Source: Flavitalea plasmicola | GTDB taxonomy: Bacteria > Bacteroidota > Bacteroidia > Chitinophagales > Chitinophagaceae | NCBI RefSeq assembly: GCF_030546645.1 | Contig: NZ_JAUOTO010000004.1 | Span: 558,001 to 622,000, forward strand | DNA: 64,000 nucleotides | Direction of reading: 5' to 3' | Shown: positions 1-64,000 of the stretch, in pieces | How positions within the stretch are numbered: position 1 is the stretch's first letter | How the letters are laid out: the number at the start of each line of letters is the position of its first letter | The notes under the pieces: generated by a model | Seen by the model: only the letters and a program-made list of their open reading frames with translations | The model's database searches: none | Told to the model about the DNA's origin: nothing | Position numbers and translations under genes: made by a program

Positions 1-909
1 TCCCAATGGTCCAGGGTCAGCGACGGTCCCGTGTTCACCACCTTCGGGTGCAAGGGTGTGCTCGGAAGGGACGTCCTTATTCAGCGTATCACCGTGTACA
101 AGCACAAAAAGAAGATAGACTTTGAATACGAGCTGCCCGACTGGCACGGGATCAGAAGCCGGCAGCTGAGCTTTGCCCTGCCGCTGAATACCCTCCGCGC
201 TGCCATCCGTTACGATGTGCCGATGGGGATGGCGTCCGTGCATGGCACCGAGCTGAGCATGCGACCCGGAGGATGGGCTTGGGATGGCACCTACCGGCAA
301 AAGCCGGAGGATATCCACCCAAGGGAATCGCAGAATTTTGTAACGGCCGCCACGGACAGGTTTGGGATTACCCTGGCCTCCAGGATGGCCGTATTCGACT
401 GGATCGATCCGACGAGGGATGCCGTCAGCTACCCCGTCCTGCAGGCCGTGATGATGACGACGCAAAAGAGCTGTCATGGCGAGGGGCCCTGGTATGAACA
501 ACGGGGGAAGCATATTTTCCGCCTGTCCATCAGTACTCATTCTCCGGACTGGAAAAAAGCATTTTTCTTCGGCATGGGCAGCAATCATGAGCTGTACGCC
601 GTCACGGCGCCCACATCCGGGGTGGCGACCCTTCCTGTGCGGATGAGCTTTTTTGGATCTTCCGCTCCCGGTACGCTTATCACGGCCATCAAAAAGGCCG
701 ACAAGGGTGATGGCACGATACTGCGGATCGTAAATATGGACAAGGCGCCGCAGGTGAACGAGCTGCATCTGTTCAGGGAGATCACGGGGTTGAGGCGGGT
801 GAACCTCATCGAAGAAGAGGAGCAGGTGCTGAGCCCTCGTGGCAGTGGGATCAATGAAACCATCGGGGGCGGAAGGATCGAAACTTATTCCATCGACCTT
901 AAAAAATGA
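1..909 (+). CDS. GH38 alpha-mannosidase, C-terminal part (truncated by window edge)
   Basis: The frame is open from base 1, so the protein starts upstream; the GTG at 31 is only an internal codon. The visible 302 residues look like the C-terminal beta-domains of a GH38 alpha-mannosidase: a beta-rich segment with paired aromatic and acidic residues, then a final module (RIVNMDKAPQ..., then GGGRIETYSIDL) like the closing sandwich in which GH38 enzymes list 'neighbouring subsite' loops. The catalytic (beta/alpha)7 domain with its Zn site is outside the window, so activity cannot be judged. The stop overlaps the next start by ATGA at 906-909, so it is translationally coupled to the sugar transporter and belongs to the operon. 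In the family, these enzymes release alpha-linked mannose from glycans. Another GH with a similar beta-sandwich tail remains possible. Confidence 0.6.
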   Translation, partial: SQWSRVSDGPVFTTFGCKGVLGRDVLIQRITVYKHKKKIDFEYELPDWHGIRSRQLSFALPLNTLRAAIRYDVPMGMASVHGTELSMRPGGWAWDGTYRQKPEDIHPRESQNFVTAATDRFGITLASRMAVFDWIDPTRDAVSYPVLQAVMMTTQKSCHGEGPWYEQRGKHIFRLSISTHSPDWKKAFFFGMGSNHELYAVTAPTSGVATLPVRMSFFGSSAPGTLITAIKKADKGDGTILRIVNMDKAPQVNELHLFREITGLRRVNLIEEEEQVLSPRGSGINETIGGGRIETYSIDLKK

Positions 910-2312
910 TGATGACCAAAGGCAAACGATATTTAACGGGTATTTGCGCCACCGCCGGGATGGGAGGTTTTCTTTTTGGCTTTGATACGGCCGTCATTTC
1001 GGGCGCGGTGAATTTTTTGCGGGTTCAGTTCCGGCTGAGTCCCGCGTTGGAAGGTTGGATCATGAGCTCGGCGCTCGTTGGATGCGTTGCCGGCGCCGCC
1101 GTTGCCGGCTTGCTTTCGGACAGGTACGGCCGAAGAAAAGTGCTGTTCGCATCGGCGTTGCTTTTTATCATGAGCGCGCTCGGCTGTATGGTGGCGGGTA
1201 CGCCTGCCGTGCTGGTGGTGGCGCGTATCGTCGGAGGCGTCGGGGTGGGTTTTGCCGCCATGGTGGCGCCGATGTTCATCGCCGAGCTGGCGCCCGCCAA
1301 ATTGCGGGGGCGACTGGTGTCTATCTATCAGCTGGCTATTACGCTCGGCATTCTTTGTTCCTATTTATCCAACGCCCTGTTGCTGCAATATGCAGCTGCG
1401 CATATCGGTGCGGCCAGCGGTCCCGTTCATTATTTCCTGGTAGCTGAAGTGTGGCGGGGCATGCTGGGGTCGAATGTCCTGCCTGCGCTGCTTTTCTTCC
1501 TGCTGCTGTTCCTGGTCCCGGAGAGTCCCCGATGGCTGGTGCAGCAAGGTCGGGAGAGGGTTGCTTATGAAGTGTTGCGTCGTATCAATGGAGAAGTACA
1601 GGCCGCCGGCGAGCTCCAGGAGATAACGATGGCCCTGTCGGAGGAAAGGGAGGGCAACTTCCGGCAGCTGTTGGCGCCGGGATTAAGGACTGCGCTCGTC
1701 ATCGGGCTGGCGCTGCCCTTTCTAAGCCAGCTCACCGGCATCACCACCGTCATGTATTATGCGCCCGCCATTTTCGAGAAGGCTGGTTTCCAGTCCGGAT
1801 CGGCCATGGGCAGCGCCTCGGTCATCGGCTTCTTCAACATGATCTTCACCTTCGTTGCTATATGGAAGATCGATGCCTGGGGGAGAAAGCCGATGCTTAT
1901 CTGGGGCTTTGCCGGACTGAGCGTGGCGCTGCTGACTATCGGATTGTTGTTCTATGGTGGCGGCGATCAGCATTTCCTGCTGGGGGCTTTTATTTTTTAT
2001 ATAGCTGTATTCGCGGCTACTATCGGTCCGGGGGTATGGGTTATCATTGCGGAGATCTATCCCACGCGGGTAAGGGGCCGGGCTATGTCCATCGCCACTT
2101 TGTCGCTGTTCCTGGGTTCGACCTTTGTCACGCAGACCTATCCGCTGTTGCGGGAATCGCTGGGTATCGGGGTTGCATTCGTGCTATACGGATTGGCGAT
2201 GGCCCCCGCCATCGCATTTGTCGGGAAGCTGGTGCCCGAGACAAAGGGCCGGACGCTGGAGGACATCGAACGTCACTGGACGGTGGAAGAAAAAAACAAA
2301 AATTTAAACTAA
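906..2312 (+). CDS. MFS sugar porter family transporter
   Basis: A 468-residue, twelve-helix major facilitator of the sugar porter (XylE/GLUT-like) family. Visible signatures are GFDTAVISGA in the first helix, the loop DRYGRRK after the second helix, PESPRWLV before the central loop, and PETKGRTLEDIE at the C-terminus, all diagnostic of the family. It should sit in the inner membrane and import a monosaccharide or related polyol by proton symport. The start overlaps the GH38 stop by four bases, and the next gene follows after nine bases. Its position directly after a glycosidase and before the cytosolic enzymes suggests it takes up the product the enzymes below degrade. Substrate cannot be read from sequence. 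Confidence 0.9.
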   Translation: MMMTKGKRYLTGICATAGMGGFLFGFDTAVISGAVNFLRVQFRLSPALEGWIMSSALVGCVAGAAVAGLLSDRYGRRKVLFASALLFIMSALGCMVAGTPAVLVVARIVGGVGVGFAAMVAPMFIAELAPAKLRGRLVSIYQLAITLGILCSYLSNALLLQYAAAHIGAASGPVHYFLVAEVWRGMLGSNVLPALLFFLLLFLVPESPRWLVQQGRERVAYEVLRRINGEVQAAGELQEITMALSEEREGNFRQLLAPGLRTALVIGLALPFLSQLTGITTVMYYAPAIFEKAGFQSGSAMGSASVIGFFNMIFTFVAIWKIDAWGRKPMLIWGFAGLSVALLTIGLLFYGGGDQHFLLGAFIFYIAVFAATIGPGVWVIIAEIYPTRVRGRAMSIATLSLFLGSTFVTQTYPLLRESLGIGVAFVLYGLAMAPAIAFVGKLVPETKGRTLEDIERHWTVEEKNKNLN

Positions 2313-2321
2313 CAGACAACG

Positions 2322-3467
2322 ATGTTAAAAGGTATCAGTTGGGATCATCCGAGGGGCTATCAGCCATTACGCGCTGCGGCCGACATCTGGCGCAAGCCGT
2401 CGGGTATCGACCTGCAATGGGATGTGCGGACATTGCAGGAGTTTGGAGATATGCCTGTGGAGAAGCTCGTCGATCTTTATGACCTTATCATTGTCGATCA
2501 TCCATATATGGGAGAAGCCGCGTCGAAAGGGCTGCTGCTGCCCCTGGATGAATACCTGCCGGAAGAGTTCCTGGCCGTGCAGGCGGGGGAAAGTGTTGGG
2601 CCGTCGTATGAAAGCTATCGCTGGAACGGACATCAGTATGCATTGCCCGTGGATGCCGCCGCCCAGGTGGCCGTATATCGGATGGACCTTGCCGATGCCT
2701 TTGGCTGGCAGCCGCCTGTATCTACGGACGAACTGCGGACGGCAGCGGCGAAGCTGCCCGGTAAGTATTATATGGCCGTGCCCTTGTGCCCTACCGACAT
2801 TTGGTGCGTCTTCCTCACCCTGTGCGCCCAATACAACAACGGTGAGTTCTTTTCGCCCTCGGGTCTGGATGTGGAGGCCGGCTGTTATGCCCTGGATCAG
2901 CTTGGGGAGTGGTCCGGGTTCCTGCATCGGGATTCATTTCATATGAACCCCATACAAATGATGGACCGCATGGTGTCGGAGGACGAGATCGTATACTGTC
3001 CTTTCAGCTTTGGGTATACCAACTATGCACGGAGGGATCTTTCCGGCAGGAAGCTTGTATTTATGGATGCACCGCGACGTCGCGCCGATGGTGTGTCTAC
3101 GCTGCTGGGCGGCGCCGGCATTGCGGTCTCGAGCCGCAGCACCCGGCAGGAGGCTTCCATGGATTTTATACGATATGTGCTGGACCCAGTCGTCCAGCGG
3201 ACCGTGTACTACCGCAACGGTGGCCAGCCCGGGCATTTGTCGGCGTGGAAAGATCCGGTGTGCAATTGGGATTGCGGCGGTTTTTTTTCCCGCACCTTAT
3301 ATACCCTGGAGCATGCTTATCGCCGGAAGGGCGTTCCCGGATTCAACAGATTCCAGGAACAAGGCGCCGATCTTGTGCATCGCTGGGTGCGGGACAGGGC
3401 GGCGACGTCTTCATGCATGCGGCAATTAAACAACCTTTATCAAACTATATGTTATGAGGCAGTATGA
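2322..3467 (+). CDS. Solute-binding-protein-like protein lacking a signal peptide
   Basis: The 381-residue product resembles family 1 extracellular solute-binding proteins of carbohydrate ABC transporters. Supporting segments are a LYDLIIVDHPYMGEA strand, LLLPLDEYLP, the hinge-like YALPVDAAAQVAVYR, a GGAGIAVSS strand, and a FIRYVLDPVVQ helix near the C-terminus. The N-terminus begins MLKGISWDHPRGY with no hydrophobic stretch and no lipobox, and no upstream in-frame start would supply one. No ABC permease or ATPase lies nearby, and the operon already has an MFS porter. It is therefore probably cytoplasmic, where it could bind and present a sugar or sugar-acid ligand, sense it, or have become an enzyme. 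The 3' end overlaps the enoyl-CoA hydratase gene by 14 bases. Function is unknown. Confidence 0.7.
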   Translation: MLKGISWDHPRGYQPLRAAADIWRKPSGIDLQWDVRTLQEFGDMPVEKLVDLYDLIIVDHPYMGEAASKGLLLPLDEYLPEEFLAVQAGESVGPSYESYRWNGHQYALPVDAAAQVAVYRMDLADAFGWQPPVSTDELRTAAAKLPGKYYMAVPLCPTDIWCVFLTLCAQYNNGEFFSPSGLDVEAGCYALDQLGEWSGFLHRDSFHMNPIQMMDRMVSEDEIVYCPFSFGYTNYARRDLSGRKLVFMDAPRRRADGVSTLLGGAGIAVSSRSTRQEASMDFIRYVLDPVVQRTVYYRNGGQPGHLSAWKDPVCNWDCGGFFSRTLYTLEHAYRRKGVPGFNRFQEQGADLVHRWVRDRAATSSCMRQLNNLYQTICYEAV

Positions 3468-4221
3468 GACCATCGTCTGCGACGTGCAGGACGGGGTGGC
3501 CCAGCTGGGCTTCAACAGACCCGATATGCTGAATGCGATGAACCGTCTTATGATGGACGAGATCATCGATGCGCTGGAGTTTATAACGGGCGACAAGCAG
3601 GTATCCGTGGCAGTCATCACAGGCAGTGGAAGAGCGTTCATGGCCGGCGCGGATATAAAGGAATACAGCCGGCAGACGCCGGACGAGTTCAGGAGTTTCC
3701 AGGGCAAGGGGCGACGGCTTTATGCGTTGATCGAAGGCGCGGAAATACCTTTTATCGCGGCGGTGAATGGTTTTGCATTGGGGGGCGGCTTCGAGATCGC
3801 ACTGGCCTGTGACTTCATCGTGGCGGCCGCTTCGGCAAAAATGGGTCTGCCGGAAGTGCATCTTGGGCTGATACCCGGTGGAGGAGGCGCGCAGCGACTG
3901 CTGCTAAGAATAGGCTTGGGCAGGGCGAAGGAGATGCTGCTGCTGGGACAGGCTTATGAGGCGGCGAAAATGCTGGAATGGGGTGTCGTGCATGCCGTGG
4001 CCGAAGATGGATCGCTGGAGGAAATGACAAATGCGCTGGCGGAGAAGCTGAAGCGGAGGCCCCGGCAGGCGGTGAAGGCTATCAAGGGGATGCTGACGCC
4101 ATCCGCCATCGAGGCTGCATTCGAGTCCAGGCTGGACCGGGAAGGTGCAGCTGTGGCGGCATTATTCCATACCGCCGAGGCCAGGAAGCTTATACAGGAA
4201 TTCGTGGAAAAAAATAAATGA
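3454..4221 (+). CDS. Enoyl-CoA hydratase/isomerase family protein
   Basis: A 255-residue crotonase-fold enzyme of normal family length. The oxyanion-hole segments are visible (AFMAGADIKEY around 61-71 and NGFALGGGFE at 105-114), as are both acid/base glutamates of hydratases, Glu114 in GGGFEIA and Glu134 in GLPEVHLG, followed by the conserved IPGGGGAQRL. Having both Glu argues for a true hydratase or a close lyase rather than a dehalogenase or decarboxylase. The substrate would be a CoA thioester, which fits the CaiB-type CoA-transferase two genes downstream. The start lies inside the end of the previous gene and the stop overlaps the M24 gene start (ATGA at 4218-4221). There is no acyl-CoA dehydrogenase or thiolase in the operon, so this is not an ordinary beta-oxidation set. 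Confidence 0.9.
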   Translation: MRQYETIVCDVQDGVAQLGFNRPDMLNAMNRLMMDEIIDALEFITGDKQVSVAVITGSGRAFMAGADIKEYSRQTPDEFRSFQGKGRRLYALIEGAEIPFIAAVNGFALGGGFEIALACDFIVAAASAKMGLPEVHLGLIPGGGGAQRLLLRIGLGRAKEMLLLGQAYEAAKMLEWGVVHAVAEDGSLEEMTNALAEKLKRRPRQAVKAIKGMLTPSAIEAAFESRLDREGAAVAALFHTAEARKLIQEFVEKNK

Positions 4222-5408
4222 CGATGGATACAAGGAGGAAGGCGATGGTGGATGCTATCATCCGGGACCACCGGCTGGCGGGACTGTTGTTCTGGCGGCC
4301 TGACGAGCTGGTGATGATGCTCGGGTATATGCCTTTGTGGGGTATCTCCGTACTGTTGTACACGGCGGATGGGGAGCCCGTGCTTTTCGTGCCCGAACTG
4401 GAGCCTGAAGACATACTGCCTGCGGGCGTTACGGTCAAAAGATTTCCTTGGGGTGTCCTCGATGGCAACGATCCCTGGGAAGTGTTGTACAAAAGTATCA
4501 GGGAAGTGCTGACCGGCAAAGATCTCATAGGCGGGTCTATATCCTTTATAAGGCATATGGGGAGCAGCGCTCCCTGCAGGATGTCCGGGGAGCAGCCGCC
4601 GCTGCCGTCGCACCTTGTAGAGAGGTTCGACCGGGTGAGTGAAGGTGGTTTCAAAGATGCCGGGGCGGACCTGCTCGCGTTGTATGCGTGCAAGACAGCC
4701 TCCGACATTGCCGGCCTCTTGCGGACGCACAGGGTGGCTGCCCGTGCGGTGGAGCTGTTCTACCAGGAGGTGGAGAAAAGGCATACGGAAGCTGGACTGG
4801 CTGCCCTTATCGGATCTGCCGTACAGGAGGCGGTGGGACGGGAAGGGATCGGATTTGCAATGGCATGGCCCCTGGTGCAGTCCGGGAGCAATGCGGCTGA
4901 CGCGGGAAGGTTCAACCGGAGCACCGGCAAGGTCATCGGGATGGGTGAGCTGGTCGTGCTGGAGATGGGCGTATGCGTAGACGGCTATTGGGCGGACATC
5001 ACCCGTACTGCCGTCGTAGGGGAGCCTTCGGAATTGCAACAGCGGATGTTTGATGCCGTTAGTCTTTCGCAGCAGGCGGCGTTCGACCTGTTACGTCCCG
5101 GCGTTGCCATGCGGGAAGTGGACCGTGCTGCACGATCCTGTATCGTCGACGCAGGTTTTGGAGACCTGTTCAACCATGCGCTGGGGCACCAGACCGGATT
5201 CAGGTACCATGATCCCGGTGCGGTGCTTTCGCCTTATTCCACCGGCGTGCTGGAGCCCGGTATGGTGCTGACCATCGAGCCCGGCGTATATGGGACCTCG
5301 CTTGCCGGCGGCCTGCGTATAGAAGACAATGTATTGATCACCGGGGATGGACACCGGCTGTTGTCCGACAGTCCCCGTCAATTGAAAGGAGGAAATCATG
5401 TCAACTGA
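4218..5408 (+). CDS. M24 (creatinase/prolidase fold) hydrolase with altered first metal ligand
   Basis: A 396-residue two-domain M24 protein: an N-terminal creatinase-like domain (about 1-150) and a pita-bread domain (about 160-390). The five metal-ligand positions align as Glu249 (VLEMGVCVDGYWAD), Asp260 (ADITRT), His324 (GHQTGFRYH), Glu354 (TIEPGVY) and Glu369 (RIEDNVL). In aminopeptidase P and prolidase the first is Asp, so Glu249 is a substitution. M24 relatives include non-peptidases such as creatinase, ectoine hydrolase and DMSP lyase, and the operon context (CoA and sugar-acid enzymes, no peptide genes) makes a small-molecule C-N or C-O hydrolase as likely as a dipeptidase. It is coupled by overlap to the genes on both sides, 4 and 11 bases. 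Confidence 0.85.
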   Translation: MTMDTRRKAMVDAIIRDHRLAGLLFWRPDELVMMLGYMPLWGISVLLYTADGEPVLFVPELEPEDILPAGVTVKRFPWGVLDGNDPWEVLYKSIREVLTGKDLIGGSISFIRHMGSSAPCRMSGEQPPLPSHLVERFDRVSEGGFKDAGADLLALYACKTASDIAGLLRTHRVAARAVELFYQEVEKRHTEAGLAALIGSAVQEAVGREGIGFAMAWPLVQSGSNAADAGRFNRSTGKVIGMGELVVLEMGVCVDGYWADITRTAVVGEPSELQQRMFDAVSLSQQAAFDLLRPGVAMREVDRAARSCIVDAGFGDLFNHALGHQTGFRYHDPGAVLSPYSTGVLEPGMVLTIEPGVYGTSLAGGLRIEDNVLITGDGHRLLSDSPRQLKGGNHVN

Positions 5409-6603
5409 CAATCTGCATCAAGGGGCGTTGAAGGGAGTGCGCGTTGCCGACTTCACGCAGCTGGTGCAAGGACCATGGGCCACGCAGATGCTGGGAGATA
5501 TGGGGGCCGATATCATAAAGATCGAACCGCCGGGCGGAGATTGGATGCGGCATTATGCTTACGGCAATCTTTATCCCGGGGGAGAGAGCATTTCCTTTTT
5601 GGGGTTCAACCGGAACAAACGAAGCATTGCGCTGGACCTGAAGACGGGCCAAGGCCTGCAGGCCGCAAAAGATATCATATCCCGAAGCGATATCGTCATA
5701 GAAAATTTCAGACCTGGCGTTATGGACAGGCTCGGCATCGGGTATGAGGCATTAAAAGCCGGGCACCCCGGGCTGATCTATTGTGCGAGCTCCGGCTATG
5801 GCAAGGACGGTCCTTACAAGACCCGTCCAGGACAGGACCTGCTGGCACAATCGCTGGCGGGTGGAGCTTATCTCAATGGGAGGGACGGAGATCCGCCGGT
5901 GGTGACTGCCGTAGGGCAGGCCGACCTGCTGACCAGTCTTTTTATCGTGCAGTCCGTGCTGGCGGCATTGTACCACCGGCAGCACACCGGCGCCGGGCAA
6001 CGGATAGATGCATGCCTGCTGAACTCGATCATCGCTTTCCATACCCAGGAGATCACCGCCTATCTGGAAAAAGGTGAAAATCCGCCGCGGAGCGCCAGCG
6101 GCATTCCCAATCCATGGCTGGGCGCGCCGTACGGGCTGTACCCGACGAAGGACAGCTATATCGCCATCGGCATGAATTCCGTGCGTAAGCTGGCTGCCGT
6201 CATGGGATTGGACGCCTTTGACAGCAAGGAGTTCGAAAGTAATAATATCATCGACGGCCGGGATGCCATCTACGAAGTGTTTGCTGACGTATTCCGGACG
6301 CGGACCACGGATGCGTGGCTTGCCGTGCTGCTGCCCCATGATATCTGGTGTTCCCAGGTCAACAGCTTCCGGGAGATGGCCGTCGATCCCCAGGTGCGGC
6401 ACAATGGAATGATAGCGGAATATGATCATCCCACCGCCGGCCGGGTAGCTACGACAGGGATCCCTGTCAGTTTCAGCGAAACCCCCGCCGTCATCAGCAG
6501 GGCCGCGCCGCTGCTGGGACAGCACACCGGGGAGATCTTGCGGGAAGTCTGCGGATATAGCGCGGAAGCCGTGGAGGCATTCATTAAAATCGGGAAATCA
6601 TGA
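5398..6603 (+). CDS. CaiB/BaiF (family III) CoA-transferase
   Basis: A 401-residue type III CoA-transferase. Visible family segments are VRVADFTQLVQGPWATQMLGD near the N-terminus, GADIIKIEPP (36-45), NRNKRSIALDLK, IENFRPGVMDRLG and the catalytic-Asp region RPGQDLLAQSLAG with Asp147 as the expected nucleophile. Such enzymes move CoA between carboxylic acids. Here it would activate an organic acid made in the operon, so that the enoyl-CoA hydratase can act. The gene starts within the last codons of the M24 gene and its TGA overlaps the SDR start. The CoA donor and acid acceptor are not evident from sequence. Confidence 0.93.
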   Translation: MSTDNLHQGALKGVRVADFTQLVQGPWATQMLGDMGADIIKIEPPGGDWMRHYAYGNLYPGGESISFLGFNRNKRSIALDLKTGQGLQAAKDIISRSDIVIENFRPGVMDRLGIGYEALKAGHPGLIYCASSGYGKDGPYKTRPGQDLLAQSLAGGAYLNGRDGDPPVVTAVGQADLLTSLFIVQSVLAALYHRQHTGAGQRIDACLLNSIIAFHTQEITAYLEKGENPPRSASGIPNPWLGAPYGLYPTKDSYIAIGMNSVRKLAAVMGLDAFDSKEFESNNIIDGRDAIYEVFADVFRTRTTDAWLAVLLPHDIWCSQVNSFREMAVDPQVRHNGMIAEYDHPTAGRVATTGIPVSFSETPAVISRAAPLLGQHTGEILREVCGYSAEAVEAFIKIGKS

Positions 6604-7397
6604 ACAACAACATCGAGCTGAAGGATAAGGTCGTGCTTGTCACCGGCAGCAGCCGGGGTATCGGGGCGGCGATCGTGCGGGCCATGGCAGCCTGCGGGGC
6701 GCAAGTGCTGATCAACCATCACCGGGACGAGGACAATGCCATGGCATTGGCAGCCGCCGTCCGGCGGGATCATGGCGTGAAAGCCGTTGTGCATGAGGCG
6801 GATATTTCCCGGCCGCCGGAAGTGGTGGAGATGTTCCGCGCGGCAGATATGCAGCTTGGGGGCATCGATGTGCTCGTCAACAATGCCGGGTGCGAGACGG
6901 TCGACCATGCTGTGGACCTCGATCTGGCGGAATGGGATATGGTTTTTGATGTCAACCTGAGAGGGGCGTTTGTGTGTGCGCAGGAGGCGGGCAAGCGGAT
7001 GATCGCCAGGAGCCAAGGAGTTATCATCAATATCTCTTCCATACACGATAAGGTGCCGCGCAAAGGGCTGATACATTATTGTTCCGCGAAGGCAGGCTTG
7101 AATATGATGACGAAATGCCTTGCGCTGGAGCTGGCGCCGCATCATATCCGGGTGGTATCCGTCTCACCAGGGGCCATCGAGACGGAAATGAACAGAGGGG
7201 AAATTGAAGCCTTCGGCCGCGGGAAGTTCAATGAGTGGATCCCGGCAGGACGCATAGGAACGGTGGATGATGTTGCCTGGACCTGCGCCTTCCTGGCAAG
7301 TGATAAGGCCTCTTATATAACAGCTACGGAGATTTACATCGACGGGGGGTATAAAGAAAGTACCATTCCGTACGATCCGCGTAAAAAGAAAATATGA
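6600..7397 (+). CDS. SDR family NAD(P)-dependent oxidoreductase
   Basis: A classical 265-residue short-chain dehydrogenase. The nucleotide-binding TGSSRGIG is at residues 15-22, NNAG at 94-97, the catalytic Ser at 146/147 (NISSIHD) and the Tyr160-x3-Lys164 pair in HYCSAK. The end (YIDGGYKESTIPYD) matches the glucose 1-dehydrogenase / 3-oxoacyl reductase type, which usually reads TGxxIxVDGG. It should reversibly oxidise a hydroxyl of a sugar, sugar acid or acyl intermediate in the cytoplasm. After Gly-Ile-Gly the strand reads VLINHHRDED, with His-Arg rather than Asp at the ribose-binding site, suggesting NADP(H), but this is only inference. It is coupled by ATGA overlap to the CoA-transferase gene. 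Confidence 0.93.
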   Translation: MNNNIELKDKVVLVTGSSRGIGAAIVRAMAACGAQVLINHHRDEDNAMALAAAVRRDHGVKAVVHEADISRPPEVVEMFRAADMQLGGIDVLVNNAGCETVDHAVDLDLAEWDMVFDVNLRGAFVCAQEAGKRMIARSQGVIINISSIHDKVPRKGLIHYCSAKAGLNMMTKCLALELAPHHIRVVSVSPGAIETEMNRGEIEAFGRGKFNEWIPAGRIGTVDDVAWTCAFLASDKASYITATEIYIDGGYKESTIPYDPRKKKI

Positions 7398-7398
7398 A

Positions 7399-7818
7399 AT
7401 GCCCGATACTATAGAGATATACGAACATAAAGGAGAGGGATATGCGCCATTCCTGATCAGGGATGGCTGGCAGGTGGCTCAATTGAACCATACGGCTGCG
7501 CAGGGCATGGATGGAATCCGTAAGTTGGATATGCACCGGCTGACTGATGAAGCGTTCATCCTATTGCGCGGCCGGGCCGTATTGATCGGGGCTACCATCG
7601 ACGCCGGCGGGAAGCCGGCATTCAGATGCGTGAGGATGGAGCATGGTCTCACTTATAATATTCCCGTGAATACGTGGCATAATATCGCCATGGATAAGGA
7701 CGCATCCGTGATCATCATGGAGCGTGACGGCACGCATTTGGGAGATTTTGTATTCCTGGAGCTGACCGCGGACCAGCAGTGTGCGTTGAAGGCAATGATT
7801 TCAGAAATTTTAAAATAG
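7399..7818 (+). CDS. Small cupin-fold protein
   Basis: A 139-residue protein with a single cupin-like beta-barrel: DEAFILLRGRAVLIGA (about 50-65) corresponds to cupin motif 1 and YNIPVNTWHNIAM (about 84-96) to motif 2, where His94 of TWHNIA is retained. The usual first-motif HxH is not present (HRLTDEAF instead), so a metal site may be incomplete. It starts two bases after the SDR stop and ends eight bases before the RraA-like gene. Relatives in sugar-acid operons act as isomerases, lyase-like enzymes or ligand sensors; no specific role can be assigned. Confidence 0.7.
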   Translation: MPDTIEIYEHKGEGYAPFLIRDGWQVAQLNHTAAQGMDGIRKLDMHRLTDEAFILLRGRAVLIGATIDAGGKPAFRCVRMEHGLTYNIPVNTWHNIAMDKDASVIIMERDGTHLGDFVFLELTADQQCALKAMISEILK

Positions 7819-7826
7819 CATGACCA

Positions 7827-8519
7827 ATGATAACAGGAAGCGATCTAAGTTATTCTCAGACCTGGAAAGACGATGAAGCCTTGTTCGAATTGTACAGAAA
7901 TGAACTGTATACACCCGTGGTAGGGGACATTTTAGATGAGATGGGGTGTTACCATCAATTTCTTCCCCAGCCTATACAGCCCGCTGAGATGCATCATAAA
8001 GTCGTCGGCAGGGCCATGCCTGCCCTTATGATCGATGTATACGGGCCGCAGGAAAATCCATTTGGCAAATTAACAGAGGCTCTGGATCAACTGCAGAAGG
8101 GCGAGGTTTATATTGCCAGCGGCGGAGATATGCGTTGTGCATATTGGGGAGAGATCCTGACCGCGACGGCCAGGATGCGCGGGGCCACGGGCGCCGTGAT
8201 CAATGGTTTTTACAGGGATACGACAAGAGTGCTGGAACAGAAATGGCCCGTTTTCAGCCGGGGCCGGTATGCGCAGGATTCATGCGTACGTACGCAGGTC
8301 GTGGATTATCGTTGCCGTATCGAGGTCGGAGGGGTTACCATTCTGCCGGGCGACCTCGTCTTTGGAGATATGGATGGCGTGCTGATCATTCCGCGCCAGC
8401 ACGAAGCGATCGTCACCCTGCGGGCATTGGAAAAGGCGAGGGGAGAAAAGCTGGTCCGCAAGGAGATAGAGAATGGCATGTCCAGCACGGCGGCTTTTAA
8501 GAAATACGGAATACTTTAA
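7827..8519 (+). CDS. RraA-like (HMG aldolase fold) family protein
   Basis: The 230-residue product belongs to the RraA / 4-hydroxy-4-methyl-2-oxoglutarate aldolase fold. Visible are [12 protein letters not shown] (about 29-40), the glycine-rich [17 protein letters not shown] (99-115), the active-site pair Arg130-Asp131 in [10 protein letters not shown], and the closing [15 protein letters not shown] (175-189). The Arg-Asp pair binds oxalate-like enolates and the metal in characterised aldolases, so this is probably a real enzyme that cleaves or decarboxylates a 2-oxo acid rather than the RNase E inhibitor. Operon position between the cupin and a sugar-acid dehydratase fits a 2-oxo sugar-acid aldolase or oxaloacetate-type decarboxylase. 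Confidence 0.85.
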
Positions 8520-8538
8520 TAGTTCAAAAACCAAGGAT

Positions 8539-9603
8539 ATGAAGTTGGGATTAGGTCTTTACCGGCACATGTTGAACAGGCGCCATTATGATTTTGCCAG
8601 ACAGTGCGGCTGTACCCATGTCGTGGTCCACCTGGTGGATTATTTCAACAAGGGCGGTCAGGAAAATAAGAACAACCAGCCCATCGGAGGCGATGGAGGA
8701 TGGGGTATTGCGGGCGACCCGAATAAGCTGTGGACGGTGGAAGAGCTGCTGGCCTTGAAGAAAGAGATCAATGAGGCGGGTCTTGTATTGGAGGCTATAG
8801 AGAATTTCGACCCTGCACATTGGCATGACATCCTGCTGGGCGGTGCGGGGCGAGCGAAACAAATGGAGGGACTCAAAGAAACGATACGCAATGTGGGGGC
8901 GGCCGGCATTCCCATCATGGGATATAATTTTAGCCTGGCCGGCGTGTGTAGCAGGATCACCGGCAATTTTGCCCGGGGCAATGCCCTTTCGGTAGGAATG
9001 GACGGTGTCGATGACAGGCCGGTGCCCAACGGGATGGTATGGAATATGATCTATGACACCGGAGCGCCGCCGGGACATCTCCCCGAAATCCCGCACGAGG
9101 AACTTTGGAGACGGCTTGAGTACTTCCTGCATGAGCTCGTACCCGTAGCGGAGGAAGCCGGTGTAAGACTGGCCGCCCATCCCGACGACCCGCCGATGCC
9201 GGTGGTGCGACGTACTCCCAGGCTAGTATATCAGCCGGGATTGTACCGGAAATTGCTTGATATCTATCCCAGCAGATCCAATGCGCTGGAGTTCTGCCTG
9301 GGGTCCATCGCGGAAATGACGGAAGGAGATGTATACGAGGCCACACGCACTTATGCTGGAGAAATTGCCTACGTACACTTCCGGAATGTGAAAGGTAAAG
9401 TGCCACACTACCGGGAGGTTTTTGTAGACGAAGGCGACATCGATATGATACGTGTCTTGAAAATACTACGGGACTCGGGATTCAAAGGGGTGCTTATCCC
9501 CGACCATACGCCGCAGATGAGCTGCGATGATCCCTGGTATGCGGGCATGGCTTATGCGTTGGGGTATATGAACGCATGTTTGAAAATGCTGGACGCTATT
9601 TGA
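8539..9603 (+). CDS. Mannonate dehydratase (UxuA)-like sugar-acid dehydratase
   Basis: The start was set at the ATG at 8539 (MKLGLGLY), preceded by AAGGAT; an earlier in-frame ATG at 8473 lies inside the RraA-like gene. The 354-residue TIM-barrel protein matches the UxuA family in its C-terminal half: LAAHPDDPPMP, LEFCLGSIAEM, IAYVHFRNVKG, DEGDIDMIRVLKILRD and IPDHTPQM. Family members dehydrate D-mannonate to 2-keto-3-deoxygluconate. The N-terminal half differs: the GYNFSLAGVCSR segment lacks the Asp-Trp-Thr-Arg tetrad I expect after Tyr-Asn-Phe in UxuA, and the protein is shorter than the usual roughly 390. Substrate may therefore be a different aldonate. It is the last gene of the operon, ending just before a strong terminator. 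Confidence 0.78.
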   Translation: MKLGLGLYRHMLNRRHYDFARQCGCTHVVVHLVDYFNKGGQENKNNQPIGGDGGWGIAGDPNKLWTVEELLALKKEINEAGLVLEAIENFDPAHWHDILLGGAGRAKQMEGLKETIRNVGAAGIPIMGYNFSLAGVCSRITGNFARGNALSVGMDGVDDRPVPNGMVWNMIYDTGAPPGHLPEIPHEELWRRLEYFLHELVPVAEEAGVRLAAHPDDPPMPVVRRTPRLVYQPGLYRKLLDIYPSRSNALEFCLGSIAEMTEGDVYEATRTYAGEIAYVHFRNVKGKVPHYREVFVDEGDIDMIRVLKILRDSGFKGVLIPDHTPQMSCDDPWYAGMAYALGYMNACLKMLDAI

Positions 9604-9668
9604 GTACTGTAATTGGTGAGCCGTAACCCAGGCAGCGGGGCGGGTTTACTCGCCAGAGCGGACAAATG

Positions 9669-9702
9669 AAAAAGCTGCCTCATTTATTATGAGACAGCTT
9701 TT
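9669..9702. terminator. Bidirectional intrinsic terminator
   Basis: An inverted repeat AAAAGCTG-C-CTCAT with a TTATT-type loop and ATGAG-A-CAGCTTTT lies between the convergent operon end (9603) and the GH74 gene end (9719). With A-runs on the left arm and T-runs on the right arm it can serve both strands. Confidence 0.85.
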
Positions 9703-9718
9703 CTCTTAGTTTAATTTT

Positions 9719-12700
9719 TCAGTGTTTCACAACTTTTGTCGTTTTGCTTTGAGCGCCTTGCCTGATATTGATATAATAAATACCAGGTTTCAGATCCTGA
9801 CCAAGCTGGTAATATGCGCCGGCATTTATTCTTGTAGCATAAATTATGCTGCCGGCATTATTAACAATGATAAGCTGCGCTGGCGCTTTCGAGGAAGAAG
9901 TCATTTTTATATTAAACATGCCATTGGAAGGATTGGGATATATTTCCGTTGTAAAATCCAGATTACTGTGCGTGTTTAATTTGTTGGTGACTGCTGTCTT
10001 CATGTTTGGATTTGCAATCAAACTTTGCAGGGTGTCCCCGGGCGCCGGCGTCCGCACTTCGATAGCCGCAATTGAGCCGCTGTAAGGATCATACAATCCT
10101 TTTTTAGGATAGAAAAGTACCATTATCAAACCCGTGCTGTCTGCTTTTGCCCTGATGGTCTTTATAACAGCAGTATTCAACTTGTTGCCTGCGGCCTGAT
10201 ATATATTGAAATTGATCAGACTGTCGATAGCATTGGTGGCTCTTATGCTAAATATCCTGTTGTTTTTTTGTGCATCCTGTGCTTCAACGAAGTGCATCCG
10301 GATAGCATAAAATGTATTGGGGGTGAGCCCGCGCAGGTAATAACGCATCTGGCTGATATTGTCCTTGAATACGCGTATATATTCGTACACCTGCGGAGGA
10401 GCCGGATCAATAACGTGAGACACGTCTACAGGTGAACTCACTCTTTGTATCCAGGTATAGCCTGCATGCCAAAGTTTATCGGTACCGGTGGGTCCTTCAG
10501 GAACATATTGGGCAAAGGTGGTATTGGCATACGGACCAGGAGGCGTGTTGGTGGTACCGGCGTTTATGCCATAAACTGCCGATCGATTTGTCTTTAAAAC
10601 TTCTATACAATAATCATCCACCCATACCGTACCGGGTCCCACCTTAGCCACCCAATAAGTAAGCCCTGCCGCACTATCCGGCACATTGATGGTATCTCTT
10701 ATCTGGGCCCAGTTGTCCCGGTAGGCAACCACATTGTCTACCTGTTTTTGGTAGGAAGCATTACCGGTGGCCGCACCCAGGCTATCTACAAATGCAACAC
10801 CGTATCCTGCCCACCAGGGATACCCAGTGGCGTCTTTCTCTACTTTGACCCATTGGGTAAATACGATGACGCTGCCGCCTCTTACCGGTATCGAATCTTT
10901 GATGTTCAAAGAGGTATTTGCCGTAGTGTAACCCAATGTGGCGGCTTTGTCGCCGGAGTGGCCTTTCCCGCTAACGGTGTACACGGCGCCTACTGTAGGA
11001 ATGCCTACTTTATAAGCTATCCAGTTGATCAGGCCGCTTTCAAAACCATCATTGGGTATTCCTCCGCATGAATCAAACGGCACCACGGTCACCGGCAAGG
11101 TATCTGAAACGCCTGAGCCGTCCTGGGTATTGACGGTGATGGTTAGGGCGCCATGTTTAATAGCAGTGACAAGGCCTGTACTGTCAACCCTGGCTAATGT
11201 TGTATCAGAACTGCTCCAGGTTGTTTTCCTAATGGAAGTATTAGCGGGCAGGAAGGTAACCTGTACCCGCAGTGTATCCCTCTCCCCGATGATGGCCGCA
11301 GATGGTTGCAGCGTAAGACCGGTGGCCAGTACATTGGCTACATGAATATTGGCCTGTGCAGCAATAGCCGTATTGTCTGCCGAGGTGGCTGTTATTATTA
11401 CATCGCCTTGTTTGATACCGCTGATAGTGCCGTTGTTGCTTACTTTGGCCACGGTTGTATCTGAGGATGTCCATATCAGCGCCTTATTGCTGGCTTTTGC
11501 CGGGTTGATGATGGCATGCAGCTGGAAAGTTGACCCCACAAATACACTGGCGGCAGTGCTATCCAGCGTTAAGGAAGTTACAGGAACGTAGATAACTGTA
11601 TAGGTTTTGGCAGCTGTAAAACTGCTTTCCACGGATGTAGCGGTGATCGTAACCGTGCCCGCAGCTTTTCCTGTTACCACCCCGTTGAGGTCTACGGTAG
11701 CAACGGCGTCATTGGAGGACCTGTAAACCAGGTTCCGATTGGTGGCATTTGCCGGCGTAGTGGTCAGTTTCAGTGTGTCTTTATAGCTTACATAGAGATT
11801 GCTGCTATCCGAATTGATGCTGATCCCCTGGAGCGGGATGATACTCGCTTCAAGAGCGGCTACGGAGGCCATGTACGGATCGTTGGTGGCAGCCTTAGGA
11901 ATGAAGTATACCGTGATTAAGCCTGCGTTGTCTGCTTTTGCTTCAAGGGTGCGTGTAATTACTGTGTTTAGCTTATTTCCTGCAGCCTGGTAAACGTTAA
12001 AGTTGACGAGGCTGTCGCCGCCGGTTTTCACAGTAAACACCCGGTTGCCTTTGTCTACATCGCTGGGCTCAACGAAGTGCAGGCGCAGCGCATAGTTGGC
12101 ATTGGGGATCAGGTTGCGGAAATAATAACGCAGCTGGGCTGAACTATTTTTTGAGATGCGCATATACTCATATACCTGGCGGGGAGCAGGCGCTGTCACC
12201 TGGCTCAGGTCCATCGTTGCCGTGTTATGGCCGCTCCAGGTATATCCAGCATGCCATAGTTTATCGGTACCGGCGGGCCCTTCGGGTATATATTGACCGA
12301 TCGCCATATTTTGATACGGCGTTGCCGGGCTGCCCGTGGTAGCCGTTGTACCTGCGTTAATAGCTGTCACGATGGTGTTCACGATCAGCTGCACGGTTTT
12401 AGTCGTGCCCCCATCTGCCGCGGAAATGGTGAGGGTGGTAGTGCCCAGCTTTAAACCAGTAACCACGCCATTGGCATCCACCTTTGCAATAGTGCTATCC
12501 GCCACTGACCAGCTCAGGGTCTTATTAGTGGTATTTGAAGGCACGATGGTTGCCGCAATCTGCTTAGGCGTATTCATGGTACCATATAAGACACTGTCTA
12601 TCGTAATACCAGTGGATATAGTGGGCGGAATGACGACGATCTGTCTTGTGCCCGTTTTTCCTCCATCGACCGATGTAACGGTGATAGTGACAGTACCTGC

Positions 12701-15181
12701 GTTTATGCCGCTGACCTTCCCAAAGGGGTCCACTTTAGCTATTGCCGTATCCGAGGAACTCCAGGTGACAGATGGATTGGTGGGGTAGGTAGGGGTAAGC
12801 TTTACGCTTAGCTTAACGGAGAATCCTTTTACAAGGGTGTCTGACGCGGGATTGACTATTTCTACCGATTGAACTGGACCGGCTACCGGGGAGCCGAAAA
12901 AGATGCCATTTCCGCTGGCGGAAATAAACATTCTTCCCTTGTTGTCGGCAGTAATATTCGGCGCTACACCAGGCAGCCGGTCCAGGATGGTCGTCCAGGT
13001 ACGACCGGTGTCATCTGAGCGGAAGGCGCCGTAGGAAATGCCATTGATGGGAAGGACCTGGCTGGTGGCGTACAAAGCCAGGTGCGCACTGGCGGTGGTA
13101 TCGGACATAGCGGCCGCTATCCATTTGGGCTTGAAATTTTCACCGCCCACCTTACTGAACGTTTTACCAGTGTCCGAGGTATGGTAAAGGGCGCTGTATT
13201 GTGGGTTAGCGTCATCGTAAAATGCGATCCATACATCCCCTGTTCGCCCTGGTGTTGCTTCAACGTTGGAAGTGGTGGCATACGAAGAGCCGTTGGGATT
13301 GCTGCCTGCGTTTGCAGTAAGACCAGCGGCGGTTGTCTTCTGGAATGATTTTCCTCCATCGGTGCTTACATAAAACGAGCCCCTGTCCCAGATGTAGAAA
13401 TAATCGCTGTTTACTTTATCCGCTACAAGATGATTTTCCCCAGGATAAAGGTTCCACTGCGGGCCTGCGGGTAAGATACCCGAAGAAACACCGGTGGATT
13501 TTGTCCAGGTGGCGCCCAGGTCTTCCGACCAGTAAACGTTGCCGGGATTATTACCATCCATTTGGGTGAGCCAGAGGATGTTCCTGCGATTGGCTGATAC
13601 GGCTACACGCCCGCGTACACCGGGCGACTTAGGGAAAAGCGTATACGTATCGCCGCCATCGGTGGAGTAACCTGAGCGCGATGCGCTGAGACTGGTATTC
13701 GCGGGGCCATCGCTGCCAACGCGAACTACAAAATCAGGATCGGTATACTGGAAAGCCACCCCCTGCATTTCAAACGCATCGAAGATGTTGCTATGCAGAG
13801 CGGTGTAGGAAACTGATCCCTGGTACAAGGGCTCCGTAAGGGAACGGTGGCTGGCGCCGCCAATATCTGCCGTAACCGTGAGCAGGAGGTTTTTGCCGCT
13901 GGGAGGAGCCACCATGGGGCCTATTACCACAACTTCTTCCAGGCCCACGACACGGATCTTCCAATTGGCAACAGGATCAAAGATATTGTCAGTAGACAGT
14001 ACGTCCAGCATATCATTGATCCAAACCCTGTTGGGGTAAAAAGGATCCCAGGTAAGACCACAAGCATTATGGGCCGGATCATTATAGGGTAAGCCATCAT
14101 TTGCCGAGTGCGGCGCTTCGGAATTATCGCGGGTGATCTTTGCAGATATGTAGCTGTTCGGGGCGCCGCCCTGCCTTGAAATATAATAAGGATCTTTTTG
14201 CCAGGTGCCGCGGGTGGTTACAACGATGTCATTTGAATTAGCTGGGTTCACCGCCACTTTAGCGAAGCTTCTTGGGTCTTTGGACGGATCAGGATCTAAA
14301 ACGACAGGAGAGATGTCCTGCCAGCTGCCGGCCTGATATTTGAACACACCCTTTTTAACATTGTTTGCATTGGCGGACACATACAGGGTCCCATCTGCGT
14401 GAATCGTGGCCCGGGTGGGAGACAGGGGACTGTTGCTCATCAGCGTGAAAGAAGCGCCGCCATCTTCTGACGACCATACGCCTGTAGACCGGCCGATGTA
14501 AATCCGTTTGGTGACATTCTGACCGTTTACAGCAACGGTGCCGGCGCTTTTGTCGAAAAGAATAAAAGCACAGGAGCCTGGCGTAGTGATGGCGCTTACC
14601 TGCGACCAGCTGGTGCCGGCATTGTCCGTTTTCCAGGCGCCATCCTGGTCTGTAACAACCCATACATTATTATTGTTGGAGGGATCCACTTGTATCCTTT
14701 CCCCGTAAGCCTGGGTGCTGTTGGGATGTACAACGATGGGAACATGCAGGTCGGTCCAGGAATCCCCCCTGTCAGTACTCTTCAGGATAGTACCTGTTGC
14801 GCTTGAACCTTTGCCAGGACTGGGACCGGCGCTGTTCTCCACGGTAGCGTACAGAATGTTGCCGGTACTATCATTGGGATCCACCGCGAGGCTGCCGCAA
14901 CGCTGGTTAACTTCCCAGTTCCAGTAGTTGACCGGTATCTTTTGAAATAGCATTAAATGTTCCCACTTCTGCAGGTTCTTATTCCATCTGTAGGGGGTGC
15001 CTACATCGGTGGTGATGAAATAAAGGTCGGGGACTTTAGGGTGCGCCATGAAAGAGGGCAGCTGCCCAGACCCGCCTATCCGAACCTGGTTCCAGGTATA
15101 CGTTTGCGCTTGTACGCCCTGCAAAGCGGTGAGATATAAAATTGTTAGCAGGAAGATGTAGTAGCGTTTTTTCATGTTCAT
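9719..15181 (-). CDS. GH74-like secreted xyloglucanase with Big_2, malectin and T9SS modules
   Basis: An 1820-residue exported enzyme. Residues 1-26 are a signal peptide. About 27-765 form two GH74-type beta-propellers: YTWNQVRIGGSGQLPS and ITTDVGTPYRW, where Asp59 aligns with the catalytic base, WDPFYPNRVW, and TADIGGASH. Then come two Big_2 Ig-like modules (about 770-938), a malectin-type module (about 940-1110), three more Big_2 modules (about 1115-1370), a jelly-roll carbohydrate-binding-like module (about 1370-1535), a second malectin module (about 1537-1710) and a T9SS type A tail (EIYPNPSNG to the C-terminus). GH74 enzymes cleave beta-1,4-glucan backbones of xyloglucan. It is the last gene of locus A, 41 bases after SusD. 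The propellers could also be a sialidase-like variant, but the GH74 motifs agree well. Confidence 0.87.
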   Translation of the reverse strand: MNMKKRYYIFLLTILYLTALQGVQAQTYTWNQVRIGGSGQLPSFMAHPKVPDLYFITTDVGTPYRWNKNLQKWEHLMLFQKIPVNYWNWEVNQRCGSLAVDPNDSTGNILYATVENSAGPSPGKGSSATGTILKSTDRGDSWTDLHVPIVVHPNSTQAYGERIQVDPSNNNNVWVVTDQDGAWKTDNAGTSWSQVSAITTPGSCAFILFDKSAGTVAVNGQNVTKRIYIGRSTGVWSSEDGGASFTLMSNSPLSPTRATIHADGTLYVSANANNVKKGVFKYQAGSWQDISPVVLDPDPSKDPRSFAKVAVNPANSNDIVVTTRGTWQKDPYYISRQGGAPNSYISAKITRDNSEAPHSANDGLPYNDPAHNACGLTWDPFYPNRVWINDMLDVLSTDNIFDPVANWKIRVVGLEEVVVIGPMVAPPSGKNLLLTVTADIGGASHRSLTEPLYQGSVSYTALHSNIFDAFEMQGVAFQYTDPDFVVRVGSDGPANTSLSASRSGYSTDGGDTYTLFPKSPGVRGRVAVSANRRNILWLTQMDGNNPGNVYWSEDLGATWTKSTGVSSGILPAGPQWNLYPGENHLVADKVNSDYFYIWDRGSFYVSTDGGKSFQKTTAAGLTANAGSNPNGSSYATTSNVEATPGRTGDVWIAFYDDANPQYSALYHTSDTGKTFSKVGGENFKPKWIAAAMSDTTASAHLALYATSQVLPINGISYGAFRSDDTGRTWTTILDRLPGVAPNITADNKGRMFISASGNGIFFGSPVAGPVQSVEIVNPASDTLVKGFSVKLSVKLTPTYPTNPSVTWSSSDTAIAKVDPFGKVSGINAGTVTITVTSVDGGKTGTRQIVVIPPTISTGITIDSVLYGTMNTPKQIAATIVPSNTTNKTLSWSVADSTIAKVDANGVVTGLKLGTTTLTISAADGGTTKTVQLIVNTIVTAINAGTTATTGSPATPYQNMAIGQYIPEGPAGTDKLWHAGYTWSGHNTATMDLSQVTAPAPRQVYEYMRISKNSSAQLRYYFRNLIPNANYALRLHFVEPSDVDKGNRVFTVKTGGDSLVNFNVYQAAGNKLNTVITRTLEAKADNAGLITVYFIPKAATNDPYMASVAALEASIIPLQGISINSDSSNLYVSYKDTLKLTTTPANATNRNLVYRSSNDAVATVDLNGVVTGKAAGTVTITATSVESSFTAAKTYTVIYVPVTSLTLDSTAASVFVGSTFQLHAIINPAKASNKALIWTSSDTTVAKVSNNGTISGIKQGDVIITATSADNTAIAAQANIHVANVLATGLTLQPSAAIIGERDTLRVQVTFLPANTSIRKTTWSSSDTTLARVDSTGLVTAIKHGALTITVNTQDGSGVSDTLPVTVVPFDSCGGIPNDGFESGLINWIAYKVGIPTVGAVYTVSGKGHSGDKAATLGYTTANTSLNIKDSIPVRGGSVIVFTQWVKVEKDATGYPWWAGYGVAFVDSLGAATGNASYQKQVDNVVAYRDNWAQIRDTINVPDSAAGLTYWVAKVGPGTVWVDDYCIEVLKTNRSAVYGINAGTTNTPPGPYANTTFAQYVPEGPTGTDKLWHAGYTWIQRVSSPVDVSHVIDPAPPQVYEYIRVFKDNISQMRYYLRGLTPNTFYAIRMHFVEAQDAQKNNRIFSIRATNAIDSLINFNIYQAAGNKLNTAVIKTIRAKADSTGLIMVLFYPKKGLYDPYSGSIAAIEVRTPAPGDTLQSLIANPNMKTAVTNKLNTHSNLDFTTEIYPNPSNGMFNIKMTSSSKAPAQLIIVNNAGSIIYATRINAGAYYQLGQDLKPGIYYINIRQGAQSKTTKVVKH

Positions 15182-15222
15182 ATGGAAGTATTAAGGATGG
15201 TTTTAGAAAATGGTTTATGTTA

Positions 15223-16824
15223 TTAATTCCAGCCATTTTGAATGTCTTTAGCGACATTGGGATTATAATTTTTCTCTATATCGGGAATAGGGAACAGTAA
15301 GTGCTTATCCTGGAAAGGTTGTGTGCCGACTCCTGGTTCCGCAGCTTTTTCCGTATTGATCGTTTGTTTGATGATGCCCCATCTCAGCAGATCGAAATAC
15401 CGGCATTGTTCTCCGCATAATTCCAGCTGGCGTTCGCGCATCAATATTTTCATGGCATTGTCTTTATCGCCCAGCGTGGTATACAAAAAGGCATGAGAGC
15501 GGGAGCGTACGCTGTCGATCAACGCCAGTGGGGCATTGCCTGTATTGCCTTGCTGAATATAGGTCTCGGCCAGCATCAGCATCACGTCAGCCAGGCGGAT
15601 CACCTGCCCGTTGATGGGGCTTTTGGGGTCGCCATATTTTTCCACAAGATTGTAATATTCATATTTCTTCCAGCGATAGTCGCCTTGTGGATCGGTGGCA
15701 TCAAAAGGAAACGCTTTTGCACCTGTAGCGCATTGCTGGCAGTACATGGTATCTCCTCCGGAAGCTGCAGTGCCATAGAAAGTGGATCTGGCGCGGGGAT
15801 CGGTATAGGGTTGACCGGTGGTGGGATTGGGATAAGTGAATGCGCTCACAGCGGAATTACTGATATATACGTTCTTCCAATCGTTGAAGCCATATTCCAT
15901 AGCGCGACCTGTATGGGTTTGTTTACCTACCTGTTCTGCGCCATTACCGAACATATAGTAAGGCGAACCAATACCCCAGTCGGTCCATTGCTGGTCCATG
16001 ATCTGGAAGATGTTTTCCGGCGTATTCTGATTGGTAGTGCTGAAAACATTATCAAATGAGGGATCGAGTTTGTAGGTGTATGGCGCAACCATCAGCTTTT
16101 CGAAGGCGGTTTGCGCCAGTTCCCATTTTTTCTGGTACAAATATGCCTTTCCGAGCAGGGCTATTACGGCGCCTTTGGTTACCCTGCCTAATTCTGCGGC
16201 GGAATATACGGTGGGCAGCTCCGTGGTTGCTTCCGCTTCCGTCAGGTCTTTTTCAACCTGCTTCCATACATCAGCGGCGGGACTGCGGGATAAATAGTTG
16301 TTTTGAAGCGTGGTTTGGTAGTCTATATACAGTGGTACATCTCCCCATAAGGTTACTAAATGAAAATACGCATATGCCCGAAGGAATTTCACTTCTGCGA
16401 GGTATTGATTCAGTTTGGCGCGATCTGTGGTAGCTGTGGGGTTCCAGGCTGCTGCCCTGTCTATCACCAGGTTGGTCCGGAAGATCATCCGGTAGAGGGA
16501 ACTCCATAAGGCACTTTGATCTGCGTTGTTGGTTCCAAAACTGTAATCGCCCAATTCCTGTTCCGGCCCCTGCAAAAAGCTGGCACGCTTGGCTTCATCC
16601 CCCATCAGGTCGAAAATAAAATAATACTCCCTGGCCCACAACCCGGGATGCAACAGTGTAGCGTAACTCGCAATGGTAGCCTGGTTCAGCGCTCCGATGT
16701 TAGTGAAATAGGTATCGTATGCGTAGGCGCTCTGGTCCACCAGGTCGAGGCGCGACTTTTTACATCCGGTGGAGACGGCGATGAGCCCAGCTATGAGCAG
16801 AAATTGATGTATATACTTCTTCAT
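15223..16824 (-). CDS. RagB/SusD family outer-membrane lipoprotein (locus A)
   Basis: A 533-residue SusD-type glycan-binding lipoprotein. The signal peptide ends in AVSTGCKK with Cys21 as the lipidated residue. TPR-like helices follow (LAEVKFLRAYAYFHLVTLWGDVPLY is the classic SusD helix pair) and the C-terminal SusD domain ends with VMLMLAETYIQQG, RERQLELCGEQCRYFDLLRWG and LLFPIPDIEKNYNPN, all typical. It caps the SusC barrel at the outer membrane and delivers oligosaccharides to it. Translation is probably coupled with susC, which ends 17 bases upstream. The substrate is likely what the downstream GH74 enzyme releases. Confidence 0.96.
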   Translation of the reverse strand: MKKYIHQFLLIAGLIAVSTGCKKSRLDLVDQSAYAYDTYFTNIGALNQATIASYATLLHPGLWAREYYFIFDLMGDEAKRASFLQGPEQELGDYSFGTNNADQSALWSSLYRMIFRTNLVIDRAAAWNPTATTDRAKLNQYLAEVKFLRAYAYFHLVTLWGDVPLYIDYQTTLQNNYLSRSPAADVWKQVEKDLTEAEATTELPTVYSAAELGRVTKGAVIALLGKAYLYQKKWELAQTAFEKLMVAPYTYKLDPSFDNVFSTTNQNTPENIFQIMDQQWTDWGIGSPYYMFGNGAEQVGKQTHTGRAMEYGFNDWKNVYISNSAVSAFTYPNPTTGQPYTDPRARSTFYGTAASGGDTMYCQQCATGAKAFPFDATDPQGDYRWKKYEYYNLVEKYGDPKSPINGQVIRLADVMLMLAETYIQQGNTGNAPLALIDSVRSRSHAFLYTTLGDKDNAMKILMRERQLELCGEQCRYFDLLRWGIIKQTINTEKAAEPGVGTQPFQDKHLLFPIPDIEKNYNPNVAKDIQNGWN

Positions 16825-16841
16825 AAAATCACGTTTAAGAA

Positions 16842-19800
16842 TTAAAACCCTAATTGAATACCTGCCAGGAAAGTTCTTGGCTGTGGCACTTGTCCCTGGT
16901 CAATACCGCGTGCAAACAGATAGTCACCCGCTACTTCGGGATCATACCCGGTATAATGCGTGAGGGTCATTAAGTTTTGCGCAGCTATGTAAATCCGGAG
17001 CGATTTGATGGCGCCCTTGGTGGCACTGTTTAACATCGACACCGGTGAGCTGTATCCAATGGTAATATTCCGTAGACGCAGGTAGCTGCCATCCTCCAGC
17101 CACCAGTCGGATGGGCGGAGGTTCCCATTGCCCGTGACATTCTGGCCTATCCGGGGCAAAGCCGCTATATCGCCGGGTTTACGCCACCTGTCCAGAATAT
17201 CGGTGCTGGCATTATGCCCGGTGGACATGAAGCTGGTGTTTAACTTTAAGCCATTCAGGAGTTTCGATCCGCTGATACCTGACAATACCAGGGTCATATC
17301 GAAGTTTTTATACGTGATACCTGCATTGATGCCGTAAATATATTTGGGGATGGCATTGCCTAATATTTCCTGGTCTTTTGCGGTAACCACGCCGTCGCCG
17401 TCGATGTCTTTATAAATAAAATCGCCCGGTAATAAACCATCCTGGTACTTCGCATCGGGTTTGCCTGTTTTCTTAGCTGCTTCCTGGTTGAGGGCAGTTA
17501 TTTCGTCAGCATCCCTGGCCACATGATCCAGCCTGTAGCCATAGAAGGAGCCGATGGCATTGCCTGCAGCCGTGTAAGTGGTGGCGGGTACGGGTGTAAA
17601 AGCGCCAGCCTGGATAGGCGCAGAAAACTGATAGCCTAAGGATAACACCTTGTTATGGTTAACGGATCCGTTGACGCTTACATTGAAGCTGAGGTTATTG
17701 CTGATCTTATCCTTATACCCGACGGTCAATTCAAAGCCTCTATTCCTGGCGTTGGCTGCATTGACGGTCTTACGAGGCTGTGTACCCGTAGGACTCACGC
17801 CGATACTGGCGGGTAGTAAGGTGGTTACCAGCAAACCGGTGCTTTTACGATCGTACCAATCGGCTTCGACGGTGAGGCGGTGATTTAAGAAGGCCAGGTC
17901 GATGCCTATATCGGTTTGATTGGTTTGTTCCCATTTTAGATCCGGGTTGCTCAAGGTAGTCAACGTGGTACCGGATACAAATGTTTCCGTACTGCCCAGG
18001 GAGTATACCAGGGCGCCACCGGGTGTACCCTGGTATGTTTTTGCGGTATTCAGGAAGTTGGGAATATTGTTGTTGCCCGTCTGTCCCCAACTGGCACTCA
18101 GCTTGCCATCCGAAAGGAGCGGGAAGCCATCTTTCATAAATGCTTCTTCTGAAAAGCGCCAGGATAAACCTGCTGCGGCAAAATTGCCGTAACGGTTGTT
18201 AGGGCCAAAGTTGGAAGCGCCATCCCTGCGATAACTGGTGGTCAGTATATACTTATTGTCATAAGTATAGTTAGCCCGGCCGTAATAGGAGATCACAGAA
18301 GGACGTGCATAGTTGGAATAGGAATTGGTAACAGATTGGGAAGAAGCTACCCCCACATTGGGGATATTATCGTTGGGTTGACCGGTACCCCTGATGGAAG
18401 AGCCGTTGGTGATGCCCGGATCAATATAGCTTTGCCCGGCGATCAAAGAGAGCTGATGTTTGCCAAGTGTTTTTTCGTACGACAGGTAGTTTTCCAGCAT
18501 GTAGTATGAGTTTTCCGTAAAACTCAGCATCGACTGGCGGGCCTGGTTCAGGAAATTGGACGACTGGAACTGTTGCTGATAGCTATTACTCCGGCTGGAG
18601 TTCACTTCTGCTGCAAACTGTGAATGGAATTTTAATCCATCGATGATACGTACTTCGCCTGATAGTTGCGGGAAGAAAGCCAGTGATTTGGTAGTTTGGC
18701 TTTTCATGGAAATCTCCTGGATCGGATTAACAGCATTACTGAAGTCGTCGATGTTGGATAGGATAGAATATCCGCCCTGGATAGATGGGTCCAGGATGGG
18801 TTTATAGGGGGCGTATTGTATGGCATTGATGATATTGGCATAGTAACCTTTGCTTACGTATTGCCTGACGATGATGTTTTGGGTAAGCCGGAACCGGCCC
18901 AGCGTTTCTTCGAGGCCTACGCGTGCCTGGAATCTCTTGTTGGTAGCATCGGTTAAGATCGCCTGTTGATTGATATAAGTGGCGGATATACTATAGTTTA
19001 CTTTTTCACCACCGCCGCTGATGTTCAGGTCATTTTCGGATACCAGGGCGTTACGGAAAATGGTATGCTGCCAGTCGGTGCTGTCCTGTAAAACCGCCGT
19101 TGTGTTGAATTTTGCCGGCAGCACGGTATTCTTGGTAGCGGCGAGATCTTTCAGCGCGTCCACATATTGCGTTGCATTGAGCAGGTGCAGCTGTTTCCAG
19201 GCCCTGGCGATGCCCCACTGAGAGGTAAAGCTGACGCGGGGAGGACCGGTCTTTCCTTTTTTGGTGGTGATGATCACCACGCCATTGGCGGCTGCGGAGC
19301 CATAGATAGCGGTGGAAGAGGCATCTTTCAGGATGGTGATACTTTCTATATCCTGAAGATTGAGCGTATTAAAAAGGTTTTTGCTGCCCTGGATGCCATC
19401 CACTACATACAGGGGATTGACATCGGTGAAGCTACCGGTACCTCTGATGATAATCTGGGCATCTGCGCCGGCGCTGCCGCTGCTTTGCAGCACCTGTACG
19501 CCGGCGGCCTTACCGATGAGTAGTTGCGAGGGATTGGTGGCATTTACCCCGCCGGCTTCTTTCGCCGTCACTACGTTAAAGGCACCTACCATATCTTTCT
19601 TTCTGGCAATACCATAACCGATGACAACGACGTCGTTCAGGACCTCTGCTGTTTTGACGAGGCGTACGGAAAAAGTGAGTGTGGCGCCTGATCTCAGGGA
19701 AACATCGTTCAGCCGCTGGGTCTCAAAACCCGTGTAAGAAACGCTGAAGGAGTATTTTCCTTCAGGTGGTAATCCGGAGAAACGGAATACGCCATTGCTG

Positions 19801-20000
19801 TCAGTTGCCACGCCGGCGGTATACTTTGTCTTTTCATTGAGCGCCACCACGGAGGCATTGGGAAGAAGGTCCCCTTGATCTGTGCGCACGATGCCCGTGA
19901 CCTGCATACGACCCTGTCCCTGGGTGGTCATTGAAACGCCTGATATCAACAGGACTAAAAGCAAAAACAGACGCCATTTTGGCCGATGTAACATCTTCAT
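16842..20000 (-). CDS. SusC/RagA TonB-dependent transporter without STN domain (locus A)
   Basis: A 1052-residue outer-membrane TonB-dependent transporter. After a signal peptide (about 1-29) comes a carboxypeptidase-regulatory-like domain (VTGIVRTDQGDLLPNASV to about 115), then the plug with the SusC signature (VIGYGIARKKDMVGA, VDGIQG, ILKDASSTAIYGSAAANGVVIITTKKG) and a 22-strand barrel ending in FLAGIQLGF with terminal aromatic residue. No N-terminal STN (secretin/TonB signalling) domain is present, unlike the SusC proteins of loci B and C, although an ECF/FecR pair lies just upstream. The 86-base gap from FecR holds a hairpin. It imports oligosaccharides with its SusD partner. Confidence 0.96.
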   Translation of the reverse strand: MKMLHRPKWRLFLLLVLLISGVSMTTQGQGRMQVTGIVRTDQGDLLPNASVVALNEKTKYTAGVATDSNGVFRFSGLPPEGKYSFSVSYTGFETQRLNDVSLRSGATLTFSVRLVKTAEVLNDVVVIGYGIARKKDMVGAFNVVTAKEAGGVNATNPSQLLIGKAAGVQVLQSSGSAGADAQIIIRGTGSFTDVNPLYVVDGIQGSKNLFNTLNLQDIESITILKDASSTAIYGSAAANGVVIITTKKGKTGPPRVSFTSQWGIARAWKQLHLLNATQYVDALKDLAATKNTVLPAKFNTTAVLQDSTDWQHTIFRNALVSENDLNISGGGEKVNYSISATYINQQAILTDATNKRFQARVGLEETLGRFRLTQNIIVRQYVSKGYYANIINAIQYAPYKPILDPSIQGGYSILSNIDDFSNAVNPIQEISMKSQTTKSLAFFPQLSGEVRIIDGLKFHSQFAAEVNSSRSNSYQQQFQSSNFLNQARQSMLSFTENSYYMLENYLSYEKTLGKHQLSLIAGQSYIDPGITNGSSIRGTGQPNDNIPNVGVASSQSVTNSYSNYARPSVISYYGRANYTYDNKYILTTSYRRDGASNFGPNNRYGNFAAAGLSWRFSEEAFMKDGFPLLSDGKLSASWGQTGNNNIPNFLNTAKTYQGTPGGALVYSLGSTETFVSGTTLTTLSNPDLKWEQTNQTDIGIDLAFLNHRLTVEADWYDRKSTGLLVTTLLPASIGVSPTGTQPRKTVNAANARNRGFELTVGYKDKISNNLSFNVSVNGSVNHNKVLSLGYQFSAPIQAGAFTPVPATTYTAAGNAIGSFYGYRLDHVARDADEITALNQEAAKKTGKPDAKYQDGLLPGDFIYKDIDGDGVVTAKDQEILGNAIPKYIYGINAGITYKNFDMTLVLSGISGSKLLNGLKLNTSFMSTGHNASTDILDRWRKPGDIAALPRIGQNVTGNGNLRPSDWWLEDGSYLRLRNITIGYSSPVSMLNSATKGAIKSLRIYIAAQNLMTLTHYTGYDPEVAGDYLFARGIDQGQVPQPRTFLAGIQLGF

Positions 20001-20041
20001 AACTGGAACGTTTTTTTAAGTGCAGGGCATAGTAAACCCTG

Positions 20042-20058
20042 GGGCGCTAAAGGCGCCC
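20042..20058 (-). promoter_or_regulatory. Stem-loop between fecR and susC (locus A)
   Basis: GGGCGC and GCGCCC form a perfect 6-bp stem with a 5-base loop in the 86-base gap between the FecR stop and SusC start. There is no clear T-run, so it is more likely a processing, stability or attenuation element than a full terminator. Confidence 0.5.
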
Positions 20059-20086
20059 ACATTTGGAATAGAACTATATGGGTGAA

Positions 20087-21136
20087 TTATTTTCTCTTAA
20101 TTATAAATCCGCTATCATTCCGGATCAGCTTCAGATTATTGGGAAGCGTTAGATCAGTCAGGATCTTCTCCAGCGAGTCTGTTTTTTCAAATTTTCCATC
20201 GAAATAAATATCTATCACATCTGCAGGGTAATAATAGATAGCTTTCCCATAGTAATTACTCAGCTGATCCAGTACCTGCGACATTGGTTGATTGCTGAAT
20301 TTGTACCAATCTGGTTTCGTATAATCCGTACCGTTGTTGCCGGCTCTTACTAATATTTCCGTGCCCCTGGTATTGAAGTCAAAAACATAGGATTTTCCTG
20401 TTTTTCGGTAGTAGTTGAGTTCTTTACCAGGCGTAAGTACTACATCGTTGATGACTTTCTTTTTATTGACAGATCCTTGCACCATCACTTTCCCGCTGTT
20501 CAGTCTTACGCTGATCATATCTTGCCCGGGGATGGCTTTCACATGAAAAAAGGTGCCCAGTACGGTCGTATATAGTTCGTCGCTATACACTATGAAGGGA
20601 TGTAATTTATCGGAGACTACGGTAAAATCAGCTTCTCCTGTCAGATAAATGTTCCTGTTTTCCCTGAATTGTTTGTTATACACTACGGAGGCTGCCGGCA
20701 GCAGCCGTACTACAGAACCATCCGGCAATACGATAGCCATGGCTTTATTGCTGCTGTTGGTGGTCAGTTGCTGTTGTCCGGAAGGAATTGTTGCAGTCAT
20801 TCCCGGATTTGCAGCCGTTGTTTCCTGATGGCCGCGGTGGAGTAGTAACATGGTCCCTCCAACCAATACGCCGGCTGTTACTGCAGCGATAGCCAGTCGT
20901 TTAACCCATTTATTCCGGTGATCAGCCGATATCGTTTGTTCATGAATATTTTTCAGCCACTGTTGGGAGACGGTTTCCGGGAAATGGCCGTCTTCCTGTA
21001 ATTGCAGGAATTCCTCTTCCGACAGGTATTTCTCCAGCATTTCAGGATGCTCCTGCAGGAAATTGGCTACCCTGCGGGCTTCTTCCGGGGTGCATTGATC
21101 GCTGAAGAACCGTCGAATTAATTCATCATTTATCAT
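20087..21136 (-). CDS. FecR family anti-sigma factor (locus A)
   Basis: A 349-residue FecR-type regulator. The N-terminal cytoplasmic part (about 1-78, acidic and helical) should bind the sigma factor. One transmembrane helix follows at about 82-103 (LAIAAVTAGVLVGGTMLLL), then a periplasmic FecR domain (VLPDGSVVRLLPAASVVYN, YLTGEADFTV, VLGTFFHVKA) and a C-terminal DUF4974-type domain (ending LKLIRNDSGFIIKRK). In the family it holds the ECF sigma factor until an outer-membrane transducer signals. The matching SusC here has no STN domain to signal with, so the trigger is unclear. It lies 70 bases after the sigma gene. Confidence 0.93.
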   Translation of the reverse strand: MINDELIRRFFSDQCTPEEARRVANFLQEHPEMLEKYLSEEEFLQLQEDGHFPETVSQQWLKNIHEQTISADHRNKWVKRLAIAAVTAGVLVGGTMLLLHRGHQETTAANPGMTATIPSGQQQLTTNSSNKAMAIVLPDGSVVRLLPAASVVYNKQFRENRNIYLTGEADFTVVSDKLHPFIVYSDELYTTVLGTFFHVKAIPGQDMISVRLNSGKVMVQGSVNKKKVINDVVLTPGKELNYYRKTGKSYVFDFNTRGTEILVRAGNNGTDYTKPDWYKFSNQPMSQVLDQLSNYYGKAIYYYPADVIDIYFDGKFEKTDSLEKILTDLTLPNNLKLIRNDSGFIIKRK

Positions 21137-21206
21137 ATTATATACGGCTGACAGATGAGTAATACGTTTCTACCGCGCGAACTACGTAGTCTGGTCCAAA
21201 AATATT

Positions 21207-21779
21207 TTAAAACCGGATAAGCCAGGCCAGGAGGGAGACCATGAGCCCGAGATAGTGTTTTATCTGTTTCATAGCCTGGAAAATATGTGTTTCCACCGTT
21301 CTGGACGATAAGGAAAGTTCGTGTGCGATCTGCTGGTAGCTCATGCCTTTAAAACGACTCATTTCGAATACCTTACGACGCACCGGGGGCATTTCCTTCA
21401 AAGCATTCGCCAGCTTCGCCTGTAGTTCTTTTTCCGCCAGCTTCCCCCAGAAGTCATCTACCGGCAGGGCATACTTGTCTATTATATGGATTACCTTTTC
21501 CTTGTAAACAGACTCCTTGCGGAGAAAATCGATCAGGGTGGTGCGGGCAATGCGGAACAGCTGTAGCTGTATATCGAGGTCATCAGTGAGACTTTCCCGG
21601 TAGTTCCAGCATTTGATGAATGTGAGCTGCGTCACCTCTTCTGCAATGAAGGATGACCTGGTTCTTTGGAGAATAAAATAGTAGACCCTTTTGTGCCAGG
21701 AATAGTAGACTTCATTGAACACCAAAAGGTTACCCTGTCTCAAAGCAGCAATCGTATTCAAAACGTGGCAATTTACCAC
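21207..21779 (-). CDS. ECF RNA polymerase sigma factor (locus A)
   Basis: A 190-residue ECF sigma factor of the Bacteroidota FecI/RpoE type. Region 2 runs about 15-80 (FNEVYYSWHKRVYYF, AEEVTQLTFIKCWNYRE) and region 4 about 120-175 (LKEMPPVRRKVFEMSRFKGMSYQQIAHELSLSSRTVETH recognised as two adjoining motifs). The tail LMVSLLAWLIRF is strongly hydrophobic. No ATG lies near the 5' end: the first candidate is GTG at 21779, and TTG at 21761 is another, with a stop just upstream. It should direct transcription of its glycan locus once released by FecR. No consensus -7 box was found in front of it. Confidence 0.92.
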   Translation of the reverse strand: MVNCHVLNTIAALRQGNLLVFNEVYYSWHKRVYYFILQRTRSSFIAEEVTQLTFIKCWNYRESLTDDLDIQLQLFRIARTTLIDFLRKESVYKEKVIHIIDKYALPVDDFWGKLAEKELQAKLANALKEMPPVRRKVFEMSRFKGMSYQQIAHELSLSSRTVETHIFQAMKQIKHYLGLMVSLLAWLIRF

Positions 21780-21859
21780 AGCAATTTAAAGAAATAAATG
21801 TGGAAATTCCAAGAGATACGATCGGAAGTGGTGATCTGCAGTGACACTTATATTCCAAA

Positions 21860-21885
21860 AAGCCCCTGACCGGGGCCAGGGGCTT
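21860..21885 (-). terminator. Intrinsic terminator for the T9SS protein gene
   Basis: AAGCCCCTG and CAGGGGCTT form a 9-bp stem with an 8-base loop, and on the minus strand the right arm runs into TTTTT. It is 23 bases after the stop of the gene at 21908, before the sigma gene's start region. Confidence 0.88.
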
Positions 21886-21907
21886 GCTTTACTTGTCAGC
21901 CTGCCGC

Positions 21908-23530
21908 TTAGTGCGCTATCACAATTTTTTGTACCGATTTGTTGATGCCATCGGAAACCTGGACAAAATAGGTCCCTGATGGGATTGAAGAAGTGTTGAT
22001 CACCTCCTGGTAGTTATTTTCGGCCTTCTTTTTGAAGACGGGATTTCCGGCTATATCGAAAATGGTAATGAGGATGGTTTGAGCCTTACCCACAGTCGTT
22101 TTGCCCGAAAAGGACTGTAATTGCAAGGTCAGCGAGGAGTTCACGGGGTTGGGAGAGGCAAGGACGGTATTGGATGCGACCTTGAGCTGACCGCCGCCGC
22201 CTCCTGTCGTACAGGATTGCTGAGCAAACAAATTACGCGTTGTTGGCGTATTGCAACTATTGTAGGCAGTTGCAACGATCTTATAGAACCCATTATAAGT
22301 TACTGGCAAACCAAAGCTGGTAACAGTCTGCTGACTGCCGATACCCTCTGGCGAGATGATCTCCTTAGAGGTGTAACCGCTCGTAATAACCGTACCGTTC
22401 GTATTGATCCCGTAGATATTGATGGTTATCCTATAAGCATTAGCGCCTGGTCGAAAGGCCAGTGTCACGGAGTTTTCCGTGGTGTATGGACAAAGTGAAT
22501 TCGTGCTCGTGCTGGATGAGGTATTCGAAGCGCTTAAATTATCTATCAGCACCATGCCCACATTGACGGACTTTGTGATAGGATATTGTATGGTCGAACA
22601 GGGCACAGTAACAGTCCCGCTGATGGAACTGACCCCGTTGAATGTTCCGCTGCTTTTGACAGTGACCGTCGTGCTTGTTGAGCTTGTGATGGTAATGCCG
22701 CTGCCTACCTGCCAGACGACGCTGCTTCCGGCCGGCAAATTGGTAACGGAATAGGTGACATTGGTGACGCAAACATCATCGGGTCCGCTGAGAGAAAAGC
22801 TGGGCCTGATGATCGGGATCTGCGCTTCCGGCCCCCTGTCGCTGCATTCGCCGACTGACCGAACTTTAATGAAACCACCATTTCCACTGGTCCCGTCAGG
22901 AGTGATCGTCGCGTTATTACTGCCTAAAATATAGGTGCCAGGACTAGTCGAGATAGTGCCGTTGACCAGCCATCCCGTGGGAACTGCATACTCATATTGC
23001 GTTATTTGTTTGTACGCGATACTATTATTGCCACCGGTGGACGAGGTGTTGGCCGTAACATAGGATACGCGTGCGAACGAAACGTTCAGCGGAGTCAGAT
23101 CGCAGATGCCTGGTGTAAAGGATGAAATTCCCAAGTTCGGCGCACTGGGGATTGTTTTCACCTTATCGAAGATATAGAAAGGCGTATATTGCTGCTTTTT
23201 GTCCTTGTCAATGTAGGACAGCCTAAAACCTTGCGGGCTTAAAGGATCAATGCGTAAAAATGTAACATGGATCTGGACCGTTGTACTCGTGGTATTTCCA
23301 TTATTGTCAGTAATGGGAGTTACGTTAATGGCAGCGGTGGGCAAAACAAATGTATAGCCAGCTTGCTGGTCTCCGTTCAAAGTAACATTGTCGGCAACGC
23401 CCGTTATGGACAATGTGAAGGTATACGCAACCTCCGGACAATATTCGTTGCTGGTAGCCGGAGAAATGGTTTGTGAAAAGCTACAATAAGAAAATAGAAA
23501 TAGGACAGTGAAAAGGGAAAATTGTTTCAT
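21908..23530 (-). CDS. T9SS type A sorting-domain surface protein of unknown function
   Basis: A 540-residue protein with signal peptide 1-19 (MKQFSLF...SYCSFS) and a type IX secretion tail (LASPNPVNSSLTLQL to SVQKIVIAH, last about 85 residues). The middle is Ser/Thr/Val-rich and looks like several Ig- or PKD-like beta-sandwiches (YSVTNLPAGSSVVWQVGSG is the typical PKD-like strand pair found in Bacteroidota adhesins). No catalytic motif was seen. It should be exported through the outer membrane and attached to the surface or released. It is transcribed alone from a TAnnTTTG-containing leader and closed by the terminator at 21860. Confidence 0.85.
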   Translation of the reverse strand: MKQFSLFTVLFLFSYCSFSQTISPATSNEYCPEVAYTFTLSITGVADNVTLNGDQQAGYTFVLPTAAINVTPITDNNGNTTSTTVQIHVTFLRIDPLSPQGFRLSYIDKDKKQQYTPFYIFDKVKTIPSAPNLGISSFTPGICDLTPLNVSFARVSYVTANTSSTGGNNSIAYKQITQYEYAVPTGWLVNGTISTSPGTYILGSNNATITPDGTSGNGGFIKVRSVGECSDRGPEAQIPIIRPSFSLSGPDDVCVTNVTYSVTNLPAGSSVVWQVGSGITITSSTSTTVTVKSSGTFNGVSSISGTVTVPCSTIQYPITKSVNVGMVLIDNLSASNTSSSTSTNSLCPYTTENSVTLAFRPGANAYRITINIYGINTNGTVITSGYTSKEIISPEGIGSQQTVTSFGLPVTYNGFYKIVATAYNSCNTPTTRNLFAQQSCTTGGGGGQLKVASNTVLASPNPVNSSLTLQLQSFSGKTTVGKAQTILITIFDIAGNPVFKKKAENNYQEVINTSSIPSGTYFVQVSDGINKSVQKIVIAH

Positions 23531-23591
23531 GATAGAAGGTTAATACGATAAAAGTATTTGATGGCTCAATGTTCCCGCAATTTAGTAAACT

Positions 23592-23599
23592 CAAAATTA
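23592..23599 (-). promoter_or_regulatory. Candidate -7 box for the T9SS protein gene
   Basis: TAATTTTG on the minus strand, matching the Bacteroidota TAnnTTTG element, 62 bases before the ATG at 23530. No -33 TTG is found at the preferred distance. Confidence 0.35.
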
Positions 23600-23677
23600 T
23601 CAGTAAGTCACAGTTCATATTCGTGCAGCTATTAGGCAAATCCGTGTCAATATCGCCTATAAGCGTGTCATGCAATG

Positions 23678-23715
23678 GTCAGGCCTATTATGCGATGTTG
23701 CATAACAGGCCTGAC
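23678..23715. repeat. Long imperfect hairpin in the 23531-23747 gap
   Basis: GTCAGGCCT pairs with AGGCCTGAC, and after one mismatch TTATGC pairs with GCATAA around a 6-base loop, giving 15 paired positions in a 38-base element. It lies 33 bases past the lipoprotein stop (23748). There is no T-run on the minus strand and a weak one on the plus strand, so it may be a factor-assisted terminator or an mRNA end-protecting element. Confidence 0.7.
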
Positions 23716-23747
23716 GTTTCTTGCAGAGCTAACAAGCGAATTGCTGT

Positions 23748-24614
23748 CTAATAACCCTTCCAGGTAATGGTATTGGGTGTGTTATATCCCAAATAGCTGT
23801 ATGCTATCAGGCGGCCTTCCTGGTCGAATTGATGACCCGTGAGCGTATATGAACCGCTTTCAAAAAACCTGGTGACCTTGGTGCGGACATTCGGCGGCGA
23901 AGTGATCTCCGGAAAATAGCCCAGGTACTGGAGCAGATAGAACGTATGGGAGCTCCCCATGTAATCATCGCAGTAGAATTGCTGCCTGGCTTTACGGGTT
24001 GTGTCGTATTCATAAGAGTTTTGCGAGTAGGATAAGGGGTTGCCCAGCTGGTCATAGCGAACAGTATCGGTTCCACTGAAAGGGAAGCCATTGTTGTAGT
24101 CGTTGTCGTTCCTTACCGAGAAGAGCCGGTGGTCCCGGTAGGTAAAAAAAGTTTTTCCCGTTGCATGGGATTCGGCGGTCCGATGAAAAAGAAGCCTGTA
24201 ATTGCATACGCAGGAGTCGGGTCTGCCATTCCAGCCAAGATAGATGCGGGCGGTTGTATCAGTGGCGCCATGACCGGTGGTGTCCCGGGTAAGCAGGTAG
24301 ATGGTCCTGCCCTGGTCAATGACATGCAGGTCCAACTGGAAAGGAATGACATCGGAAGGCAACTGCTCGTTGTCGAAAGAGCAGATGATCTCTGTCAATT
24401 TACAGGAATCGTTGAATTTTTTTCCGAAGGGATAATGGAGGGGCTGAGGTAAAATATGATCAAATAGTGGAATATGATATTCCGCCACCTGGTATCCGCC
24501 TTCCAGCGGATCGGGAAAATGATCGTAGGAATAGATGCCTTTATGGCAGGAATTCAACAAGAGTAATAATGCCACGGCAAAGATGCCAATCCGGAGGGAA
24601 TTTGCTTTTTTCAT
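23748..24614 (-). CDS. Hypothetical lipoprotein
   Basis: A 288-residue predicted lipoprotein: a basic N-terminus, hydrophobic core (IGIFAVALLLLL) and a lipobox LLLNSC with Cys23. The mature part is rich in Tyr, Asp and Gly, with segments such as VRYDQLGNPLSYSQNSYEYD and YTLTGHQFDQEGRLIAYSYLGYN that resemble the YD-type strand repeats of Bacteroidota DUF4595-like lipoproteins. No catalytic motif is apparent. It is a single gene, separated from the oxidoreductase by about 140 bases and followed by the long hairpin at 23678. Confidence 0.75.
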   Translation of the reverse strand: MKKANSLRIGIFAVALLLLLNSCHKGIYSYDHFPDPLEGGYQVAEYHIPLFDHILPQPLHYPFGKKFNDSCKLTEIICSFDNEQLPSDVIPFQLDLHVIDQGRTIYLLTRDTTGHGATDTTARIYLGWNGRPDSCVCNYRLLFHRTAESHATGKTFFTYRDHRLFSVRNDNDYNNGFPFSGTDTVRYDQLGNPLSYSQNSYEYDTTRKARQQFYCDDYMGSSHTFYLLQYLGYFPEITSPPNVRTKVTRFFESGSYTLTGHQFDQEGRLIAYSYLGYNTPNTITWKGY

Positions 24615-24755
24615 ATAAATAAGGGGTTAAATGGCTCTGATCAAATGAAATTATGCTACTTCCGGCGCCGGAGGGCGCAGAATTTATAAGTGCACGATAT
24701 GACGAATAACTGCATTTCCTATACAATAGCCGAGCACCGCTTATTCGGGATCCCG

Positions 24756-25727
24756 TCAAATGGTGACAACCAGACGTTGTCCGGCAGGAACATCCAGGTT
24801 CCAAAGCTCTGCGATGTCCTGCGACTTAACCGAGATCGTCCCTGCTTTGAGCTTCCCTTCGGAAGCTAATTGAAACATTTCAGGAAGTATGTCAGTGAAA
24901 AGGGCGGCAACCTGCTGTTTTGACCAGGCGCCAAGGCCGGATCCGGCCAGCTGGAGATCTACGCTTCGCAGATTAGCGGCAGAGAGCTGGATAAGATCGC
25001 CGGTGACACTACCCACAGATACAAATCTTATCTTGTTTGTGAACGAGCCATCGCCTTTTACACAGGCGAGGATCATTTCTGCGGTGTGTCCCCACAGATA
25101 ATCAATGATGACATCAATGGGAGTATTAGCATGGATGGATTTGAGCTGTGCTCTAAATTGTTCATCATTCTGCGCAACGGAGATGGACTCATCCGCGCCC
25201 AGCGTTAACAGGTCATTGAGCGACTGCTGGTTCCTGCCGGTGGCGATCACTTTCTTTGCGCCATAGTGTTTGGCTATTTGTACTGCCGCCCGTCCGGTGA
25301 AGCCGGTGGCGCCATTGATCAGCACCACGTCGCCCCGCTGAATATCCGCCCGGAACCGTAAGGCCATGGCTGCGCCAATGACCGCGTTGGGCAGGGCCGC
25401 CGCCGTGGCGTCGTCCAGATTTTCAGGTACTTTTACTATACGGTCTTTATGGATGGTGGCTTTTTCTGCCAGCATGCCGCTTACCCCCATCCCGTATACT
25501 CTCGTTCCATCTGCAAGCAGGCAAATGCCATCACCTCCAACTACTGTGCCGCCACCTGCCGGTGCGTCACTTGAATAGTGTTTACCGGCGGCGCGTCCTT
25601 TATCAAAGTGTTTAATGGCAACGGCCTTTACATTTACCAATATTTCATCTTTGTTTTGAGCTACCGGTTCGGGAAAATCAACATACTGAGGCAATTCTCC
25701 TTTTTGGTACATTACTGCTGCTTTCAT
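24756..25727 (-). CDS. Zinc-independent MDR family oxidoreductase (quinone reductase-like)
   Basis: The start was placed at ATG 25727 (MKAAVMYQKGELPQYV), since the 19 residues before it in the frame are not conserved and overlap the promoter. The 323-residue protein is a medium-chain dehydrogenase/reductase: GroES-like N-terminus (KAVAIKHFDKGRAAGKHY) and Rossmann domain with INGATGFTGRAAVQIAKHYGAKKVIATGRN. It lacks the Cys/His structural-zinc lobe of alcohol dehydrogenases, so it should be NADPH:quinone- or enone-type. The preceding gene, on the same strand, is a Crp-type regulator, and a 14-bp palindrome with a -7 box lies between them, so it is the likely target. Confidence 0.88.
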   Translation of the reverse strand: MKAAVMYQKGELPQYVDFPEPVAQNKDEILVNVKAVAIKHFDKGRAAGKHYSSDAPAGGGTVVGGDGICLLADGTRVYGMGVSGMLAEKATIHKDRIVKVPENLDDATAAALPNAVIGAAMALRFRADIQRGDVVLINGATGFTGRAAVQIAKHYGAKKVIATGRNQQSLNDLLTLGADESISVAQNDEQFRAQLKSIHANTPIDVIIDYLWGHTAEMILACVKGDGSFTNKIRFVSVGSVTGDLIQLSAANLRSVDLQLAGSGLGAWSKQQVAALFTDILPEMFQLASEGKLKAGTISVKSQDIAELWNLDVPAGQRLVVTI

Positions 25728-25747
25728 TTTTTTCTTTTTTGGTAAAG

Positions 25748-25791
25748 CAAAATTAGACCGGAAGCAGCGACGGAGCGATAACATATGTTAT
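25748..25791 (-). promoter_or_regulatory. Promoter and Crp-type operator of the MDR oxidoreductase gene
   Basis: On the minus strand, TAATTTTG (25748-25755) is a TAnnTTTG -7 box 20 bases before the ATG. Upstream lies the perfect 14-bp palindrome ATAACATATGTTAT (25778-25791). Its centre is 36.5 bp from the final G of the box, roughly position -40.5, the place for a class II activator. No -33 TTG exists, consistent with activator dependence. The Crp-type gene ends 5 bases beyond. Confidence 0.6.
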
Positions 25792-25796
25792 TAAGT

Positions 25797-26381
25797 TCAG
25801 AAATGTAATTTGCCTTTAGCAAGCTTACTTTTGATACGGCTCAGGTGCACTTTGCTGACTCCGAGGTAAGAGGCGATATAATGCTGGGGTACGCGCTGAA
25901 CGATATGCGGCCTTTCACTCAATAATTTCTTATAGCGTTCTTCAGGGGTATCGCGGATAAAGGAAACAAACTCATTCATATAATGGGTTTGGCGCCGGGC
26001 CGACATCTGAAGGATCATTTGCACGAAGCCGGGTTCATGGCTTAACTCATCCATCAATTGGGTGACGTATTTTTTAGGGAGTATATAGAGGATCGAGGGT
26101 TCGATCGTTTCGATCGTACACAAGCTGGGGGTATTGTTGATGAAGCTTTCGAACGAGGTAAGGCCTTCATTTTCGAAGAAGAACTGTATGGTCTTGTCGT
26201 CTCCATTATTATTGAAAAATGCGCGCACACAACCTTTCCCGATGAAAATGTACTGCTTGGATACTTTTCCTTCTTCCAGCAAAGTCTTTTTTGCCGGGAC
26301 TTCCATGCGCTGCTGGAATTTCAGATATTTATCCAGATAAGGATCTAATTGCGGGAATTTATTTCTAAAATGGAAAAGCAT
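25797..26381 (-). CDS. Crp/Fnr family transcriptional regulator
   Basis: A 194-residue cyclic-nucleotide-binding-fold regulator. The N-terminal sensor (about 25-120) reads LLEEGKVSKQYIFIGKGCVRAFF, then FFFENEGLTSFESFINN, without the Arg-Ser of true cAMP sites. The C-terminal winged helix has VPQHYIASYLGVSKVHLSRIKSKL (about 164-187), with Ser-Lys-Val-His-Leu-Ser-Arg as recognition helix. The length and short C-terminus are typical of Bacteroidota members that control a single adjoining operon. The MDR oxidoreductase gene follows 69 bases downstream with a palindromic operator, so this regulator probably activates it. Ligand unknown. Confidence 0.93.
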   Translation of the reverse strand: MLFHFRNKFPQLDPYLDKYLKFQQRMEVPAKKTLLEEGKVSKQYIFIGKGCVRAFFNNNGDDKTIQFFFENEGLTSFESFINNTPSLCTIETIEPSILYILPKKYVTQLMDELSHEPGFVQMILQMSARRQTHYMNEFVSFIRDTPEERYKKLLSERPHIVQRVPQHYIASYLGVSKVHLSRIKSKLAKGKLHF

Positions 26382-26428
26382 AAAGCATTAAAGTGACAGG
26401 CAAAGATAAGCCTGAATCCCGATGCTTT
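26382..26428 (-). promoter_or_regulatory. Promoter region of the Crp-type gene inside a nested inverted repeat
   Basis: The 45-base gap to the SulP gene holds a -7 box TATCTTTG (minus strand, 26401-26408). It sits in the loop of a nested repeat, with outer arms AAAGCAT/ATGCTTT at 26382-26388 and 26422-26428, and inner arms CAGGC/GCCTG at 26397-26401 and 26410-26414. The outer right arm includes the SulP stop codon, so the element may also end the SulP transcript. Confidence 0.4.
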
Positions 26429-28079
26429 ATCCTGCCTCCAATAGAATTACCTTGCTTCGCTGGATGGCATCCTCAAAAGTATCTGTTATATTGGCCTTTC
26501 CGATGGCAAATACCAGTCTCGCTTCCTTCAGCTCCTCCATCACCTGTTCGCTGTGGACTTCCGACAGGATCAGCTTAGTTCCCCCCTGCTTTGATTCAGT
26601 GTAGACATCTTTGATCGTTTTGAGGCCTGTGGCGTCAATGATAGGTACCTTTCTCATACGGATGATAAGCACTTTGGGCGGCCGTTCGATCAGTCTCATG
26701 GCATCTTTGAATTTATAGGCGGCGCCGAAAAACAAGGGACCATTTATTTCAAAGACTTCCACGTGTTTGGGCAGGGCGGGGTCTTCCATCTGATCGGCGC
26801 CTTCATTGTCTTCCATTTCTTTTTTCAGGCTGCTGACCTCGGTGAACCTGATCATATTTCGCAAGAAAAGGAAAGCTGCCAGGACCAGTCCCATTTCTAT
26901 GGCTACCGTAAGATCTATCAATACCGTCAGCAGGAAGGTCGCCAGGAGGATCGCTCTATCGCTTTTAGGCCCTTTCAGCACGGAAAGGAAGTGCCTCCAT
27001 TCGCTCATGTTATAAGCTACTACCACCAATATGCCGGCCAGCGTGGCCAGCGGGATCAATGCTGCCCATTTTCCGAAGAAAAGCAATATCAGCAGTAAAG
27101 TAATGGAATGGATCATTCCAGCGACAGGCGTACGGCCGCCATTTTTTACATTCGTAGCGGTACGGGCAATTGCACCGGTGGCCGGAATGCCGCCAAAGAC
27201 CGCGGAAAATATATTAGCGGTGCCCTGCGCGATCAGCTCCATATTCGACCTGTGATTGCCGCCGATCATGCCATCCGAAACTACCGCGGACAGCAATGAC
27301 TCAATGCCTCCCAGCAATGCAATGGTGAAGGCGGGCTGTATTAAATTCTTTATGGTCCTGACATCCAGGTGGGGGAAGACTGCCTTTGGCAAAGATGAGG
27401 AGATGCTCCCGAACTTGCTGCCGATGGTTTCCACCGGTAAGTGCAGGAGATGCATGATCGCAGTGGTAAAGAGAATGGCAATTAAAGAACCCGGCACTTT
27501 GCCGGTGATCTTGGGCCATAGGGAGATAATTGCTATAGTAGCGGACCCGATCAGGACGGCGTAGATATTTACCGACTGAAAATGGGCAATATAGCTTTCC
27601 CATTTATCTGTAAAATCGGCCGGGATAGCACCCATTTGCAAACCAAAGAAGTCCTTGACCTGGGAAGATAAAATGATAAGGGCAATGCCGCTGGTGAATC
27701 CAACGATCAGCGGGTAGGGAATAAATTTAATGACCGAGCCGAGCCGGGCAAAACCCATGACGATGAGTATGATCCCGGCTATAAAAGTCGCAATGATCAA
27801 GCCGTCTATGCCATGTACCTGAACAATGCCATAGACGATCACTATGAACGCACCCGTAGGGCCACCGATCTGGACCCGGCTGCCGCCCATCGCAGAAATG
27901 ATAAAACCCGCTATGACGGCTGTATATAAGCCTTTTTCGGGCGATACGCCTGAGGCTATGGCAAATGCGACAGCAAGGGGAAGGGCTACGAGGCCTACGA
28001 TAAGGCCAGACATCAGATCCTTGGTGAACTGCTGCCTATGGTAGGTCTTGAGGGTATCGAATAATTTAGGCCTTAGCAT
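26427..28079 (-). CDS. SulP family inorganic anion transporter with STAS domain
   Basis: A 550-residue SulP (SLC26-like) transporter. Membrane helices fill about 20-410, with LPLAVAFAIASGVSPEKGLYTAVIAG and GGIPATGAIARTATNVKNGGRTP typical of the family. A C-terminal STAS domain (about 440-545) contains the conserved DATGLKTIKDVY phosphorylation-type loop. It should carry sulfate, bicarbonate or another small anion across the inner membrane; sequence alone does not decide. Its start overlaps the DUF983 gene by 14 bases and it ends a four-gene operon. Confidence 0.95.
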   Translation of the reverse strand: MLRPKLFDTLKTYHRQQFTKDLMSGLIVGLVALPLAVAFAIASGVSPEKGLYTAVIAGFIISAMGGSRVQIGGPTGAFIVIVYGIVQVHGIDGLIIATFIAGIILIVMGFARLGSVIKFIPYPLIVGFTSGIALIILSSQVKDFFGLQMGAIPADFTDKWESYIAHFQSVNIYAVLIGSATIAIISLWPKITGKVPGSLIAILFTTAIMHLLHLPVETIGSKFGSISSSLPKAVFPHLDVRTIKNLIQPAFTIALLGGIESLLSAVVSDGMIGGNHRSNMELIAQGTANIFSAVFGGIPATGAIARTATNVKNGGRTPVAGMIHSITLLLILLFFGKWAALIPLATLAGILVVVAYNMSEWRHFLSVLKGPKSDRAILLATFLLTVLIDLTVAIEMGLVLAAFLFLRNMIRFTEVSSLKKEMEDNEGADQMEDPALPKHVEVFEINGPLFFGAAYKFKDAMRLIERPPKVLIIRMRKVPIIDATGLKTIKDVYTESKQGGTKLILSEVHSEQVMEELKEARLVFAIGKANITDTFEDAIQRSKVILLEAG

Positions 28080-28485
28080 GGTGTGAAATTTCCTCTCTCC
28101 AATGCTTGTCGTATTTTACAAAAAAGGACAGCCATATTGTTCTCGATATTCGCATGAAAAAAGGTTGCAGCAAGACTAATAAAACCCCATTGATACCGAG
28201 CCACCAGAAAATCCTATTATCTTCGGTAGACAGGCCGATCAAGACCCACCAGGCAACGAAGGTGGAGACGGAAAAAGCCACCGTCAGTGAATAGCTTACA
28301 TATGCGGTGCCATAATAGAACCCGGGCTCCAGTTCCATACGCTGGTGGCAGACCGGGCAATTGTCGTACATGCCGAATAAAGTTCTCAGATGATAGGGAT
28401 TCTTATTCTTAAACATGTCCCCCTCCCGGCAACGGGGGCACTTTTGATGGAGGATCGTCGATAATAAATTTGGCACTTTGCTCAT
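28066..28485 (-). CDS. DUF983 membrane protein
   Basis: A 139-residue protein with two CxxC pairs in its N-terminal third (KCPRCREGD and NCPVCHQRM), which form a zinc-ribbon-like knuckle, followed by two hydrophobic helices (YVSYSLTVAFSVSTFVAWW and WWLGINGVLLVLLQPFF). This is the DUF983 pattern of Bacteroidota and Alphaproteobacteria; the function is unknown. It lies between the methyltransferase (9-base gap) and the SulP gene (14-base overlap), and is probably translated together with the transporter. Confidence 0.9.
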   Translation of the reverse strand: MSKVPNLLSTILHQKCPRCREGDMFKNKNPYHLRTLFGMYDNCPVCHQRMELEPGFYYGTAYVSYSLTVAFSVSTFVAWWVLIGLSTEDNRIFWWLGINGVLLVLLQPFFMRISRTIWLSFFVKYDKHWREEISHHAKA

Positions 28486-28494
28486 ATATGCTGA

Positions 28495-29097
28495 TTATAC
28501 TTTTACCCAGAATTTCAGGAGACCATCCATGTCCGAATTAATAGCATGGAAATCGGGCGGCACCTCATTTTCGAGGCTGCAAAGCGTGCAAAGCCTGGTC
28601 CCTGCTGGTTTTTGCTGTAATTGTTTGAATAGATAGCGGTTGTAATAATTGAACAGCTCTCCGGAGTAGTCGATGCTGTCATCGATCTTGTCGGTACCGT
28701 CCAGGTTCTCGTAAAAAGCATTGTAGAAATAAAAATGATCGTATTTCTTCAAATCCAGCTGTGTAAAATTTCCATGTATAAAGGAAACATTTTCAAGATG
28801 CAGGCTGCTTTTGGCCTTTTCGGCATGTTCGATCAGGCTTTTCCTTTGCTCCACTCCAAAATACCAGGCTTTGGGCGTATGCCAGGCGGCGGCCAAACAG
28901 AATTTTCCTACACCGCTGCCAATATCCAGGATCTTCGTATTGCCGTCCCCGGCGAGGAAACGAGCGGCTTTCGCTGCAATATGCAAAGGCGTCCAATGAT
29001 ATTTTGCAAGCGCCTGGATGTGTATTGGATAAAGTGTATTAAATTCCACATCGGAATCAAACCAGTTCCCTGGACAGGATCTATTAATTACGGGCAT
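28495..29097 (-). CDS. Class I SAM-dependent methyltransferase
   Basis: A 200-residue protein with the Rossmann-type SAM-binding motif I ILDIGSGVGKFCLAAA (residues 56-71), an acidic motif II-like Glu in WYFGVEQRKSL, and FIHGNFTQLDL plus YDHFYFYNAFYEN as later motifs. The substrate is not apparent; small-protein or small-molecule methylation are both possible. A His/Trp-rich N-terminus (YHWTPLHIAAKAARFL) often marks substrate-binding helices in DOT1- or PrmA-like enzymes. It is the second gene of the operon, 16 bases after the small upstream gene. Confidence 0.85.
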   Translation of the reverse strand: MPVINRSCPGNWFDSDVEFNTLYPIHIQALAKYHWTPLHIAAKAARFLAGDGNTKILDIGSGVGKFCLAAAWHTPKAWYFGVEQRKSLIEHAEKAKSSLHLENVSFIHGNFTQLDLKKYDHFYFYNAFYENLDGTDKIDDSIDYSGELFNYYNRYLFKQLQQKPAGTRLCTLCSLENEVPPDFHAINSDMDGLLKFWVKV

Positions 29098-29113
29098 ATT
29101 GCATTCTGTTATA

Positions 29114-29389
29114 TTATTGGCGCTCCTCTTCGATGAATATTTTCAGGCCCTCATCAGGAAAATTGGCCCATCCCGTTAATATTGTACTATCGATGGGCTC
29201 GTATATTTCTTTTTTGTTGGGGTCGTCGGGAAGGCTTTTCACCGGGATGAGCGTGAAATAATCAAGCTCAATATAATCAACCCGTCCGTCCCTGGTATAG
29301 CCTTTAATAAGAACATACAGGAATCCCTTGTCCTTTAGATGCTGTAAGTTCTGTATCGTCAGCCTGACAGGGGATTTGGAATTTCCCAT
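29114..29389 (-). CDS. Hypothetical small protein, first gene of the SulP operon
   Basis: The ATG at 29389 (MGNSKSPVRLTIQN) is preferred; the frame extends to a TTG at 29425, but that region holds the -7 box. The 91-residue product is mostly beta/charged (GYTRDGRVDYIELDYFTLIPV) without motifs or membrane segments. It precedes the methyltransferase by 16 bases and is divergent from a Crp-type gene. Function unknown. Confidence 0.65.
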   Translation of the reverse strand: MGNSKSPVRLTIQNLQHLKDKGFLYVLIKGYTRDGRVDYIELDYFTLIPVKSLPDDPNKKEIYEPIDSTILTGWANFPDEGLKIFIEEERQ

Positions 29390-29422
29390 TAAGTTGTGTT
29401 TTAGAGGAGAAAAAAGCCTGGG

Positions 29423-29507
29423 CAAATTTACTTAAGGGGCTTCCGCCATCCGGTAATACTTATCACTAAAAAAAGTGAGTTATATCAATTTTTATATAAT
29501 AGATTTG
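29423..29507. promoter_or_regulatory. Divergent promoters sharing one palindrome
   Basis: Plus strand: -7 box TAGATTTG at 29500-29507, 7 bases before the Crp-type ATG (29514), so the mRNA would be nearly leaderless. Minus strand: TAAATTTG at 29423-29430, about 34 bases before ATG 29389. Between them TCACT-N6-AGTGA (29463-29478) is centred 36.5 bp from the plus-strand box end and 47.5 bp from the minus-strand one, that is, one helical turn (11 bp) further. Arms are only 5 bp. Confidence 0.5.
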
Positions 29508-29513
29508 TAATGT

Positions 29514-30221
29514 ATGAGCATAAAGGGCATTTTTCCGATCGATCAATGGGATTTCGAAAGTGAGTCGATACTTGCGGATCTTCCTTCGGGAGATTTGGAA
29601 TTGCTCATGGCCCGTAAATCGGAACAACTTTATAAAAAGGGGGAGATCATTTTCCGGGAGGGCGCATTTCCCGCGGGCATCTTTTATATCGTAAACGGGA
29701 AGGCAAAGAAATATAAAGTGGATGGGGAGGGCAGGGAGCAGATCATTTATGTTGCAAACACGGGGGAGCTATTGGGCTATCATGCTATTCTTTCCGGAGA
29801 CAATTATCCGGATTCTGCGGCCGTATTAGAGGAAAGCCTCATTACTTTTATTCCAAGAGAGGACTTTCTGGATGCCATCAAACAATCCGACGTATTGAAC
29901 CGAAGGCTTCTCAAGACCTTAAGCCATGAGTTTGCCGTCCTTGCAAATAGCCTTACCATGTTTGCGCAAAGGTCTGTCCGGGAGAGACTGGCCCTTCAAT
30001 TGATTGTGATCCGCGAAAAATACAAGGTCGATTTTGAGCCTGGCCAGCCTGTCGAGATAAATATGGGCCGCGACGACCTGGCCAGCCTGGTAGGCACGGC
30101 AAGGGAAAATGTCGTCCGGATGCTTTCGGAGTTCAAGGAAGAAGGTGTAGTCACGACGAAGGGCAGGAAGATAATCGTACTGGATGTAAAGAAGCTGATC
30201 AAGATCGCTAATTATAGATAG
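29514..30221 (+). CDS. Crp/Fnr family transcriptional regulator
   Basis: A 235-residue CRP/FNR-type regulator. The sensor domain (about 15-130) reads LYKKGEIIFREGAFPAGIFYIVNGKAKKYKV and GELLGYHAILSGDNYPDSAAVLE; no Cys cluster for an Fe-S centre is seen. The winged helix is INMGRDDLASLVGTARENVVRMLSEFKEEG (about 188-217, recognition helix in TARENVVRML). It is divergent from the small-protein / methyltransferase / DUF983 / SulP operon and shares a palindrome with it. It probably controls that operon and itself. It converges with the glycosidase gene, whose stop is 5 bases away. Confidence 0.95.
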   Translation: MSIKGIFPIDQWDFESESILADLPSGDLELLMARKSEQLYKKGEIIFREGAFPAGIFYIVNGKAKKYKVDGEGREQIIYVANTGELLGYHAILSGDNYPDSAAVLEESLITFIPREDFLDAIKQSDVLNRRLLKTLSHEFAVLANSLTMFAQRSVRERLALQLIVIREKYKVDFEPGQPVEINMGRDDLASLVGTARENVVRMLSEFKEEGVVTTKGRKIIVLDVKKLIKIANYR

Positions 30222-30226
30222 AACAA

Positions 30227-32725
30227 TTAATTATCTTGTTGAATAACAATAACGATCTTACCGGGCTTGCTGTGGATTGTATTTTGAAAAGTAAGGGAAC
30301 CCGCCGCATTGCTTCTGACTGTTTTAAATGCCTTATTGTTTATTGAGATGGCGTAGTTGGTATTGGGTTTAATGTCATTCAATTCGTAGATTAATTGAGT
30401 GGAATTGGAAGTTTGGGACCAGGATATTTTTTCCCGGCTCCAGGTTTTTATGTCGAGCGCCAGCCTATTGTTTGCAGGGGTCTTGATTTTCAGGGATGCA
30501 GAGACGCTGCTACGATCGAAATAGGAGAGGGTTGTGTCGGTGACATACATGCCGAAGTCGGTGGCTGAAGTGATTCTGGACTGGCCGCTGGACATCCTAT
30601 AGGCGTTTGTGTCCAGGCTAACGGTGAATTTCCGGCCCCTGAAATTATATTTTAATTCCGTGCCTGACAATTCGGGGGTAATATGAGGGTTCAGGTACAA
30701 CCTGTTGTAGCGAGGGTTGATGCCATAGATGGCCTGGTATAGTCCAACGACGGACAGGCTATTGCCGGAAAGGATATCGTCACCCCGGCCATCCTGCTTT
30801 TCACGGCCGTAACGCTGAAATGCCAAACCATCCTTCGCATATTGAGCCAGGACATTTTTTACATATTTTACTGCCAGGGCGGGCCTGTAAGCCGCATAGG
30901 CTTTGACGGCGATGCTGCCCCAGGATAGGAACAGATCTCCATTCTCATATTCAGGGAAGGGGAACTGGGAATCTTTCACCTCTCCCTTTTTGTAGCTATA
31001 CATGCAAACGGGCCAAAAGAAAAGGTGTTCCTTTTGCATCTGAGTCTCTATGTTGTCCAGGATTATCTTTATCCTGGGGCCATCATCGCAGATGCCATAG
31101 GCGATTGCCATGAAATTTACGGGGGTGACCATATTATTGCCATGGAGGGATCCGTCCTTATCTCTCCAGTGGATGTAGCATTTTTTTTCATCGTCCCAGA
31201 AGCCGCCTTCGGACACTGATTTGTTAAAGCTGGTTTTTAGTTTTTCAGCGAAATGGCTGTAGTAACTTTCTCTTTCTTTGTTGCCCAGCTGCTGTTCTAT
31301 AGCCGCCCATAAGACGAGCGCATGGTAGAGCTTGGCATTAACAAAGGCATTTTCATAGGATGCCCAGACTATATCCAGCCAGTCACTGCCTCTTTGCTGC
31401 TGCTGGCTGTCCGTCATCATCTCTACGAGGCCGTTGTTATTGGCGTCCCTTTTAAGGATCCAGTCCAGGGCTCTTTCGCATGATCGTTGGTGGGTTCTTA
31501 CCCAGTTAAGGTCGCCTGTCTGGTCGTATAGTTCAGCTACGTTAGAGACGAAGTCAGGGTTTGCATCCAATAAATAACCCCATTGGGCTTCATAAAATCC
31601 TTTATCCGTGAATTGGTCCGGCATTGCGTCCTCATTGCTATAGGCCCATCTTGGCCAGACCCTTCCATCGGGCTTTATGGCATTGTCCCGGTAGAAATCC
31701 AGGCACTGCTGATAACCTTTTAAATAACTGGCGTCATTTATAGCCAGGCCCATCTGGGCGATGTATTGTTCGTGCAGGCAGATGGGGCCATAGGGCGTAT
31801 GCCAGCTGTTGCCGCCAAAATGTTCCTTATCGATCACGCCGATCCTTGCGATCGTATTCAGTACGGCGCTTACCTGATCACCATTTATCCCCTTGAAGGC
31901 GCCCCGTCCAAACTGATCTTTAAAGCTGAACCAGGACAGGGTGATGCTTTGGCGGGTCTTGCCGGCATTCATTTTAAGGGGCGCCCAAACATAGGAGGTG
32001 TCCCGGACGAACCTTCTTCTTTGCGTGCCGGCATCAAAACGGGGGAGGAATTCTTTTGGAGAGATCCCAATGGAATAGGCAAGCCTGCCTTCCGGGGTAC
32101 GGCTGTAGTCCATCGCCACGTGACTGCCCGGTGCATCTACGGAGATGGTGAGGCCATTGTCCGTCGTGCTGTTCCAGAACCTGGATGAGCTGCTGTGTAC
32201 GCCGTAAGTATCCATTTTCTTAAAGAGGTAAAACCAGGCCAGACCCCCATAATCCTGGTAGGCGCCTTCCCAGGTTGACATATCGCGGAACATGAAAACC
32301 GGCAGGGCTACTTTCTCTGCGGCAACAGGGGCGGACAAGGTACGGTCTATGTCGAACGTGATATCTTTATCTGTTATGTGGAATGTCCAATTCTCATGGA
32401 TGGCGAGGTTTTTATCGCCGTAGGTGATCCCTGAAAGTCTAATGGTGTTTTTAGTTATGTTAAGCGTAGGTTCCGATGAAAGATGTAAGGTAGATAAGGT
32501 ACCCGTGGCGGTTGTAATGGATGAATACATTCCTGCAGGATCTTCGATGATCGACTGGCTATTGGCGATCAATTGTGTGATGGCTGCTCTCTTGCTATAG
32601 TCCAGCGTCAGCCTTAGCTTTGGATTGCCGAAGGTGATCTTTTTACCGTGGGGGTCATTATTTATTTGGGCAAAACAGGGACCAGCCAATACGAGGGAAT
32701 AAATGAAAATCAGGAATGTACGCAT
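30227..32725 (-). CDS. Secreted (alpha/alpha)6-toroid glycoside hydrolase (locus B)
   Basis: An 832-residue exported protein: signal peptide 1-19 (MRTFLIFIYSLVLAGPCFA), an N-terminal beta-sandwich (about 25-290), a helical toroid (about 300-680) and a C-terminal beta-sandwich. The toroid segment GSDWLDIVWASYENAFVNAKLYHAL and RGDDILSGNSLSVVGLYQAIYGINPRYNRLYLNP are like those of GH65/GH78/GH94-type clan enzymes, in which an acidic residue near the toroid loop is catalytic. I cannot assign a family number. It probably degrades the glycan taken up by SusC/SusD of this locus. It follows the PhyH-type gene by four bases and ends just before the convergent Crp-type gene. Confidence 0.75.
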   Translation of the reverse strand: MRTFLIFIYSLVLAGPCFAQINNDPHGKKITFGNPKLRLTLDYSKRAAITQLIANSQSIIEDPAGMYSSITTATGTLSTLHLSSEPTLNITKNTIRLSGITYGDKNLAIHENWTFHITDKDITFDIDRTLSAPVAAEKVALPVFMFRDMSTWEGAYQDYGGLAWFYLFKKMDTYGVHSSSSRFWNSTTDNGLTISVDAPGSHVAMDYSRTPEGRLAYSIGISPKEFLPRFDAGTQRRRFVRDTSYVWAPLKMNAGKTRQSITLSWFSFKDQFGRGAFKGINGDQVSAVLNTIARIGVIDKEHFGGNSWHTPYGPICLHEQYIAQMGLAINDASYLKGYQQCLDFYRDNAIKPDGRVWPRWAYSNEDAMPDQFTDKGFYEAQWGYLLDANPDFVSNVAELYDQTGDLNWVRTHQRSCERALDWILKRDANNNGLVEMMTDSQQQQRGSDWLDIVWASYENAFVNAKLYHALVLWAAIEQQLGNKERESYYSHFAEKLKTSFNKSVSEGGFWDDEKKCYIHWRDKDGSLHGNNMVTPVNFMAIAYGICDDGPRIKIILDNIETQMQKEHLFFWPVCMYSYKKGEVKDSQFPFPEYENGDLFLSWGSIAVKAYAAYRPALAVKYVKNVLAQYAKDGLAFQRYGREKQDGRGDDILSGNSLSVVGLYQAIYGINPRYNRLYLNPHITPELSGTELKYNFRGRKFTVSLDTNAYRMSSGQSRITSATDFGMYVTDTTLSYFDRSSVSASLKIKTPANNRLALDIKTWSREKISWSQTSNSTQLIYELNDIKPNTNYAISINNKAFKTVRSNAAGSLTFQNTIHSKPGKIVIVIQQDN

Positions 32726-32729
32726 ACTT

Positions 32730-33545
32730 TTATTTACTGTAGATCAAGGGATTTTGTGCGTTATCGTTCAGGAGGTCGCCTACTTTCAGCTTAGCCACCT
32801 GTTCGTCGGTGAGGATATTTTTGATGCCGTTGAAGGTTGCGCCGTCCGGCATATAGGCGCAGGTCATTGCTCTTCTGAAACCATTGGTCATATTGGCGCC
32901 TGCGCCGTGGATGGTCAGACCATTGTGAAAAGAGCAGCTGCCTGCCTTCATGGGGACAGCTACGGACCTTGAATTTTTAAACTGTGGGTAGAAGTCAAAT
33001 ATGGCATCCATATTTTTCCCGATGCCGGGGTTCTCGAATGTAGTTTTGTGGCAGGAGCCGGGAATAAAATAGAGGCAGCCGTTTTCATAGGTGGCGTCGT
33101 CCAATGCCACCCAGATGGACATGGCGCGTCTGTCGCTGAAAGACCAGAACGGCGTATCGAGATGCCAGGAGGTTGGGTTCGCCCATGGGCGTTTGATCAA
33201 TGCCTGGTCGTGCCAGATCCGGATCCCGCTGCAGCCGGCCAATGTCGCCACCATTTTGCCGAGCTTCTCATCCAGCATTATTTGTTTTACTTTATCATTA
33301 GTCTGCCAGAGGTTGAGCAGCTGATCGAATACCTTTCCGTAGTAATCGCTCTCTTTATTAATGCCATCATCTTCTCCCACCTTTACATCGCCGTACGGCA
33401 ATTTTCTCCCGCCTCTTTGTTCGATGGCTTCGGTGACTGCTGTCCGCCAGCTCGACAATTCATCCGCGGACAAAAAATCTTCGATCAGGAGGAAACCTTC
33501 TTTCTGATAGGAGAGCACTTGCGCTTCCGAGAGTGAAGTTTTCAT
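32730..33545 (-). CDS. PhyH family Fe(II)/2-oxoglutarate dioxygenase (locus B)
   Basis: Start chosen at ATG 33545 (MKTSLSEAQVLSYQK), beyond the hairpin in the gap; upstream frame codons overlap that hairpin. The 271-residue protein has the phytanoyl-CoA dioxygenase fold with the metal triad His128-x-Asp130 (WHLDTPFW) and His213 (TIHGAGAN), and Arg224 or Arg225 to bind 2-oxoglutarate. No signal peptide, so it acts in the cytosol. It lies between susD and a secreted glycosidase, a setting where it would hydroxylate or demethylate an imported sugar or sugar derivative. Substrate is unknown; CoA esters are only one class used by the family. Confidence 0.9.
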   Translation of the reverse strand: MKTSLSEAQVLSYQKEGFLLIEDFLSADELSSWRTAVTEAIEQRGGRKLPYGDVKVGEDDGINKESDYYGKVFDQLLNLWQTNDKVKQIMLDEKLGKMVATLAGCSGIRIWHDQALIKRPWANPTSWHLDTPFWSFSDRRAMSIWVALDDATYENGCLYFIPGSCHKTTFENPGIGKNMDAIFDFYPQFKNSRSVAVPMKAGSCSFHNGLTIHGAGANMTNGFRRAMTCAYMPDGATFNGIKNILTDEQVAKLKVGDLLNDNAQNPLIYSK

Positions 33546-33560
33546 GTTTATTGATTTTAA

Positions 33561-33585
33561 TAGCAGGGGGGAGGCCCCCCTGCTA
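33561..33585. promoter_or_regulatory. Perfect hairpin between susD and the dioxygenase gene
   Basis: TAGCAGGGGGG pairs perfectly with CCCCCCTGCTA (11 bp) around a 3-base loop. On the minus strand, which is transcribed here, it is followed by TTAAAAT rather than a T-run. It lies 15 bases past the SusD stop and 15 bases before the PhyH-type start, so it probably sets the ratio of susC/susD mRNA to the downstream enzymes. Confidence 0.8.
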
Positions 33586-33600
33586 ATTGTCTTCAAGGTA

Positions 33601-35145
33601 CTAATAACCGGGATTTTGGGTAAGCTTTGTATTAATTTGTATTTCCCTGTACGGAAGTGGGTATATCAGCCTGTTTTCGGTGACGTTAAAGGAAGTGGGC
33701 AGCAGCCAGCCGTAGAGCGCTTTTAATGTCACGCCTTTTGCATTCAGTACGTCGATAGCTTTTCCGATGCGTATAAGGTCTGTCCAGCGGTGATTTTCGA
33801 AAGCCAGCTCGTGCCGGGTCTCATTGGCTACATTGTCGGCGGTGGCCTGGGCCAACGGTGCGAGGCCGGCTCTTTGCCTGACCTGGTTCAAATAGGGGAG
33901 GGCGTCACCGGCTTTGTTCTCGTCAACCAGGCATTCAGCCAGCAATAGCAGCGCTCCGGAATAGCGAAATACCGGCCAGTCGTCCGGGGTATTGAACTCG
34001 ATGGAATAAGGGGGATGAAAATACTTTTTGATCATGTAAAAATTCGTCAGGCCCGGCTGGGGTGTAAAGCCGACAGGGCTTTTGAGGTCCTTGGCCGTAT
34101 AGTCTTCCACGCCACTGATGGTGCCTTCCACCACGGCTATGGATGCGGGCAACCGCTGGTCGCCGGATTCGTAAGAATCGACCATTTCCTGGGTGGGTAC
34201 GTTCCAGCCGCTGAAGATATTCATCGTGCTGCCGTGGAAGCCAGTGAGCACCTCGGAGTTGAGGGTTTTGGGAATAAAGATCCACGCAAAATTACTTTGC
34301 TGGCCGCTTACCAGATCTGACATATACTGAACTTCGAAGATGGACTCCGCATTGTTCTTATTAGCAGGGTCGAATACATCCGCATAGTTGGGCAGCAGGG
34401 AATAGTTCATGTTGGTGATATCCAGCAGCTCGGTTTCGGCGGAAGGATAATCTTTCGTCGGCTGGGACATGTAAGCATATGCCAGCAGCATTTTTGCGGC
34501 TCCTTTGGATGCCCGGCCGGATTGAGGAAAGGTAGTTACCACAGGGAGCAGGGGAATGGCGGCTTTCAGGTCGGTAACGATCTGTTTATACACTTCATCG
34601 ACCGTATTGCGGGGTTGGAAGGCTTGCTCCGGGGCTGTCAATTCTTTCAATTGCAAAGGGACGCCACCGTAATGCTGCACCAGGTCGTAATAATAAAAGG
34701 CCCTTAAGAACAATGCTTCACCGGAAATGGAGTCCTTTGCGGATTGGGTGAGAACAGCAGTGGTGATCCTGGTCAGGATGGTATTCACTCTCGCGATGCC
34801 GGAATAATCGTTGCCGTACCTGTTGCCGGGTGAATTTGGCTGAGCGCTGGAATTGGCATCGTCCAGGAACTCGGCCAGGGATTCTGTACTGGTCTCCAGT
34901 CCTCTGTTGGCATTGTAGCGGGTGAAGAAAGTATTGTCCGATCGCATTTCATCCATATAAAAGCCTGTATGTACTATGACGCGGAGGGGTTGATAGGCGG
35001 CTACCACGGCCTGGTCGAACTGGCTCTTATTTTTAAAGAAGGAGGCGGAGCTTAAGGAAGTTTCGGGAACGAGATTCAGGAAGTCTTTTTTGCAGGCGGA
35101 AAGGGTCGCCAGGAGCATGATGATATATAGAAACTTATTCTTCAT
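33601..35145 (-). CDS. RagB/SusD family outer-membrane lipoprotein (locus B)
   Basis: A 514-residue SusD homologue with lipoprotein signal LLATLSACKK (Cys18). N-terminal TPR segments include LFLRAFYYYDLVQHYGGVPL and the C-terminus includes RYSGALLLLAECLVDENKAGDALPYLNQVRQRAGL plus ELAFENHRWTDLIRIG, both diagnostic. It pairs with SusC encoded 10 bases upstream to bind the glycan at the cell surface. A strong hairpin follows its stop. Confidence 0.96.
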   Translation of the reverse strand: MKNKFLYIIMLLATLSACKKDFLNLVPETSLSSASFFKNKSQFDQAVVAAYQPLRVIVHTGFYMDEMRSDNTFFTRYNANRGLETSTESLAEFLDDANSSAQPNSPGNRYGNDYSGIARVNTILTRITTAVLTQSAKDSISGEALFLRAFYYYDLVQHYGGVPLQLKELTAPEQAFQPRNTVDEVYKQIVTDLKAAIPLLPVVTTFPQSGRASKGAAKMLLAYAYMSQPTKDYPSAETELLDITNMNYSLLPNYADVFDPANKNNAESIFEVQYMSDLVSGQQSNFAWIFIPKTLNSEVLTGFHGSTMNIFSGWNVPTQEMVDSYESGDQRLPASIAVVEGTISGVEDYTAKDLKSPVGFTPQPGLTNFYMIKKYFHPPYSIEFNTPDDWPVFRYSGALLLLAECLVDENKAGDALPYLNQVRQRAGLAPLAQATADNVANETRHELAFENHRWTDLIRIGKAIDVLNAKGVTLKALYGWLLPTSFNVTENRLIYPLPYREIQINTKLTQNPGY

Positions 35146-35155
35146 AATGTTCTTT

Positions 35156-38100
35156 TTAAAAGTTAACGTTTACTCCTACTGAATAAGTTTTCGCAATAGG
35201 AAAGGCGGTGAAGTCACGTCCCTGATTGAGACCGTTTAACCCGGCATAGCCGATCTCGGGATTCATCCCCGGGTATTTTGTAAAAGTGAAGGCGTTTTGG
35301 GCGCTCAGGTACAGCCTTGCGCTTTTTATATAGGCATTTGCGCCTATTGGGAATGTATAGCCTAAGGTGATATTTTTTGCCATCAGGTACGTACCGCTGA
35401 AGACCTGCCGGGTAGTGAAGTTGCGGAAATCCGCCGTGGTGCCGGATCTTGTTCTGGGGTAGATGCCATCGCCGGGGTTGGCTTCCGATCTCCAACGCCT
35501 GGCCACGCCTTTTCTCACATTGAATACGCCATCCAGGTTCTCCGTGGATTGGAAAGCATCATCTGCGATATTATTCCCGACCGACCCTGCTACTGTTATA
35601 GAAAAGTCCCAATCGTTATAATTCAGCTGGTTGGTAAGGCCATAGGTAAATTTCGGATTGGGGTTTCCGATGTATGCCCGGTCATTGATGTCTATCTTCC
35701 CGTCGGGCTTTCCATTGGGTCCGCTGATGTCGGCAAACCTTGCGGTGCCCACCATGGCGGTGGCGTCGTGCGGCTGCGTGTCGAATTCCTGCTGGGTCAT
35801 ATAGACGCCTGTGTTGATATAGCCAAAGAACATGCCTATCGGATGGCCTACTGCCGTCCTGTTATCATCCCAATATTCCTGGTAGGCGCCAATCGGTGCA
35901 TCACTGGTGCCCAATTTTTTTACCATATTCCTGTCGAAGGAGATATTAAAGGCGGTGCTCCATTTTAATTTGCCCGTCAGGTTTTTGGTTTCGATGGTAA
36001 ATTCATGGCCCCAGAAATCAAATCGGCCGATGTTGGAGGTCACGCTGTTGAAACCTGACTGTACGGGTACATCAATGGCATAAAGCAGGCCGTCCGTTTT
36101 TTTCCAATAATAATCATAGGTCAAAGAAACCCTGCCTTTGAAAAGGCCCAGGTCCAAACCAAGGTCATAACCGGACGTGGTTTCCCAGGTTAAATTTGGA
36201 TTGCCTATGCCATTCAAAGTGCTGCCGGAGGCAAGCTGGTTGTTGAAAGTGTAATTGCTCTGACTCACACCCGCCAGGTAGGTGTAGTTACCTATGTTGT
36301 TATTGCCTACTTTGCCGTAGCTCGCCCTTAATTTAAGCAGGCTCAGCTTGTTGACGTTCTTCATAAATTGTTCGTCGGAAATGATCCATCCGGCTGAGAC
36401 GGAAGGGAAGTTCCCGTACTTGGTGTTGGACCCGAATTTGGACGAGCCGTCTCTCCTGAATGCTACGGAGAGCAGATACCTGCCGTCGTAATCATAATTT
36501 GCCCTTCCGATGAACGATACCAGGGAAAAGTCATTGGCGTCTACGTTGCCGATCCTTGTTGCGGCGACATTGAGCCATTGGATATTATCATCCGGGAACT
36601 GGGTGCCATTGATGTTGCTGCTTTCATGTGTGACTTTCTGGGAACTGTATCCAACGAAGGCCTCTATATTATGCCTGTTGAAGGATTTGGTATAGGTCAA
36701 TGTATTTTCGATGAGCCAGGACAGGAAGTTGCTGGTGTTATAGCTTCCGGAAGCTGAAGATGCGGGCGAAGTTCCTCCCAATATGGTGGATGGACTAAAG
36801 GCTCTATTGACAGAATTATCCGTATTTACATTTAAGCTGACCTTATACTTAAGCCCTTCGATAATTTTATAAGTGGCATAGGCATTTCCTATCAGGGTCG
36901 TATTTTTAGTCAGGTTGACCGTTTGCTGCAGCACCTGGTAGTAATTGGGGGTGGAGAACATACCTGGCGGCGCAAATCCAATAGGATAGGTCCCATCGGC
37001 ATTTTTGTAATTAAGGGTGGGATCTGTCAGGTAGGCCACCTGGATAATGTTGCGGCCTTCGCCTAATCCGGGCGTAATATTCTGATTGCGGTAGGTTACA
37101 CCCAGGTTCAATCCCAATGTCAGCCTATCCGAAGCGGTGTAGATATTGTTGGCCCTTGCGGTAAATCTTTCCGCCCATTGGTTCAGCATCACACCATCCT
37201 GCTTGTTGTAGTTAAGGTTGACCACAGACTTGAGATTCGTGGTGCCTGTGGAAAGCGCCAGGTTATAATTCTGGGTGCGCGCCTTTCTCAACAATACGTC
37301 AAACCAGTTGGTGCCGGAGGAGGGGGTGTATTGCGAAGGATTTTGATATTGTGCCGGAACGCCACCGGCGTAGCCTTCATAGGTGGCGGCATCTTCATAA
37401 TATTCTTTTTTGAATTGCGCGAATTCGGGTGCGTTCATTAAATCCGGCCTGCCTCTTTTGGATACGGTCTGGAGCCCGTTGAAGGCACTGAATTCAATAT
37501 TTTGCCTGCCTACCTTAGCCTGTTTGGTAGTGACCAATATTACGCCGTTGGCGGCGCGGGAGCCGTATAATGAGGATGCGGATGCATCCTTTAAGACAGT
37601 GATGCTTTCAATTTCGTCGGGGCTTAGGGTTTGAAGGCCGCTTTCCGTAGGGAACCCGTCGATTACGATGAGGGGGCTGTTGCCTGCATTGATGGATGCT
37701 GCGCCACGGATCCGGAAGGACATTTCAACCCCCGGCTGGCCGCTGTTCTGATTGATCTGTACGCCCGCGAACTTGCCCTGGATCTTTTGACCTATGTTGC
37801 TCACCGGCATGTCCTTTACCTCTGCGGTGTTCAACTGGCTGATGGACCCTGTGATGTCGCGTCTATTTTGCGTGCCGTAGCTTACTATCACCACCTCGCT
37901 CATTTTGGCATCTGACAAGGCGAGGGTAATATCGATGCTCTTGTCCAACTCTGCCGTCTTTGAACCAACTCTGTATTCCCTGGTGGCATAGCCTACGAAT
38001 GAGACAATTAATACATCGCCGGGTCTTACGTTTATTGAAAAAGTGCCGTCATTGCCCGTGGTAGTGGAAGTCTTGCTGCCCTTGACGGTCACTGAAGCGC

Positions 38101-38524
38101 CTGCCAGCGGCTGGCCATCACTTCCGCGTATTATGCCCGAGACAGGAGGAAATACCTGGCTGCTGTCCAATGCCGGCAAAGGCTGGGGCGGAGATTTCTT
38201 TTCAAACAGGACGATGGTCTTATCCCTGATGAGAAACTCCACGGGCTGACCTTTCAATATAGATGAAAGTAGCTCAGCGAGCGGCATCTGAATGGCGTGG
38301 ATGGTGACAGGCTTTGTCAAGGCCATGACCTCCCGGTTGCAGAAAACGACGTAACCGGTCTGTTTTTCAATGTCTGAGAAGACTTTTTTCATTGGGATGG
38401 CCCTGCCTACGATGGAGACATTCTGGGCCAGGCCTGCAGCGTGCACCTGGATAAATGCAACAGTTAGTAATGCAAAGGTTAACTTCATGACAAACAGCGT
38501 TTTCCCAATAGCGGTTTTTTGCAT
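35156..38524 (-). CDS. SusC/RagA TonB-dependent transporter with STN domain (locus B)
   Basis: The frame runs to a TTG at 38533, but ATG 38524 (MQKTAIGKTLF) is the better start. The 1122-residue protein has a signal peptide, an STN domain (about 35-110, MKKVFSDIEKQTGYVVFCNREV and LIRDKTIVLFE), a carboxypeptidase-regulatory domain (VSGIIRGSDGQPLAGASV to about 215), a plug with the SusC signature (VSYGTQNRRDITGS, LKDASASSLYGSRAANGVILVTTK) and the barrel ending SVGVNVNF. The STN domain can touch FecR in the periplasm, so this receptor probably senses its own substrate and drives the locus B sigma factor. Confidence 0.97.
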   Translation of the reverse strand: MQKTAIGKTLFVMKLTFALLTVAFIQVHAAGLAQNVSIVGRAIPMKKVFSDIEKQTGYVVFCNREVMALTKPVTIHAIQMPLAELLSSILKGQPVEFLIRDKTIVLFEKKSPPQPLPALDSSQVFPPVSGIIRGSDGQPLAGASVTVKGSKTSTTTGNDGTFSINVRPGDVLIVSFVGYATREYRVGSKTAELDKSIDITLALSDAKMSEVVIVSYGTQNRRDITGSISQLNTAEVKDMPVSNIGQKIQGKFAGVQINQNSGQPGVEMSFRIRGAASINAGNSPLIVIDGFPTESGLQTLSPDEIESITVLKDASASSLYGSRAANGVILVTTKQAKVGRQNIEFSAFNGLQTVSKRGRPDLMNAPEFAQFKKEYYEDAATYEGYAGGVPAQYQNPSQYTPSSGTNWFDVLLRKARTQNYNLALSTGTTNLKSVVNLNYNKQDGVMLNQWAERFTARANNIYTASDRLTLGLNLGVTYRNQNITPGLGEGRNIIQVAYLTDPTLNYKNADGTYPIGFAPPGMFSTPNYYQVLQQTVNLTKNTTLIGNAYATYKIIEGLKYKVSLNVNTDNSVNRAFSPSTILGGTSPASSASGSYNTSNFLSWLIENTLTYTKSFNRHNIEAFVGYSSQKVTHESSNINGTQFPDDNIQWLNVAATRIGNVDANDFSLVSFIGRANYDYDGRYLLSVAFRRDGSSKFGSNTKYGNFPSVSAGWIISDEQFMKNVNKLSLLKLRASYGKVGNNNIGNYTYLAGVSQSNYTFNNQLASGSTLNGIGNPNLTWETTSGYDLGLDLGLFKGRVSLTYDYYWKKTDGLLYAIDVPVQSGFNSVTSNIGRFDFWGHEFTIETKNLTGKLKWSTAFNISFDRNMVKKLGTSDAPIGAYQEYWDDNRTAVGHPIGMFFGYINTGVYMTQQEFDTQPHDATAMVGTARFADISGPNGKPDGKIDINDRAYIGNPNPKFTYGLTNQLNYNDWDFSITVAGSVGNNIADDAFQSTENLDGVFNVRKGVARRWRSEANPGDGIYPRTRSGTTADFRNFTTRQVFSGTYLMAKNITLGYTFPIGANAYIKSARLYLSAQNAFTFTKYPGMNPEIGYAGLNGLNQGRDFTAFPIAKTYSVGVNVNF

Positions 38525-38592
38525 AAATTGCAATTGATTTGGTTGTTAATAAAAGTGGTTAACTACAGTCTTTTAGGTCAACTAAATTTTCG

Positions 38593-38616
38593 CCGGGAGT
38601 GTCCCCACACTTCCGG
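38593..38616 (-). promoter_or_regulatory. Stem-loop between fecR and susC (locus B)
   Basis: CCGGGAGTGT and ACACTTCCGG pair over ten positions with one G-T wobble (an A-C mismatch in the minus-strand RNA), around a CCCC loop, in the gap between FecR and SusC. On the plus strand it is followed by TTTTTT. A similar hairpin occupies the corresponding gap in locus A. Confidence 0.6.
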
Positions 38617-38643
38617 TTTTTTCATAGACCTAATTTTTTCATA

Positions 38644-39840
38644 TCATGGCAGGACAATCAGTCGCCTCCCTACGACTTTAAAATGAACTTGTGATTTTTC
38701 AAGGATCAGCAGCAGATCGTTCAAAGGGATATTCTTTGTCATTTTTCCATAAAAGCGGATAGGAGAAATGTTATTCTCATACGCTACTTCAATATCATAC
38801 CACCGTTCCAGCTGATTCATGACCTCCTGCAGGCTGGCATCATTGAAATTGAATATCCCATTCTTCCAGGCCACGGCTTTTTCTGTTTCCACGTCATTCT
38901 CGATCGCGAGCTTGCGCGTACTGGTCTCCAGCTGTGATTGTTGGCCCGGCCTCAGCTTAACTATTTGCTCTCCCGGCGCCATTTCGATGCCGGTGTGGAA
39001 TTGAATGCTGCCTTCCAGCAGGGTGGTTTTCATGACCGGCTCGTTCCTGTATGCATTGACATTGAAATGCGTACCCAATACTTTTATACCGGCCGTTTGG
39101 TCGACCTTTACGATGAAAGGCATGGAGGGATTGCCGGCTACTTCAAAATAAGCTTCTCCTGTAAGCTCAACCGTTCTATCCTTGCCGGTGAAAATGGTAG
39201 GGTAATGAATAGCGCTTGCTGCGTTCAGCCATACTTCGGTACCGTCGGGAAGCTTAATGTGAAACTGCCGGCCTTTTGGCGTACTTAATGTATTATAGGC
39301 AATCTCGCCGGAGGTGCTTCCCGTGGTGGAGTAAGCCAGCTTTCCCTGAGAGATCACCAGATCCGCGCCGTTCTGGCTTGCTACCTTGCCGTTGCCCAGG
39401 CTGTCCAGCAGGACACTTGAACCATCGGCGAGGGTAAGGATCGCGCCATTTTTACCGGGTACAATAAGCTCATTGGTGCTATTGGTTTTTTTCACCAGCC
39501 GGGGCTGCACCGGCGAGCTGGTGTGGCGGAAATAAACGCCGGCCAGCACTATCAGAAGCACGCAGGCGGCTGCCGCAGTCCACCTTCCGATGTTGTAGGT
39601 CCTGGCTGACGAATGATCGGTTGGTCTGCCCGCGCGGAGTGCTTTATCGGCCAGGTCTTCGTAGGGCTTCAAATCGTTGTCCTTCTGCGGCGCCCGATCC
39701 AATAGGTCCATCATCACCTGTGAGAACAATGCTTCATTGCCGGATTGTTCAATAAAGTCCGATAGCTCTTCCTGTTCGGAGGTAGAAATGGCATTATTCA
39801 TATATCGCTCTACCAAATAGGCCAGGCGTGACTTGATCAT
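38644..39840 (-). CDS. FecR family anti-sigma factor (locus B)
   Basis: ATG 39840 (MIKSRLAYLVERYMNN) is the likely start; ten more residues would be possible from 39870. The 398-residue protein has an N-terminal sigma-binding part, a transmembrane helix around 80-100 (WTAAAACVLLIVLAGVYF), the FecR domain (LADGSSVLLDSLG, KLPDGTEVWLNAASAIHYP, ELTGEAYFEVA, VLGTHFNVNAY) and a DUF4974 tail (MNQLERWYDIEVAYEN). It should hold the sigma factor of 39915 until the STN domain of SusC signals. It starts 74 bases after the sigma stop. Confidence 0.95.
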   Translation of the reverse strand: MIKSRLAYLVERYMNNAISTSEQEELSDFIEQSGNEALFSQVMMDLLDRAPQKDNDLKPYEDLADKALRAGRPTDHSSARTYNIGRWTAAAACVLLIVLAGVYFRHTSSPVQPRLVKKTNSTNELIVPGKNGAILTLADGSSVLLDSLGNGKVASQNGADLVISQGKLAYSTTGSTSGEIAYNTLSTPKGRQFHIKLPDGTEVWLNAASAIHYPTIFTGKDRTVELTGEAYFEVAGNPSMPFIVKVDQTAGIKVLGTHFNVNAYRNEPVMKTTLLEGSIQFHTGIEMAPGEQIVKLRPGQQSQLETSTRKLAIENDVETEKAVAWKNGIFNFNDASLQEVMNQLERWYDIEVAYENNISPIRFYGKMTKNIPLNDLLLILEKSQVHFKVVGRRLIVLP

Positions 39841-39914
39841 GGAATAGTATATAGTAAAGAGACCCTGCAAAATTGCATTAGGCCCCCATTGCCATTAAAA
39901 AAAAGGAGGAATTA

Positions 39915-40496
39915 TTAGTGAGACAAAGATTTCCCGGCTTCCACGAGTTTGCGCCGGACGGCCCGGAGGGCCACAATGAGTGTTTTCTTAACATATTTGG
40001 AAGTCAGGCCGAGCTGTGCAGCAATCTCCGGAATTTTCAGTCCTTGTTCCCGGCTCAGCCGGTAGATATCTCTTTGCCGGGGAGAAAGCGACCTTACTGC
40101 ATCATGAATGATTCCTTGGGTCTCTCTCATGGAAAATGCGTGTTCGGAGTTATTGATGATGCTGTTCAGGTCGGTGTCTGTAAGCGTTTCCAATGGTATA
40201 TGCTGTAGTCCATTTTGTTTTAAGTAGCGGAAGCATTCATTGGAAAATATTTTGAAGATCCAGGCGCGGGGGTATTGGACGTTGCGTAATTTTTCGCGAT
40301 GGAGCCAGAGCCTGATCAGCGTTTCCTGGATGACTTCGGCGACTACTTCTTCCGATCTTAGTAGTTTGATCCCTGTGCCTGCCAGGTAGGGGAGCAGGCG
40401 CCGGTATAATTGTTTGAATGCGATCTCGTCTCCGTCTGCAATCAGAAGAACAAGTTCTTTTTCGTCTTTTTCAATATATGGCAGCGCGCTTCTCAA
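39915..40496 (-). CDS. ECF RNA polymerase sigma factor (locus B)
   Basis: A 193-residue ECF sigma factor: region 2 at about 24-90 (FKQLYRRLLPYLAGTGIKLL, VIQETLIRLWLHREKLRNVQYPRAWIFKIFSN) and region 4 at about 125-180 (SLSPRQRDIYRLSREQGLKIPEIAAQLGLTSKYVKKTL). The start is probably TTG at 40496 since no ATG or GTG lies near it. A -7 box is seen 23 bases upstream. It should activate the locus B genes under control of the FecR gene that follows. Confidence 0.93.
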   Translation of the reverse strand: MRSALPYIEKDEKELVLLIADGDEIAFKQLYRRLLPYLAGTGIKLLRSEEVVAEVIQETLIRLWLHREKLRNVQYPRAWIFKIFSNECFRYLKQNGLQHIPLETLTDTDLNSIINNSEHAFSMRETQGIIHDAVRSLSPRQRDIYRLSREQGLKIPEIAAQLGLTSKYVKKTLIVALRAVRRKLVEAGKSLSH

Positions 40497-40518
40497 AATG
40501 GGTCGAGCCTTGTCGAAC

Positions 40519-40526
40519 CAAAAATA
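40519..40526 (-). promoter_or_regulatory. Candidate -7 box of the locus B sigma gene
   Basis: TATTTTTG on the minus strand. A TTTGCAAA palindrome (40552-40559) is again centred 36.5 bp from its final G, but this is a short palindrome in A/T-rich DNA and could be chance. No TTG at -33 spacing. Confidence 0.35.
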
Positions 40527-40601
40527 GACTTATTTTCAGAACTAAAAATTTTTTGCAAATTGTTTTCTGCATGGCAGGACGGTGCAGGATGGTGGACCCT
40601 G

Positions 40602-40991
40602 TCATAACCGATTCGAAAAGTAATTCTTCACAAAAGCGTGCTGTTGATTTTGGGTCATTTTATCGGTGTCTTTCGTTTCAAGTTTTATTTTCTCAAATTG
40701 GTGGTCGGCCCTTAAAAGATTTAATAGTTCCACCTTTGCATCCGTCGGCCCGAAGAGGATGACATCCTCGAAGTTGAGGATAAAGTTGCCCAATTGTTTG
40801 TAATACCCCGATTGCTGCTGTTGCTCCTTGTGGTGCATCCCATCCTTACTTTTTCCCAGACCGTGTTCATTTTGGCGGTGGGCAAATGGGTTAGAAATGA
40901 TGTTTGTCGTGATTGGCTCTGTGGTGAATTCCATTAAATGGGCGGAGGAGTGATCCATCCAGATGCCCAGGTTTTTCGTTGTTGTTAGCAT
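40602..40991 (-). CDS. Small eRF1/host-factor-like protein
   Basis: Start set at ATG 40991 (MLTTTKNLGIWMDHS). The 129-residue product has NLGIWMDHSSAHLMEF and a C-terminal FEDVILFGPTDAKVELLNLLRADHQFEKIKLETKDTDKMT, the pattern of small bacterial proteins related to the third domain of peptide chain release factor eRF1 (ribosome-interacting). A Gln/His-rich linker (HHKEQQQQSGYYK) joins the two parts. It is upstream of the locus B sigma gene, separated by 105 bases with a separate promoter, so it need not be in that locus. Function is unknown. Confidence 0.65.
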   Translation of the reverse strand: MLTTTKNLGIWMDHSSAHLMEFTTEPITTNIISNPFAHRQNEHGLGKSKDGMHHKEQQQQSGYYKQLGNFILNFEDVILFGPTDAKVELLNLLRADHQFEKIKLETKDTDKMTQNQQHAFVKNYFSNRL

Positions 40992-41214
40992 TTTTATGTT
41001 ATTAATTGAACTGTGATTGGAAGGGCCTTCACCTATAGGGGCAATATCCCTGCCACAGCCTTCAATACTCAAAAAACGGTCGGTCATTGTATCGAAAGCG
41101 AACAGGGACTTGCATTGCTGAACTGTAATTGTTTGATTTTTAACCTAGTCGGTGTTTGGTTCATTTTTTGGGAAATGAATGTCAACCCATCGATCAAACT
41201 AAAATGCTTTTCAA

Positions 41215-43590
41215 ATGCTGAAGAATGTCTTCCTGGTCACTATCCGCAATCTATGGCGGAACAAATCTTTTTCTTCCATAAATATTACCGGCCTGGCCAT
41301 TGGTATGGCATCCGCTCTGCTTATCGGATTATGGGTGCAGCATGAATACAGTTTTGACCGGTGGCATGCGAAAGCCAATCGTATTTACCAATTATATACC
41401 CGGGAGGAATACAACGGCAAGCCAGAAGCGTGGCCGCGTGTGTCTTCGCTGATGGCTCCGGAATTGAAAAAGGACTTTTCTGAAATAGAGGAAGCCGTCA
41501 GGATAAGGACTGTCTTTTTCCTGACGAGCAATGGAGAGAAGCATTTCAATCTTGAGGGTGCATTTGCCGATGCCGGATTCCTGTCCGTTTTCAGCTTCCC
41601 GCTGCTGAAAGGGGATGTGCGGACGGCGCTTAGCGGGGATCAGGACATTGTGCTTACCGAGCATGTGGCAAAGTCCTTATTTGGCGACACGGACCCTATT
41701 GGCCAGACGGTACGCGTTGACAGCGCGGATAATTTCAGGGTGACCGCCGTTCTAAAGGACTTACCCGATAACACCGGGTTCAGTTTTCAGTACCTTTTAC
41801 CCTGGAGCTACCTTCACCGGCTGGGATGGGATAACAATGGAGGGTCCTGGAAGAATACGGATGCCGTCACGTATACAATTCTCAAGCAGGGAACTTCCGA
41901 GGCAGCATTCGACCTGAAAGTAAAAAACATCGTTCAGCGGCAAACAACGGAGAGTAAAGGTGCGGGACGGGAAACCTTTACCCAGCCTCTTGTCCGTGCG
42001 CATTTATATTCCAAGGTTGAGAATGGCAGGCTTACGGGCGGGCTGATCTCCACGGTGAGGCTGTTTACGATCATAGCGATCTTTATTCTGCTGATAGCCT
42101 GCATTAATTTTATGAACCTCAGCACGGCCCGCAGTGCAAAGCGTGCCAGGGAAGTTGGCATACGGAAGGTAGTGGGTGCGATCCGGGGTTCGCTGGTGGC
42201 CCAGTTCATCGGGGAGAGTATGGTTCTGGCAGCATTATCCTTCGTGCTGGCTCTTTGCATAGTGGCGCTCAGTCTGAAAAGTTTCAACCAACTGATCGGC
42301 GCCGATCTGCGGATTAATTTTGAAGATGCGCGGTTTTGGGTTTTTGCAATAGGATTCGTCTTTCTCACGGGGGTAGTTGCGGGCAGCTATCCTGCATTTT
42401 ATCTTTCTTCTTTCCGGCCCGTGGCGGTCCTGAAGGGGACCTTTCATAAAGTGAATGCGCTGCTGACACCGCGCAAAGTGCTGGTTGTGCTCCAATTCAC
42501 ATTTGCCATCATCCTTATTATCTGCACGATCATTGTCGACAGACAGATCCGGTTTGCACGGGAGAGGGACACAGGGTATAGCAAGGACAAACTGGTATAT
42601 ACCTTTGTACAGGGCGATGTAATAAAGCATTATGATTTGATCAAGCGGGATCTGATCAGCAGCGGGGCCGCCACCGCAGTGACCAGGCTGTTCTCTCCCA
42701 TGACCAGGGTCTGGGGGGCGGCGGCGGGATTCTCCTGGCCTGGCAGTGTGGAAGCCGACAAGAAGATCAATTTTCTGCAATTCGAATCAGATGCTGACTT
42801 TATACAAACTACCGGAACCCGCCTGTTACAGGGGAGGGATATCGATCTGAAGGCCTATCCTACAGACAGCACTGCGGTGTTGTTGAATGAGTCGGCGGTG
42901 AAAACCATGCGACTCGATCATCCTGTGGGTAAGATGATCAGGAATGGTCAGGGTGTCGACTGCCATGTAGTGGGTGTCCTGAAGGATTTCATAATAGAGT
43001 CTCCTTATGAAGCCGTCGAGCCCATGATCATCCAGGGTCTTTCGACGACCTATCCAGTGCTGCATTTCAGGCTTAACCCGGAAAATCCCGTGTCGGTGGA
43101 TCTTAAAAAAGCGGAAGCGGTCTTTAAACGCTACAACCCTCAATACCCCTTTGAATATTATTTCACCGATGAGGCGTATAACAAGAAGTTCAGGGCGCAG
43201 CAGCAGGAAGCCAGGCTGGGTCTGCTTTTCAGTGCGCTGACGATCTTCATTTCATGTCTGGGCCTGTTTGGACTTGCGTCTTATATGGCTGAATCCAGGA
43301 GGAGGGAGATCGGAATCCGCAAGGTCCTGGGCGCATCTGTGGCCGGCATTGCATTTTTAATGGCAAGGGATTTTGTCCGGCTGGTCGTCGTTGCGGTGAT
43401 CATCGCAACACCCATTGCGTGGTATGCCATGCATTCCTGGCTGGAAGGGTTCAACTACCGCATACATATGGGGGCATGGACCTTTATCGTCGCCGGGCTG
43501 CTGGCCATCTTTATCGCCCTGGTAACCGTGGGCTACCAGGCTGTTGCGGCTGGGTTGGCCAATCCAGTCCGCAACCTTCGATCAGAATAA
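41215..43590 (+). CDS. FtsX/MacB-type ABC transporter permease
   Basis: A 791-residue permease of the Bacteroidota 'FtsX-like' type with four or more membrane helices: one N-terminal (LAIGMASALLIGLWV, about 26-40), a MacB periplasmic core domain (about 45-260), FtsX domain 1 (about 275-400, NLSTARSAKRAREVGIRKVVGA) and FtsX domain 2 (about 675-785, ESRRREIGIRKVLGASV). The duplicated EVGIRKVxGA loop is the family hallmark. There is no ATPase next to it, as often for this class. Direction is opposite to locus B, and the 223-base gap before it is the divergent control region; I saw no TAnnTTTG box there. It converges with the gene at 43601. Confidence 0.95.
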   Translation: MLKNVFLVTIRNLWRNKSFSSINITGLAIGMASALLIGLWVQHEYSFDRWHAKANRIYQLYTREEYNGKPEAWPRVSSLMAPELKKDFSEIEEAVRIRTVFFLTSNGEKHFNLEGAFADAGFLSVFSFPLLKGDVRTALSGDQDIVLTEHVAKSLFGDTDPIGQTVRVDSADNFRVTAVLKDLPDNTGFSFQYLLPWSYLHRLGWDNNGGSWKNTDAVTYTILKQGTSEAAFDLKVKNIVQRQTTESKGAGRETFTQPLVRAHLYSKVENGRLTGGLISTVRLFTIIAIFILLIACINFMNLSTARSAKRAREVGIRKVVGAIRGSLVAQFIGESMVLAALSFVLALCIVALSLKSFNQLIGADLRINFEDARFWVFAIGFVFLTGVVAGSYPAFYLSSFRPVAVLKGTFHKVNALLTPRKVLVVLQFTFAIILIICTIIVDRQIRFARERDTGYSKDKLVYTFVQGDVIKHYDLIKRDLISSGAATAVTRLFSPMTRVWGAAAGFSWPGSVEADKKINFLQFESDADFIQTTGTRLLQGRDIDLKAYPTDSTAVLLNESAVKTMRLDHPVGKMIRNGQGVDCHVVGVLKDFIIESPYEAVEPMIIQGLSTTYPVLHFRLNPENPVSVDLKKAEAVFKRYNPQYPFEYYFTDEAYNKKFRAQQQEARLGLLFSALTIFISCLGLFGLASYMAESRRREIGIRKVLGASVAGIAFLMARDFVRLVVVAVIIATPIAWYAMHSWLEGFNYRIHMGAWTFIVAGLLAIFIALVTVGYQAVAAGLANPVRNLRSE

Positions 43591-43600
43591 GCAGGCGGCA

Positions 43601-45841
43601 TCAATGAGCGGGCGGGCTTATGACGCCCAGGTATCTTCCCATCCAGTAGGGCAGCAGCCATATATCCCCGGCGCTGTATTCCGAGGTGCCGTTGTCGCCA
43701 CCATCCAAGGTGAACCGGTTGGCGTTGTGGCGTGTGATGGGCAGCTCGTCCGGAGGCAGCACCCTGGTGATCGTTTGATTGCGGAAATTGGGCGCTATGT
43801 GCACCAGGTCTTTACGATGGCTGTTGGTCACCTGCCAGTTGACGAGGTCCATGGGGTAGCGTTGCAGGTAATTGACCGCTTCCGGAAGGTCGAAGCTTTT
43901 TACGCTTGTGATGGCTGTGGCAATATTCCAGGCAGCCTCCTGTTCGGGCCGTTCAATCTGCCAGTGGTCGATGATGGCTGATTTGAACTTTGCCTTAAGG
44001 GTATCATTGAGCGCATAGCGGTACAATCCCCAATAGCCGAGGAAATACATTTCGTCATCGGAATGGTTCCATCCGTCCGAGAGGTCTTTGCTCAGCTGGT
44101 CGGCGTTGTCAGGTGCGGGACCGATGTCTTTCATTGGACGCATCAGATTATCGAGGTAACCATACTTATTCAGCAATTCGAGGGCCTTGTTCCTGTAGAC
44201 CGGCTTATGTGTAAAATGCCAGGCTGTCTGCAGCATGGCGAGGATATTCGAGGAGGTGATCTTTCTGTCTCCCACCATCACCGGTCTGGCATTGACGTAT
44301 GCGGGGTTCCACCTTCCCCATTTAGTGGGCTGTCCATCCCAGTCCACGAGGTAGAGGTCATGTTCGACGATGTGGCCCATGAGGGTATCCAGCAGGCGAA
44401 TAGCCCTGGCTTTTATATCGGGATCGTCCACGACCTCGGCCAGGACGCCATAAACGAAAACATGCCCGATGGCCTCATCGCTGCTGGTCGTGGATTTCCA
44501 GTCCCACTGCGGGTCTGCGGCATTTCTCCACACTTGCGTATCAGCGGAGGCGTATCCTCTTCTTTCGAAAGATCTTGCCGGAAATCCGCTGACAGGCGTG
44601 AGGATGAACAATCGTTCCATCGCATCGAGCGATTCGCGGCAATTTTGAAGGGCTTCGGGCGAACGGGTGACGGCATAGCGGAAGGCTTCTGCGCCCAGGT
44701 ACATGGCAGACCAGAGGCCATCATTGTCGGAGTCTTCGAGGATGCCGGTGTCGGGGTTGCCTTCTTTCATACGGGAAATTGTGGCATTGAAGCCATTGCG
44801 GATATGCCTCGTGCGCACCTGCTCTTCAAAGAACGTGGCTTTATCGTAGAGGGTCATGGGACTGGAATGTATGATGCCGAGACCCTTGTCAGTCAGCAGG
44901 AGGATGGAGCCATTTTTTCCTTTGGCAATGTCTGTGACATTGTCCGAAGGGATCCATCTTTCGGAGGAATAGTAATCGAACTGGCTGTTGCCCTGCATCA
45001 TGAATGCGCCTGCTGTCGAGCCGAACCAGGTCTTGCCGTCGATGATGCGGATGACGGAGAGGTCGGTGGCGGGTAGATCCCGGCGGATGACGGGGCGGGC
45101 ATTGGCTGGTGCAGGGACTTTGTCCGCGCTGAGGGTGAAGTAGCCGTCATGGGTGCCTACGATGAGCTGCCGGGCGCTGTCGAGGGCAAAGCAGGTGAAG
45201 TCATTTCCTTTATAGTGGCTGCGCAGCGTATGGTCCCGTGTCGAAAAAACGGAGAGGGAATGTTCGCCCAGGATCCAAAAGGATGAGCGGCGGTTGTCGT
45301 AGAGTATGTCGATCACTTTGTCGCCGGCATCACCCGTCCATACAGCGCTGTCGCGAAGGTATCGGAGGGATCTGCCGTCGGAGACCAGGAATGAAAATGC
45401 CGGACCGCAGCGGAACAGGGCCGCGTCGGGCAGGGCATGTTTTATGTACAGCTTTCCGGCCCAGGCATTGCTGAAGACCGCCTTGCCGTCCAAATAGACC
45501 AGCTGGCCGTCGGACACGTCGATAGATCGTATGTGTATGTCTGTTATGTATTTGTAGGATGGATCGGGTATCAGCCGTCCCGGGTGCAGCAGGGCGCCGC
45601 CGGAGGGTTTAAGGAGACCGGAAGGAGCGGCGATCTGTATGACGCCGTTGCGGTCGCAGGATATTTTCGGGGAATGGGCGTTTGGGGAAGGGGGAAAGTC
45701 AAATTTATATTTGATGCTGTATAGTTGCCGGAAAGGAAGGTCCCGATGGGAAGGCTGGCCGGGGAATGGCTTTTGTGCAGTGATTGGATTGGCCAGGATG
45801 GAGAGCGCGATGGAAAGGACCAGGTTAGCAGATCGTCTCAT
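43601..45841 (-). CDS. Propeller/(alpha/alpha)-toroid fusion, putative secreted glycosidase (locus C)
   Basis: ATG 45841 (MRRSANLVLSIALSILANPITA) was chosen because it begins a clean signal peptide; an ATG five codons upstream is possible. The 746-residue product has a beta-propeller-like half (about 100-340: FWILGEHSLSVFS, KTWFGSTAGAFMMQG, ILLLTDKGLGII resemble the ligand-binding propellers of two-component regulators) and a helical half (about 350-710: MYLGAEAFRYAVTRSPEALQNC, SSNILAMLQTAWHFTH, LSDGWNHSDDEMYFLGYWGLYRYAL) like a six-hairpin toroid. No family assignment is possible from inspection. It is the last gene of locus C, 30 bases after the phosphatase. Confidence 0.65.
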   Translation of the reverse strand: MRRSANLVLSIALSILANPITAQKPFPGQPSHRDLPFRQLYSIKYKFDFPPSPNAHSPKISCDRNGVIQIAAPSGLLKPSGGALLHPGRLIPDPSYKYITDIHIRSIDVSDGQLVYLDGKAVFSNAWAGKLYIKHALPDAALFRCGPAFSFLVSDGRSLRYLRDSAVWTGDAGDKVIDILYDNRRSSFWILGEHSLSVFSTRDHTLRSHYKGNDFTCFALDSARQLIVGTHDGYFTLSADKVPAPANARPVIRRDLPATDLSVIRIIDGKTWFGSTAGAFMMQGNSQFDYYSSERWIPSDNVTDIAKGKNGSILLLTDKGLGIIHSSPMTLYDKATFFEEQVRTRHIRNGFNATISRMKEGNPDTGILEDSDNDGLWSAMYLGAEAFRYAVTRSPEALQNCRESLDAMERLFILTPVSGFPARSFERRGYASADTQVWRNAADPQWDWKSTTSSDEAIGHVFVYGVLAEVVDDPDIKARAIRLLDTLMGHIVEHDLYLVDWDGQPTKWGRWNPAYVNARPVMVGDRKITSSNILAMLQTAWHFTHKPVYRNKALELLNKYGYLDNLMRPMKDIGPAPDNADQLSKDLSDGWNHSDDEMYFLGYWGLYRYALNDTLKAKFKSAIIDHWQIERPEQEAAWNIATAITSVKSFDLPEAVNYLQRYPMDLVNWQVTNSHRKDLVHIAPNFRNQTITRVLPPDELPITRHNANRFTLDGGDNGTSEYSAGDIWLLPYWMGRYLGVISPPAH

Positions 45842-45871
45842 GCAAGGTAATATCATGGTGTCGTTGATTAG

Positions 45872-47779
45872 TTAATCATTTTGGGTTGACAGGTGGAAAA
45901 AAGCGGAAGCGGGTACGGGCTGCCGTTGTATGCCGGGGCCGCTGTAATAAAATTCCAGGAAGGCGCGGTCTGCCCGGCTGTCATAGTAGTCGATCCGGAT
46001 GGGATGGTAACCTGCTTTCAGGTAGAGGCCGGAGGTAAAATTCGTCTCCTGGTCCAGCTCCTCCATCAGCAGGCGATGCTCTATGTGCAGCCGGAAGATA
46101 TGGTCCGCATGGCCTTCAAATTTGTAATACCCGTCGGAAGGGACCTTGATGAAGCCTTCGTATATAGCTCCCCAATACTGCCTGCGATGGGGTATGAGAG
46201 ACGGGGCCGGGACAGGGACCGTGCCCTGGGCTGAGAACAGGCAGTGTTGGAATTTTTCAAGGTCCTGGTCTTTGATCTGGCCGGTGAAATAGCGATAGGA
46301 GAGGCCTTGACCGGGATGGTGGAGGGCAGTGGCGGCATAGGGCTTGAGGAGGGCGAAGGTCGCGGTGTTGATGCGGCTCATGCCTGAGCGGTTGAAGGAA
46401 GCGATGTTTATGGTGGTGGTCTTGTCAAGGAGGATGGGTTTGGTATAGAGGGGGGAGGACGCGTTCGGCCGGCTGCCATCCAATGTATAACGGATGGTAT
46501 CGTCCGGCAAAGCTGCGTCCAGGAATACGGACAAAGTGTCCGGGAAGACGCGGCGTTCGAGTGGGAAGACGGGAGCTGCGGGGGCGATGTTTGCGGCAGC
46601 AGTGGCGTGTCGGCTGCGATCGAGACCGAAATAATCGAAGAGCAGGCCATTCTCGTCGATGGCTTTGAACTGAAGGTTATTGCCGTTGACGGCACAGTAG
46701 CAGAAATGGTGGACGGTACGGACGGTGTTGGTAAACCAGGAGCGGGTGGGCGCGGCGATCTCGGTGTCGCCTCCCGCTCCTCCGGTGGTGACATAGATGA
46801 CGCCGTCGTGGTCCACGACCTTGTTGCCGCGGATGGGCCAGGTACGTTCATAGAGATGGATATGCCCGTCGAAGACGATGTCCACGCCATATTTTTCGTA
46901 GAGGGGGACCAGTCCGCGAGCGTCTTCATCGCCCAATATGGATCGTTCCATTCCCGTGTCCCCGAAATCGTCTGCATCGGAGGAATAGGGGGGATAGTGG
47001 TGCACGACGAATTTCCAGGTGGCGGTGGACCTCGCCAGGGATTGTTCCAGCCAGTTGTACATATCCGATCCGGGGCCGATGGGTTGGTCGGTGTCTACCA
47101 TGAAGAACTCGGCGTTGCCATAGCGGAAGCTATAGCGGTATGCGGGGGCGGGATTATACATATATTGGTAATACCAGGAAGCGTCGTGTTCGTGGTTGCC
47201 AAGGATGGAATAGAGGGGGATCTTCTTCATGAAGTCATAGGCGGGGGCAAAGAACTCGTCAGTCCAGTCTTTTTTAATGTAGCCGAGGTCCACGAGATCG
47301 CCTGCGTGAAGTGCGAAGTCGGGTCTTTCCCGTTCCGCGAGGCGGGTGATATTCCCCCACACCGCCGGTCGCTCCTGCGAGTCGCTGAATACGGAGAAGG
47401 CAAAGGCGGAGCTGTCGTTAACGGCTGTTCGAAATGGGTTGATCTCACTGATCAGGGTGTCGCCGCCGGGGAGGATGGAGCTGACCCGGTAGAAGTAATT
47501 GGTTTCCGGCTTCAACCCTTCAAGCTCTACGTCATGCATGAGGCGCGTACCCGGCTGCGATATTTTCTGTGTGAAGCGGACCTTGCCGCTCCTGAAGCCG
47601 GCAGGCGCATATTCCACCAGGGTAGTGGCCATCTCTGAAGTCTCCCAGCGCACCCGGATGCTGTGCTGCGTGGCGAATTGCAGGTAGGGCCTGACAACGA
47701 AGCGCATTTTTTCCTGTTGGGCGGCGCCGTTAAGGGATATAGCAAAAAGCAGGTGAGCCAGTGGCAATATTTTTCTCAT
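45872..47779 (-). CDS. Secreted purple acid phosphatase-like metallophosphoesterase (locus C)
   Basis: A 635-residue exported enzyme: signal peptide 1-20, a fibronectin-like N-terminal domain (about 25-120), a calcineurin-type core with Asp133 (FSDSQE), Asp161 (HAGDLVD), Asn195-His197 (LGNHEHD), His260 (VHHYPPY) and His306/His308 (DGHIHLYERTW), a chitobiase/hexosaminidase C-terminal-like module (about 400-475, IRYTLDGSRPNASSPLY) and a PA14-like domain (about 490-630, YYKFEGHADHIFRLHIE, FYYSGPG). The metal residues of a dinuclear phosphatase are all there. Carbohydrate-binding modules attached to it suggest phosphorylated glycans as substrate. It starts 3 bases after the SusD-type gene. Confidence 0.9.
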   Translation of the reverse strand: MRKILPLAHLLFAISLNGAAQQEKMRFVVRPYLQFATQHSIRVRWETSEMATTLVEYAPAGFRSGKVRFTQKISQPGTRLMHDVELEGLKPETNYFYRVSSILPGGDTLISEINPFRTAVNDSSAFAFSVFSDSQERPAVWGNITRLAERERPDFALHAGDLVDLGYIKKDWTDEFFAPAYDFMKKIPLYSILGNHEHDASWYYQYMYNPAPAYRYSFRYGNAEFFMVDTDQPIGPGSDMYNWLEQSLARSTATWKFVVHHYPPYSSDADDFGDTGMERSILGDEDARGLVPLYEKYGVDIVFDGHIHLYERTWPIRGNKVVDHDGVIYVTTGGAGGDTEIAAPTRSWFTNTVRTVHHFCYCAVNGNNLQFKAIDENGLLFDYFGLDRSRHATAAANIAPAAPVFPLERRVFPDTLSVFLDAALPDDTIRYTLDGSRPNASSPLYTKPILLDKTTTINIASFNRSGMSRINTATFALLKPYAATALHHPGQGLSYRYFTGQIKDQDLEKFQHCLFSAQGTVPVPAPSLIPHRRQYWGAIYEGFIKVPSDGYYKFEGHADHIFRLHIEHRLLMEELDQETNFTSGLYLKAGYHPIRIDYYDSRADRAFLEFYYSGPGIQRQPVPASAFFHLSTQND

Positions 47780-47782
47780 CAG

Positions 47783-49546
47783 TTACCAGGGTTTACCGGT
47801 GCCTTGCAGGAGCCAGCATTTTGACCAGGAGCTATTGTTGCCGTCTGTACCGTTGTAAGGGGTGGTTTCCAGCTTGCTGACGGCGGCGGCGGCATTTTGC
47901 GGGTTGTTCTGCAATTCTGCATTGTCGTATACGAAACGAAGCGGGATGGCGGCCCGGAAAGAAGCCCAGCCGATGTGTAAGGAGGGCAGGCCAGTCCTTC
48001 TCCAATCCATATATGCTTCGCAGGATGCCTGCCAGGAGGCGATCCATTTCTGGCTGATGATCCTGTCCAGTGTACCATTGTATGCCACGGAGGGTTGAGC
48101 GATGTAGGCGGCATAGTCCTTGACGCAACCTGCGTAGTTGTTGACATCGGCCTGATAGGTGTCGAAGACTTTCCAGCAGTCGAAGGAAGCGCGGATACCT
48201 TCGTTATACCATTCTTCGGCGGAATGTCCGACGCTCCATCCCTTAAGAGCGGCCTCTGCCAGGTCGAAGCAGATCTCGCTGTAGGAGGCCATTCGTTGCC
48301 GCAGCAGGCTGCCGCCGGGATTATCATAGATATCCCGGCGCATGTAAGAGACATAGCTGTTGTTGGAAGTGGACTGGGTACCTACGCCGTTGATATTGTA
48401 GGCGAAGTCATTGGAGGAATAGCTGATAGGGATGCCTACATATACGGGTGAGGTGTCGAAGAAATTCCATACGTTGGCGATGGGGGTGCCATAGGGTCTG
48501 TCGGCGGCATAGGTGGAGATATCGAACTCCTTGAAATGGGCTGCGGTCGCGGCAGCGGGGTTGATATACCTGGTGCCATTCTGCAGCAAGAGGAGGGTCG
48601 TGACATCTCCCGGAGCGAATTTAGTGCCGTCCACGACGGAGGGGGTCACGATCGGTTCGGCCATAATGACGATGCGGGGATCTTTCAGTGCGTCCAATGT
48701 TTTTACCAGGGTGGCGCACATCTTATTCCTATTAAAATTAGAGTTGCCTTTGAATGCGGAGGCTTTATCATAGGAAGTGTTTTCGTCGAGGCCGGGGAAT
48801 GGCATGGCCCAGTCGTCGTCGTTGCTCTGGAAGACCTTTCCTGCGAGCGCCTCTACTTCGGACTTCACATTCCGTTTGTTGGAGAGGCGGAGGTAATAGC
48901 GCAGCAGGAGGGAGTTGGCGAGCTTCGTCCATTTTTCCGGGTTGCCGCCATAGAAAACGTCGGAGGAGATGGTGACGCTGGTGATCTCGGGATGGTCGGC
49001 TGTTGTGCCCGTGAGGAAGGGGAGGGAAGCGCTGAGGTCGGCGATGACGTGGTCATAGATCTGTTCCTGTGGATCGAATACGGGGAATTGATTTTCCGCT
49101 CCGTCCGAGGCTCCTTTCAAAGCCATGGAGTCCGGCGCGTCTCCCCAGAAGTCGGCAATGACGCCATAATTAAATGCCCGCATGATGAGGCCGACGCCCT
49201 GATGAAATTTCCAACCGAAGGACTGGGCTTTTTCCAGCATGAGCTTGTTGTCTCTCAATCGTGCGTAATTATCAGTCCAGTCGACGGGATCCCAATTGTA
49301 CTGGCTATAGGTGCTGCCGAAGGCGTCCTGGACGGTGTGTTGCATGGCGCCGGACATATTGCCGGACCCCAGGTTGCCGTAGTCCATTGCCGTCTTTATC
49401 AGGACATTGGCCATGAGGTAATCCGGCGCTGCGGCGGAGGGAGGAATATTGTTGGGGTCGGTGTTGAGCACAGAGAATTTCTTGCAGGAGGCGATAAGCA
49501 CCAGGAGGGTGCAAAAACAGATGAATATTTTGGGAGTACTTTTCAT
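47783..49546 (-). CDS. SusD/RagB-type nutrient-binding lipoprotein (locus C)
   Basis: The start is ATG 49546 (MKSTPKIFICFC), with lipobox LVLIASCKK (Cys21); the frame extends further but that is the SusC end region. The 587-residue protein belongs to the SusD-like family 2 type: SVLNTDPNNIPPSAAAPDYLMA at the N-terminus, IMRAFNYGVIADFWGDAPDS, and EICFDLAEAALKGWS with IISQKWIASWQASCEAYMDWRRTG near the end. It should bind ligand at the outer membrane and cap its SusC, which ends 10 bases upstream. Confidence 0.95.
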   Translation of the reverse strand: MKSTPKIFICFCTLLVLIASCKKFSVLNTDPNNIPPSAAAPDYLMANVLIKTAMDYGNLGSGNMSGAMQHTVQDAFGSTYSQYNWDPVDWTDNYARLRDNKLMLEKAQSFGWKFHQGVGLIMRAFNYGVIADFWGDAPDSMALKGASDGAENQFPVFDPQEQIYDHVIADLSASLPFLTGTTADHPEITSVTISSDVFYGGNPEKWTKLANSLLLRYYLRLSNKRNVKSEVEALAGKVFQSNDDDWAMPFPGLDENTSYDKASAFKGNSNFNRNKMCATLVKTLDALKDPRIVIMAEPIVTPSVVDGTKFAPGDVTTLLLLQNGTRYINPAAATAAHFKEFDISTYAADRPYGTPIANVWNFFDTSPVYVGIPISYSSNDFAYNINGVGTQSTSNNSYVSYMRRDIYDNPGGSLLRQRMASYSEICFDLAEAALKGWSVGHSAEEWYNEGIRASFDCWKVFDTYQADVNNYAGCVKDYAAYIAQPSVAYNGTLDRIISQKWIASWQASCEAYMDWRRTGLPSLHIGWASFRAAIPLRFVYDNAELQNNPQNAAAAVSKLETTPYNGTDGNNSSWSKCWLLQGTGKPW

Positions 49547-49556
49547 TTCCGGGGTT

Positions 49557-52500
49557 TTAAAATTTTGCGCTGAGTTTGATGCCCATGGGAATGGTCCAGG
49601 GGGAGATATTATATCGTTCAATGCCCTGTCTGAACTGGGAACCATTGCCCTGGGGTCCTGCCTGGAATTGGAATGCCTGTTCGGGATCTATGCCAGCCTT
49701 GGCCTTTGTCCACAGGATGATGTTCCTGCTATAGATACCCAGGGAGAGCCCCTGCAGTTTTAAGGAACTGGCGAGGCGTTTGGGAAGCTCTGCGGAGAGA
49801 GTGATCTCTCTCAGCTTGATGTAAGAGGCGTCGAACATGCTCATCCTGGCAAAATTCCATCCAGCCGTGACGGCATCTTCATAACTATCCAGTTTGGTAA
49901 GGTTCATATCCCCCAGGTTCTCGACATATCCTCCGCTGCCATCTTCGTATACGCCGGGGAAGAAGGCGCCATCATCGATGGTGATATTACCGTTGCTGGT
50001 ATAAGGGAAGCCGCCGGTCTGCGTGGTAGGTCCTCCCACGAGCCGGAACTGCTGCAGGCCCGAGAATTTGATGAAGCGGTTGGGATTGGATTTCAGGTAG
50101 GCGGGGATATCGCCTTTGTTGGCGGCGGGGATGGGGATGCCTATATTGGTCTGACGGGCCATGGCCGCATCGGATTGCATATAGCGGTAGGTCTGTGAGA
50201 AGAAGGTGCCGCCCAGCCGCATGTCAATGCTGGCTGTCAGCGTGAACATTTTATAGGAGACGGAGGTTTGTATGCCCATTAATAGTTTGGGATTGAAATT
50301 GCCGACGACCTCTTTGTGAGCGAAATCGCCATTGCCCACCTGCTGGTACTGACCGCCATTGTCGAGGAGCGGGTATCCATAGTAGGGAGAGTTCTTGTCT
50401 GTGACGGTGGCCACCCTGTTGTCCCAGAGCTGGCCTAATTTTCCGTCGCTGATCAGTGGTGATCCGTCGGCTTTGAAGGTGTTGGGGATGGGTTGTCCCT
50501 TGGCATAGGTCCATGAGCCGCTGCGGCCGTCCTGCCAGAATGAGAAGTAGGGGACGCCATTGGCGAGGGACATGATATAGGAGTTGTTTTTGGTGTAGTT
50601 GACGCTCAGGTTCCAGTTCCAGTCCTGGTTGGTGAGGATGGTGCCGCCTATCTGCAGTTCGATGCCATTGCTCCGCACCAGGCCGGCATTGATCTGGCGG
50701 CTGGAGGACCCGGACGATGGCGGGGTGCTGATGCCAAGGACCTGGTTCTTATTATCCGATTGGTAGACGGTGCCTTCGAAGCGGAGGCGGGACTTGAACA
50801 GTGCGATATCTATTCCAAGCTCTGTGGAGATGGCCTGCTCGGGCTTGAGGGTAGGGTTTTTCTGTGTGCCGGAAGTGGATTCCGTGGTGATGCCGCCGAA
50901 GCTGCCGATGCCGATGGTGCCATAGAGATTGTAAGGGTCGGTGTCTTTACCTACTTTGGCCCATCCGCCTCGTAGTTTGAACAGGTTTACCTGTTCGCCG
51001 AAGTGGAAGATCTTATTCAGCAGCAGGCTGAGAGAAGCGGAGGGATAAAAGTAGGAAAAGTTATCGGAGGGTAAGGTGCTGGACCAGTCATTCCTGCCTG
51101 TGAGGTCCAGGTAGGCCATGTCCTTGTAACCGAGCGAGGCTGTGGCATAGAGGCTGTAGATGGCCTTTTCGGAATAGTTGTTGGCAGTGCGCAGATTGCT
51201 TTGGGCGATATTGGAAAGGTTGAAAAATTCCGGGGCGACGATGCCGGCCTTGGACTGTGAATAGCTTTGGAGGGTAGAGGAGTAGACGTATTGGATATTG
51301 CCGCCGGCGGAGGCGGAGAGAGACAGATCTTTGAAGCTGTTGGTATAGGTGGCGAGAAAGTCGGTGTTGGACTCGGTGTTGTAGAGCTTCTGGATGCCGT
51401 AGAAGCCGTTGAGCTCGCCGTTGTAACTTTTGGAGATCTTGTTCTCCCTCGATTCGTGCAGGAGGTCCTGGGAATAGCGGAGGAAAGCGCTGAAATGCGG
51501 ATTGAATTTGTAGTCTACTTTGACGTTGCCGAAAAGACGATGGCGAAGGAAACTATTTTTAACCTGGTTCAGCGTGAACCAGGGGTTGTTGTCGTAGTCG
51601 TCCGAGGCAGGATCGAACAAGCTGGGGTCCTGGTCGACGCCAACGGGAGGAAGCGCTTTTCGCTGCTGGATGCCCGGGGTCAGCCAATAATTTTTCATCT
51701 GCCGGATGTCGACGCTGGGGGACAGGTAGGCCACATCCCTCAGGACGCCGCCATTGTTGCCGGCGACGACATTGTCTGAGCCAGACCGCGTGTAGTTGAG
51801 GGAGGAGCTGATGGCAAAATTCCTGGCAACTTTATGTTCGATGTTCAGGGCCAGGTTATGGCGGGAAAGGCCGGTGGTAGGAATAATTCCCTTGTTGGCC
51901 GTATTGGTGTAGGACAGCCGGTAATTATCCTTATCGGTGGCATTCTCTATGGAGAGACTGTTAACCGAGGTGATGCCTGTCTGTACAAAATTCTTCAGGT
52001 TATTATGGCTGATCAATTCATGTTCTTCATAAGTGCCGTCGGGTAATAGCCGGCTGTTCCACTGGATGGCCCTGATGCCCTGGTTAAGGGGCGTGCCGAA
52101 GCGGTAGGTGTTGGTGCCTGCCAGGTCGACGATCTTGCCATTCCAGCTATTGAACCCATTGGGGGTGGTGTACGGATCGGTACCGACCGTGTAGCTTTGA
52201 TTGGTGGGGAGATAATGGTAGGGTTTATCGAATTCTGTGCTGGAAGAGACAGTGATGCCCAGTCCGTTGGATCTTTTGCCGGACTTTGTCGTTATCAGGA
52301 TGACCCCGTTGCCGGCTCTGGAGCCGTAGAGGGCTGCTGCGCTGGGACCTTTTAAGACGGAGACGCTCTCGATGTCATTGGGGTTAAGATCTGAAATGGC
52401 GTTGCCAAAATCCGCATCATTGTCGCTGCCCATATTGGAACCGATATTGCTTAGAGAGTTTTTTACCGGTACGCCATCGATGACGAACAGGGGTTGGTTG

Positions 52501-53318
52501 TCACTGTTGAGGGAACGGATGCCACGGATCACCACGCTGACGGAGGAGGTAGGGGAACTGCCGGTGGAACTGATGGTGACGCCGGAGACCTTTCCTGCCA
52601 TGCTGTTGAGCGCATTGGTCTGGCTGACACGATTCATATCTTCGCCTTTGATCTCACCCACCGAGTAGCCCAGGGATCTTTTGGTCCGGGTGATGCCCAA
52701 CGCTGTCACGACGACGCCGGATAATTCCTGCGCCTTGCCTGTTTCCATGATGACATTCAGCTCCTGGCGTCCATTGAGGGTTATTTCGGTACTGGCATAA
52801 CCAACATAGGTAAAGACGAGGATGGCGTCCGGACCGGAGACGGCTAATTCGAAATTGCCATTCTCATTGGTATTGGTGACCCTGGTAGTTCCTTTTTGGA
52901 GGACGGTGACGCCTGCCATCGGACCGTGACTGTCGGATACTTTCCCTTTTACGATGAGGTCCAATACTGCCGCCGCCTTGTTATCCAGTGATGTTTTTTT
53001 TCCCGCGGCCCATTTTATAATATAGACATTGTTAACCTTTTCATAGGTGAGATGGGAAGGGGCGAGGACTTTTTTCAGCACGACAGCGGGGTCGGCCCGA
53101 GGGCTGTCTGCATCCGGCGGGTAGGTGATCATCACCTCCTTCAATGCATCTGTTTCATAGCTGAAATAGATCTTGTGTGTATGCTGGAACCTGGTCATGA
53201 ATTTTTCCAGGGACATGGAGATGGGTTGCTTTTCTTTGAAGCTGCCGGACAGCAACAGCGTCAGGAACAGGCATAGGGGGATACTAAAGCGCTGTGTAAA
53301 GACAGACTTTTTACTCAT
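49557..53318 (-). CDS. SusC/RagA TonB-dependent transporter with STN domain (locus C)
   Basis: A 1253-residue transporter with signal peptide (about 1-27), STN domain (about 33-105: MSLEKFMTRFQHTHKIYFSY, YEKVNNVYIIKW), carboxypeptidase-regulatory domain (about 120-205, VSDSHGPMAGVTV), plug (VTALGITRTKRSLGYSVGEI, VIRGIRSLNSDNQPLFVIDG, LKGPSAAALYGSRAGNGVILITTKSG) and a long barrel ending IPMGIKLSAKF. The STN domain fits signalling to the FecR upstream. It imports the ligand of the SusD-type lipoprotein, probably a phosphate-bearing or phosphatase-processed glycan. Confidence 0.97.
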   Translation of the reverse strand: MSKKSVFTQRFSIPLCLFLTLLLSGSFKEKQPISMSLEKFMTRFQHTHKIYFSYETDALKEVMITYPPDADSPRADPAVVLKKVLAPSHLTYEKVNNVYIIKWAAGKKTSLDNKAAAVLDLIVKGKVSDSHGPMAGVTVLQKGTTRVTNTNENGNFELAVSGPDAILVFTYVGYASTEITLNGRQELNVIMETGKAQELSGVVVTALGITRTKRSLGYSVGEIKGEDMNRVSQTNALNSMAGKVSGVTISSTGSSPTSSVSVVIRGIRSLNSDNQPLFVIDGVPVKNSLSNIGSNMGSDNDADFGNAISDLNPNDIESVSVLKGPSAAALYGSRAGNGVILITTKSGKRSNGLGITVSSSTEFDKPYHYLPTNQSYTVGTDPYTTPNGFNSWNGKIVDLAGTNTYRFGTPLNQGIRAIQWNSRLLPDGTYEEHELISHNNLKNFVQTGITSVNSLSIENATDKDNYRLSYTNTANKGIIPTTGLSRHNLALNIEHKVARNFAISSSLNYTRSGSDNVVAGNNGGVLRDVAYLSPSVDIRQMKNYWLTPGIQQRKALPPVGVDQDPSLFDPASDDYDNNPWFTLNQVKNSFLRHRLFGNVKVDYKFNPHFSAFLRYSQDLLHESRENKISKSYNGELNGFYGIQKLYNTESNTDFLATYTNSFKDLSLSASAGGNIQYVYSSTLQSYSQSKAGIVAPEFFNLSNIAQSNLRTANNYSEKAIYSLYATASLGYKDMAYLDLTGRNDWSSTLPSDNFSYFYPSASLSLLLNKIFHFGEQVNLFKLRGGWAKVGKDTDPYNLYGTIGIGSFGGITTESTSGTQKNPTLKPEQAISTELGIDIALFKSRLRFEGTVYQSDNKNQVLGISTPPSSGSSSRQINAGLVRSNGIELQIGGTILTNQDWNWNLSVNYTKNNSYIMSLANGVPYFSFWQDGRSGSWTYAKGQPIPNTFKADGSPLISDGKLGQLWDNRVATVTDKNSPYYGYPLLDNGGQYQQVGNGDFAHKEVVGNFNPKLLMGIQTSVSYKMFTLTASIDMRLGGTFFSQTYRYMQSDAAMARQTNIGIPIPAANKGDIPAYLKSNPNRFIKFSGLQQFRLVGGPTTQTGGFPYTSNGNITIDDGAFFPGVYEDGSGGYVENLGDMNLTKLDSYEDAVTAGWNFARMSMFDASYIKLREITLSAELPKRLASSLKLQGLSLGIYSRNIILWTKAKAGIDPEQAFQFQAGPQGNGSQFRQGIERYNISPWTIPMGIKLSAKF

Positions 53319-53337
53319 AGCGGTTTGTTAAGGGATG

Positions 53338-54390
53338 TTAGTTAATTATCAACTGGTGTTGTATTAAAGTAATTTTTATCGGCAAAGTGTGTTGGAGTAC
53401 GGTGACCAGGTCCTGTAGATTGGAGACGGGCATCAGGGCATCGATGCGCAGGCGCCTGCTTCCCGGGCTCCTGAACTGCACGTCGACGCCGTAGTATTCT
53501 TCGAGCAATGCGGCGATGTCTCCCAGGGGCGTCTTCCGGAAACTCCAATTGCCTTCTGTCCAGGCCGTATAGAGGCCTGCATCGATGGTGGTCCTGACGA
53601 GGGTACGGGATATCGTGTCAAGCTGTAACCGGTCGCCGGGTAACAGGTAGGCGGCGGTATTGCTGTCTTTTTGCTGAACTTTGATCCTGCCGCTGGTGAG
53701 TTCCACTGCTATTGACGCGGAGCGTGCGTTGACGTTAAGCTCAGTGCCCAATATGGCGATGGCAAGAGAGCGGGCATGGATGAGGAAAGGTTTTCGATCC
53801 TTTTTAACTTTGAAATATGCGTTGCCAGTGAGCCAGGCTTCGCGGAGATCGTGGTCGCGTGAGCTATTCCTGAATTGCAGGGTAGAGCCTGCGTTCAGGA
53901 TGACAGAGGTGCTGTCTTCGAGGATGACTCTTTTCGTTTCTGACGGGCCCGTCGTGACGGTGAGGGCTGCATATTCTTGCGATGCCTCGTTCGCAGAGGG
54001 CCTGGTAGTAAAAAGAAGCCAGGCAGTTATGATGGCTGCCAGCAGGCAGGCGGCGGCGGCCCAGGGGATCCAGCGGGTGCGGCGGCGAAGAGGGATAGCT
54101 TCGTTCAGATGGGGGGTGCTTCCCAGGTTGAGGTTCCGGAACAGCTCACTCTTTATGTCTGCTTTTTCGGAGGCGCTAAGCGGGTGAATAAAGTAGTCAT
54201 TGGCTGCCAGCTCCCGCACGAGTATTCTTGCTTTTTTGATTATATCCTGCCGGGAAGGGTTTAATTCAAGCCAGGATTCCCAAAAAAGGGTGTTATCGCT
54301 GTCAGGATGCAATACCCATTGCTGAAAATACTCGTCAGCCGCGAATAGTTCCTCTCCGTAAGCAGTATATAGGTCAGGATTGCGATTCAT
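53338..54390 (-). CDS. FecR family anti-sigma factor (locus C)
   Basis: A 350-residue FecR-type protein: N-terminal sigma-binding part (about 1-105), transmembrane helix at about 110-130 (WIPWAAAACLLAAIITAWLLF), FecR domain (VILEDSTSVILNAGSTLQF, WLTGNAYFKVKKDRKPF, ILGTELNVNAR) and DUF4974 end (ALLEEYYGVDVQFR). It starts 42 bases after the sigma gene and ends 19 bases before SusC, with no hairpin in the gap unlike loci A and B. Confidence 0.95.
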   Translation of the reverse strand: MNRNPDLYTAYGEELFAADEYFQQWVLHPDSDNTLFWESWLELNPSRQDIIKKARILVRELAANDYFIHPLSASEKADIKSELFRNLNLGSTPHLNEAIPLRRRTRWIPWAAAACLLAAIITAWLLFTTRPSANEASQEYAALTVTTGPSETKRVILEDSTSVILNAGSTLQFRNSSRDHDLREAWLTGNAYFKVKKDRKPFLIHARSLAIAILGTELNVNARSASIAVELTSGRIKVQQKDSNTAAYLLPGDRLQLDTISRTLVRTTIDAGLYTAWTEGNWSFRKTPLGDIAALLEEYYGVDVQFRSPGSRRLRIDALMPVSNLQDLVTVLQHTLPIKITLIQHQLIIN

Positions 54391-54432
54391 CTACCTAAAA
54401 GAGAAGGGAGGGGCTTTCCGATACTCACTGGT

Positions 54433-54993
54433 TCAGATAATTTTTTTTGGAACGTGGCGGCGGAGGCGCATGATGGTCCTGAAAGCGAGATTGTTGACAG
54501 ACTGGTAGTTCATGCTCAGCTTGTCGGCGATCTGTTCATAGCTGAGGCCTTCATAAAAGTGTAATTTAAGAATGAGGGCCTGGCGGGTTGTGAGATTGGA
54601 GAGGGCTTCTTTCAGCCGGTGGGACTTCTCTTTGTCAGTGTCCAGGGAAATGAGGCTGTCTTCCCTGTTATGTTCGGGGCAGGGTAGTGTTTCAAATGCC
54701 GGGAGAGGGCTCACGGCTTGCCGGGATCTCAACTTTTTTACCAGGATGTTCCGGAGTACTTTCGACAGGTAGGATAGGGAATGCCTGACGTCGCCGAGGG
54801 TTTCCCTGTAATTCCAGCATTCGATGAAAACTTCCTGCAGGGCATCCTTTGCCAGGTCCCGGTCGTCGGTGATGCGCATAGCAGCCAGGAAAAGGCTATC
54901 GGCGTAGCGGTCATATAAATAACCCAGTCCTTCCGGGTCGCCCATCTTCAGGCGCGTCCAGTGAAGGTCGTCATGGTTGGTAATCTGAGCCAT
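54433..54993 (-). CDS. ECF RNA polymerase sigma factor (locus C)
   Basis: A 186-residue ECF sigma factor with an ATG start (MAQITNHDD). Region 2 lies at about 20-85 (LGYLYDRYADSLFLAAMRITDD, ALQEVFIECWNYRETLG) and region 4 at about 130-180 (LTTRQALILKLHFYEGLSYEQIADKLSMNYQSVNNLAF). It has a good promoter in front (55051-55080) and heads locus C. Confidence 0.95.
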   Translation of the reverse strand: MAQITNHDDLHWTRLKMGDPEGLGYLYDRYADSLFLAAMRITDDRDLAKDALQEVFIECWNYRETLGDVRHSLSYLSKVLRNILVKKLRSRQAVSPLPAFETLPCPEHNREDSLISLDTDKEKSHRLKEALSNLTTRQALILKLHFYEGLSYEQIADKLSMNYQSVNNLAFRTIMRLRRHVPKKII

Positions 54994-55027
54994 TGGGCCA
55001 TAAAATTAGGCAAAGGAGATATGGATT

Positions 55028-55080
55028 GCTCCTTTATAGGAGCCTTAACCCAAAGATAATATCCCCATTTGATGCGGCAA
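55028..55080 (-). promoter_or_regulatory. Bacteroidota-type promoter of the locus C sigma gene with 5' stem-loop
   Basis: On the minus strand TTG (55078-55080), a 19-base spacer and TATCTTTG (55051-55058) match the -33/-7 consensus. The predicted start is near 55047, giving a leader of about 54 bases. GCTCCT and AGGAGC (55028-55043) form a 6-bp stem-loop right behind it. Confidence 0.65.
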
Positions 55081-55091
55081 CGGCCGCGGGC

Positions 55092-56579
55092 TCAGAACTG
55101 GAAATAAATAAATGAACTGCTGCTTTCCTGGCTGAGGATCAGCAATATCAACATTGACGACCATAGCAGGCCGGTGAACCACCAGGGAAGACGGTTAGCG
55201 ACGTCCAGTATCCGGGTGTTCCGCATTGACCAATGGGCGATGAGCATAGCCGAAATGATCACCGCTATCCTGATCATGGCCATGGTGGTGAGCAGGGGGG
55301 TACCTCCGTTAGTCATCCCGAACATGGATCCCAGCATATTGCCGGCGCCTGTAAAGCTCGGGCTGCGGAAAAAGACCCAGGTAATATTTACAAGGAAGAA
55401 TGTCAACAGCGCATAGATCCACCCGGTGTTATTGCCGGGCAGTCCGACGCCAGCCATCGCCGGCCTGGTCCTGCCTTGCAGGGGGCTTTCTTCCACGCCA
55501 ATGGCAGAAACGCGGCTTTTTTCTTTTCTGTCGGTGAAGAATTTTTCCACCCACAGGTAAAGGCCGTGCAGCCCGCCCCAGGCAACGAAGGTCCAGTTCG
55601 CGCCATGCCATAATCCCCCCAGCAGCATGGTCACCATGAGGTTGATATAGGTCCTGAACGTGCCTTTCCGGTTGCCTCCCAACGGTATATATAAATAATC
55701 GCGCAGCCAGGCGGACAATGTAATATGCCACCTTCGCCAGAAATCGGAAAAGCCGATGGCCGCATAAGGGAAGAGGAAATTCTGTGGCAGCACGAAGCCC
55801 AGGCACAGCGCCACCCCGATGGCGCAGGTGGAATAGCCTGCAAAGTCGAAGAAGATCTGGCCGCTGAATGCCAGGACACCCATCCAGGCATCCAGGGGTA
55901 ACAGCTTACCCGGTGCGTTAAAAATGGTATCCGCGGAAGCTGACAGCATGCTGTCAGCCAGCACCACCTTCATGAACAGACCGAGCGACAGCAGAAATAA
56001 GCCATTCATCAACTGCTGCCTGGTGGCCTTCCGTGGGTTTTCAAACTGGGGCACCAGTTGAGGAGGGCGAACAATCGGGCCAGCCACCAGGTGGGGAAAG
56101 AAGGTCACGAACAGGGAGAAGTCCAGGAGCGACCGCACGGGTTCGCTCTTCTTTTTATACATGTCGATGGTATAGCAAAGGGTAGTAAAAGTGTAAAAAG
56201 ATATGCCTGCGGGCAAAATGATATTTGGTTTTGCCGGATGATAATCGATGCCAAGCGCATTGATGACCGTGACAAAATTTTCCAGGAGGAAGCCTCCATA
56301 TTTGAAGAAGCAGAGCATCCCGATGTTGCCGATCAGGCTGATGACCAGGAGGGCCCGCCGCTTGTGTATGTTGGTCTGCCTGTATAGCGCACTGCCTACA
56401 AAAAAATCCACTATGGTGGACAGCCAGAGCAGGAGGATAAAAGGAGGGTTCCATGCCGCGTAGAAAATATAGCTGGCCAGCAGCAAATTTATCTTTTTTA
56501 CTTTCCAGGGAAAGGGGAGGCTGTGCAGGACCAGCACAATGGCAAAGAAGACGATGAATGTATAGGAGTTGAATACCAT
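55092..56579 (-). CDS. MBOAT family O-acyltransferase (AlgI/DltB-like)
   Basis: A 495-residue polytopic membrane protein with about ten helices and the MBOAT motifs WRRWHITLSAWLRDYLYIPLGGNRKG (281-306) and GGLWHGANWTF (321-331), where His325 is the catalytic residue. It should transfer acyl, usually acetyl, from a cytosolic donor to a periplasmic or surface carbohydrate. Its partner is the SGNH-like gene 18 bases upstream on the same strand. The polymer it modifies is not encoded here. Confidence 0.95.
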   Translation of the reverse strand: MVFNSYTFIVFFAIVLVLHSLPFPWKVKKINLLLASYIFYAAWNPPFILLLWLSTIVDFFVGSALYRQTNIHKRRALLVISLIGNIGMLCFFKYGGFLLENFVTVINALGIDYHPAKPNIILPAGISFYTFTTLCYTIDMYKKKSEPVRSLLDFSLFVTFFPHLVAGPIVRPPQLVPQFENPRKATRQQLMNGLFLLSLGLFMKVVLADSMLSASADTIFNAPGKLLPLDAWMGVLAFSGQIFFDFAGYSTCAIGVALCLGFVLPQNFLFPYAAIGFSDFWRRWHITLSAWLRDYLYIPLGGNRKGTFRTYINLMVTMLLGGLWHGANWTFVAWGGLHGLYLWVEKFFTDRKEKSRVSAIGVEESPLQGRTRPAMAGVGLPGNNTGWIYALLTFFLVNITWVFFRSPSFTGAGNMLGSMFGMTNGGTPLLTTMAMIRIAVIISAMLIAHWSMRNTRILDVANRLPWWFTGLLWSSMLILLILSQESSSSFIYFQF

Positions 56580-56597
56580 GATCGGGTTAGTTTTGCG

Positions 56598-57620
56598 TTA
56601 CCGGGTGAACGAGGCAGGAAGTTCGGTGATCAATGCTCTTGTATATTTGATGGCGTCCTGCGGGCTCAGGTGGGACCATTCCGGACAAATAAAATGACTG
56701 GTAGCGTCATAGTCGGTGTAGTAGATACCCTGACAATGCGTGGCTGCCAGCAATGGGTCCCAGCATCTTGTACGGGGGAACACATGCTCTTCGACACCCC
56801 GCATGACGCCGCTGGAAGGAGTCCTGATGAAGACAACCTCTCCGCCGCGGGCACGGATCTTATCGACCGCATCTTTTACCACTGCGAGGATCGGGGGCAC
56901 CGGATCCTGTTTGGGGGGCGGCGCCTTTTTTCCCAGGTCCATGACAAATAGCCAAACGTCCTGAACGCGATGTTGCAGGAGCGTGTCTGCCACGAACCTG
57001 GGCGTCATTTTGCTCTGCCTGTTAAAATCACTGCAGTTGAAATCTATGGGAAAGCTGGGAAAGACATATACACCGGGCCGGTCGGGGATACCGAACCTAT
57101 CCAGGCCTGCATTCAGGGAGAACTTGTCCCTGTCGAGGAAGACGAGCATGGACTCCAGGGCGTGATCCAGCACGAAGCTGGCTTTTTCCGCCGGCGTTCT
57201 TTTCTTATACCATGCAGTGTAGGATTCCGGTTTCTGAAGGTTATAGCGATCGCCGGAGTAGAACAATCCTTCCGTTACATCGACGACCAGCCTGCCACGA
57301 AAATCCGGATCATTGCCCAGGTCAGTCAGCACGGGAATCGGTGAGCTGCCCTCTATCGCCAACTGAACGGCATGTCTGCCCGTCTCTTTTTGCCAGGTGT
57401 CGATGTCGAGGTCGAACTTGATCCGCGAAGAGCCGATGAATACAGTGGTCTTATCGGATAGCTCATAGACCATGGCCCTTTTATCCGCCCAGAGCTCTTT
57501 GCCATTGTCATAAGATACGCGTACTCCCTTGCTGCGAAGGTAGATCTCCCAGCCTCCGATGACCAATACGACGACCAGGAGGGCGAATACAGCAGCCTTC
57601 GAAAGATTGTTTGCAGGCAT
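56598..57620 (-). CDS. SGNH-hydrolase-like membrane-anchored protein (acyl transfer partner)
   Basis: A 340-residue protein with an N-terminal membrane anchor (AAVFALLVVVLVIGGWEIYL, about 9-28) and a periplasmic SGNH-type domain: the nucleophile region TVFIGSSRIKFDLD (Ser64) and a C-terminal EWSHLSPQDA with His317 (Glu314 where Asp usually sits). As in AlgJ/AlgX or DltD-like proteins it may complete the acyl transfer begun by the MBOAT enzyme. It lies upstream of the MBOAT gene in the same operon. The 186-base gap beyond it holds no clear gene, and I saw no consensus promoter. Confidence 0.8.
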   Translation of the reverse strand: MPANNLSKAAVFALLVVVLVIGGWEIYLRSKGVRVSYDNGKELWADKRAMVYELSDKTTVFIGSSRIKFDLDIDTWQKETGRHAVQLAIEGSSPIPVLTDLGNDPDFRGRLVVDVTEGLFYSGDRYNLQKPESYTAWYKKRTPAEKASFVLDHALESMLVFLDRDKFSLNAGLDRFGIPDRPGVYVFPSFPIDFNCSDFNRQSKMTPRFVADTLLQHRVQDVWLFVMDLGKKAPPPKQDPVPPILAVVKDAVDKIRARGGEVVFIRTPSSGVMRGVEEHVFPRTRCWDPLLAATHCQGIYYTDYDATSHFICPEWSHLSPQDAIKYTRALITELPASFTR

Positions 57621-57806
57621 TCTTTAGATTTAGAGGTGAATGAAGCTTATTACCCAACGTGTGGCTTTGTGGTCTCCGGAAGCGTTATAAAAGGAAAGGT
57701 GTAGAGGGACAGGAAGATGAGGTCAAAATAAGATGATATGAACCAAGGTATGCAATTTTTGCAGCAAATCAATCCACGGAACTGGGTATTTTCTCTGGCA
57801 GGGGCC

Positions 57807-58739
57807 TTACAGCCATTTCTTTTTTTTAAACCAGATATAAATGGCGATGGTAACAATGGCCATCAGGAGGTAGGCGAAGGGATAGCCCAGCCGCCATTTT
57901 AATTCGGGCATGTGCTCAAAGTTCATCCCGTAGATGCCAACAATGAAAGTGAGGGGTAGGAAGAAAACCGAGAATATGGTGAGCACCCTCATGGTCTCAT
58001 TGGTCTTTTGAGCGGAGATGTTGAAATAAATATTCAGCAGATGGTTAGTGTTTTCCGACAGGGAGTCGAAAATGTTCTGGTTTTTTACGTAGAGGTCCCT
58101 GGTATCCCTGGTATAGGCATTAGATTCTTCCGGAGGGTCTACCTGTTCGATGATGTCGTGGGTGAGGAGTAATATTCTTCTGACGACATCCACTTTGCGT
58201 TTAAGGAAGTAAAGGCCTTTCAGGATCGGCTTTTTTTTGTTTTTAAGAAAAATATTCTCTTCATAATACTCGATCGATCTCGTCAGCTTCTTTCCGGGGG
58301 CGTCGAAAGATTGCAGTGCGGCCACAACGATGGCGTTGAAAACATGCGCAGGTTTTTTCCATGTTTCTTCATGGATGAATTCCCGGGTGATCTTGTCCAA
58401 TGCGGGCCATTGCCTTTTATGTATGGTGATGATGAAATCCTTTCCGATGAATAGCGCCAGCTTATTTGTCAGCTCTTGAACGGTATCGGCCTCGACCTCA
58501 TTATCCGGGGCATAAAATCGCAGGATAGCGAATGTATAAGTTTTGAGGTGTTCATATTTTGGCAGGTGGTCTGTTTGCAGTGCGTCCTGCACCGATTGTT
58601 CCAGCAGGCTGTATTGGTTGGCGATATCCTGCAGCTCCGACTGATTGGGATCGAGAATATCTATCCAATTAAAGGGGTATTCGGTGCCTGGCGTGAGGTG
58701 GTAGACCATTTGGGCTTGTTTAATGGTCAATTTACCCAC
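57807..58739 (-). CDS. corA: CorA family Mg2+/Co2+ transporter
   Basis: A 310-residue CorA protein: a large N-terminal cytosolic domain and two C-terminal helices with the signature IYGMNFEHMPELKW (GMN motif) between them, ending in IAIYIWFKKKKWL. It forms a pentameric channel for magnesium uptake in the inner membrane. The start codon is GTG at 58739 (MGKLTIKQ); the in-frame ATG at 58709 (MVYHL) is an alternative. It is divergent from the amidase gene with only 19 bases between, so each promoter must overlap the neighbour's 5' end. Confidence 0.95.
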   Translation of the reverse strand: MGKLTIKQAQMVYHLTPGTEYPFNWIDILDPNQSELQDIANQYSLLEQSVQDALQTDHLPKYEHLKTYTFAILRFYAPDNEVEADTVQELTNKLALFIGKDFIITIHKRQWPALDKITREFIHEETWKKPAHVFNAIVVAALQSFDAPGKKLTRSIEYYEENIFLKNKKKPILKGLYFLKRKVDVVRRILLLTHDIIEQVDPPEESNAYTRDTRDLYVKNQNIFDSLSENTNHLLNIYFNISAQKTNETMRVLTIFSVFFLPLTFIVGIYGMNFEHMPELKWRLGYPFAYLLMAIVTIAIYIWFKKKKWL

Positions 58740-58758
58740 TTTTTCATAAATTTATTGG

Positions 58759-59724
58759 ATGAATAAGATAACCCTTATAGCTCTACTGACGGGAATTATC
58801 ACTTTTACTTCATTCAATGCCCGTCCCCATCATAAAGCTGTCCTGCGCACGATCATTATTGATCCTGGCCATGGGGGTTTCGACTATGGCTGCAGCGGCC
58901 TGTTCTCCAGGGAAAAGGACGTAGCGCTATCGATTTCCATGAAGCTGGGGGCGGCCATACAGGAAGCATTTCCCGAAATCAAGATCGTGTATACCAGGAC
59001 CACGGATATAATGCCGGGGAATGCATCCAGCATCCATGCCGGGCTTCGTGTCCGGGCAGACGTTGCCAATAAGGCGAAAGGCGATCTTTTTATCTGCATT
59101 CATGCCAATTCCAATGGTCATTCAGCCGGGCAGTATGAAGTAAGGCACCTGGTGGGCCACAAGCTGGTCAAAAAGGGGAAAAGGAAGGTAAGGCAGCCTG
59201 TGTATGAATATGAGACGAGGAAGAACATGACGGTGGGAACCACGAGCTATATATGGAAGGCGATGTGGGGACAATATAAGGGCACGCAGATCAATGAAAA
59301 GGACCTGGGGGGAGAAGATATGGGGGACAGCACGGCCACCCCGATGGACATGAGCTCTCCGGAGGCCAGGATACGGGCTCAGCTATACGAGAAAAGGTAT
59401 TTTGCCAACAGCGCATTTTTTGGCCAGCTGGTACAGGATGAGTTCGTGAAAGCGGGGCGCAAAACCGAGGGTGTGCAGCAGCGGGAGGTAGGCATCTGGG
59501 TACTGGAAGCCACCGGCATGCCCAGCGTGCTGATCGAGACGGGTTATCTCACCAATGAGGAAGAGGAGAAATATCTGAATAGCGAGGAAGGGCAGCATGA
59601 GGTAGTACAGAATATTCTGGATGCTTTTATAAAGTATAAGGATTCCGTGGAAGGCAATCGTAAGAGCAATGCGGGGATTGATAGCACAACCAGTGGCTCC
59701 GGCGAGCCGAAGAGTCAGCGGTAA
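58759..59724 (+). CDS. N-acetylmuramoyl-L-alanine amidase
   Basis: A 321-residue Amidase_3 enzyme with a signal peptide (about 1-22). Zinc ligands are His38 (IDPGHGGFD), Glu52 (REKDVAL) and His115 (CIHANSN), with catalytic Glu260 in VLIETGYLTN. It cleaves the amide between N-acetylmuramic acid and L-Ala of peptidoglycan in the periplasm, for cell separation or remodelling. A long insertion between the second and third motifs (about 120-240, basic then acidic) is characteristic of Bacteroidota amidases and may gate the active site. The C-terminus is Ser/Gly-rich. It converges with the VWA gene, 6 bases away. Confidence 0.96.
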   Translation: MNKITLIALLTGIITFTSFNARPHHKAVLRTIIIDPGHGGFDYGCSGLFSREKDVALSISMKLGAAIQEAFPEIKIVYTRTTDIMPGNASSIHAGLRVRADVANKAKGDLFICIHANSNGHSAGQYEVRHLVGHKLVKKGKRKVRQPVYEYETRKNMTVGTTSYIWKAMWGQYKGTQINEKDLGGEDMGDSTATPMDMSSPEARIRAQLYEKRYFANSAFFGQLVQDEFVKAGRKTEGVQQREVGIWVLEATGMPSVLIETGYLTNEEEEKYLNSEEGQHEVVQNILDAFIKYKDSVEGNRKSNAGIDSTTSGSGEPKSQR

Positions 59725-59730
59725 GCGGAA

Positions 59731-61470
59731 TCACGGTGCATGTTCATAGATCTTCCGGGCTTTTACCAGCAGGGAGATGTAATCCCTGTCGATGAAGTTG
59801 TTAGCAGAAAAGATCTTTTTTGTCATTTTCTCCATATCACTCCAGCTGAGCTGAGCGGCATAATCCGGGCCTTTCAGCTTCATTCCAAAGAGGGCGATGC
59901 AGACTGCTTTTTTGAGGCTTGCCGATGCCGTCTCGAAAGGCGCCGACTTGTTGGGGCAATCGAAGCTCATTGTTCTTATTTTGTTTTGTCCGGGCAGGCA
60001 GTAGCGGATCTGTATGTTTGCAAGGTTCTCATTACCTGTGGAGTCTTTTTTAGGGATAATTTCGAAGATGGCCATCTGGGCATTGGCGGAAGCTACGCTG
60101 CCCCCGACAAATCTGAGCGTGGTGTCTTCCAGGGCGCTGTGTTTGTTTTCGAAGCCAAGGAGGTGATATTCCTGCACCAGGGAGGTATCGAAGGCGACGG
60201 TGAAACAGACATTCCCGGCAACTTCGGACAGGCCTTTTGCAAGATCGTCCAATAACAAACGTTCGCCTTGCTGTGCGTCTTCTATACGGCCGAAGGTTCC
60301 ATGGCCTGCCTGGGCCAGCATGGGGAGCTCTGAAGCTTCTTCTTTGTTCAGCCCCACGCCTAAGCAGGAGAGGTGTATACTGTCGGAGGAGAAGCGGCTG
60401 GCGAGGTCTGCCAGGTAGTTCCTGGCCGCCGGAGTGGAGGAGATATCGCCATCCGTGATCAATATGACCCTGTTGTTACCGCCGGGGATATACTGTCCTG
60501 CCGCTATTTTGTAAGCCAGCATGATACCTGCTTCGCCGGGCGAAGGACCATCAGCGGACAATTGTTCGACGGTCCTGACGAGCTGATCTTTTCGGGAACC
60601 GGGTACGCCTACGAGCGCTCGCCCTCTTCCTCCATATTCGATGATGGAAACGGTGTCGATGTCCCGGAGATTTTTTATCAGCAGGTGAAGGCTGGATTTA
60701 ACGAGGGGCAGCTTGTTCGGCATATCCATGGAGCCCGTGACGTCGATGAGGAAGACCAGGCTGGCAGGCCTGCGGATGGAGGTTTTTTTAGTGCAGATGT
60801 TCAGGCACAGTAGTCTGTGCCTGTCATTCCATGGGCAGGAGAGTAAATTGGAGGCGCAATGAAAGAGCTCTTCATTTTCCGGGTCTTCGTAATAAAAGTT
60901 GAGGTAATTCAACATTTCTTCCACCTTGACGGCTTCTGCCGGAACGTGCATGCCCATATCCAGGAACCTTTTGACATTGGAGTATGCAATGCCATTGCTG
61001 TTGCATGCAAATGATATGCTGGACCCATTGATCACCGAAGCCAGGCTCTTTTTTTTCGTCGTCAGCGACAACGGCAGTTCTTTTAACGTAACCCGAAGAA
61101 ATCCGTTGGTGTTGACAGCGGTGGAATAAGATTCGTATCCATCCAGATAGAATGTCACCGAATCCTCTGTTTTTCGGGTGATGATCTCGAAGCTACCCGA
61201 AGCGCTTGTTTTGTAGATCTCCCCGGTGGATCGTATGATAATGCCGACGTGCTGCAGATTGTCCCCGTGTGCGCCTTTCACTTCACCTGTAAAATAGTAT
61301 TGGGCTGACAGGGGCATGAAAAAGATGTTAAGCAATAGTATGGAACCTGCTGTTTTCAGGTTATTTGATTTTATACTGAACTGATAAGATTCCGCCCGGC
61401 TAAATATACAAAAAAACGGCCATAGAAGGGCCAGAGCGGGTTTGCGCATTCTGGGGATTTTTTTCCTCAT
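59731..61470 (-). CDS. VWA domain protein of YfbK type with carboxypeptidase-regulatory domain
   Basis: The start at ATG 61470 is preferred over 61608 because it avoids the 61550 gene, though 61449 is also possible; the hydrophobic stretch ILLLNIFFMPLSAQ shows an export signal. The 579-residue product has a carboxypeptidase-regulatory-like domain (YYFTGEVKGAHGDNLQHVGI), a YfbK-type VWA N-terminal region (VEEMLNYLNFYYEDPENEE, SCPWNDRHRLL), a VWA domain with MIDAS-like DVTGSMDMP, ILITDGDIS, and a YfbK-type tail. Asp-x-Thr-x-Ser replaces the usual Asp-x-Ser-x-Ser. Surface or periplasmic interaction with other proteins is the likely role. Confidence 0.88.
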   Translation of the reverse strand: MRKKIPRMRKPALALLWPFFCIFSRAESYQFSIKSNNLKTAGSILLLNIFFMPLSAQYYFTGEVKGAHGDNLQHVGIIIRSTGEIYKTSASGSFEIITRKTEDSVTFYLDGYESYSTAVNTNGFLRVTLKELPLSLTTKKKSLASVINGSSISFACNSNGIAYSNVKRFLDMGMHVPAEAVKVEEMLNYLNFYYEDPENEELFHCASNLLSCPWNDRHRLLCLNICTKKTSIRRPASLVFLIDVTGSMDMPNKLPLVKSSLHLLIKNLRDIDTVSIIEYGGRGRALVGVPGSRKDQLVRTVEQLSADGPSPGEAGIMLAYKIAAGQYIPGGNNRVILITDGDISSTPAARNYLADLASRFSSDSIHLSCLGVGLNKEEASELPMLAQAGHGTFGRIEDAQQGERLLLDDLAKGLSEVAGNVCFTVAFDTSLVQEYHLLGFENKHSALEDTTLRFVGGSVASANAQMAIFEIIPKKDSTGNENLANIQIRYCLPGQNKIRTMSFDCPNKSAPFETASASLKKAVCIALFGMKLKGPDYAAQLSWSDMEKMTKKIFSANNFIDRDYISLLVKARKIYEHAP

Positions 61471-61549
61471 TGGAGACGGGCCGGTGTCCGTCAGAAAGAT
61501 CGATGAAAGATTGGCATACTTTTTTGGATAGAATTCTCTAAAACAGCGT

Positions 61550-61813
61550 ATGAGATCTTTTTCGATCAAACTGCAATATGACAAGTCGATATTTGAAGTG
61601 GATGTCAACGTTATACGCCAGAGCGATCATATTCAGTACACTATTATCCCCAAGGACCTGGAGCTGGAGTATCTGTTCGGGACGCAGGTGATCCATGAAT
61701 TGCCTTCGAAAGGGTTTAAGGCTTGTGGGGACCAGGACAAGCGATATTTCGATGCCGTCACCGATGCGCTGATCAATTCCGATCAACGGATCCTGGCGTT
61801 GGCGAGAGCCTGA
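61550..61813 (+). CDS. Hypothetical 87-residue protein
   Basis: A short gene ending just before a strong terminator. The product (MRSFSIKLQYDKSIFEVDV, then HIQYTIIPKDLELEYLFG) is rich in beta strands and has no membrane or signal segment. The reading frame, the terminator 25 bases after the stop and its lack of long overlap with the VWA gene (start 61470) support it. Function is unknown. Confidence 0.7.
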   Translation: MRSFSIKLQYDKSIFEVDVNVIRQSDHIQYTIIPKDLELEYLFGTQVIHELPSKGFKACGDQDKRYFDAVTDALINSDQRILALARA

Positions 61814-61838
61814 TAATATTCCTATTCTATATATACGC

Positions 61839-61868
61839 ATGGAGGACGGTATTGATGCCGTCCTCCAT
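61839..61868. terminator. Bidirectional intrinsic terminator
   Basis: ATGGAGGACGG pairs perfectly with CCGTCCTCCAT (11 bp) around an 8-base loop, followed by TTT on the plus strand. It lies between the convergent small gene (ends 61813) and the adenosine-deaminase-like gene (ends 61870). Confidence 0.88.
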
Positions 61869-61869
61869 T

Positions 61870-62940
61870 TTAGTCTTTATAGCCCTGCAAGAGCCTTTCC
61901 CGAATCTCTTTTTTTGTTTTATCGTCTGTGAAAGCATGGTCGATGGCTTCGAGGTTGCAAGTGAGCAACTGTTGCTTTGACCAGTGAAACTGAGCCATCA
62001 CCAGCTGATACTCCCTGTTCAGGGTCGTATTGGAGATCGTGTATGCGTCTGTGTTAATGCTGAGCGATACGCCAGCTTTGTAGAGGCGGTGGATAGGATG
62101 GTCTCCCAGGCTGTTGTAAATATTGGTCTGCAGATTGCTGCTGGGGCATATTTCCAGGTGAATATGATGTGCGACGAGGTAGCTGACGAGGGCAGTGTCT
62201 TCTATGCTTCTTACACCATGGCCGATGCGGCTGGGGTGAAAGTTATCCAGCGTTTCCCGGACACTGGCCGGGCCTTTTGCTTCCCCGGCATGGGCAGTGC
62301 AGGGGATCTTCCTTTCCCTGGCATAGGCGAATGCCGCAATATGATTGTCGATGGGATAACCTGCTTCGTCGGCGGCTATGTCAAACCCGACGATATGGGT
62401 ATGGCGAAATTTTTCAACCAGCTGTACCGTCGTCATGCTTTGTTCCGCGGAGTAATGCCGTAAAGTGCAGAGGATCACTCCCACCTGTATGCCTGTATTC
62501 CGGATGCCTTCCGCAACGGCATCGTTCACGGCCGTCACCACTTCTTCGGGGGTGAGACCTTTCTGCAGGTGCTGGAGAGGGGCAAAACGAATTTCGGCAT
62601 ACAGAACATGATCTTTTTGCAGTTGCCGGAACAGGTCGAGGGTCACCCATCTCAGGGACTGTTTTGTCTGCATGAGGCTGATGCTTCGTATAGCGCGGGT
62701 GATGTAGTCACGAAGGTCGGTACAACGGGCCGGTGCGATAAAGTCCCGTTGGTAATCTTCCGGGGAAATGGAGGGGTCGATTTTTTTGACCACGGCATAG
62801 CTCAGTGAACAATCCAGGTGGAGATGCAGCTGTACTTTGGGCCAGGCGGCGGGGGGCGCGGACTGACATGGCGCGGGCCGGGTCATGAGCAGGGACAGGG
62901 AGAGCGCGATCAGCTGTCGAATGGGAATGTGTCGATTCAT
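61870..62940 (-). CDS. Exported adenosine deaminase-like amidohydrolase
   Basis: Start chosen at ATG 62940 (MNRHIPIRQLIALSLSLLM), giving a signal peptide of about 26 residues and a 356-residue protein. Zinc ligands of the ADA fold are His39-x-His41 (QLHLHLDCS), His217 with Glu220 (AHAGEA), His241 (IGHGVRS) and catalytic Asp298 (INTDAYTIS). In mammalian and E. coli ADA the following residue is a second Asp that binds the purine; here it is Ala299. The enzyme should act outside the cytoplasm on a purine nucleoside or a related compound. It is divergent from the Crp-type gene and shares its control region. Confidence 0.88.
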   Translation of the reverse strand: MNRHIPIRQLIALSLSLLMTRPAPCQSAPPAAWPKVQLHLHLDCSLSYAVVKKIDPSISPEDYQRDFIAPARCTDLRDYITRAIRSISLMQTKQSLRWVTLDLFRQLQKDHVLYAEIRFAPLQHLQKGLTPEEVVTAVNDAVAEGIRNTGIQVGVILCTLRHYSAEQSMTTVQLVEKFRHTHIVGFDIAADEAGYPIDNHIAAFAYARERKIPCTAHAGEAKGPASVRETLDNFHPSRIGHGVRSIEDTALVSYLVAHHIHLEICPSSNLQTNIYNSLGDHPIHRLYKAGVSLSINTDAYTISNTTLNREYQLVMAQFHWSKQQLLTCNLEAIDHAFTDDKTKKEIRERLLQGYKD

Positions 62941-62945
62941 ACATA

Positions 62946-62988
62946 CAAAATTACCTGCCATTACCGGTGATTTTTAGGACATTTGTCC
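62946..62988. promoter_or_regulatory. Promoter of the deaminase gene with Crp-type palindrome
   Basis: On the minus strand TAATTTTG (62946-62953) is a -7 box just 5 bases before the ATG, so the mRNA would be leaderless or nearly so. The inverted repeat GGACA-TT-TGTCC (62977-62988) is centred 36.5 bp from its last G. On the plus strand it overlaps a GACATTTG box for the Crp-type gene, so binding could repress that gene. Confidence 0.6.
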
Positions 62989-62999
62989 CAACCGGCACC

Positions 63000-63581
63000 A
63001 TGATCAGGAAAAGTCCCATATTTCTTCAGCTGTTAGATAAACTGATGTCCGATGACGCGTCTATGGCGGCAATCGCCATCCAGGAGCTGCCCGCAAGGAA
63101 GCGTTTAATACAACAGGATAAGAATACCCGAAGCGTATATATCATCCGCAAGGGCGTCGTAAAATGTTTTATCGCGGAAGAGAATGGTAAGGAATATATC
63201 CTTGAATTTTTAGGGGAAGGAGAAATATTGGGGGAGCTGGAAGCTATCCGGAAAACCACGGGTATGGCTACGGTGGAATCGCTGACGCCCGTTTCAGTTG
63301 TCAGGATCGATAAGGCCTGGTTCTTACAGCTGTTGATGGAGAATAGCGCGTTTAACAGGGCGGTATTGGAATTGATGGCTGGCAGGCTGGCGAACACCGC
63401 CATCAGGGCTTCCCGGCAGCAACTGTATACTTTGTCCTACAGCCTGGCGCAGCTGCTGGCTGTGCTGGATGCCGGCGGGGTCATATTCACCAAGAAAGAT
63501 CTTTCGGGATACCTGGGCATATCTGTCCGGAGCCTGAACCGGCTGCTGAAAGGATCGAAAAATGCTACATTTACCAAATGA
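63000..63581 (+). CDS. Crp/Fnr family transcriptional regulator
   Basis: Start ATG 63000 (MIRKSPIFLQLL); an in-frame GTG at 62967 would overlap the operator. The 193-residue protein has a nucleotide-binding fold (about 30-120: LIQQDKNTRSVYIIRKGVVKCFI, ILEFLGEGEILGELEAI) and a short winged helix (FTKKDLSGYLGISVRSLNRLLKG, about 164-186). It reads into a NagB-like gene by ATGA overlap and is divergent from the deaminase, so it probably regulates both. Ligand unknown. Confidence 0.93.
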   Translation: MIRKSPIFLQLLDKLMSDDASMAAIAIQELPARKRLIQQDKNTRSVYIIRKGVVKCFIAEENGKEYILEFLGEGEILGELEAIRKTTGMATVESLTPVSVVRIDKAWFLQLLMENSAFNRAVLELMAGRLANTAIRASRQQLYTLSYSLAQLLAVLDAGGVIFTKKDLSGYLGISVRSLNRLLKGSKNATFTK

Positions 63582-64000
63582 ATCTGATCATAAGCGATAC
63601 TGCGGAAGAGATGGCGCAACGGGTGGCAGACGGTGTCAGCGCCTACATGACGTTCCGGACGAACCCATTATTCTGTCCTGCGTCGGGAGATACGCCGGCT
63701 GCGCTATACCGTGAAATGCAAGCACGGGCAAAGGCCAACAGACTGGATGTGTCCAACTGGCATTTCATCGGATTGGACGAATGGGTGGGCATGAATGGAG
63801 CTGATGAGGGTTCCTGCCGATATTACCTGGACCGGGACCTCTTCCATCCATTGATGATCCGTAAAGAGCGGATCTGTTTCTTTGATGGCAGGGCGGATGA
63901 TCCTGCCCGGGAGTGTGCCCGTGGAGAAAGCTTTATAAAGGAACATGGGGGTATTGACGTGGCTATACTGGGGATTGGGACCAACGGGCATATCGCTATG
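63578..64000 (+). CDS. NagB-type amino-sugar phosphate deaminase/isomerase, N-terminal part
   Basis: The reading frame starts at ATG 63578, overlapping the Crp-type stop, and runs off the window after 141 residues. Segments SGDTPAALYREMQ (about 37-49), FIGLDEWVGMNG and LGIGTNGHIAM match the glucosamine-6-phosphate deaminase / isomerase family, with Asp of GLDEW as catalytic residue. In place of the Asp in E. coli NagB GNDGH it has Asn, as in B. subtilis NagB and AgaI, which are active. It converts amino-sugar phosphates to keto-sugar phosphates and ammonia. 6-phosphogluconolactonase is less likely. Confidence 0.85.
   Translation, partial: MNLIISDTAEEMAQRVADGVSAYMTFRTNPLFCPASGDTPAALYREMQARAKANRLDVSNWHFIGLDEWVGMNGADEGSCRYYLDRDLFHPLMIRKERICFFDGRADDPARECARGESFIKEHGGIDVAILGIGTNGHIAM

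Follow-up and report, generated by a model that had tools for sequence, protein, structure and literature searches.

A conserved 36.5-bp spacing between diverse palindromes and the -7 box at Crp-family loci of Flavitalea plasmicola suggests class II-like activation

At class II promoters of Escherichia coli, the activator site is centered at -41.5 and the A of the -10 element lies at -11. Among activators of this organism, FNR has the recognition helix ETISR, which goes with the half-site TTGAT. CRP-family proteins can also repress, and BT4338/Cur of Bacteroides thetaiotaomicron belongs to the Crp family. In the available portion of one study of E. coli, the site lies at -41.5 ± 4 in 19 of the 23 promoters that FNR activates and whose start is known (PMC3688515). 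For BT4338/Cur, the accessible text places upstream of fusA2 a site of 22 bp that is similar to a palindromic consensus; it marks a putative -7 element in a figure legend and gives no distance to that element (PMC6989115). Promoters of the Bacteroidota primary sigma factor (sigma ABfr) are described, in an excerpt of the source, as carrying TAnnTTTG at -7 and TTTG near -33 (PMC7366714). Within those parts of the open-access literature that our search covered, we found neither the spacing rule described below nor TAnnTTTG together with Crp.

We analyzed a stretch of 64,000 nucleotides of F. plasmicola (contig NZ_JAUOTO010000004.1, positions 558,001 to 622,000; here, the window) that contains three Crp/Fnr-type genes. 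The distance from the last G of a TAnnTTTG box to the center of a palindrome is exactly 36.5 bp at all three loci, the palindromes being centered at 25784.5, 29470.5, and 62982.5 and the last G of the boxes lying at 25748 (minus strand), 29507 (plus strand), and 62946 (minus strand). The coordinates and the distance given in the original prediction were all exact on recomputation. Assuming a start position that puts the last G of the box at -4, the palindrome center falls at -40.5; with the last G at -5, it falls at -41.5. All three regulators have a cyclic-nucleotide-binding-type N-terminal domain (PF00027) above the cut-off, and the family of the C-terminal Crp-type helix-turn-helix, PF13545, matches only the one encoded at 29514-30221; the helix regions of the site 1 and site 3 regulators align with that of other Crp loci. 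For each Crp, 30 loci were fetched, of which 12 (site 1), 22 (site 2, one ending at a contig end), and 9 (site 3) were taken as orthologues.

The site 1 palindrome, ATAACATATGTTAT (25778..25791, minus strand), is the candidate operator of a Crp-family regulator encoded at 25797..26381 on the minus strand (Pfam cNMP_binding, 6.1e-9; recognition helix SKVHLSR), which matches PDB entry 3dn7 over residues 20-186 (6.2e-17) and whose stop codon ends 5 bp short of the palindrome. The associated -7 box, TAATTTTG (25748..25755, minus strand), lies 20 nt ahead of the ATG (25727, minus strand) of the proposed target, a zinc-type/quinone oxidoreductase gene of the MDR family (24756..25727, minus strand; Pfam PF00107, 1.1e-13). 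In relatives the palindrome mostly reads TTGATAACAnATGTTATC. Of the 12 loci examined (L073-L084, the F. plasmicola locus among them), 9 keep it, and the motif was not found in the other three loci of this Crp family. Eight of the nine palindrome-bearing loci have a box, at 36.5 bp in five and at 37.5 bp in three, two of these boxes carrying one mismatch.

At site 3, the palindrome GGACATTTGTCC (62977..62988, minus strand) is the candidate operator of the Crp-family regulator at 63000..63581 (plus strand; Pfam cNMP_binding, 3.5e-18 on the longer ORF 62967-63581; recognition helix SVRSLNR; best match among PDB CRP chains, 1.1e-10). The AlphaFold model of this protein is poor (mean pLDDT 55), and we draw no conclusion from it. 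The box, again TAATTTTG (62946..62953, minus strand), lies 5 nt ahead of an in-frame ATG (62940, minus strand) of the divergent, proposed target gene, which encodes an adenosine deaminase with a hydrophobic N-terminus (61870..62940, minus strand; Pfam A_deaminase, 3.9e-81 on the longer ORF 61870-62961). Eight of nine loci examined (L043-L051, own included) have the palindrome, and in the remaining locus of this Crp family the motif was not found. All eight have a box, at 35.5 bp in five loci and at 36.5 bp in three, that of L050 being the one-mismatch box CAAATTTG; over sites 1 and 3 together, 3 of 16 ortholog boxes have one mismatch. Since site 3 lies at 35.5 bp in five of eight loci and site 1 at 37.5 bp in three of eight, one bp of play is tolerated. 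The original prediction had staked itself on conservation of the palindromes, and at these two sites the orthologous gaps do keep both palindrome and spacing, within 1 bp. It had also spoken of Crp-type promoters; the fixed spacing stands, but at sites 1 and 3 the box faces the neighbor (oxidoreductase and adenosine deaminase, respectively) rather than the crp gene.

The palindrome originally proposed for site 2, TCACT-N6-AGTGA (29463..29478), was rejected as an operator. It consists of the inner, facing halves of a pair of tandem TGA-N6-TCA sites. The two sites lie 22 bp apart in 18 of 21 orthologs (score of at least 10 out of 12), and the distance of 36.5 bp from the proposed palindrome to TAGATTTG is the midpoint of their own distances, 47.5 and 25.5 bp. 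What survives at site 2 is the 36.5-bp rule itself, with a different working pair, namely the outer tandem site and a box on the opposite strand. The outer (distal) TGA-N6-TCA-type site, TAATACTTATCA (29454..29465; center, 29459.5), is the proposed class II site of the divergent minus-strand gene, and its center is 36.5 bp from the last G of that gene's -7 box, TAAATTTG (29423..29430, minus strand). Across 21 orthologs, the distal site has a TAnnTTTG box of the divergent gene at 36.5 bp in 15, at 37.5 bp in 1, a one-mismatch box at 36.5 bp in 4, and none in 1, and no exact box lay at any other distance in the range scanned (20 to 75). The rule therefore holds for the divergent gene at site 2. 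The putative operon begins with a 91-amino-acid gene (29114..29389, minus strand), for which we chose as start the in-frame ATG 33 nt past the box; its longer ORF, 29114-29425, had no Pfam or NCBIfam match. It continues with genes for a methyltransferase (28495-29097), a DUF983-like protein (28066-28485; below the Pfam cut-off), and, last, a SulP transporter (26427-28079). The inner (proximal) site, TGAGTTATATCA (29476..29487; center, 29481.5), lies 25.5 bp from the -7 box of the Fnr-like crp gene, TAGATTTG (29500..29507, plus strand), and is a proposed autorepression site. Where an ortholog has this box in exact or near form (17 cases), the crp ATG follows it by 4 to 9 nt. The regulator (235 amino acids; 29514..30221, plus strand) matches Pfam cNMP_binding (2.7e-19) and HTH_Crp_2 (1.1e-15) and has the recognition helix TARENVVR. 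FNR proper, an iron-sulfur oxygen sensor, was considered for this protein and rejected: there is no cysteine among its 235 residues, so it has no N-terminal cluster, and we class it as CRP-like.

Judging from sequence, we consider it very likely that these regulators are activators of the class II CRP/FNR type, all docking in one register on promoters of the Bacteroidota primary sigma factor, where they would drive neighboring genes. The observations behind this reading are the sequence, its conservation, the spacing statistics, the crp linkage, and the association of helix and motif. In the arrangement that we infer, each Crp/Fnr-family dimer would bind the palindrome beside its own gene and recruit RNA polymerase in a class II-like manner to the neighbor gene's promoter, activating transcription from the predicted start. 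Since the G that ends TAnnTTTG lies 36.5 bp downstream of the palindrome center, the dimer would cover the place of the -33 element and would touch the polymerase from one fixed position. The original prediction had pointed out a missing -33 TTG. Its absence is only weakly informative: a TTG whose start precedes the last G by 22 to 30 bp was counted, summed over offsets, 16 times at 44 control promoter-like boxes and 3 times at 39 36.5-spaced sites. Different regulators would use different half-sites (GATAACA, GGGACA, TTGAC, CTTGAT, CTTGG, CTTGTC, and GTGA) in the same register by means of differing helix residues. At site 2, the outer tandem site would serve the divergent operon in the 36.5 register, and the inner site would obstruct the promoter of the crp gene itself, whose presumed start lies about 30 bp downstream of that site.

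Alternatively, the palindromes may be repressor operators of the neighboring Crp proteins, the spacing reflecting steric exclusion at the -33 region. Repression within this family is established, the inner site at site 2 fits it by its distance from the box, and at site 3 the palindrome precedes the crp ATG by 0 to 61 nt in the eight loci that have it (hand count from the sequences). However, a steric block does not have to be placed to the single bp, and both the sharp peak at 36.5 bp and the agreement with the class II register of E. coli argue for contact with polymerase. We therefore regard repression as an unlikely explanation of the shared spacing and favor activation.

The assignment of each palindrome to the adjacent regulator draws on gene linkage and on the recognition helix. 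A crp gene lies within 1.5 kb of 16 of 19 CTTG-type sites at 36.5 bp versus 1 of 24 at other distances; for TTGA-type sites the counts are 16 of 33 at 36.5 bp versus 2 of 47, with only 1 of 11 at 35.5 or 37.5 bp. At 33 sites the crp gene precedes the palindrome on the same strand, and at 28 of these no more than 30 bp separate the end of its frame from the edge of the palindrome (hand count). Recognition-helix residues vary with the palindrome across Crp loci, QETLSR going with TTGAC, TTFSK with CTTGG, TDTSLSR with CTTGTC, VHLSR with ATAACA, and RSLNR with GGGACA. The Mantel correlation of helix and motif is 0.66, and controlling for the remainder of the protein gives a partial correlation of 0.45 (0 of 2,000 permutations each; n = 38). 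It is conceivable that other regulators bind the palindromes and that the linkage to crp genes is indirect, given that no crp gene lies within 1.5 kb of 17 of the 33 TTGA-type sites at 36.5 bp; a global FNR-like protein could act at those 17. The near-constant crp neighbor of the CTTG-type sites, the short gap between the upstream crp frame and the palindrome, and the change of helix alongside motif all speak against this, and we hold it to be very improbable.

The distance of 36.5 bp had been set by the original prediction ahead of our census. The genome of F. plasmicola contains 44 cyclic-nucleotide domain matches, and its scan covered 41 Crp loci, window loci excluded, with 104 boxes and 104 distances. 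In these loci, 5 of 21 N6-type palindromes were at 36.5 bp, with at most one at every other distance; by a looser score, 5 of 68 were at 36.5 bp, the next highest count being 4. Control DNA from the same genome (400 kb, 176 boxes) gave 0 (N6 type) and 1 (looser score) at 36.5 bp. The distance is commoner at Crp loci than expected by chance. Beyond the three ortholog sets, 50 further Crp loci from relatives showed only a weak peak (5 at 36.5 bp, 4 at five other distances), and their N6-type palindromes gave 3 at 36.5 bp, tied with 61.5 bp. CTTG-N8-CAAG with a box was matched 118 times in 98 genomes of the family, 21 times at 36.5 bp and no more than 6 times at any other distance. These sites include orthologues, notably a TCTTGG group, and the 21 are therefore not 21 independent events. 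A second family scan, of 40 genomes, had 22 at 36.5 bp among the 150 matches listed, followed by 11 at the adjacent 35.5 bp, and a scan of 118 genomes across the phylum gave 45 matches, of which 9 were at 36.5 bp and 7 at 37.5 bp, the next count being 5. As a candidate family motif, CTTG-N6-CAAG was rejected, its 23 matches in 33 genomes forming no peak (0 at 36.5 bp, 1 at 37.5 bp); the 36.5-bp peak is therefore not common to any CTTG/CAAG pair. Coincidence among short palindromes and a short box picked by eye, a reading in line with the by-product palindrome at site 2 and the weak peak in relatives, is so improbable as to be negligible, given the out-of-sample peaks at the prestated distance in own genome, family, and phylum and the missing peak for the other inner spacing. 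The spacing at these Crp loci is real, conserved, and above chance. The wider idea that several Crp-type regulators use different motifs in one class II-like layout is thus borne out by orthologue conservation, the own-genome scan, the family and phylum distributions, and crp linkage.

With less assurance, though we lean toward it, we suggest that Bacteroidota hold a large set of Crp switches with one target each, in which helix and operator diversified together while the docking register stayed fixed to about 1 bp at the E. coli class II distance. If so, the geometry between activator and polymerase would be older and more conserved than promoter sequence, and the sequence itself would reveal the operators and targets of uncharacterized Crp proteins. 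With a fixed ruler from operator to box, sequence alone would suffice to find the operators and targets of the many unassigned Crp-family genes in Bacteroidota, along with the direction in which control runs, and the helix-motif pairs make a DNA-recognition code of the Crp family testable.

Compared with sigma ABfr promoters, as far as the available text describes them, the sites reported here have the same -7 box but differ in that a palindrome covers the -33 region (PMC7366714). BT4338/Cur resembles these regulators as an activator in the same phylum, and its consensus in the accessible part of the source, TATGTTnTAnAACATA, is unlike the palindromes here (PMC6989115). That consensus occurred in 0 of 86 genomes of one family, chosen by guess, and in 13 of 395 genomes of the phylum, where 0 of 15 loci, which may not be promoters, had an exact box at 36.5 bp; it therefore lends no support to the rule. 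Unlike the single global regulator of E. coli, the regulators here are many paralogues, each with a candidate private operator beside its own gene. Their core element is TAnnTTTG rather than TATAAT. As with the ETISR helix of E. coli FNR, TTGA-type half-sites pair with (P/Q)ETLSR helices, and as at E. coli class II CRP/FNR promoters, a dimer-sized palindrome sits in a fixed register over the -33/-35 region. A distance of 30.5 bp separates its center from the conserved A in the core element; this equals the E. coli distance, and the geometry of polymerase and activator therefore appears unchanged despite the different consensus. Such a match would make it possible to ask directly whether two primary sigma factors as different as these share conserved activator contacts.

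Recheck of the sequence confirmed three palindromes, each centered 36.5 bp from the last G of a TAnnTTTG box (the Bacteroidota -7 element), at 25748-25791 (site 1), 29463-29507 (site 2), and 62946-62988 (site 3) of a window from an 8.73-Mb genome. The original prediction assigned these boxes to adjacent crp genes, which holds for site 2 alone, where the box faces an Fnr-like crp gene (29514-30221, plus strand); the other two face neighbors. On the minus strand, the site 1 box lies 20 nt 5' of the ATG (25727) of a quinone/zinc-type oxidoreductase, and the crp gene (25797-26381), upstream on the same strand, ends 5 bp short of the palindrome. The site 3 box, also on the minus strand, lies 5 nt 5' of an in-frame adenosine deaminase ATG, divergent from the crp gene (63000-63581, plus strand). 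From sequence, we infer binding, activation, and autorepression by Crp proteins and propose that their dimers would act in a class II-like manner on a neighbor's promoter from one fixed register.

The expected conservation of palindromes in orthologous gaps was borne out at sites 1 and 3. Among orthologous Crp loci, own locus counted, the site 1 palindrome was kept in 9 of 12 (fetched loci L073 to L084) and the site 3 palindrome, GGACAnnTGTCC, in 8 of 9 (L043 to L051). A box accompanied 8 of the 9 site 1 palindromes, at 36.5 bp in five (two with one mismatch) and 37.5 bp in three, and all 8 site 3 palindromes, at 35.5 bp in five and 36.5 bp in three (one with a mismatch). Mean pairwise identity was 0.89 (site 1) and 0.90 (site 3) for the palindromes, values inflated because loci were chosen by motif (for site 3, the exact 12-mer), and 0.44 and 0.45 for the adjoining 16 bp, which are not inflated. 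Spacer length is thus nearly constant, while its letters are not. In 7 of 8 loci (62940-62953; L044 to L051), the adenosine deaminase ATG comes 3 to 5 nt after the box's last G, which would leave the mRNA with almost no leader; in Bacteroides thetaiotaomicron, 5' untranslated regions below 10 nt are reported at about 3.7% (PMC7366714).

At site 2, the proposed palindrome TCACT-N6-AGTGA dissolved into the inner halves of two tandem TGA-N6-TCA sites. Of 21 upstream regions from orthologs (22 fetched, one interrupted by a contig end), 18 contain this pair at a spacing of 22 bp (score of at least 10/12), and each other spacing from 16 to 29 bp occurs in at most 4 of 21; 100 shuffles gave a mean of 0.08 and a maximum of 2. 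The outer site lies exactly 36.5 bp from an opposite-strand TAnnTTTG in 15 of 21 regions, 37.5 bp in one, and 36.5 bp from a one-mismatch box in four more; one had no box, and no exact opposite-strand box occurred at any other distance from 20 to 75 bp in the 21 orthologs. The products behind this divergent promoter appear to vary by genome at constant register (longest-ORF N termini, judged by eye). Wherever a crp box was recognized, the inner site lies 20.5 to 27.5 bp away from it (39.5 bp in one degenerate promoter), which suits predicted autorepression of the Fnr-like gene. In the 17 orthologs whose crp box is exact or nearly so (29507-29514; L013 to L032), the Fnr-like ATG falls 4 to 9 nt past it, and this mRNA, too, would be nearly leaderless. 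Because the divergent operon continues, without a change of strand, into the site 1 crp gene and that gene's target (24756-29389, minus strand), a cascade from the Fnr-like regulator to the site 1 Crp is possible.

In our genome (44 cyclic-nucleotide-domain matches plus one weaker Crp locus), palindromes were scored at each half-base distance from 18 to 69.5 bp from TAnnTTTG. Counted without the window loci (41 loci, 104 boxes), 5 of 21 N6-type palindromes fell at 36.5 bp and at most 1 at any other distance; a looser score gave 5 of 68, with 4 at the runner-up. Control DNA from the genome (400 kb, 176 boxes) yielded 0 and 1, respectively, at 36.5 bp. New sites include L121, L122, L136, and L143. 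Fifty further Crp loci of relatives gave a weak peak (5 at 36.5 bp versus 4 at five other distances; for the N6 type, 3, equal to 61.5 bp). Across the family (98 genomes, 97 genera; boxes 21.5 to 51.5 bp away), CTTG-N8-CAAG gave 118 matches, 21 at 36.5 bp and at most 6 at every other distance. Among the first 150 listed TTGA-N6-TCAA matches (40 genomes), a list overlapping the CTTG-N8-CAAG one, 22 fell at 36.5 bp, 11 at 35.5 bp, and at most 8 elsewhere. At the phylum level, a single motif, the FNR consensus TTGAT-N4-ATCAA, gave 45 matches over 21 distances in 118 genomes (9 at 36.5 bp, 7 at 37.5 bp, then 5 at 46.5 bp). CTTG-N6-CAAG in 33 genomes gave 23 matches, none at 36.5 bp and one at 37.5 bp, and the published BT4338 consensus lent the spacing no support (0 of 15 matched loci with an exact box there).

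A profile of our genome's Crp proteins, run against loci L191 to L315, placed a crp gene within 1.5 kb of 16 of 19 CTTG-type and 16 of 33 TTGA-type sites at 36.5 bp, 1 of 1 and 1 of 11 at 35.5 or 37.5 bp, and 1 of 24 and 2 of 47 at other distances (Fisher, 36.5 bp versus other distances, 6e-8 and 4e-6), with 36.5-bp sites of the CTTG-N8, TTGA-N6, and TTGAT-N4 searches fetched deliberately, the remainder taken in search order, and three own-genome 36.5-bp sites, already at Crp loci, falling outside the set. Of 55 sites with a spacing of 35.5 to 37.5 bp and a crp gene no more than 400 bp away, 39 share the strand of that gene. At 33 of them the palindrome lies downstream of the crp gene's end, and the remaining six are five site 2 by-products and L070. 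The 17 of 33 TTGA-type palindromes at 36.5 bp lacking a nearby crp gene (e.g., L218, L225, L250, L256, L259, L261, and L266) may belong to the regulon of a global FNR-like protein. A putative operator, TCTTGG-N6-CCAAGA, adjoins crp genes in several genera (L143, L193, L199, and L285 to L288); at the two loci tested (L143 and L193), the downstream genes encode DinB-superfamily proteins.

Recognition-helix distance tracked half-site distance across 38 linked sites (Mantel r of 0.66; partial r of 0.45 once the remaining protein sequence is taken into account; 0 of 2,000 permutations for both), an association inflated by orthologs. This set leaves out helix-gapped rows, the Fnr-like set, L070, and divergent sites except the adenosine deaminase set. 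Helix (P/Q)ETLSR pairs mostly with TTGA, (A/P)TTFSK with CTTGG, TDTSLSR with CTTGTC, VHLSR with TAACA, RSLNR with GGACA, and, on the basis of the site 2 tandem sites, ARENVVR with GTGA. Our genome (G000) has those 44 cyclic-nucleotide-binding-domain matches versus 12 for HTH_Crp_2 (PF13545), so many of these regulators have a diverged helix-turn-helix or none visible to Pfam.

The palindrome center lies 30.5 bp from the A of TAnnTTTG. Class II promoters of Escherichia coli have the same geometry: 30.5 bp likewise separate a site centered at -41.5 from the A at -11. The published centering of the Bacteroidota box at -7 suggests a last G at -4 (PMC7366714); if so, the sites are centered at -40.5, in agreement with the original prediction. 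Among FNR-activated E. coli promoters with known starts, the site is reported at -41.5 plus or minus 4 in 19 of 23 (PMC3688515).
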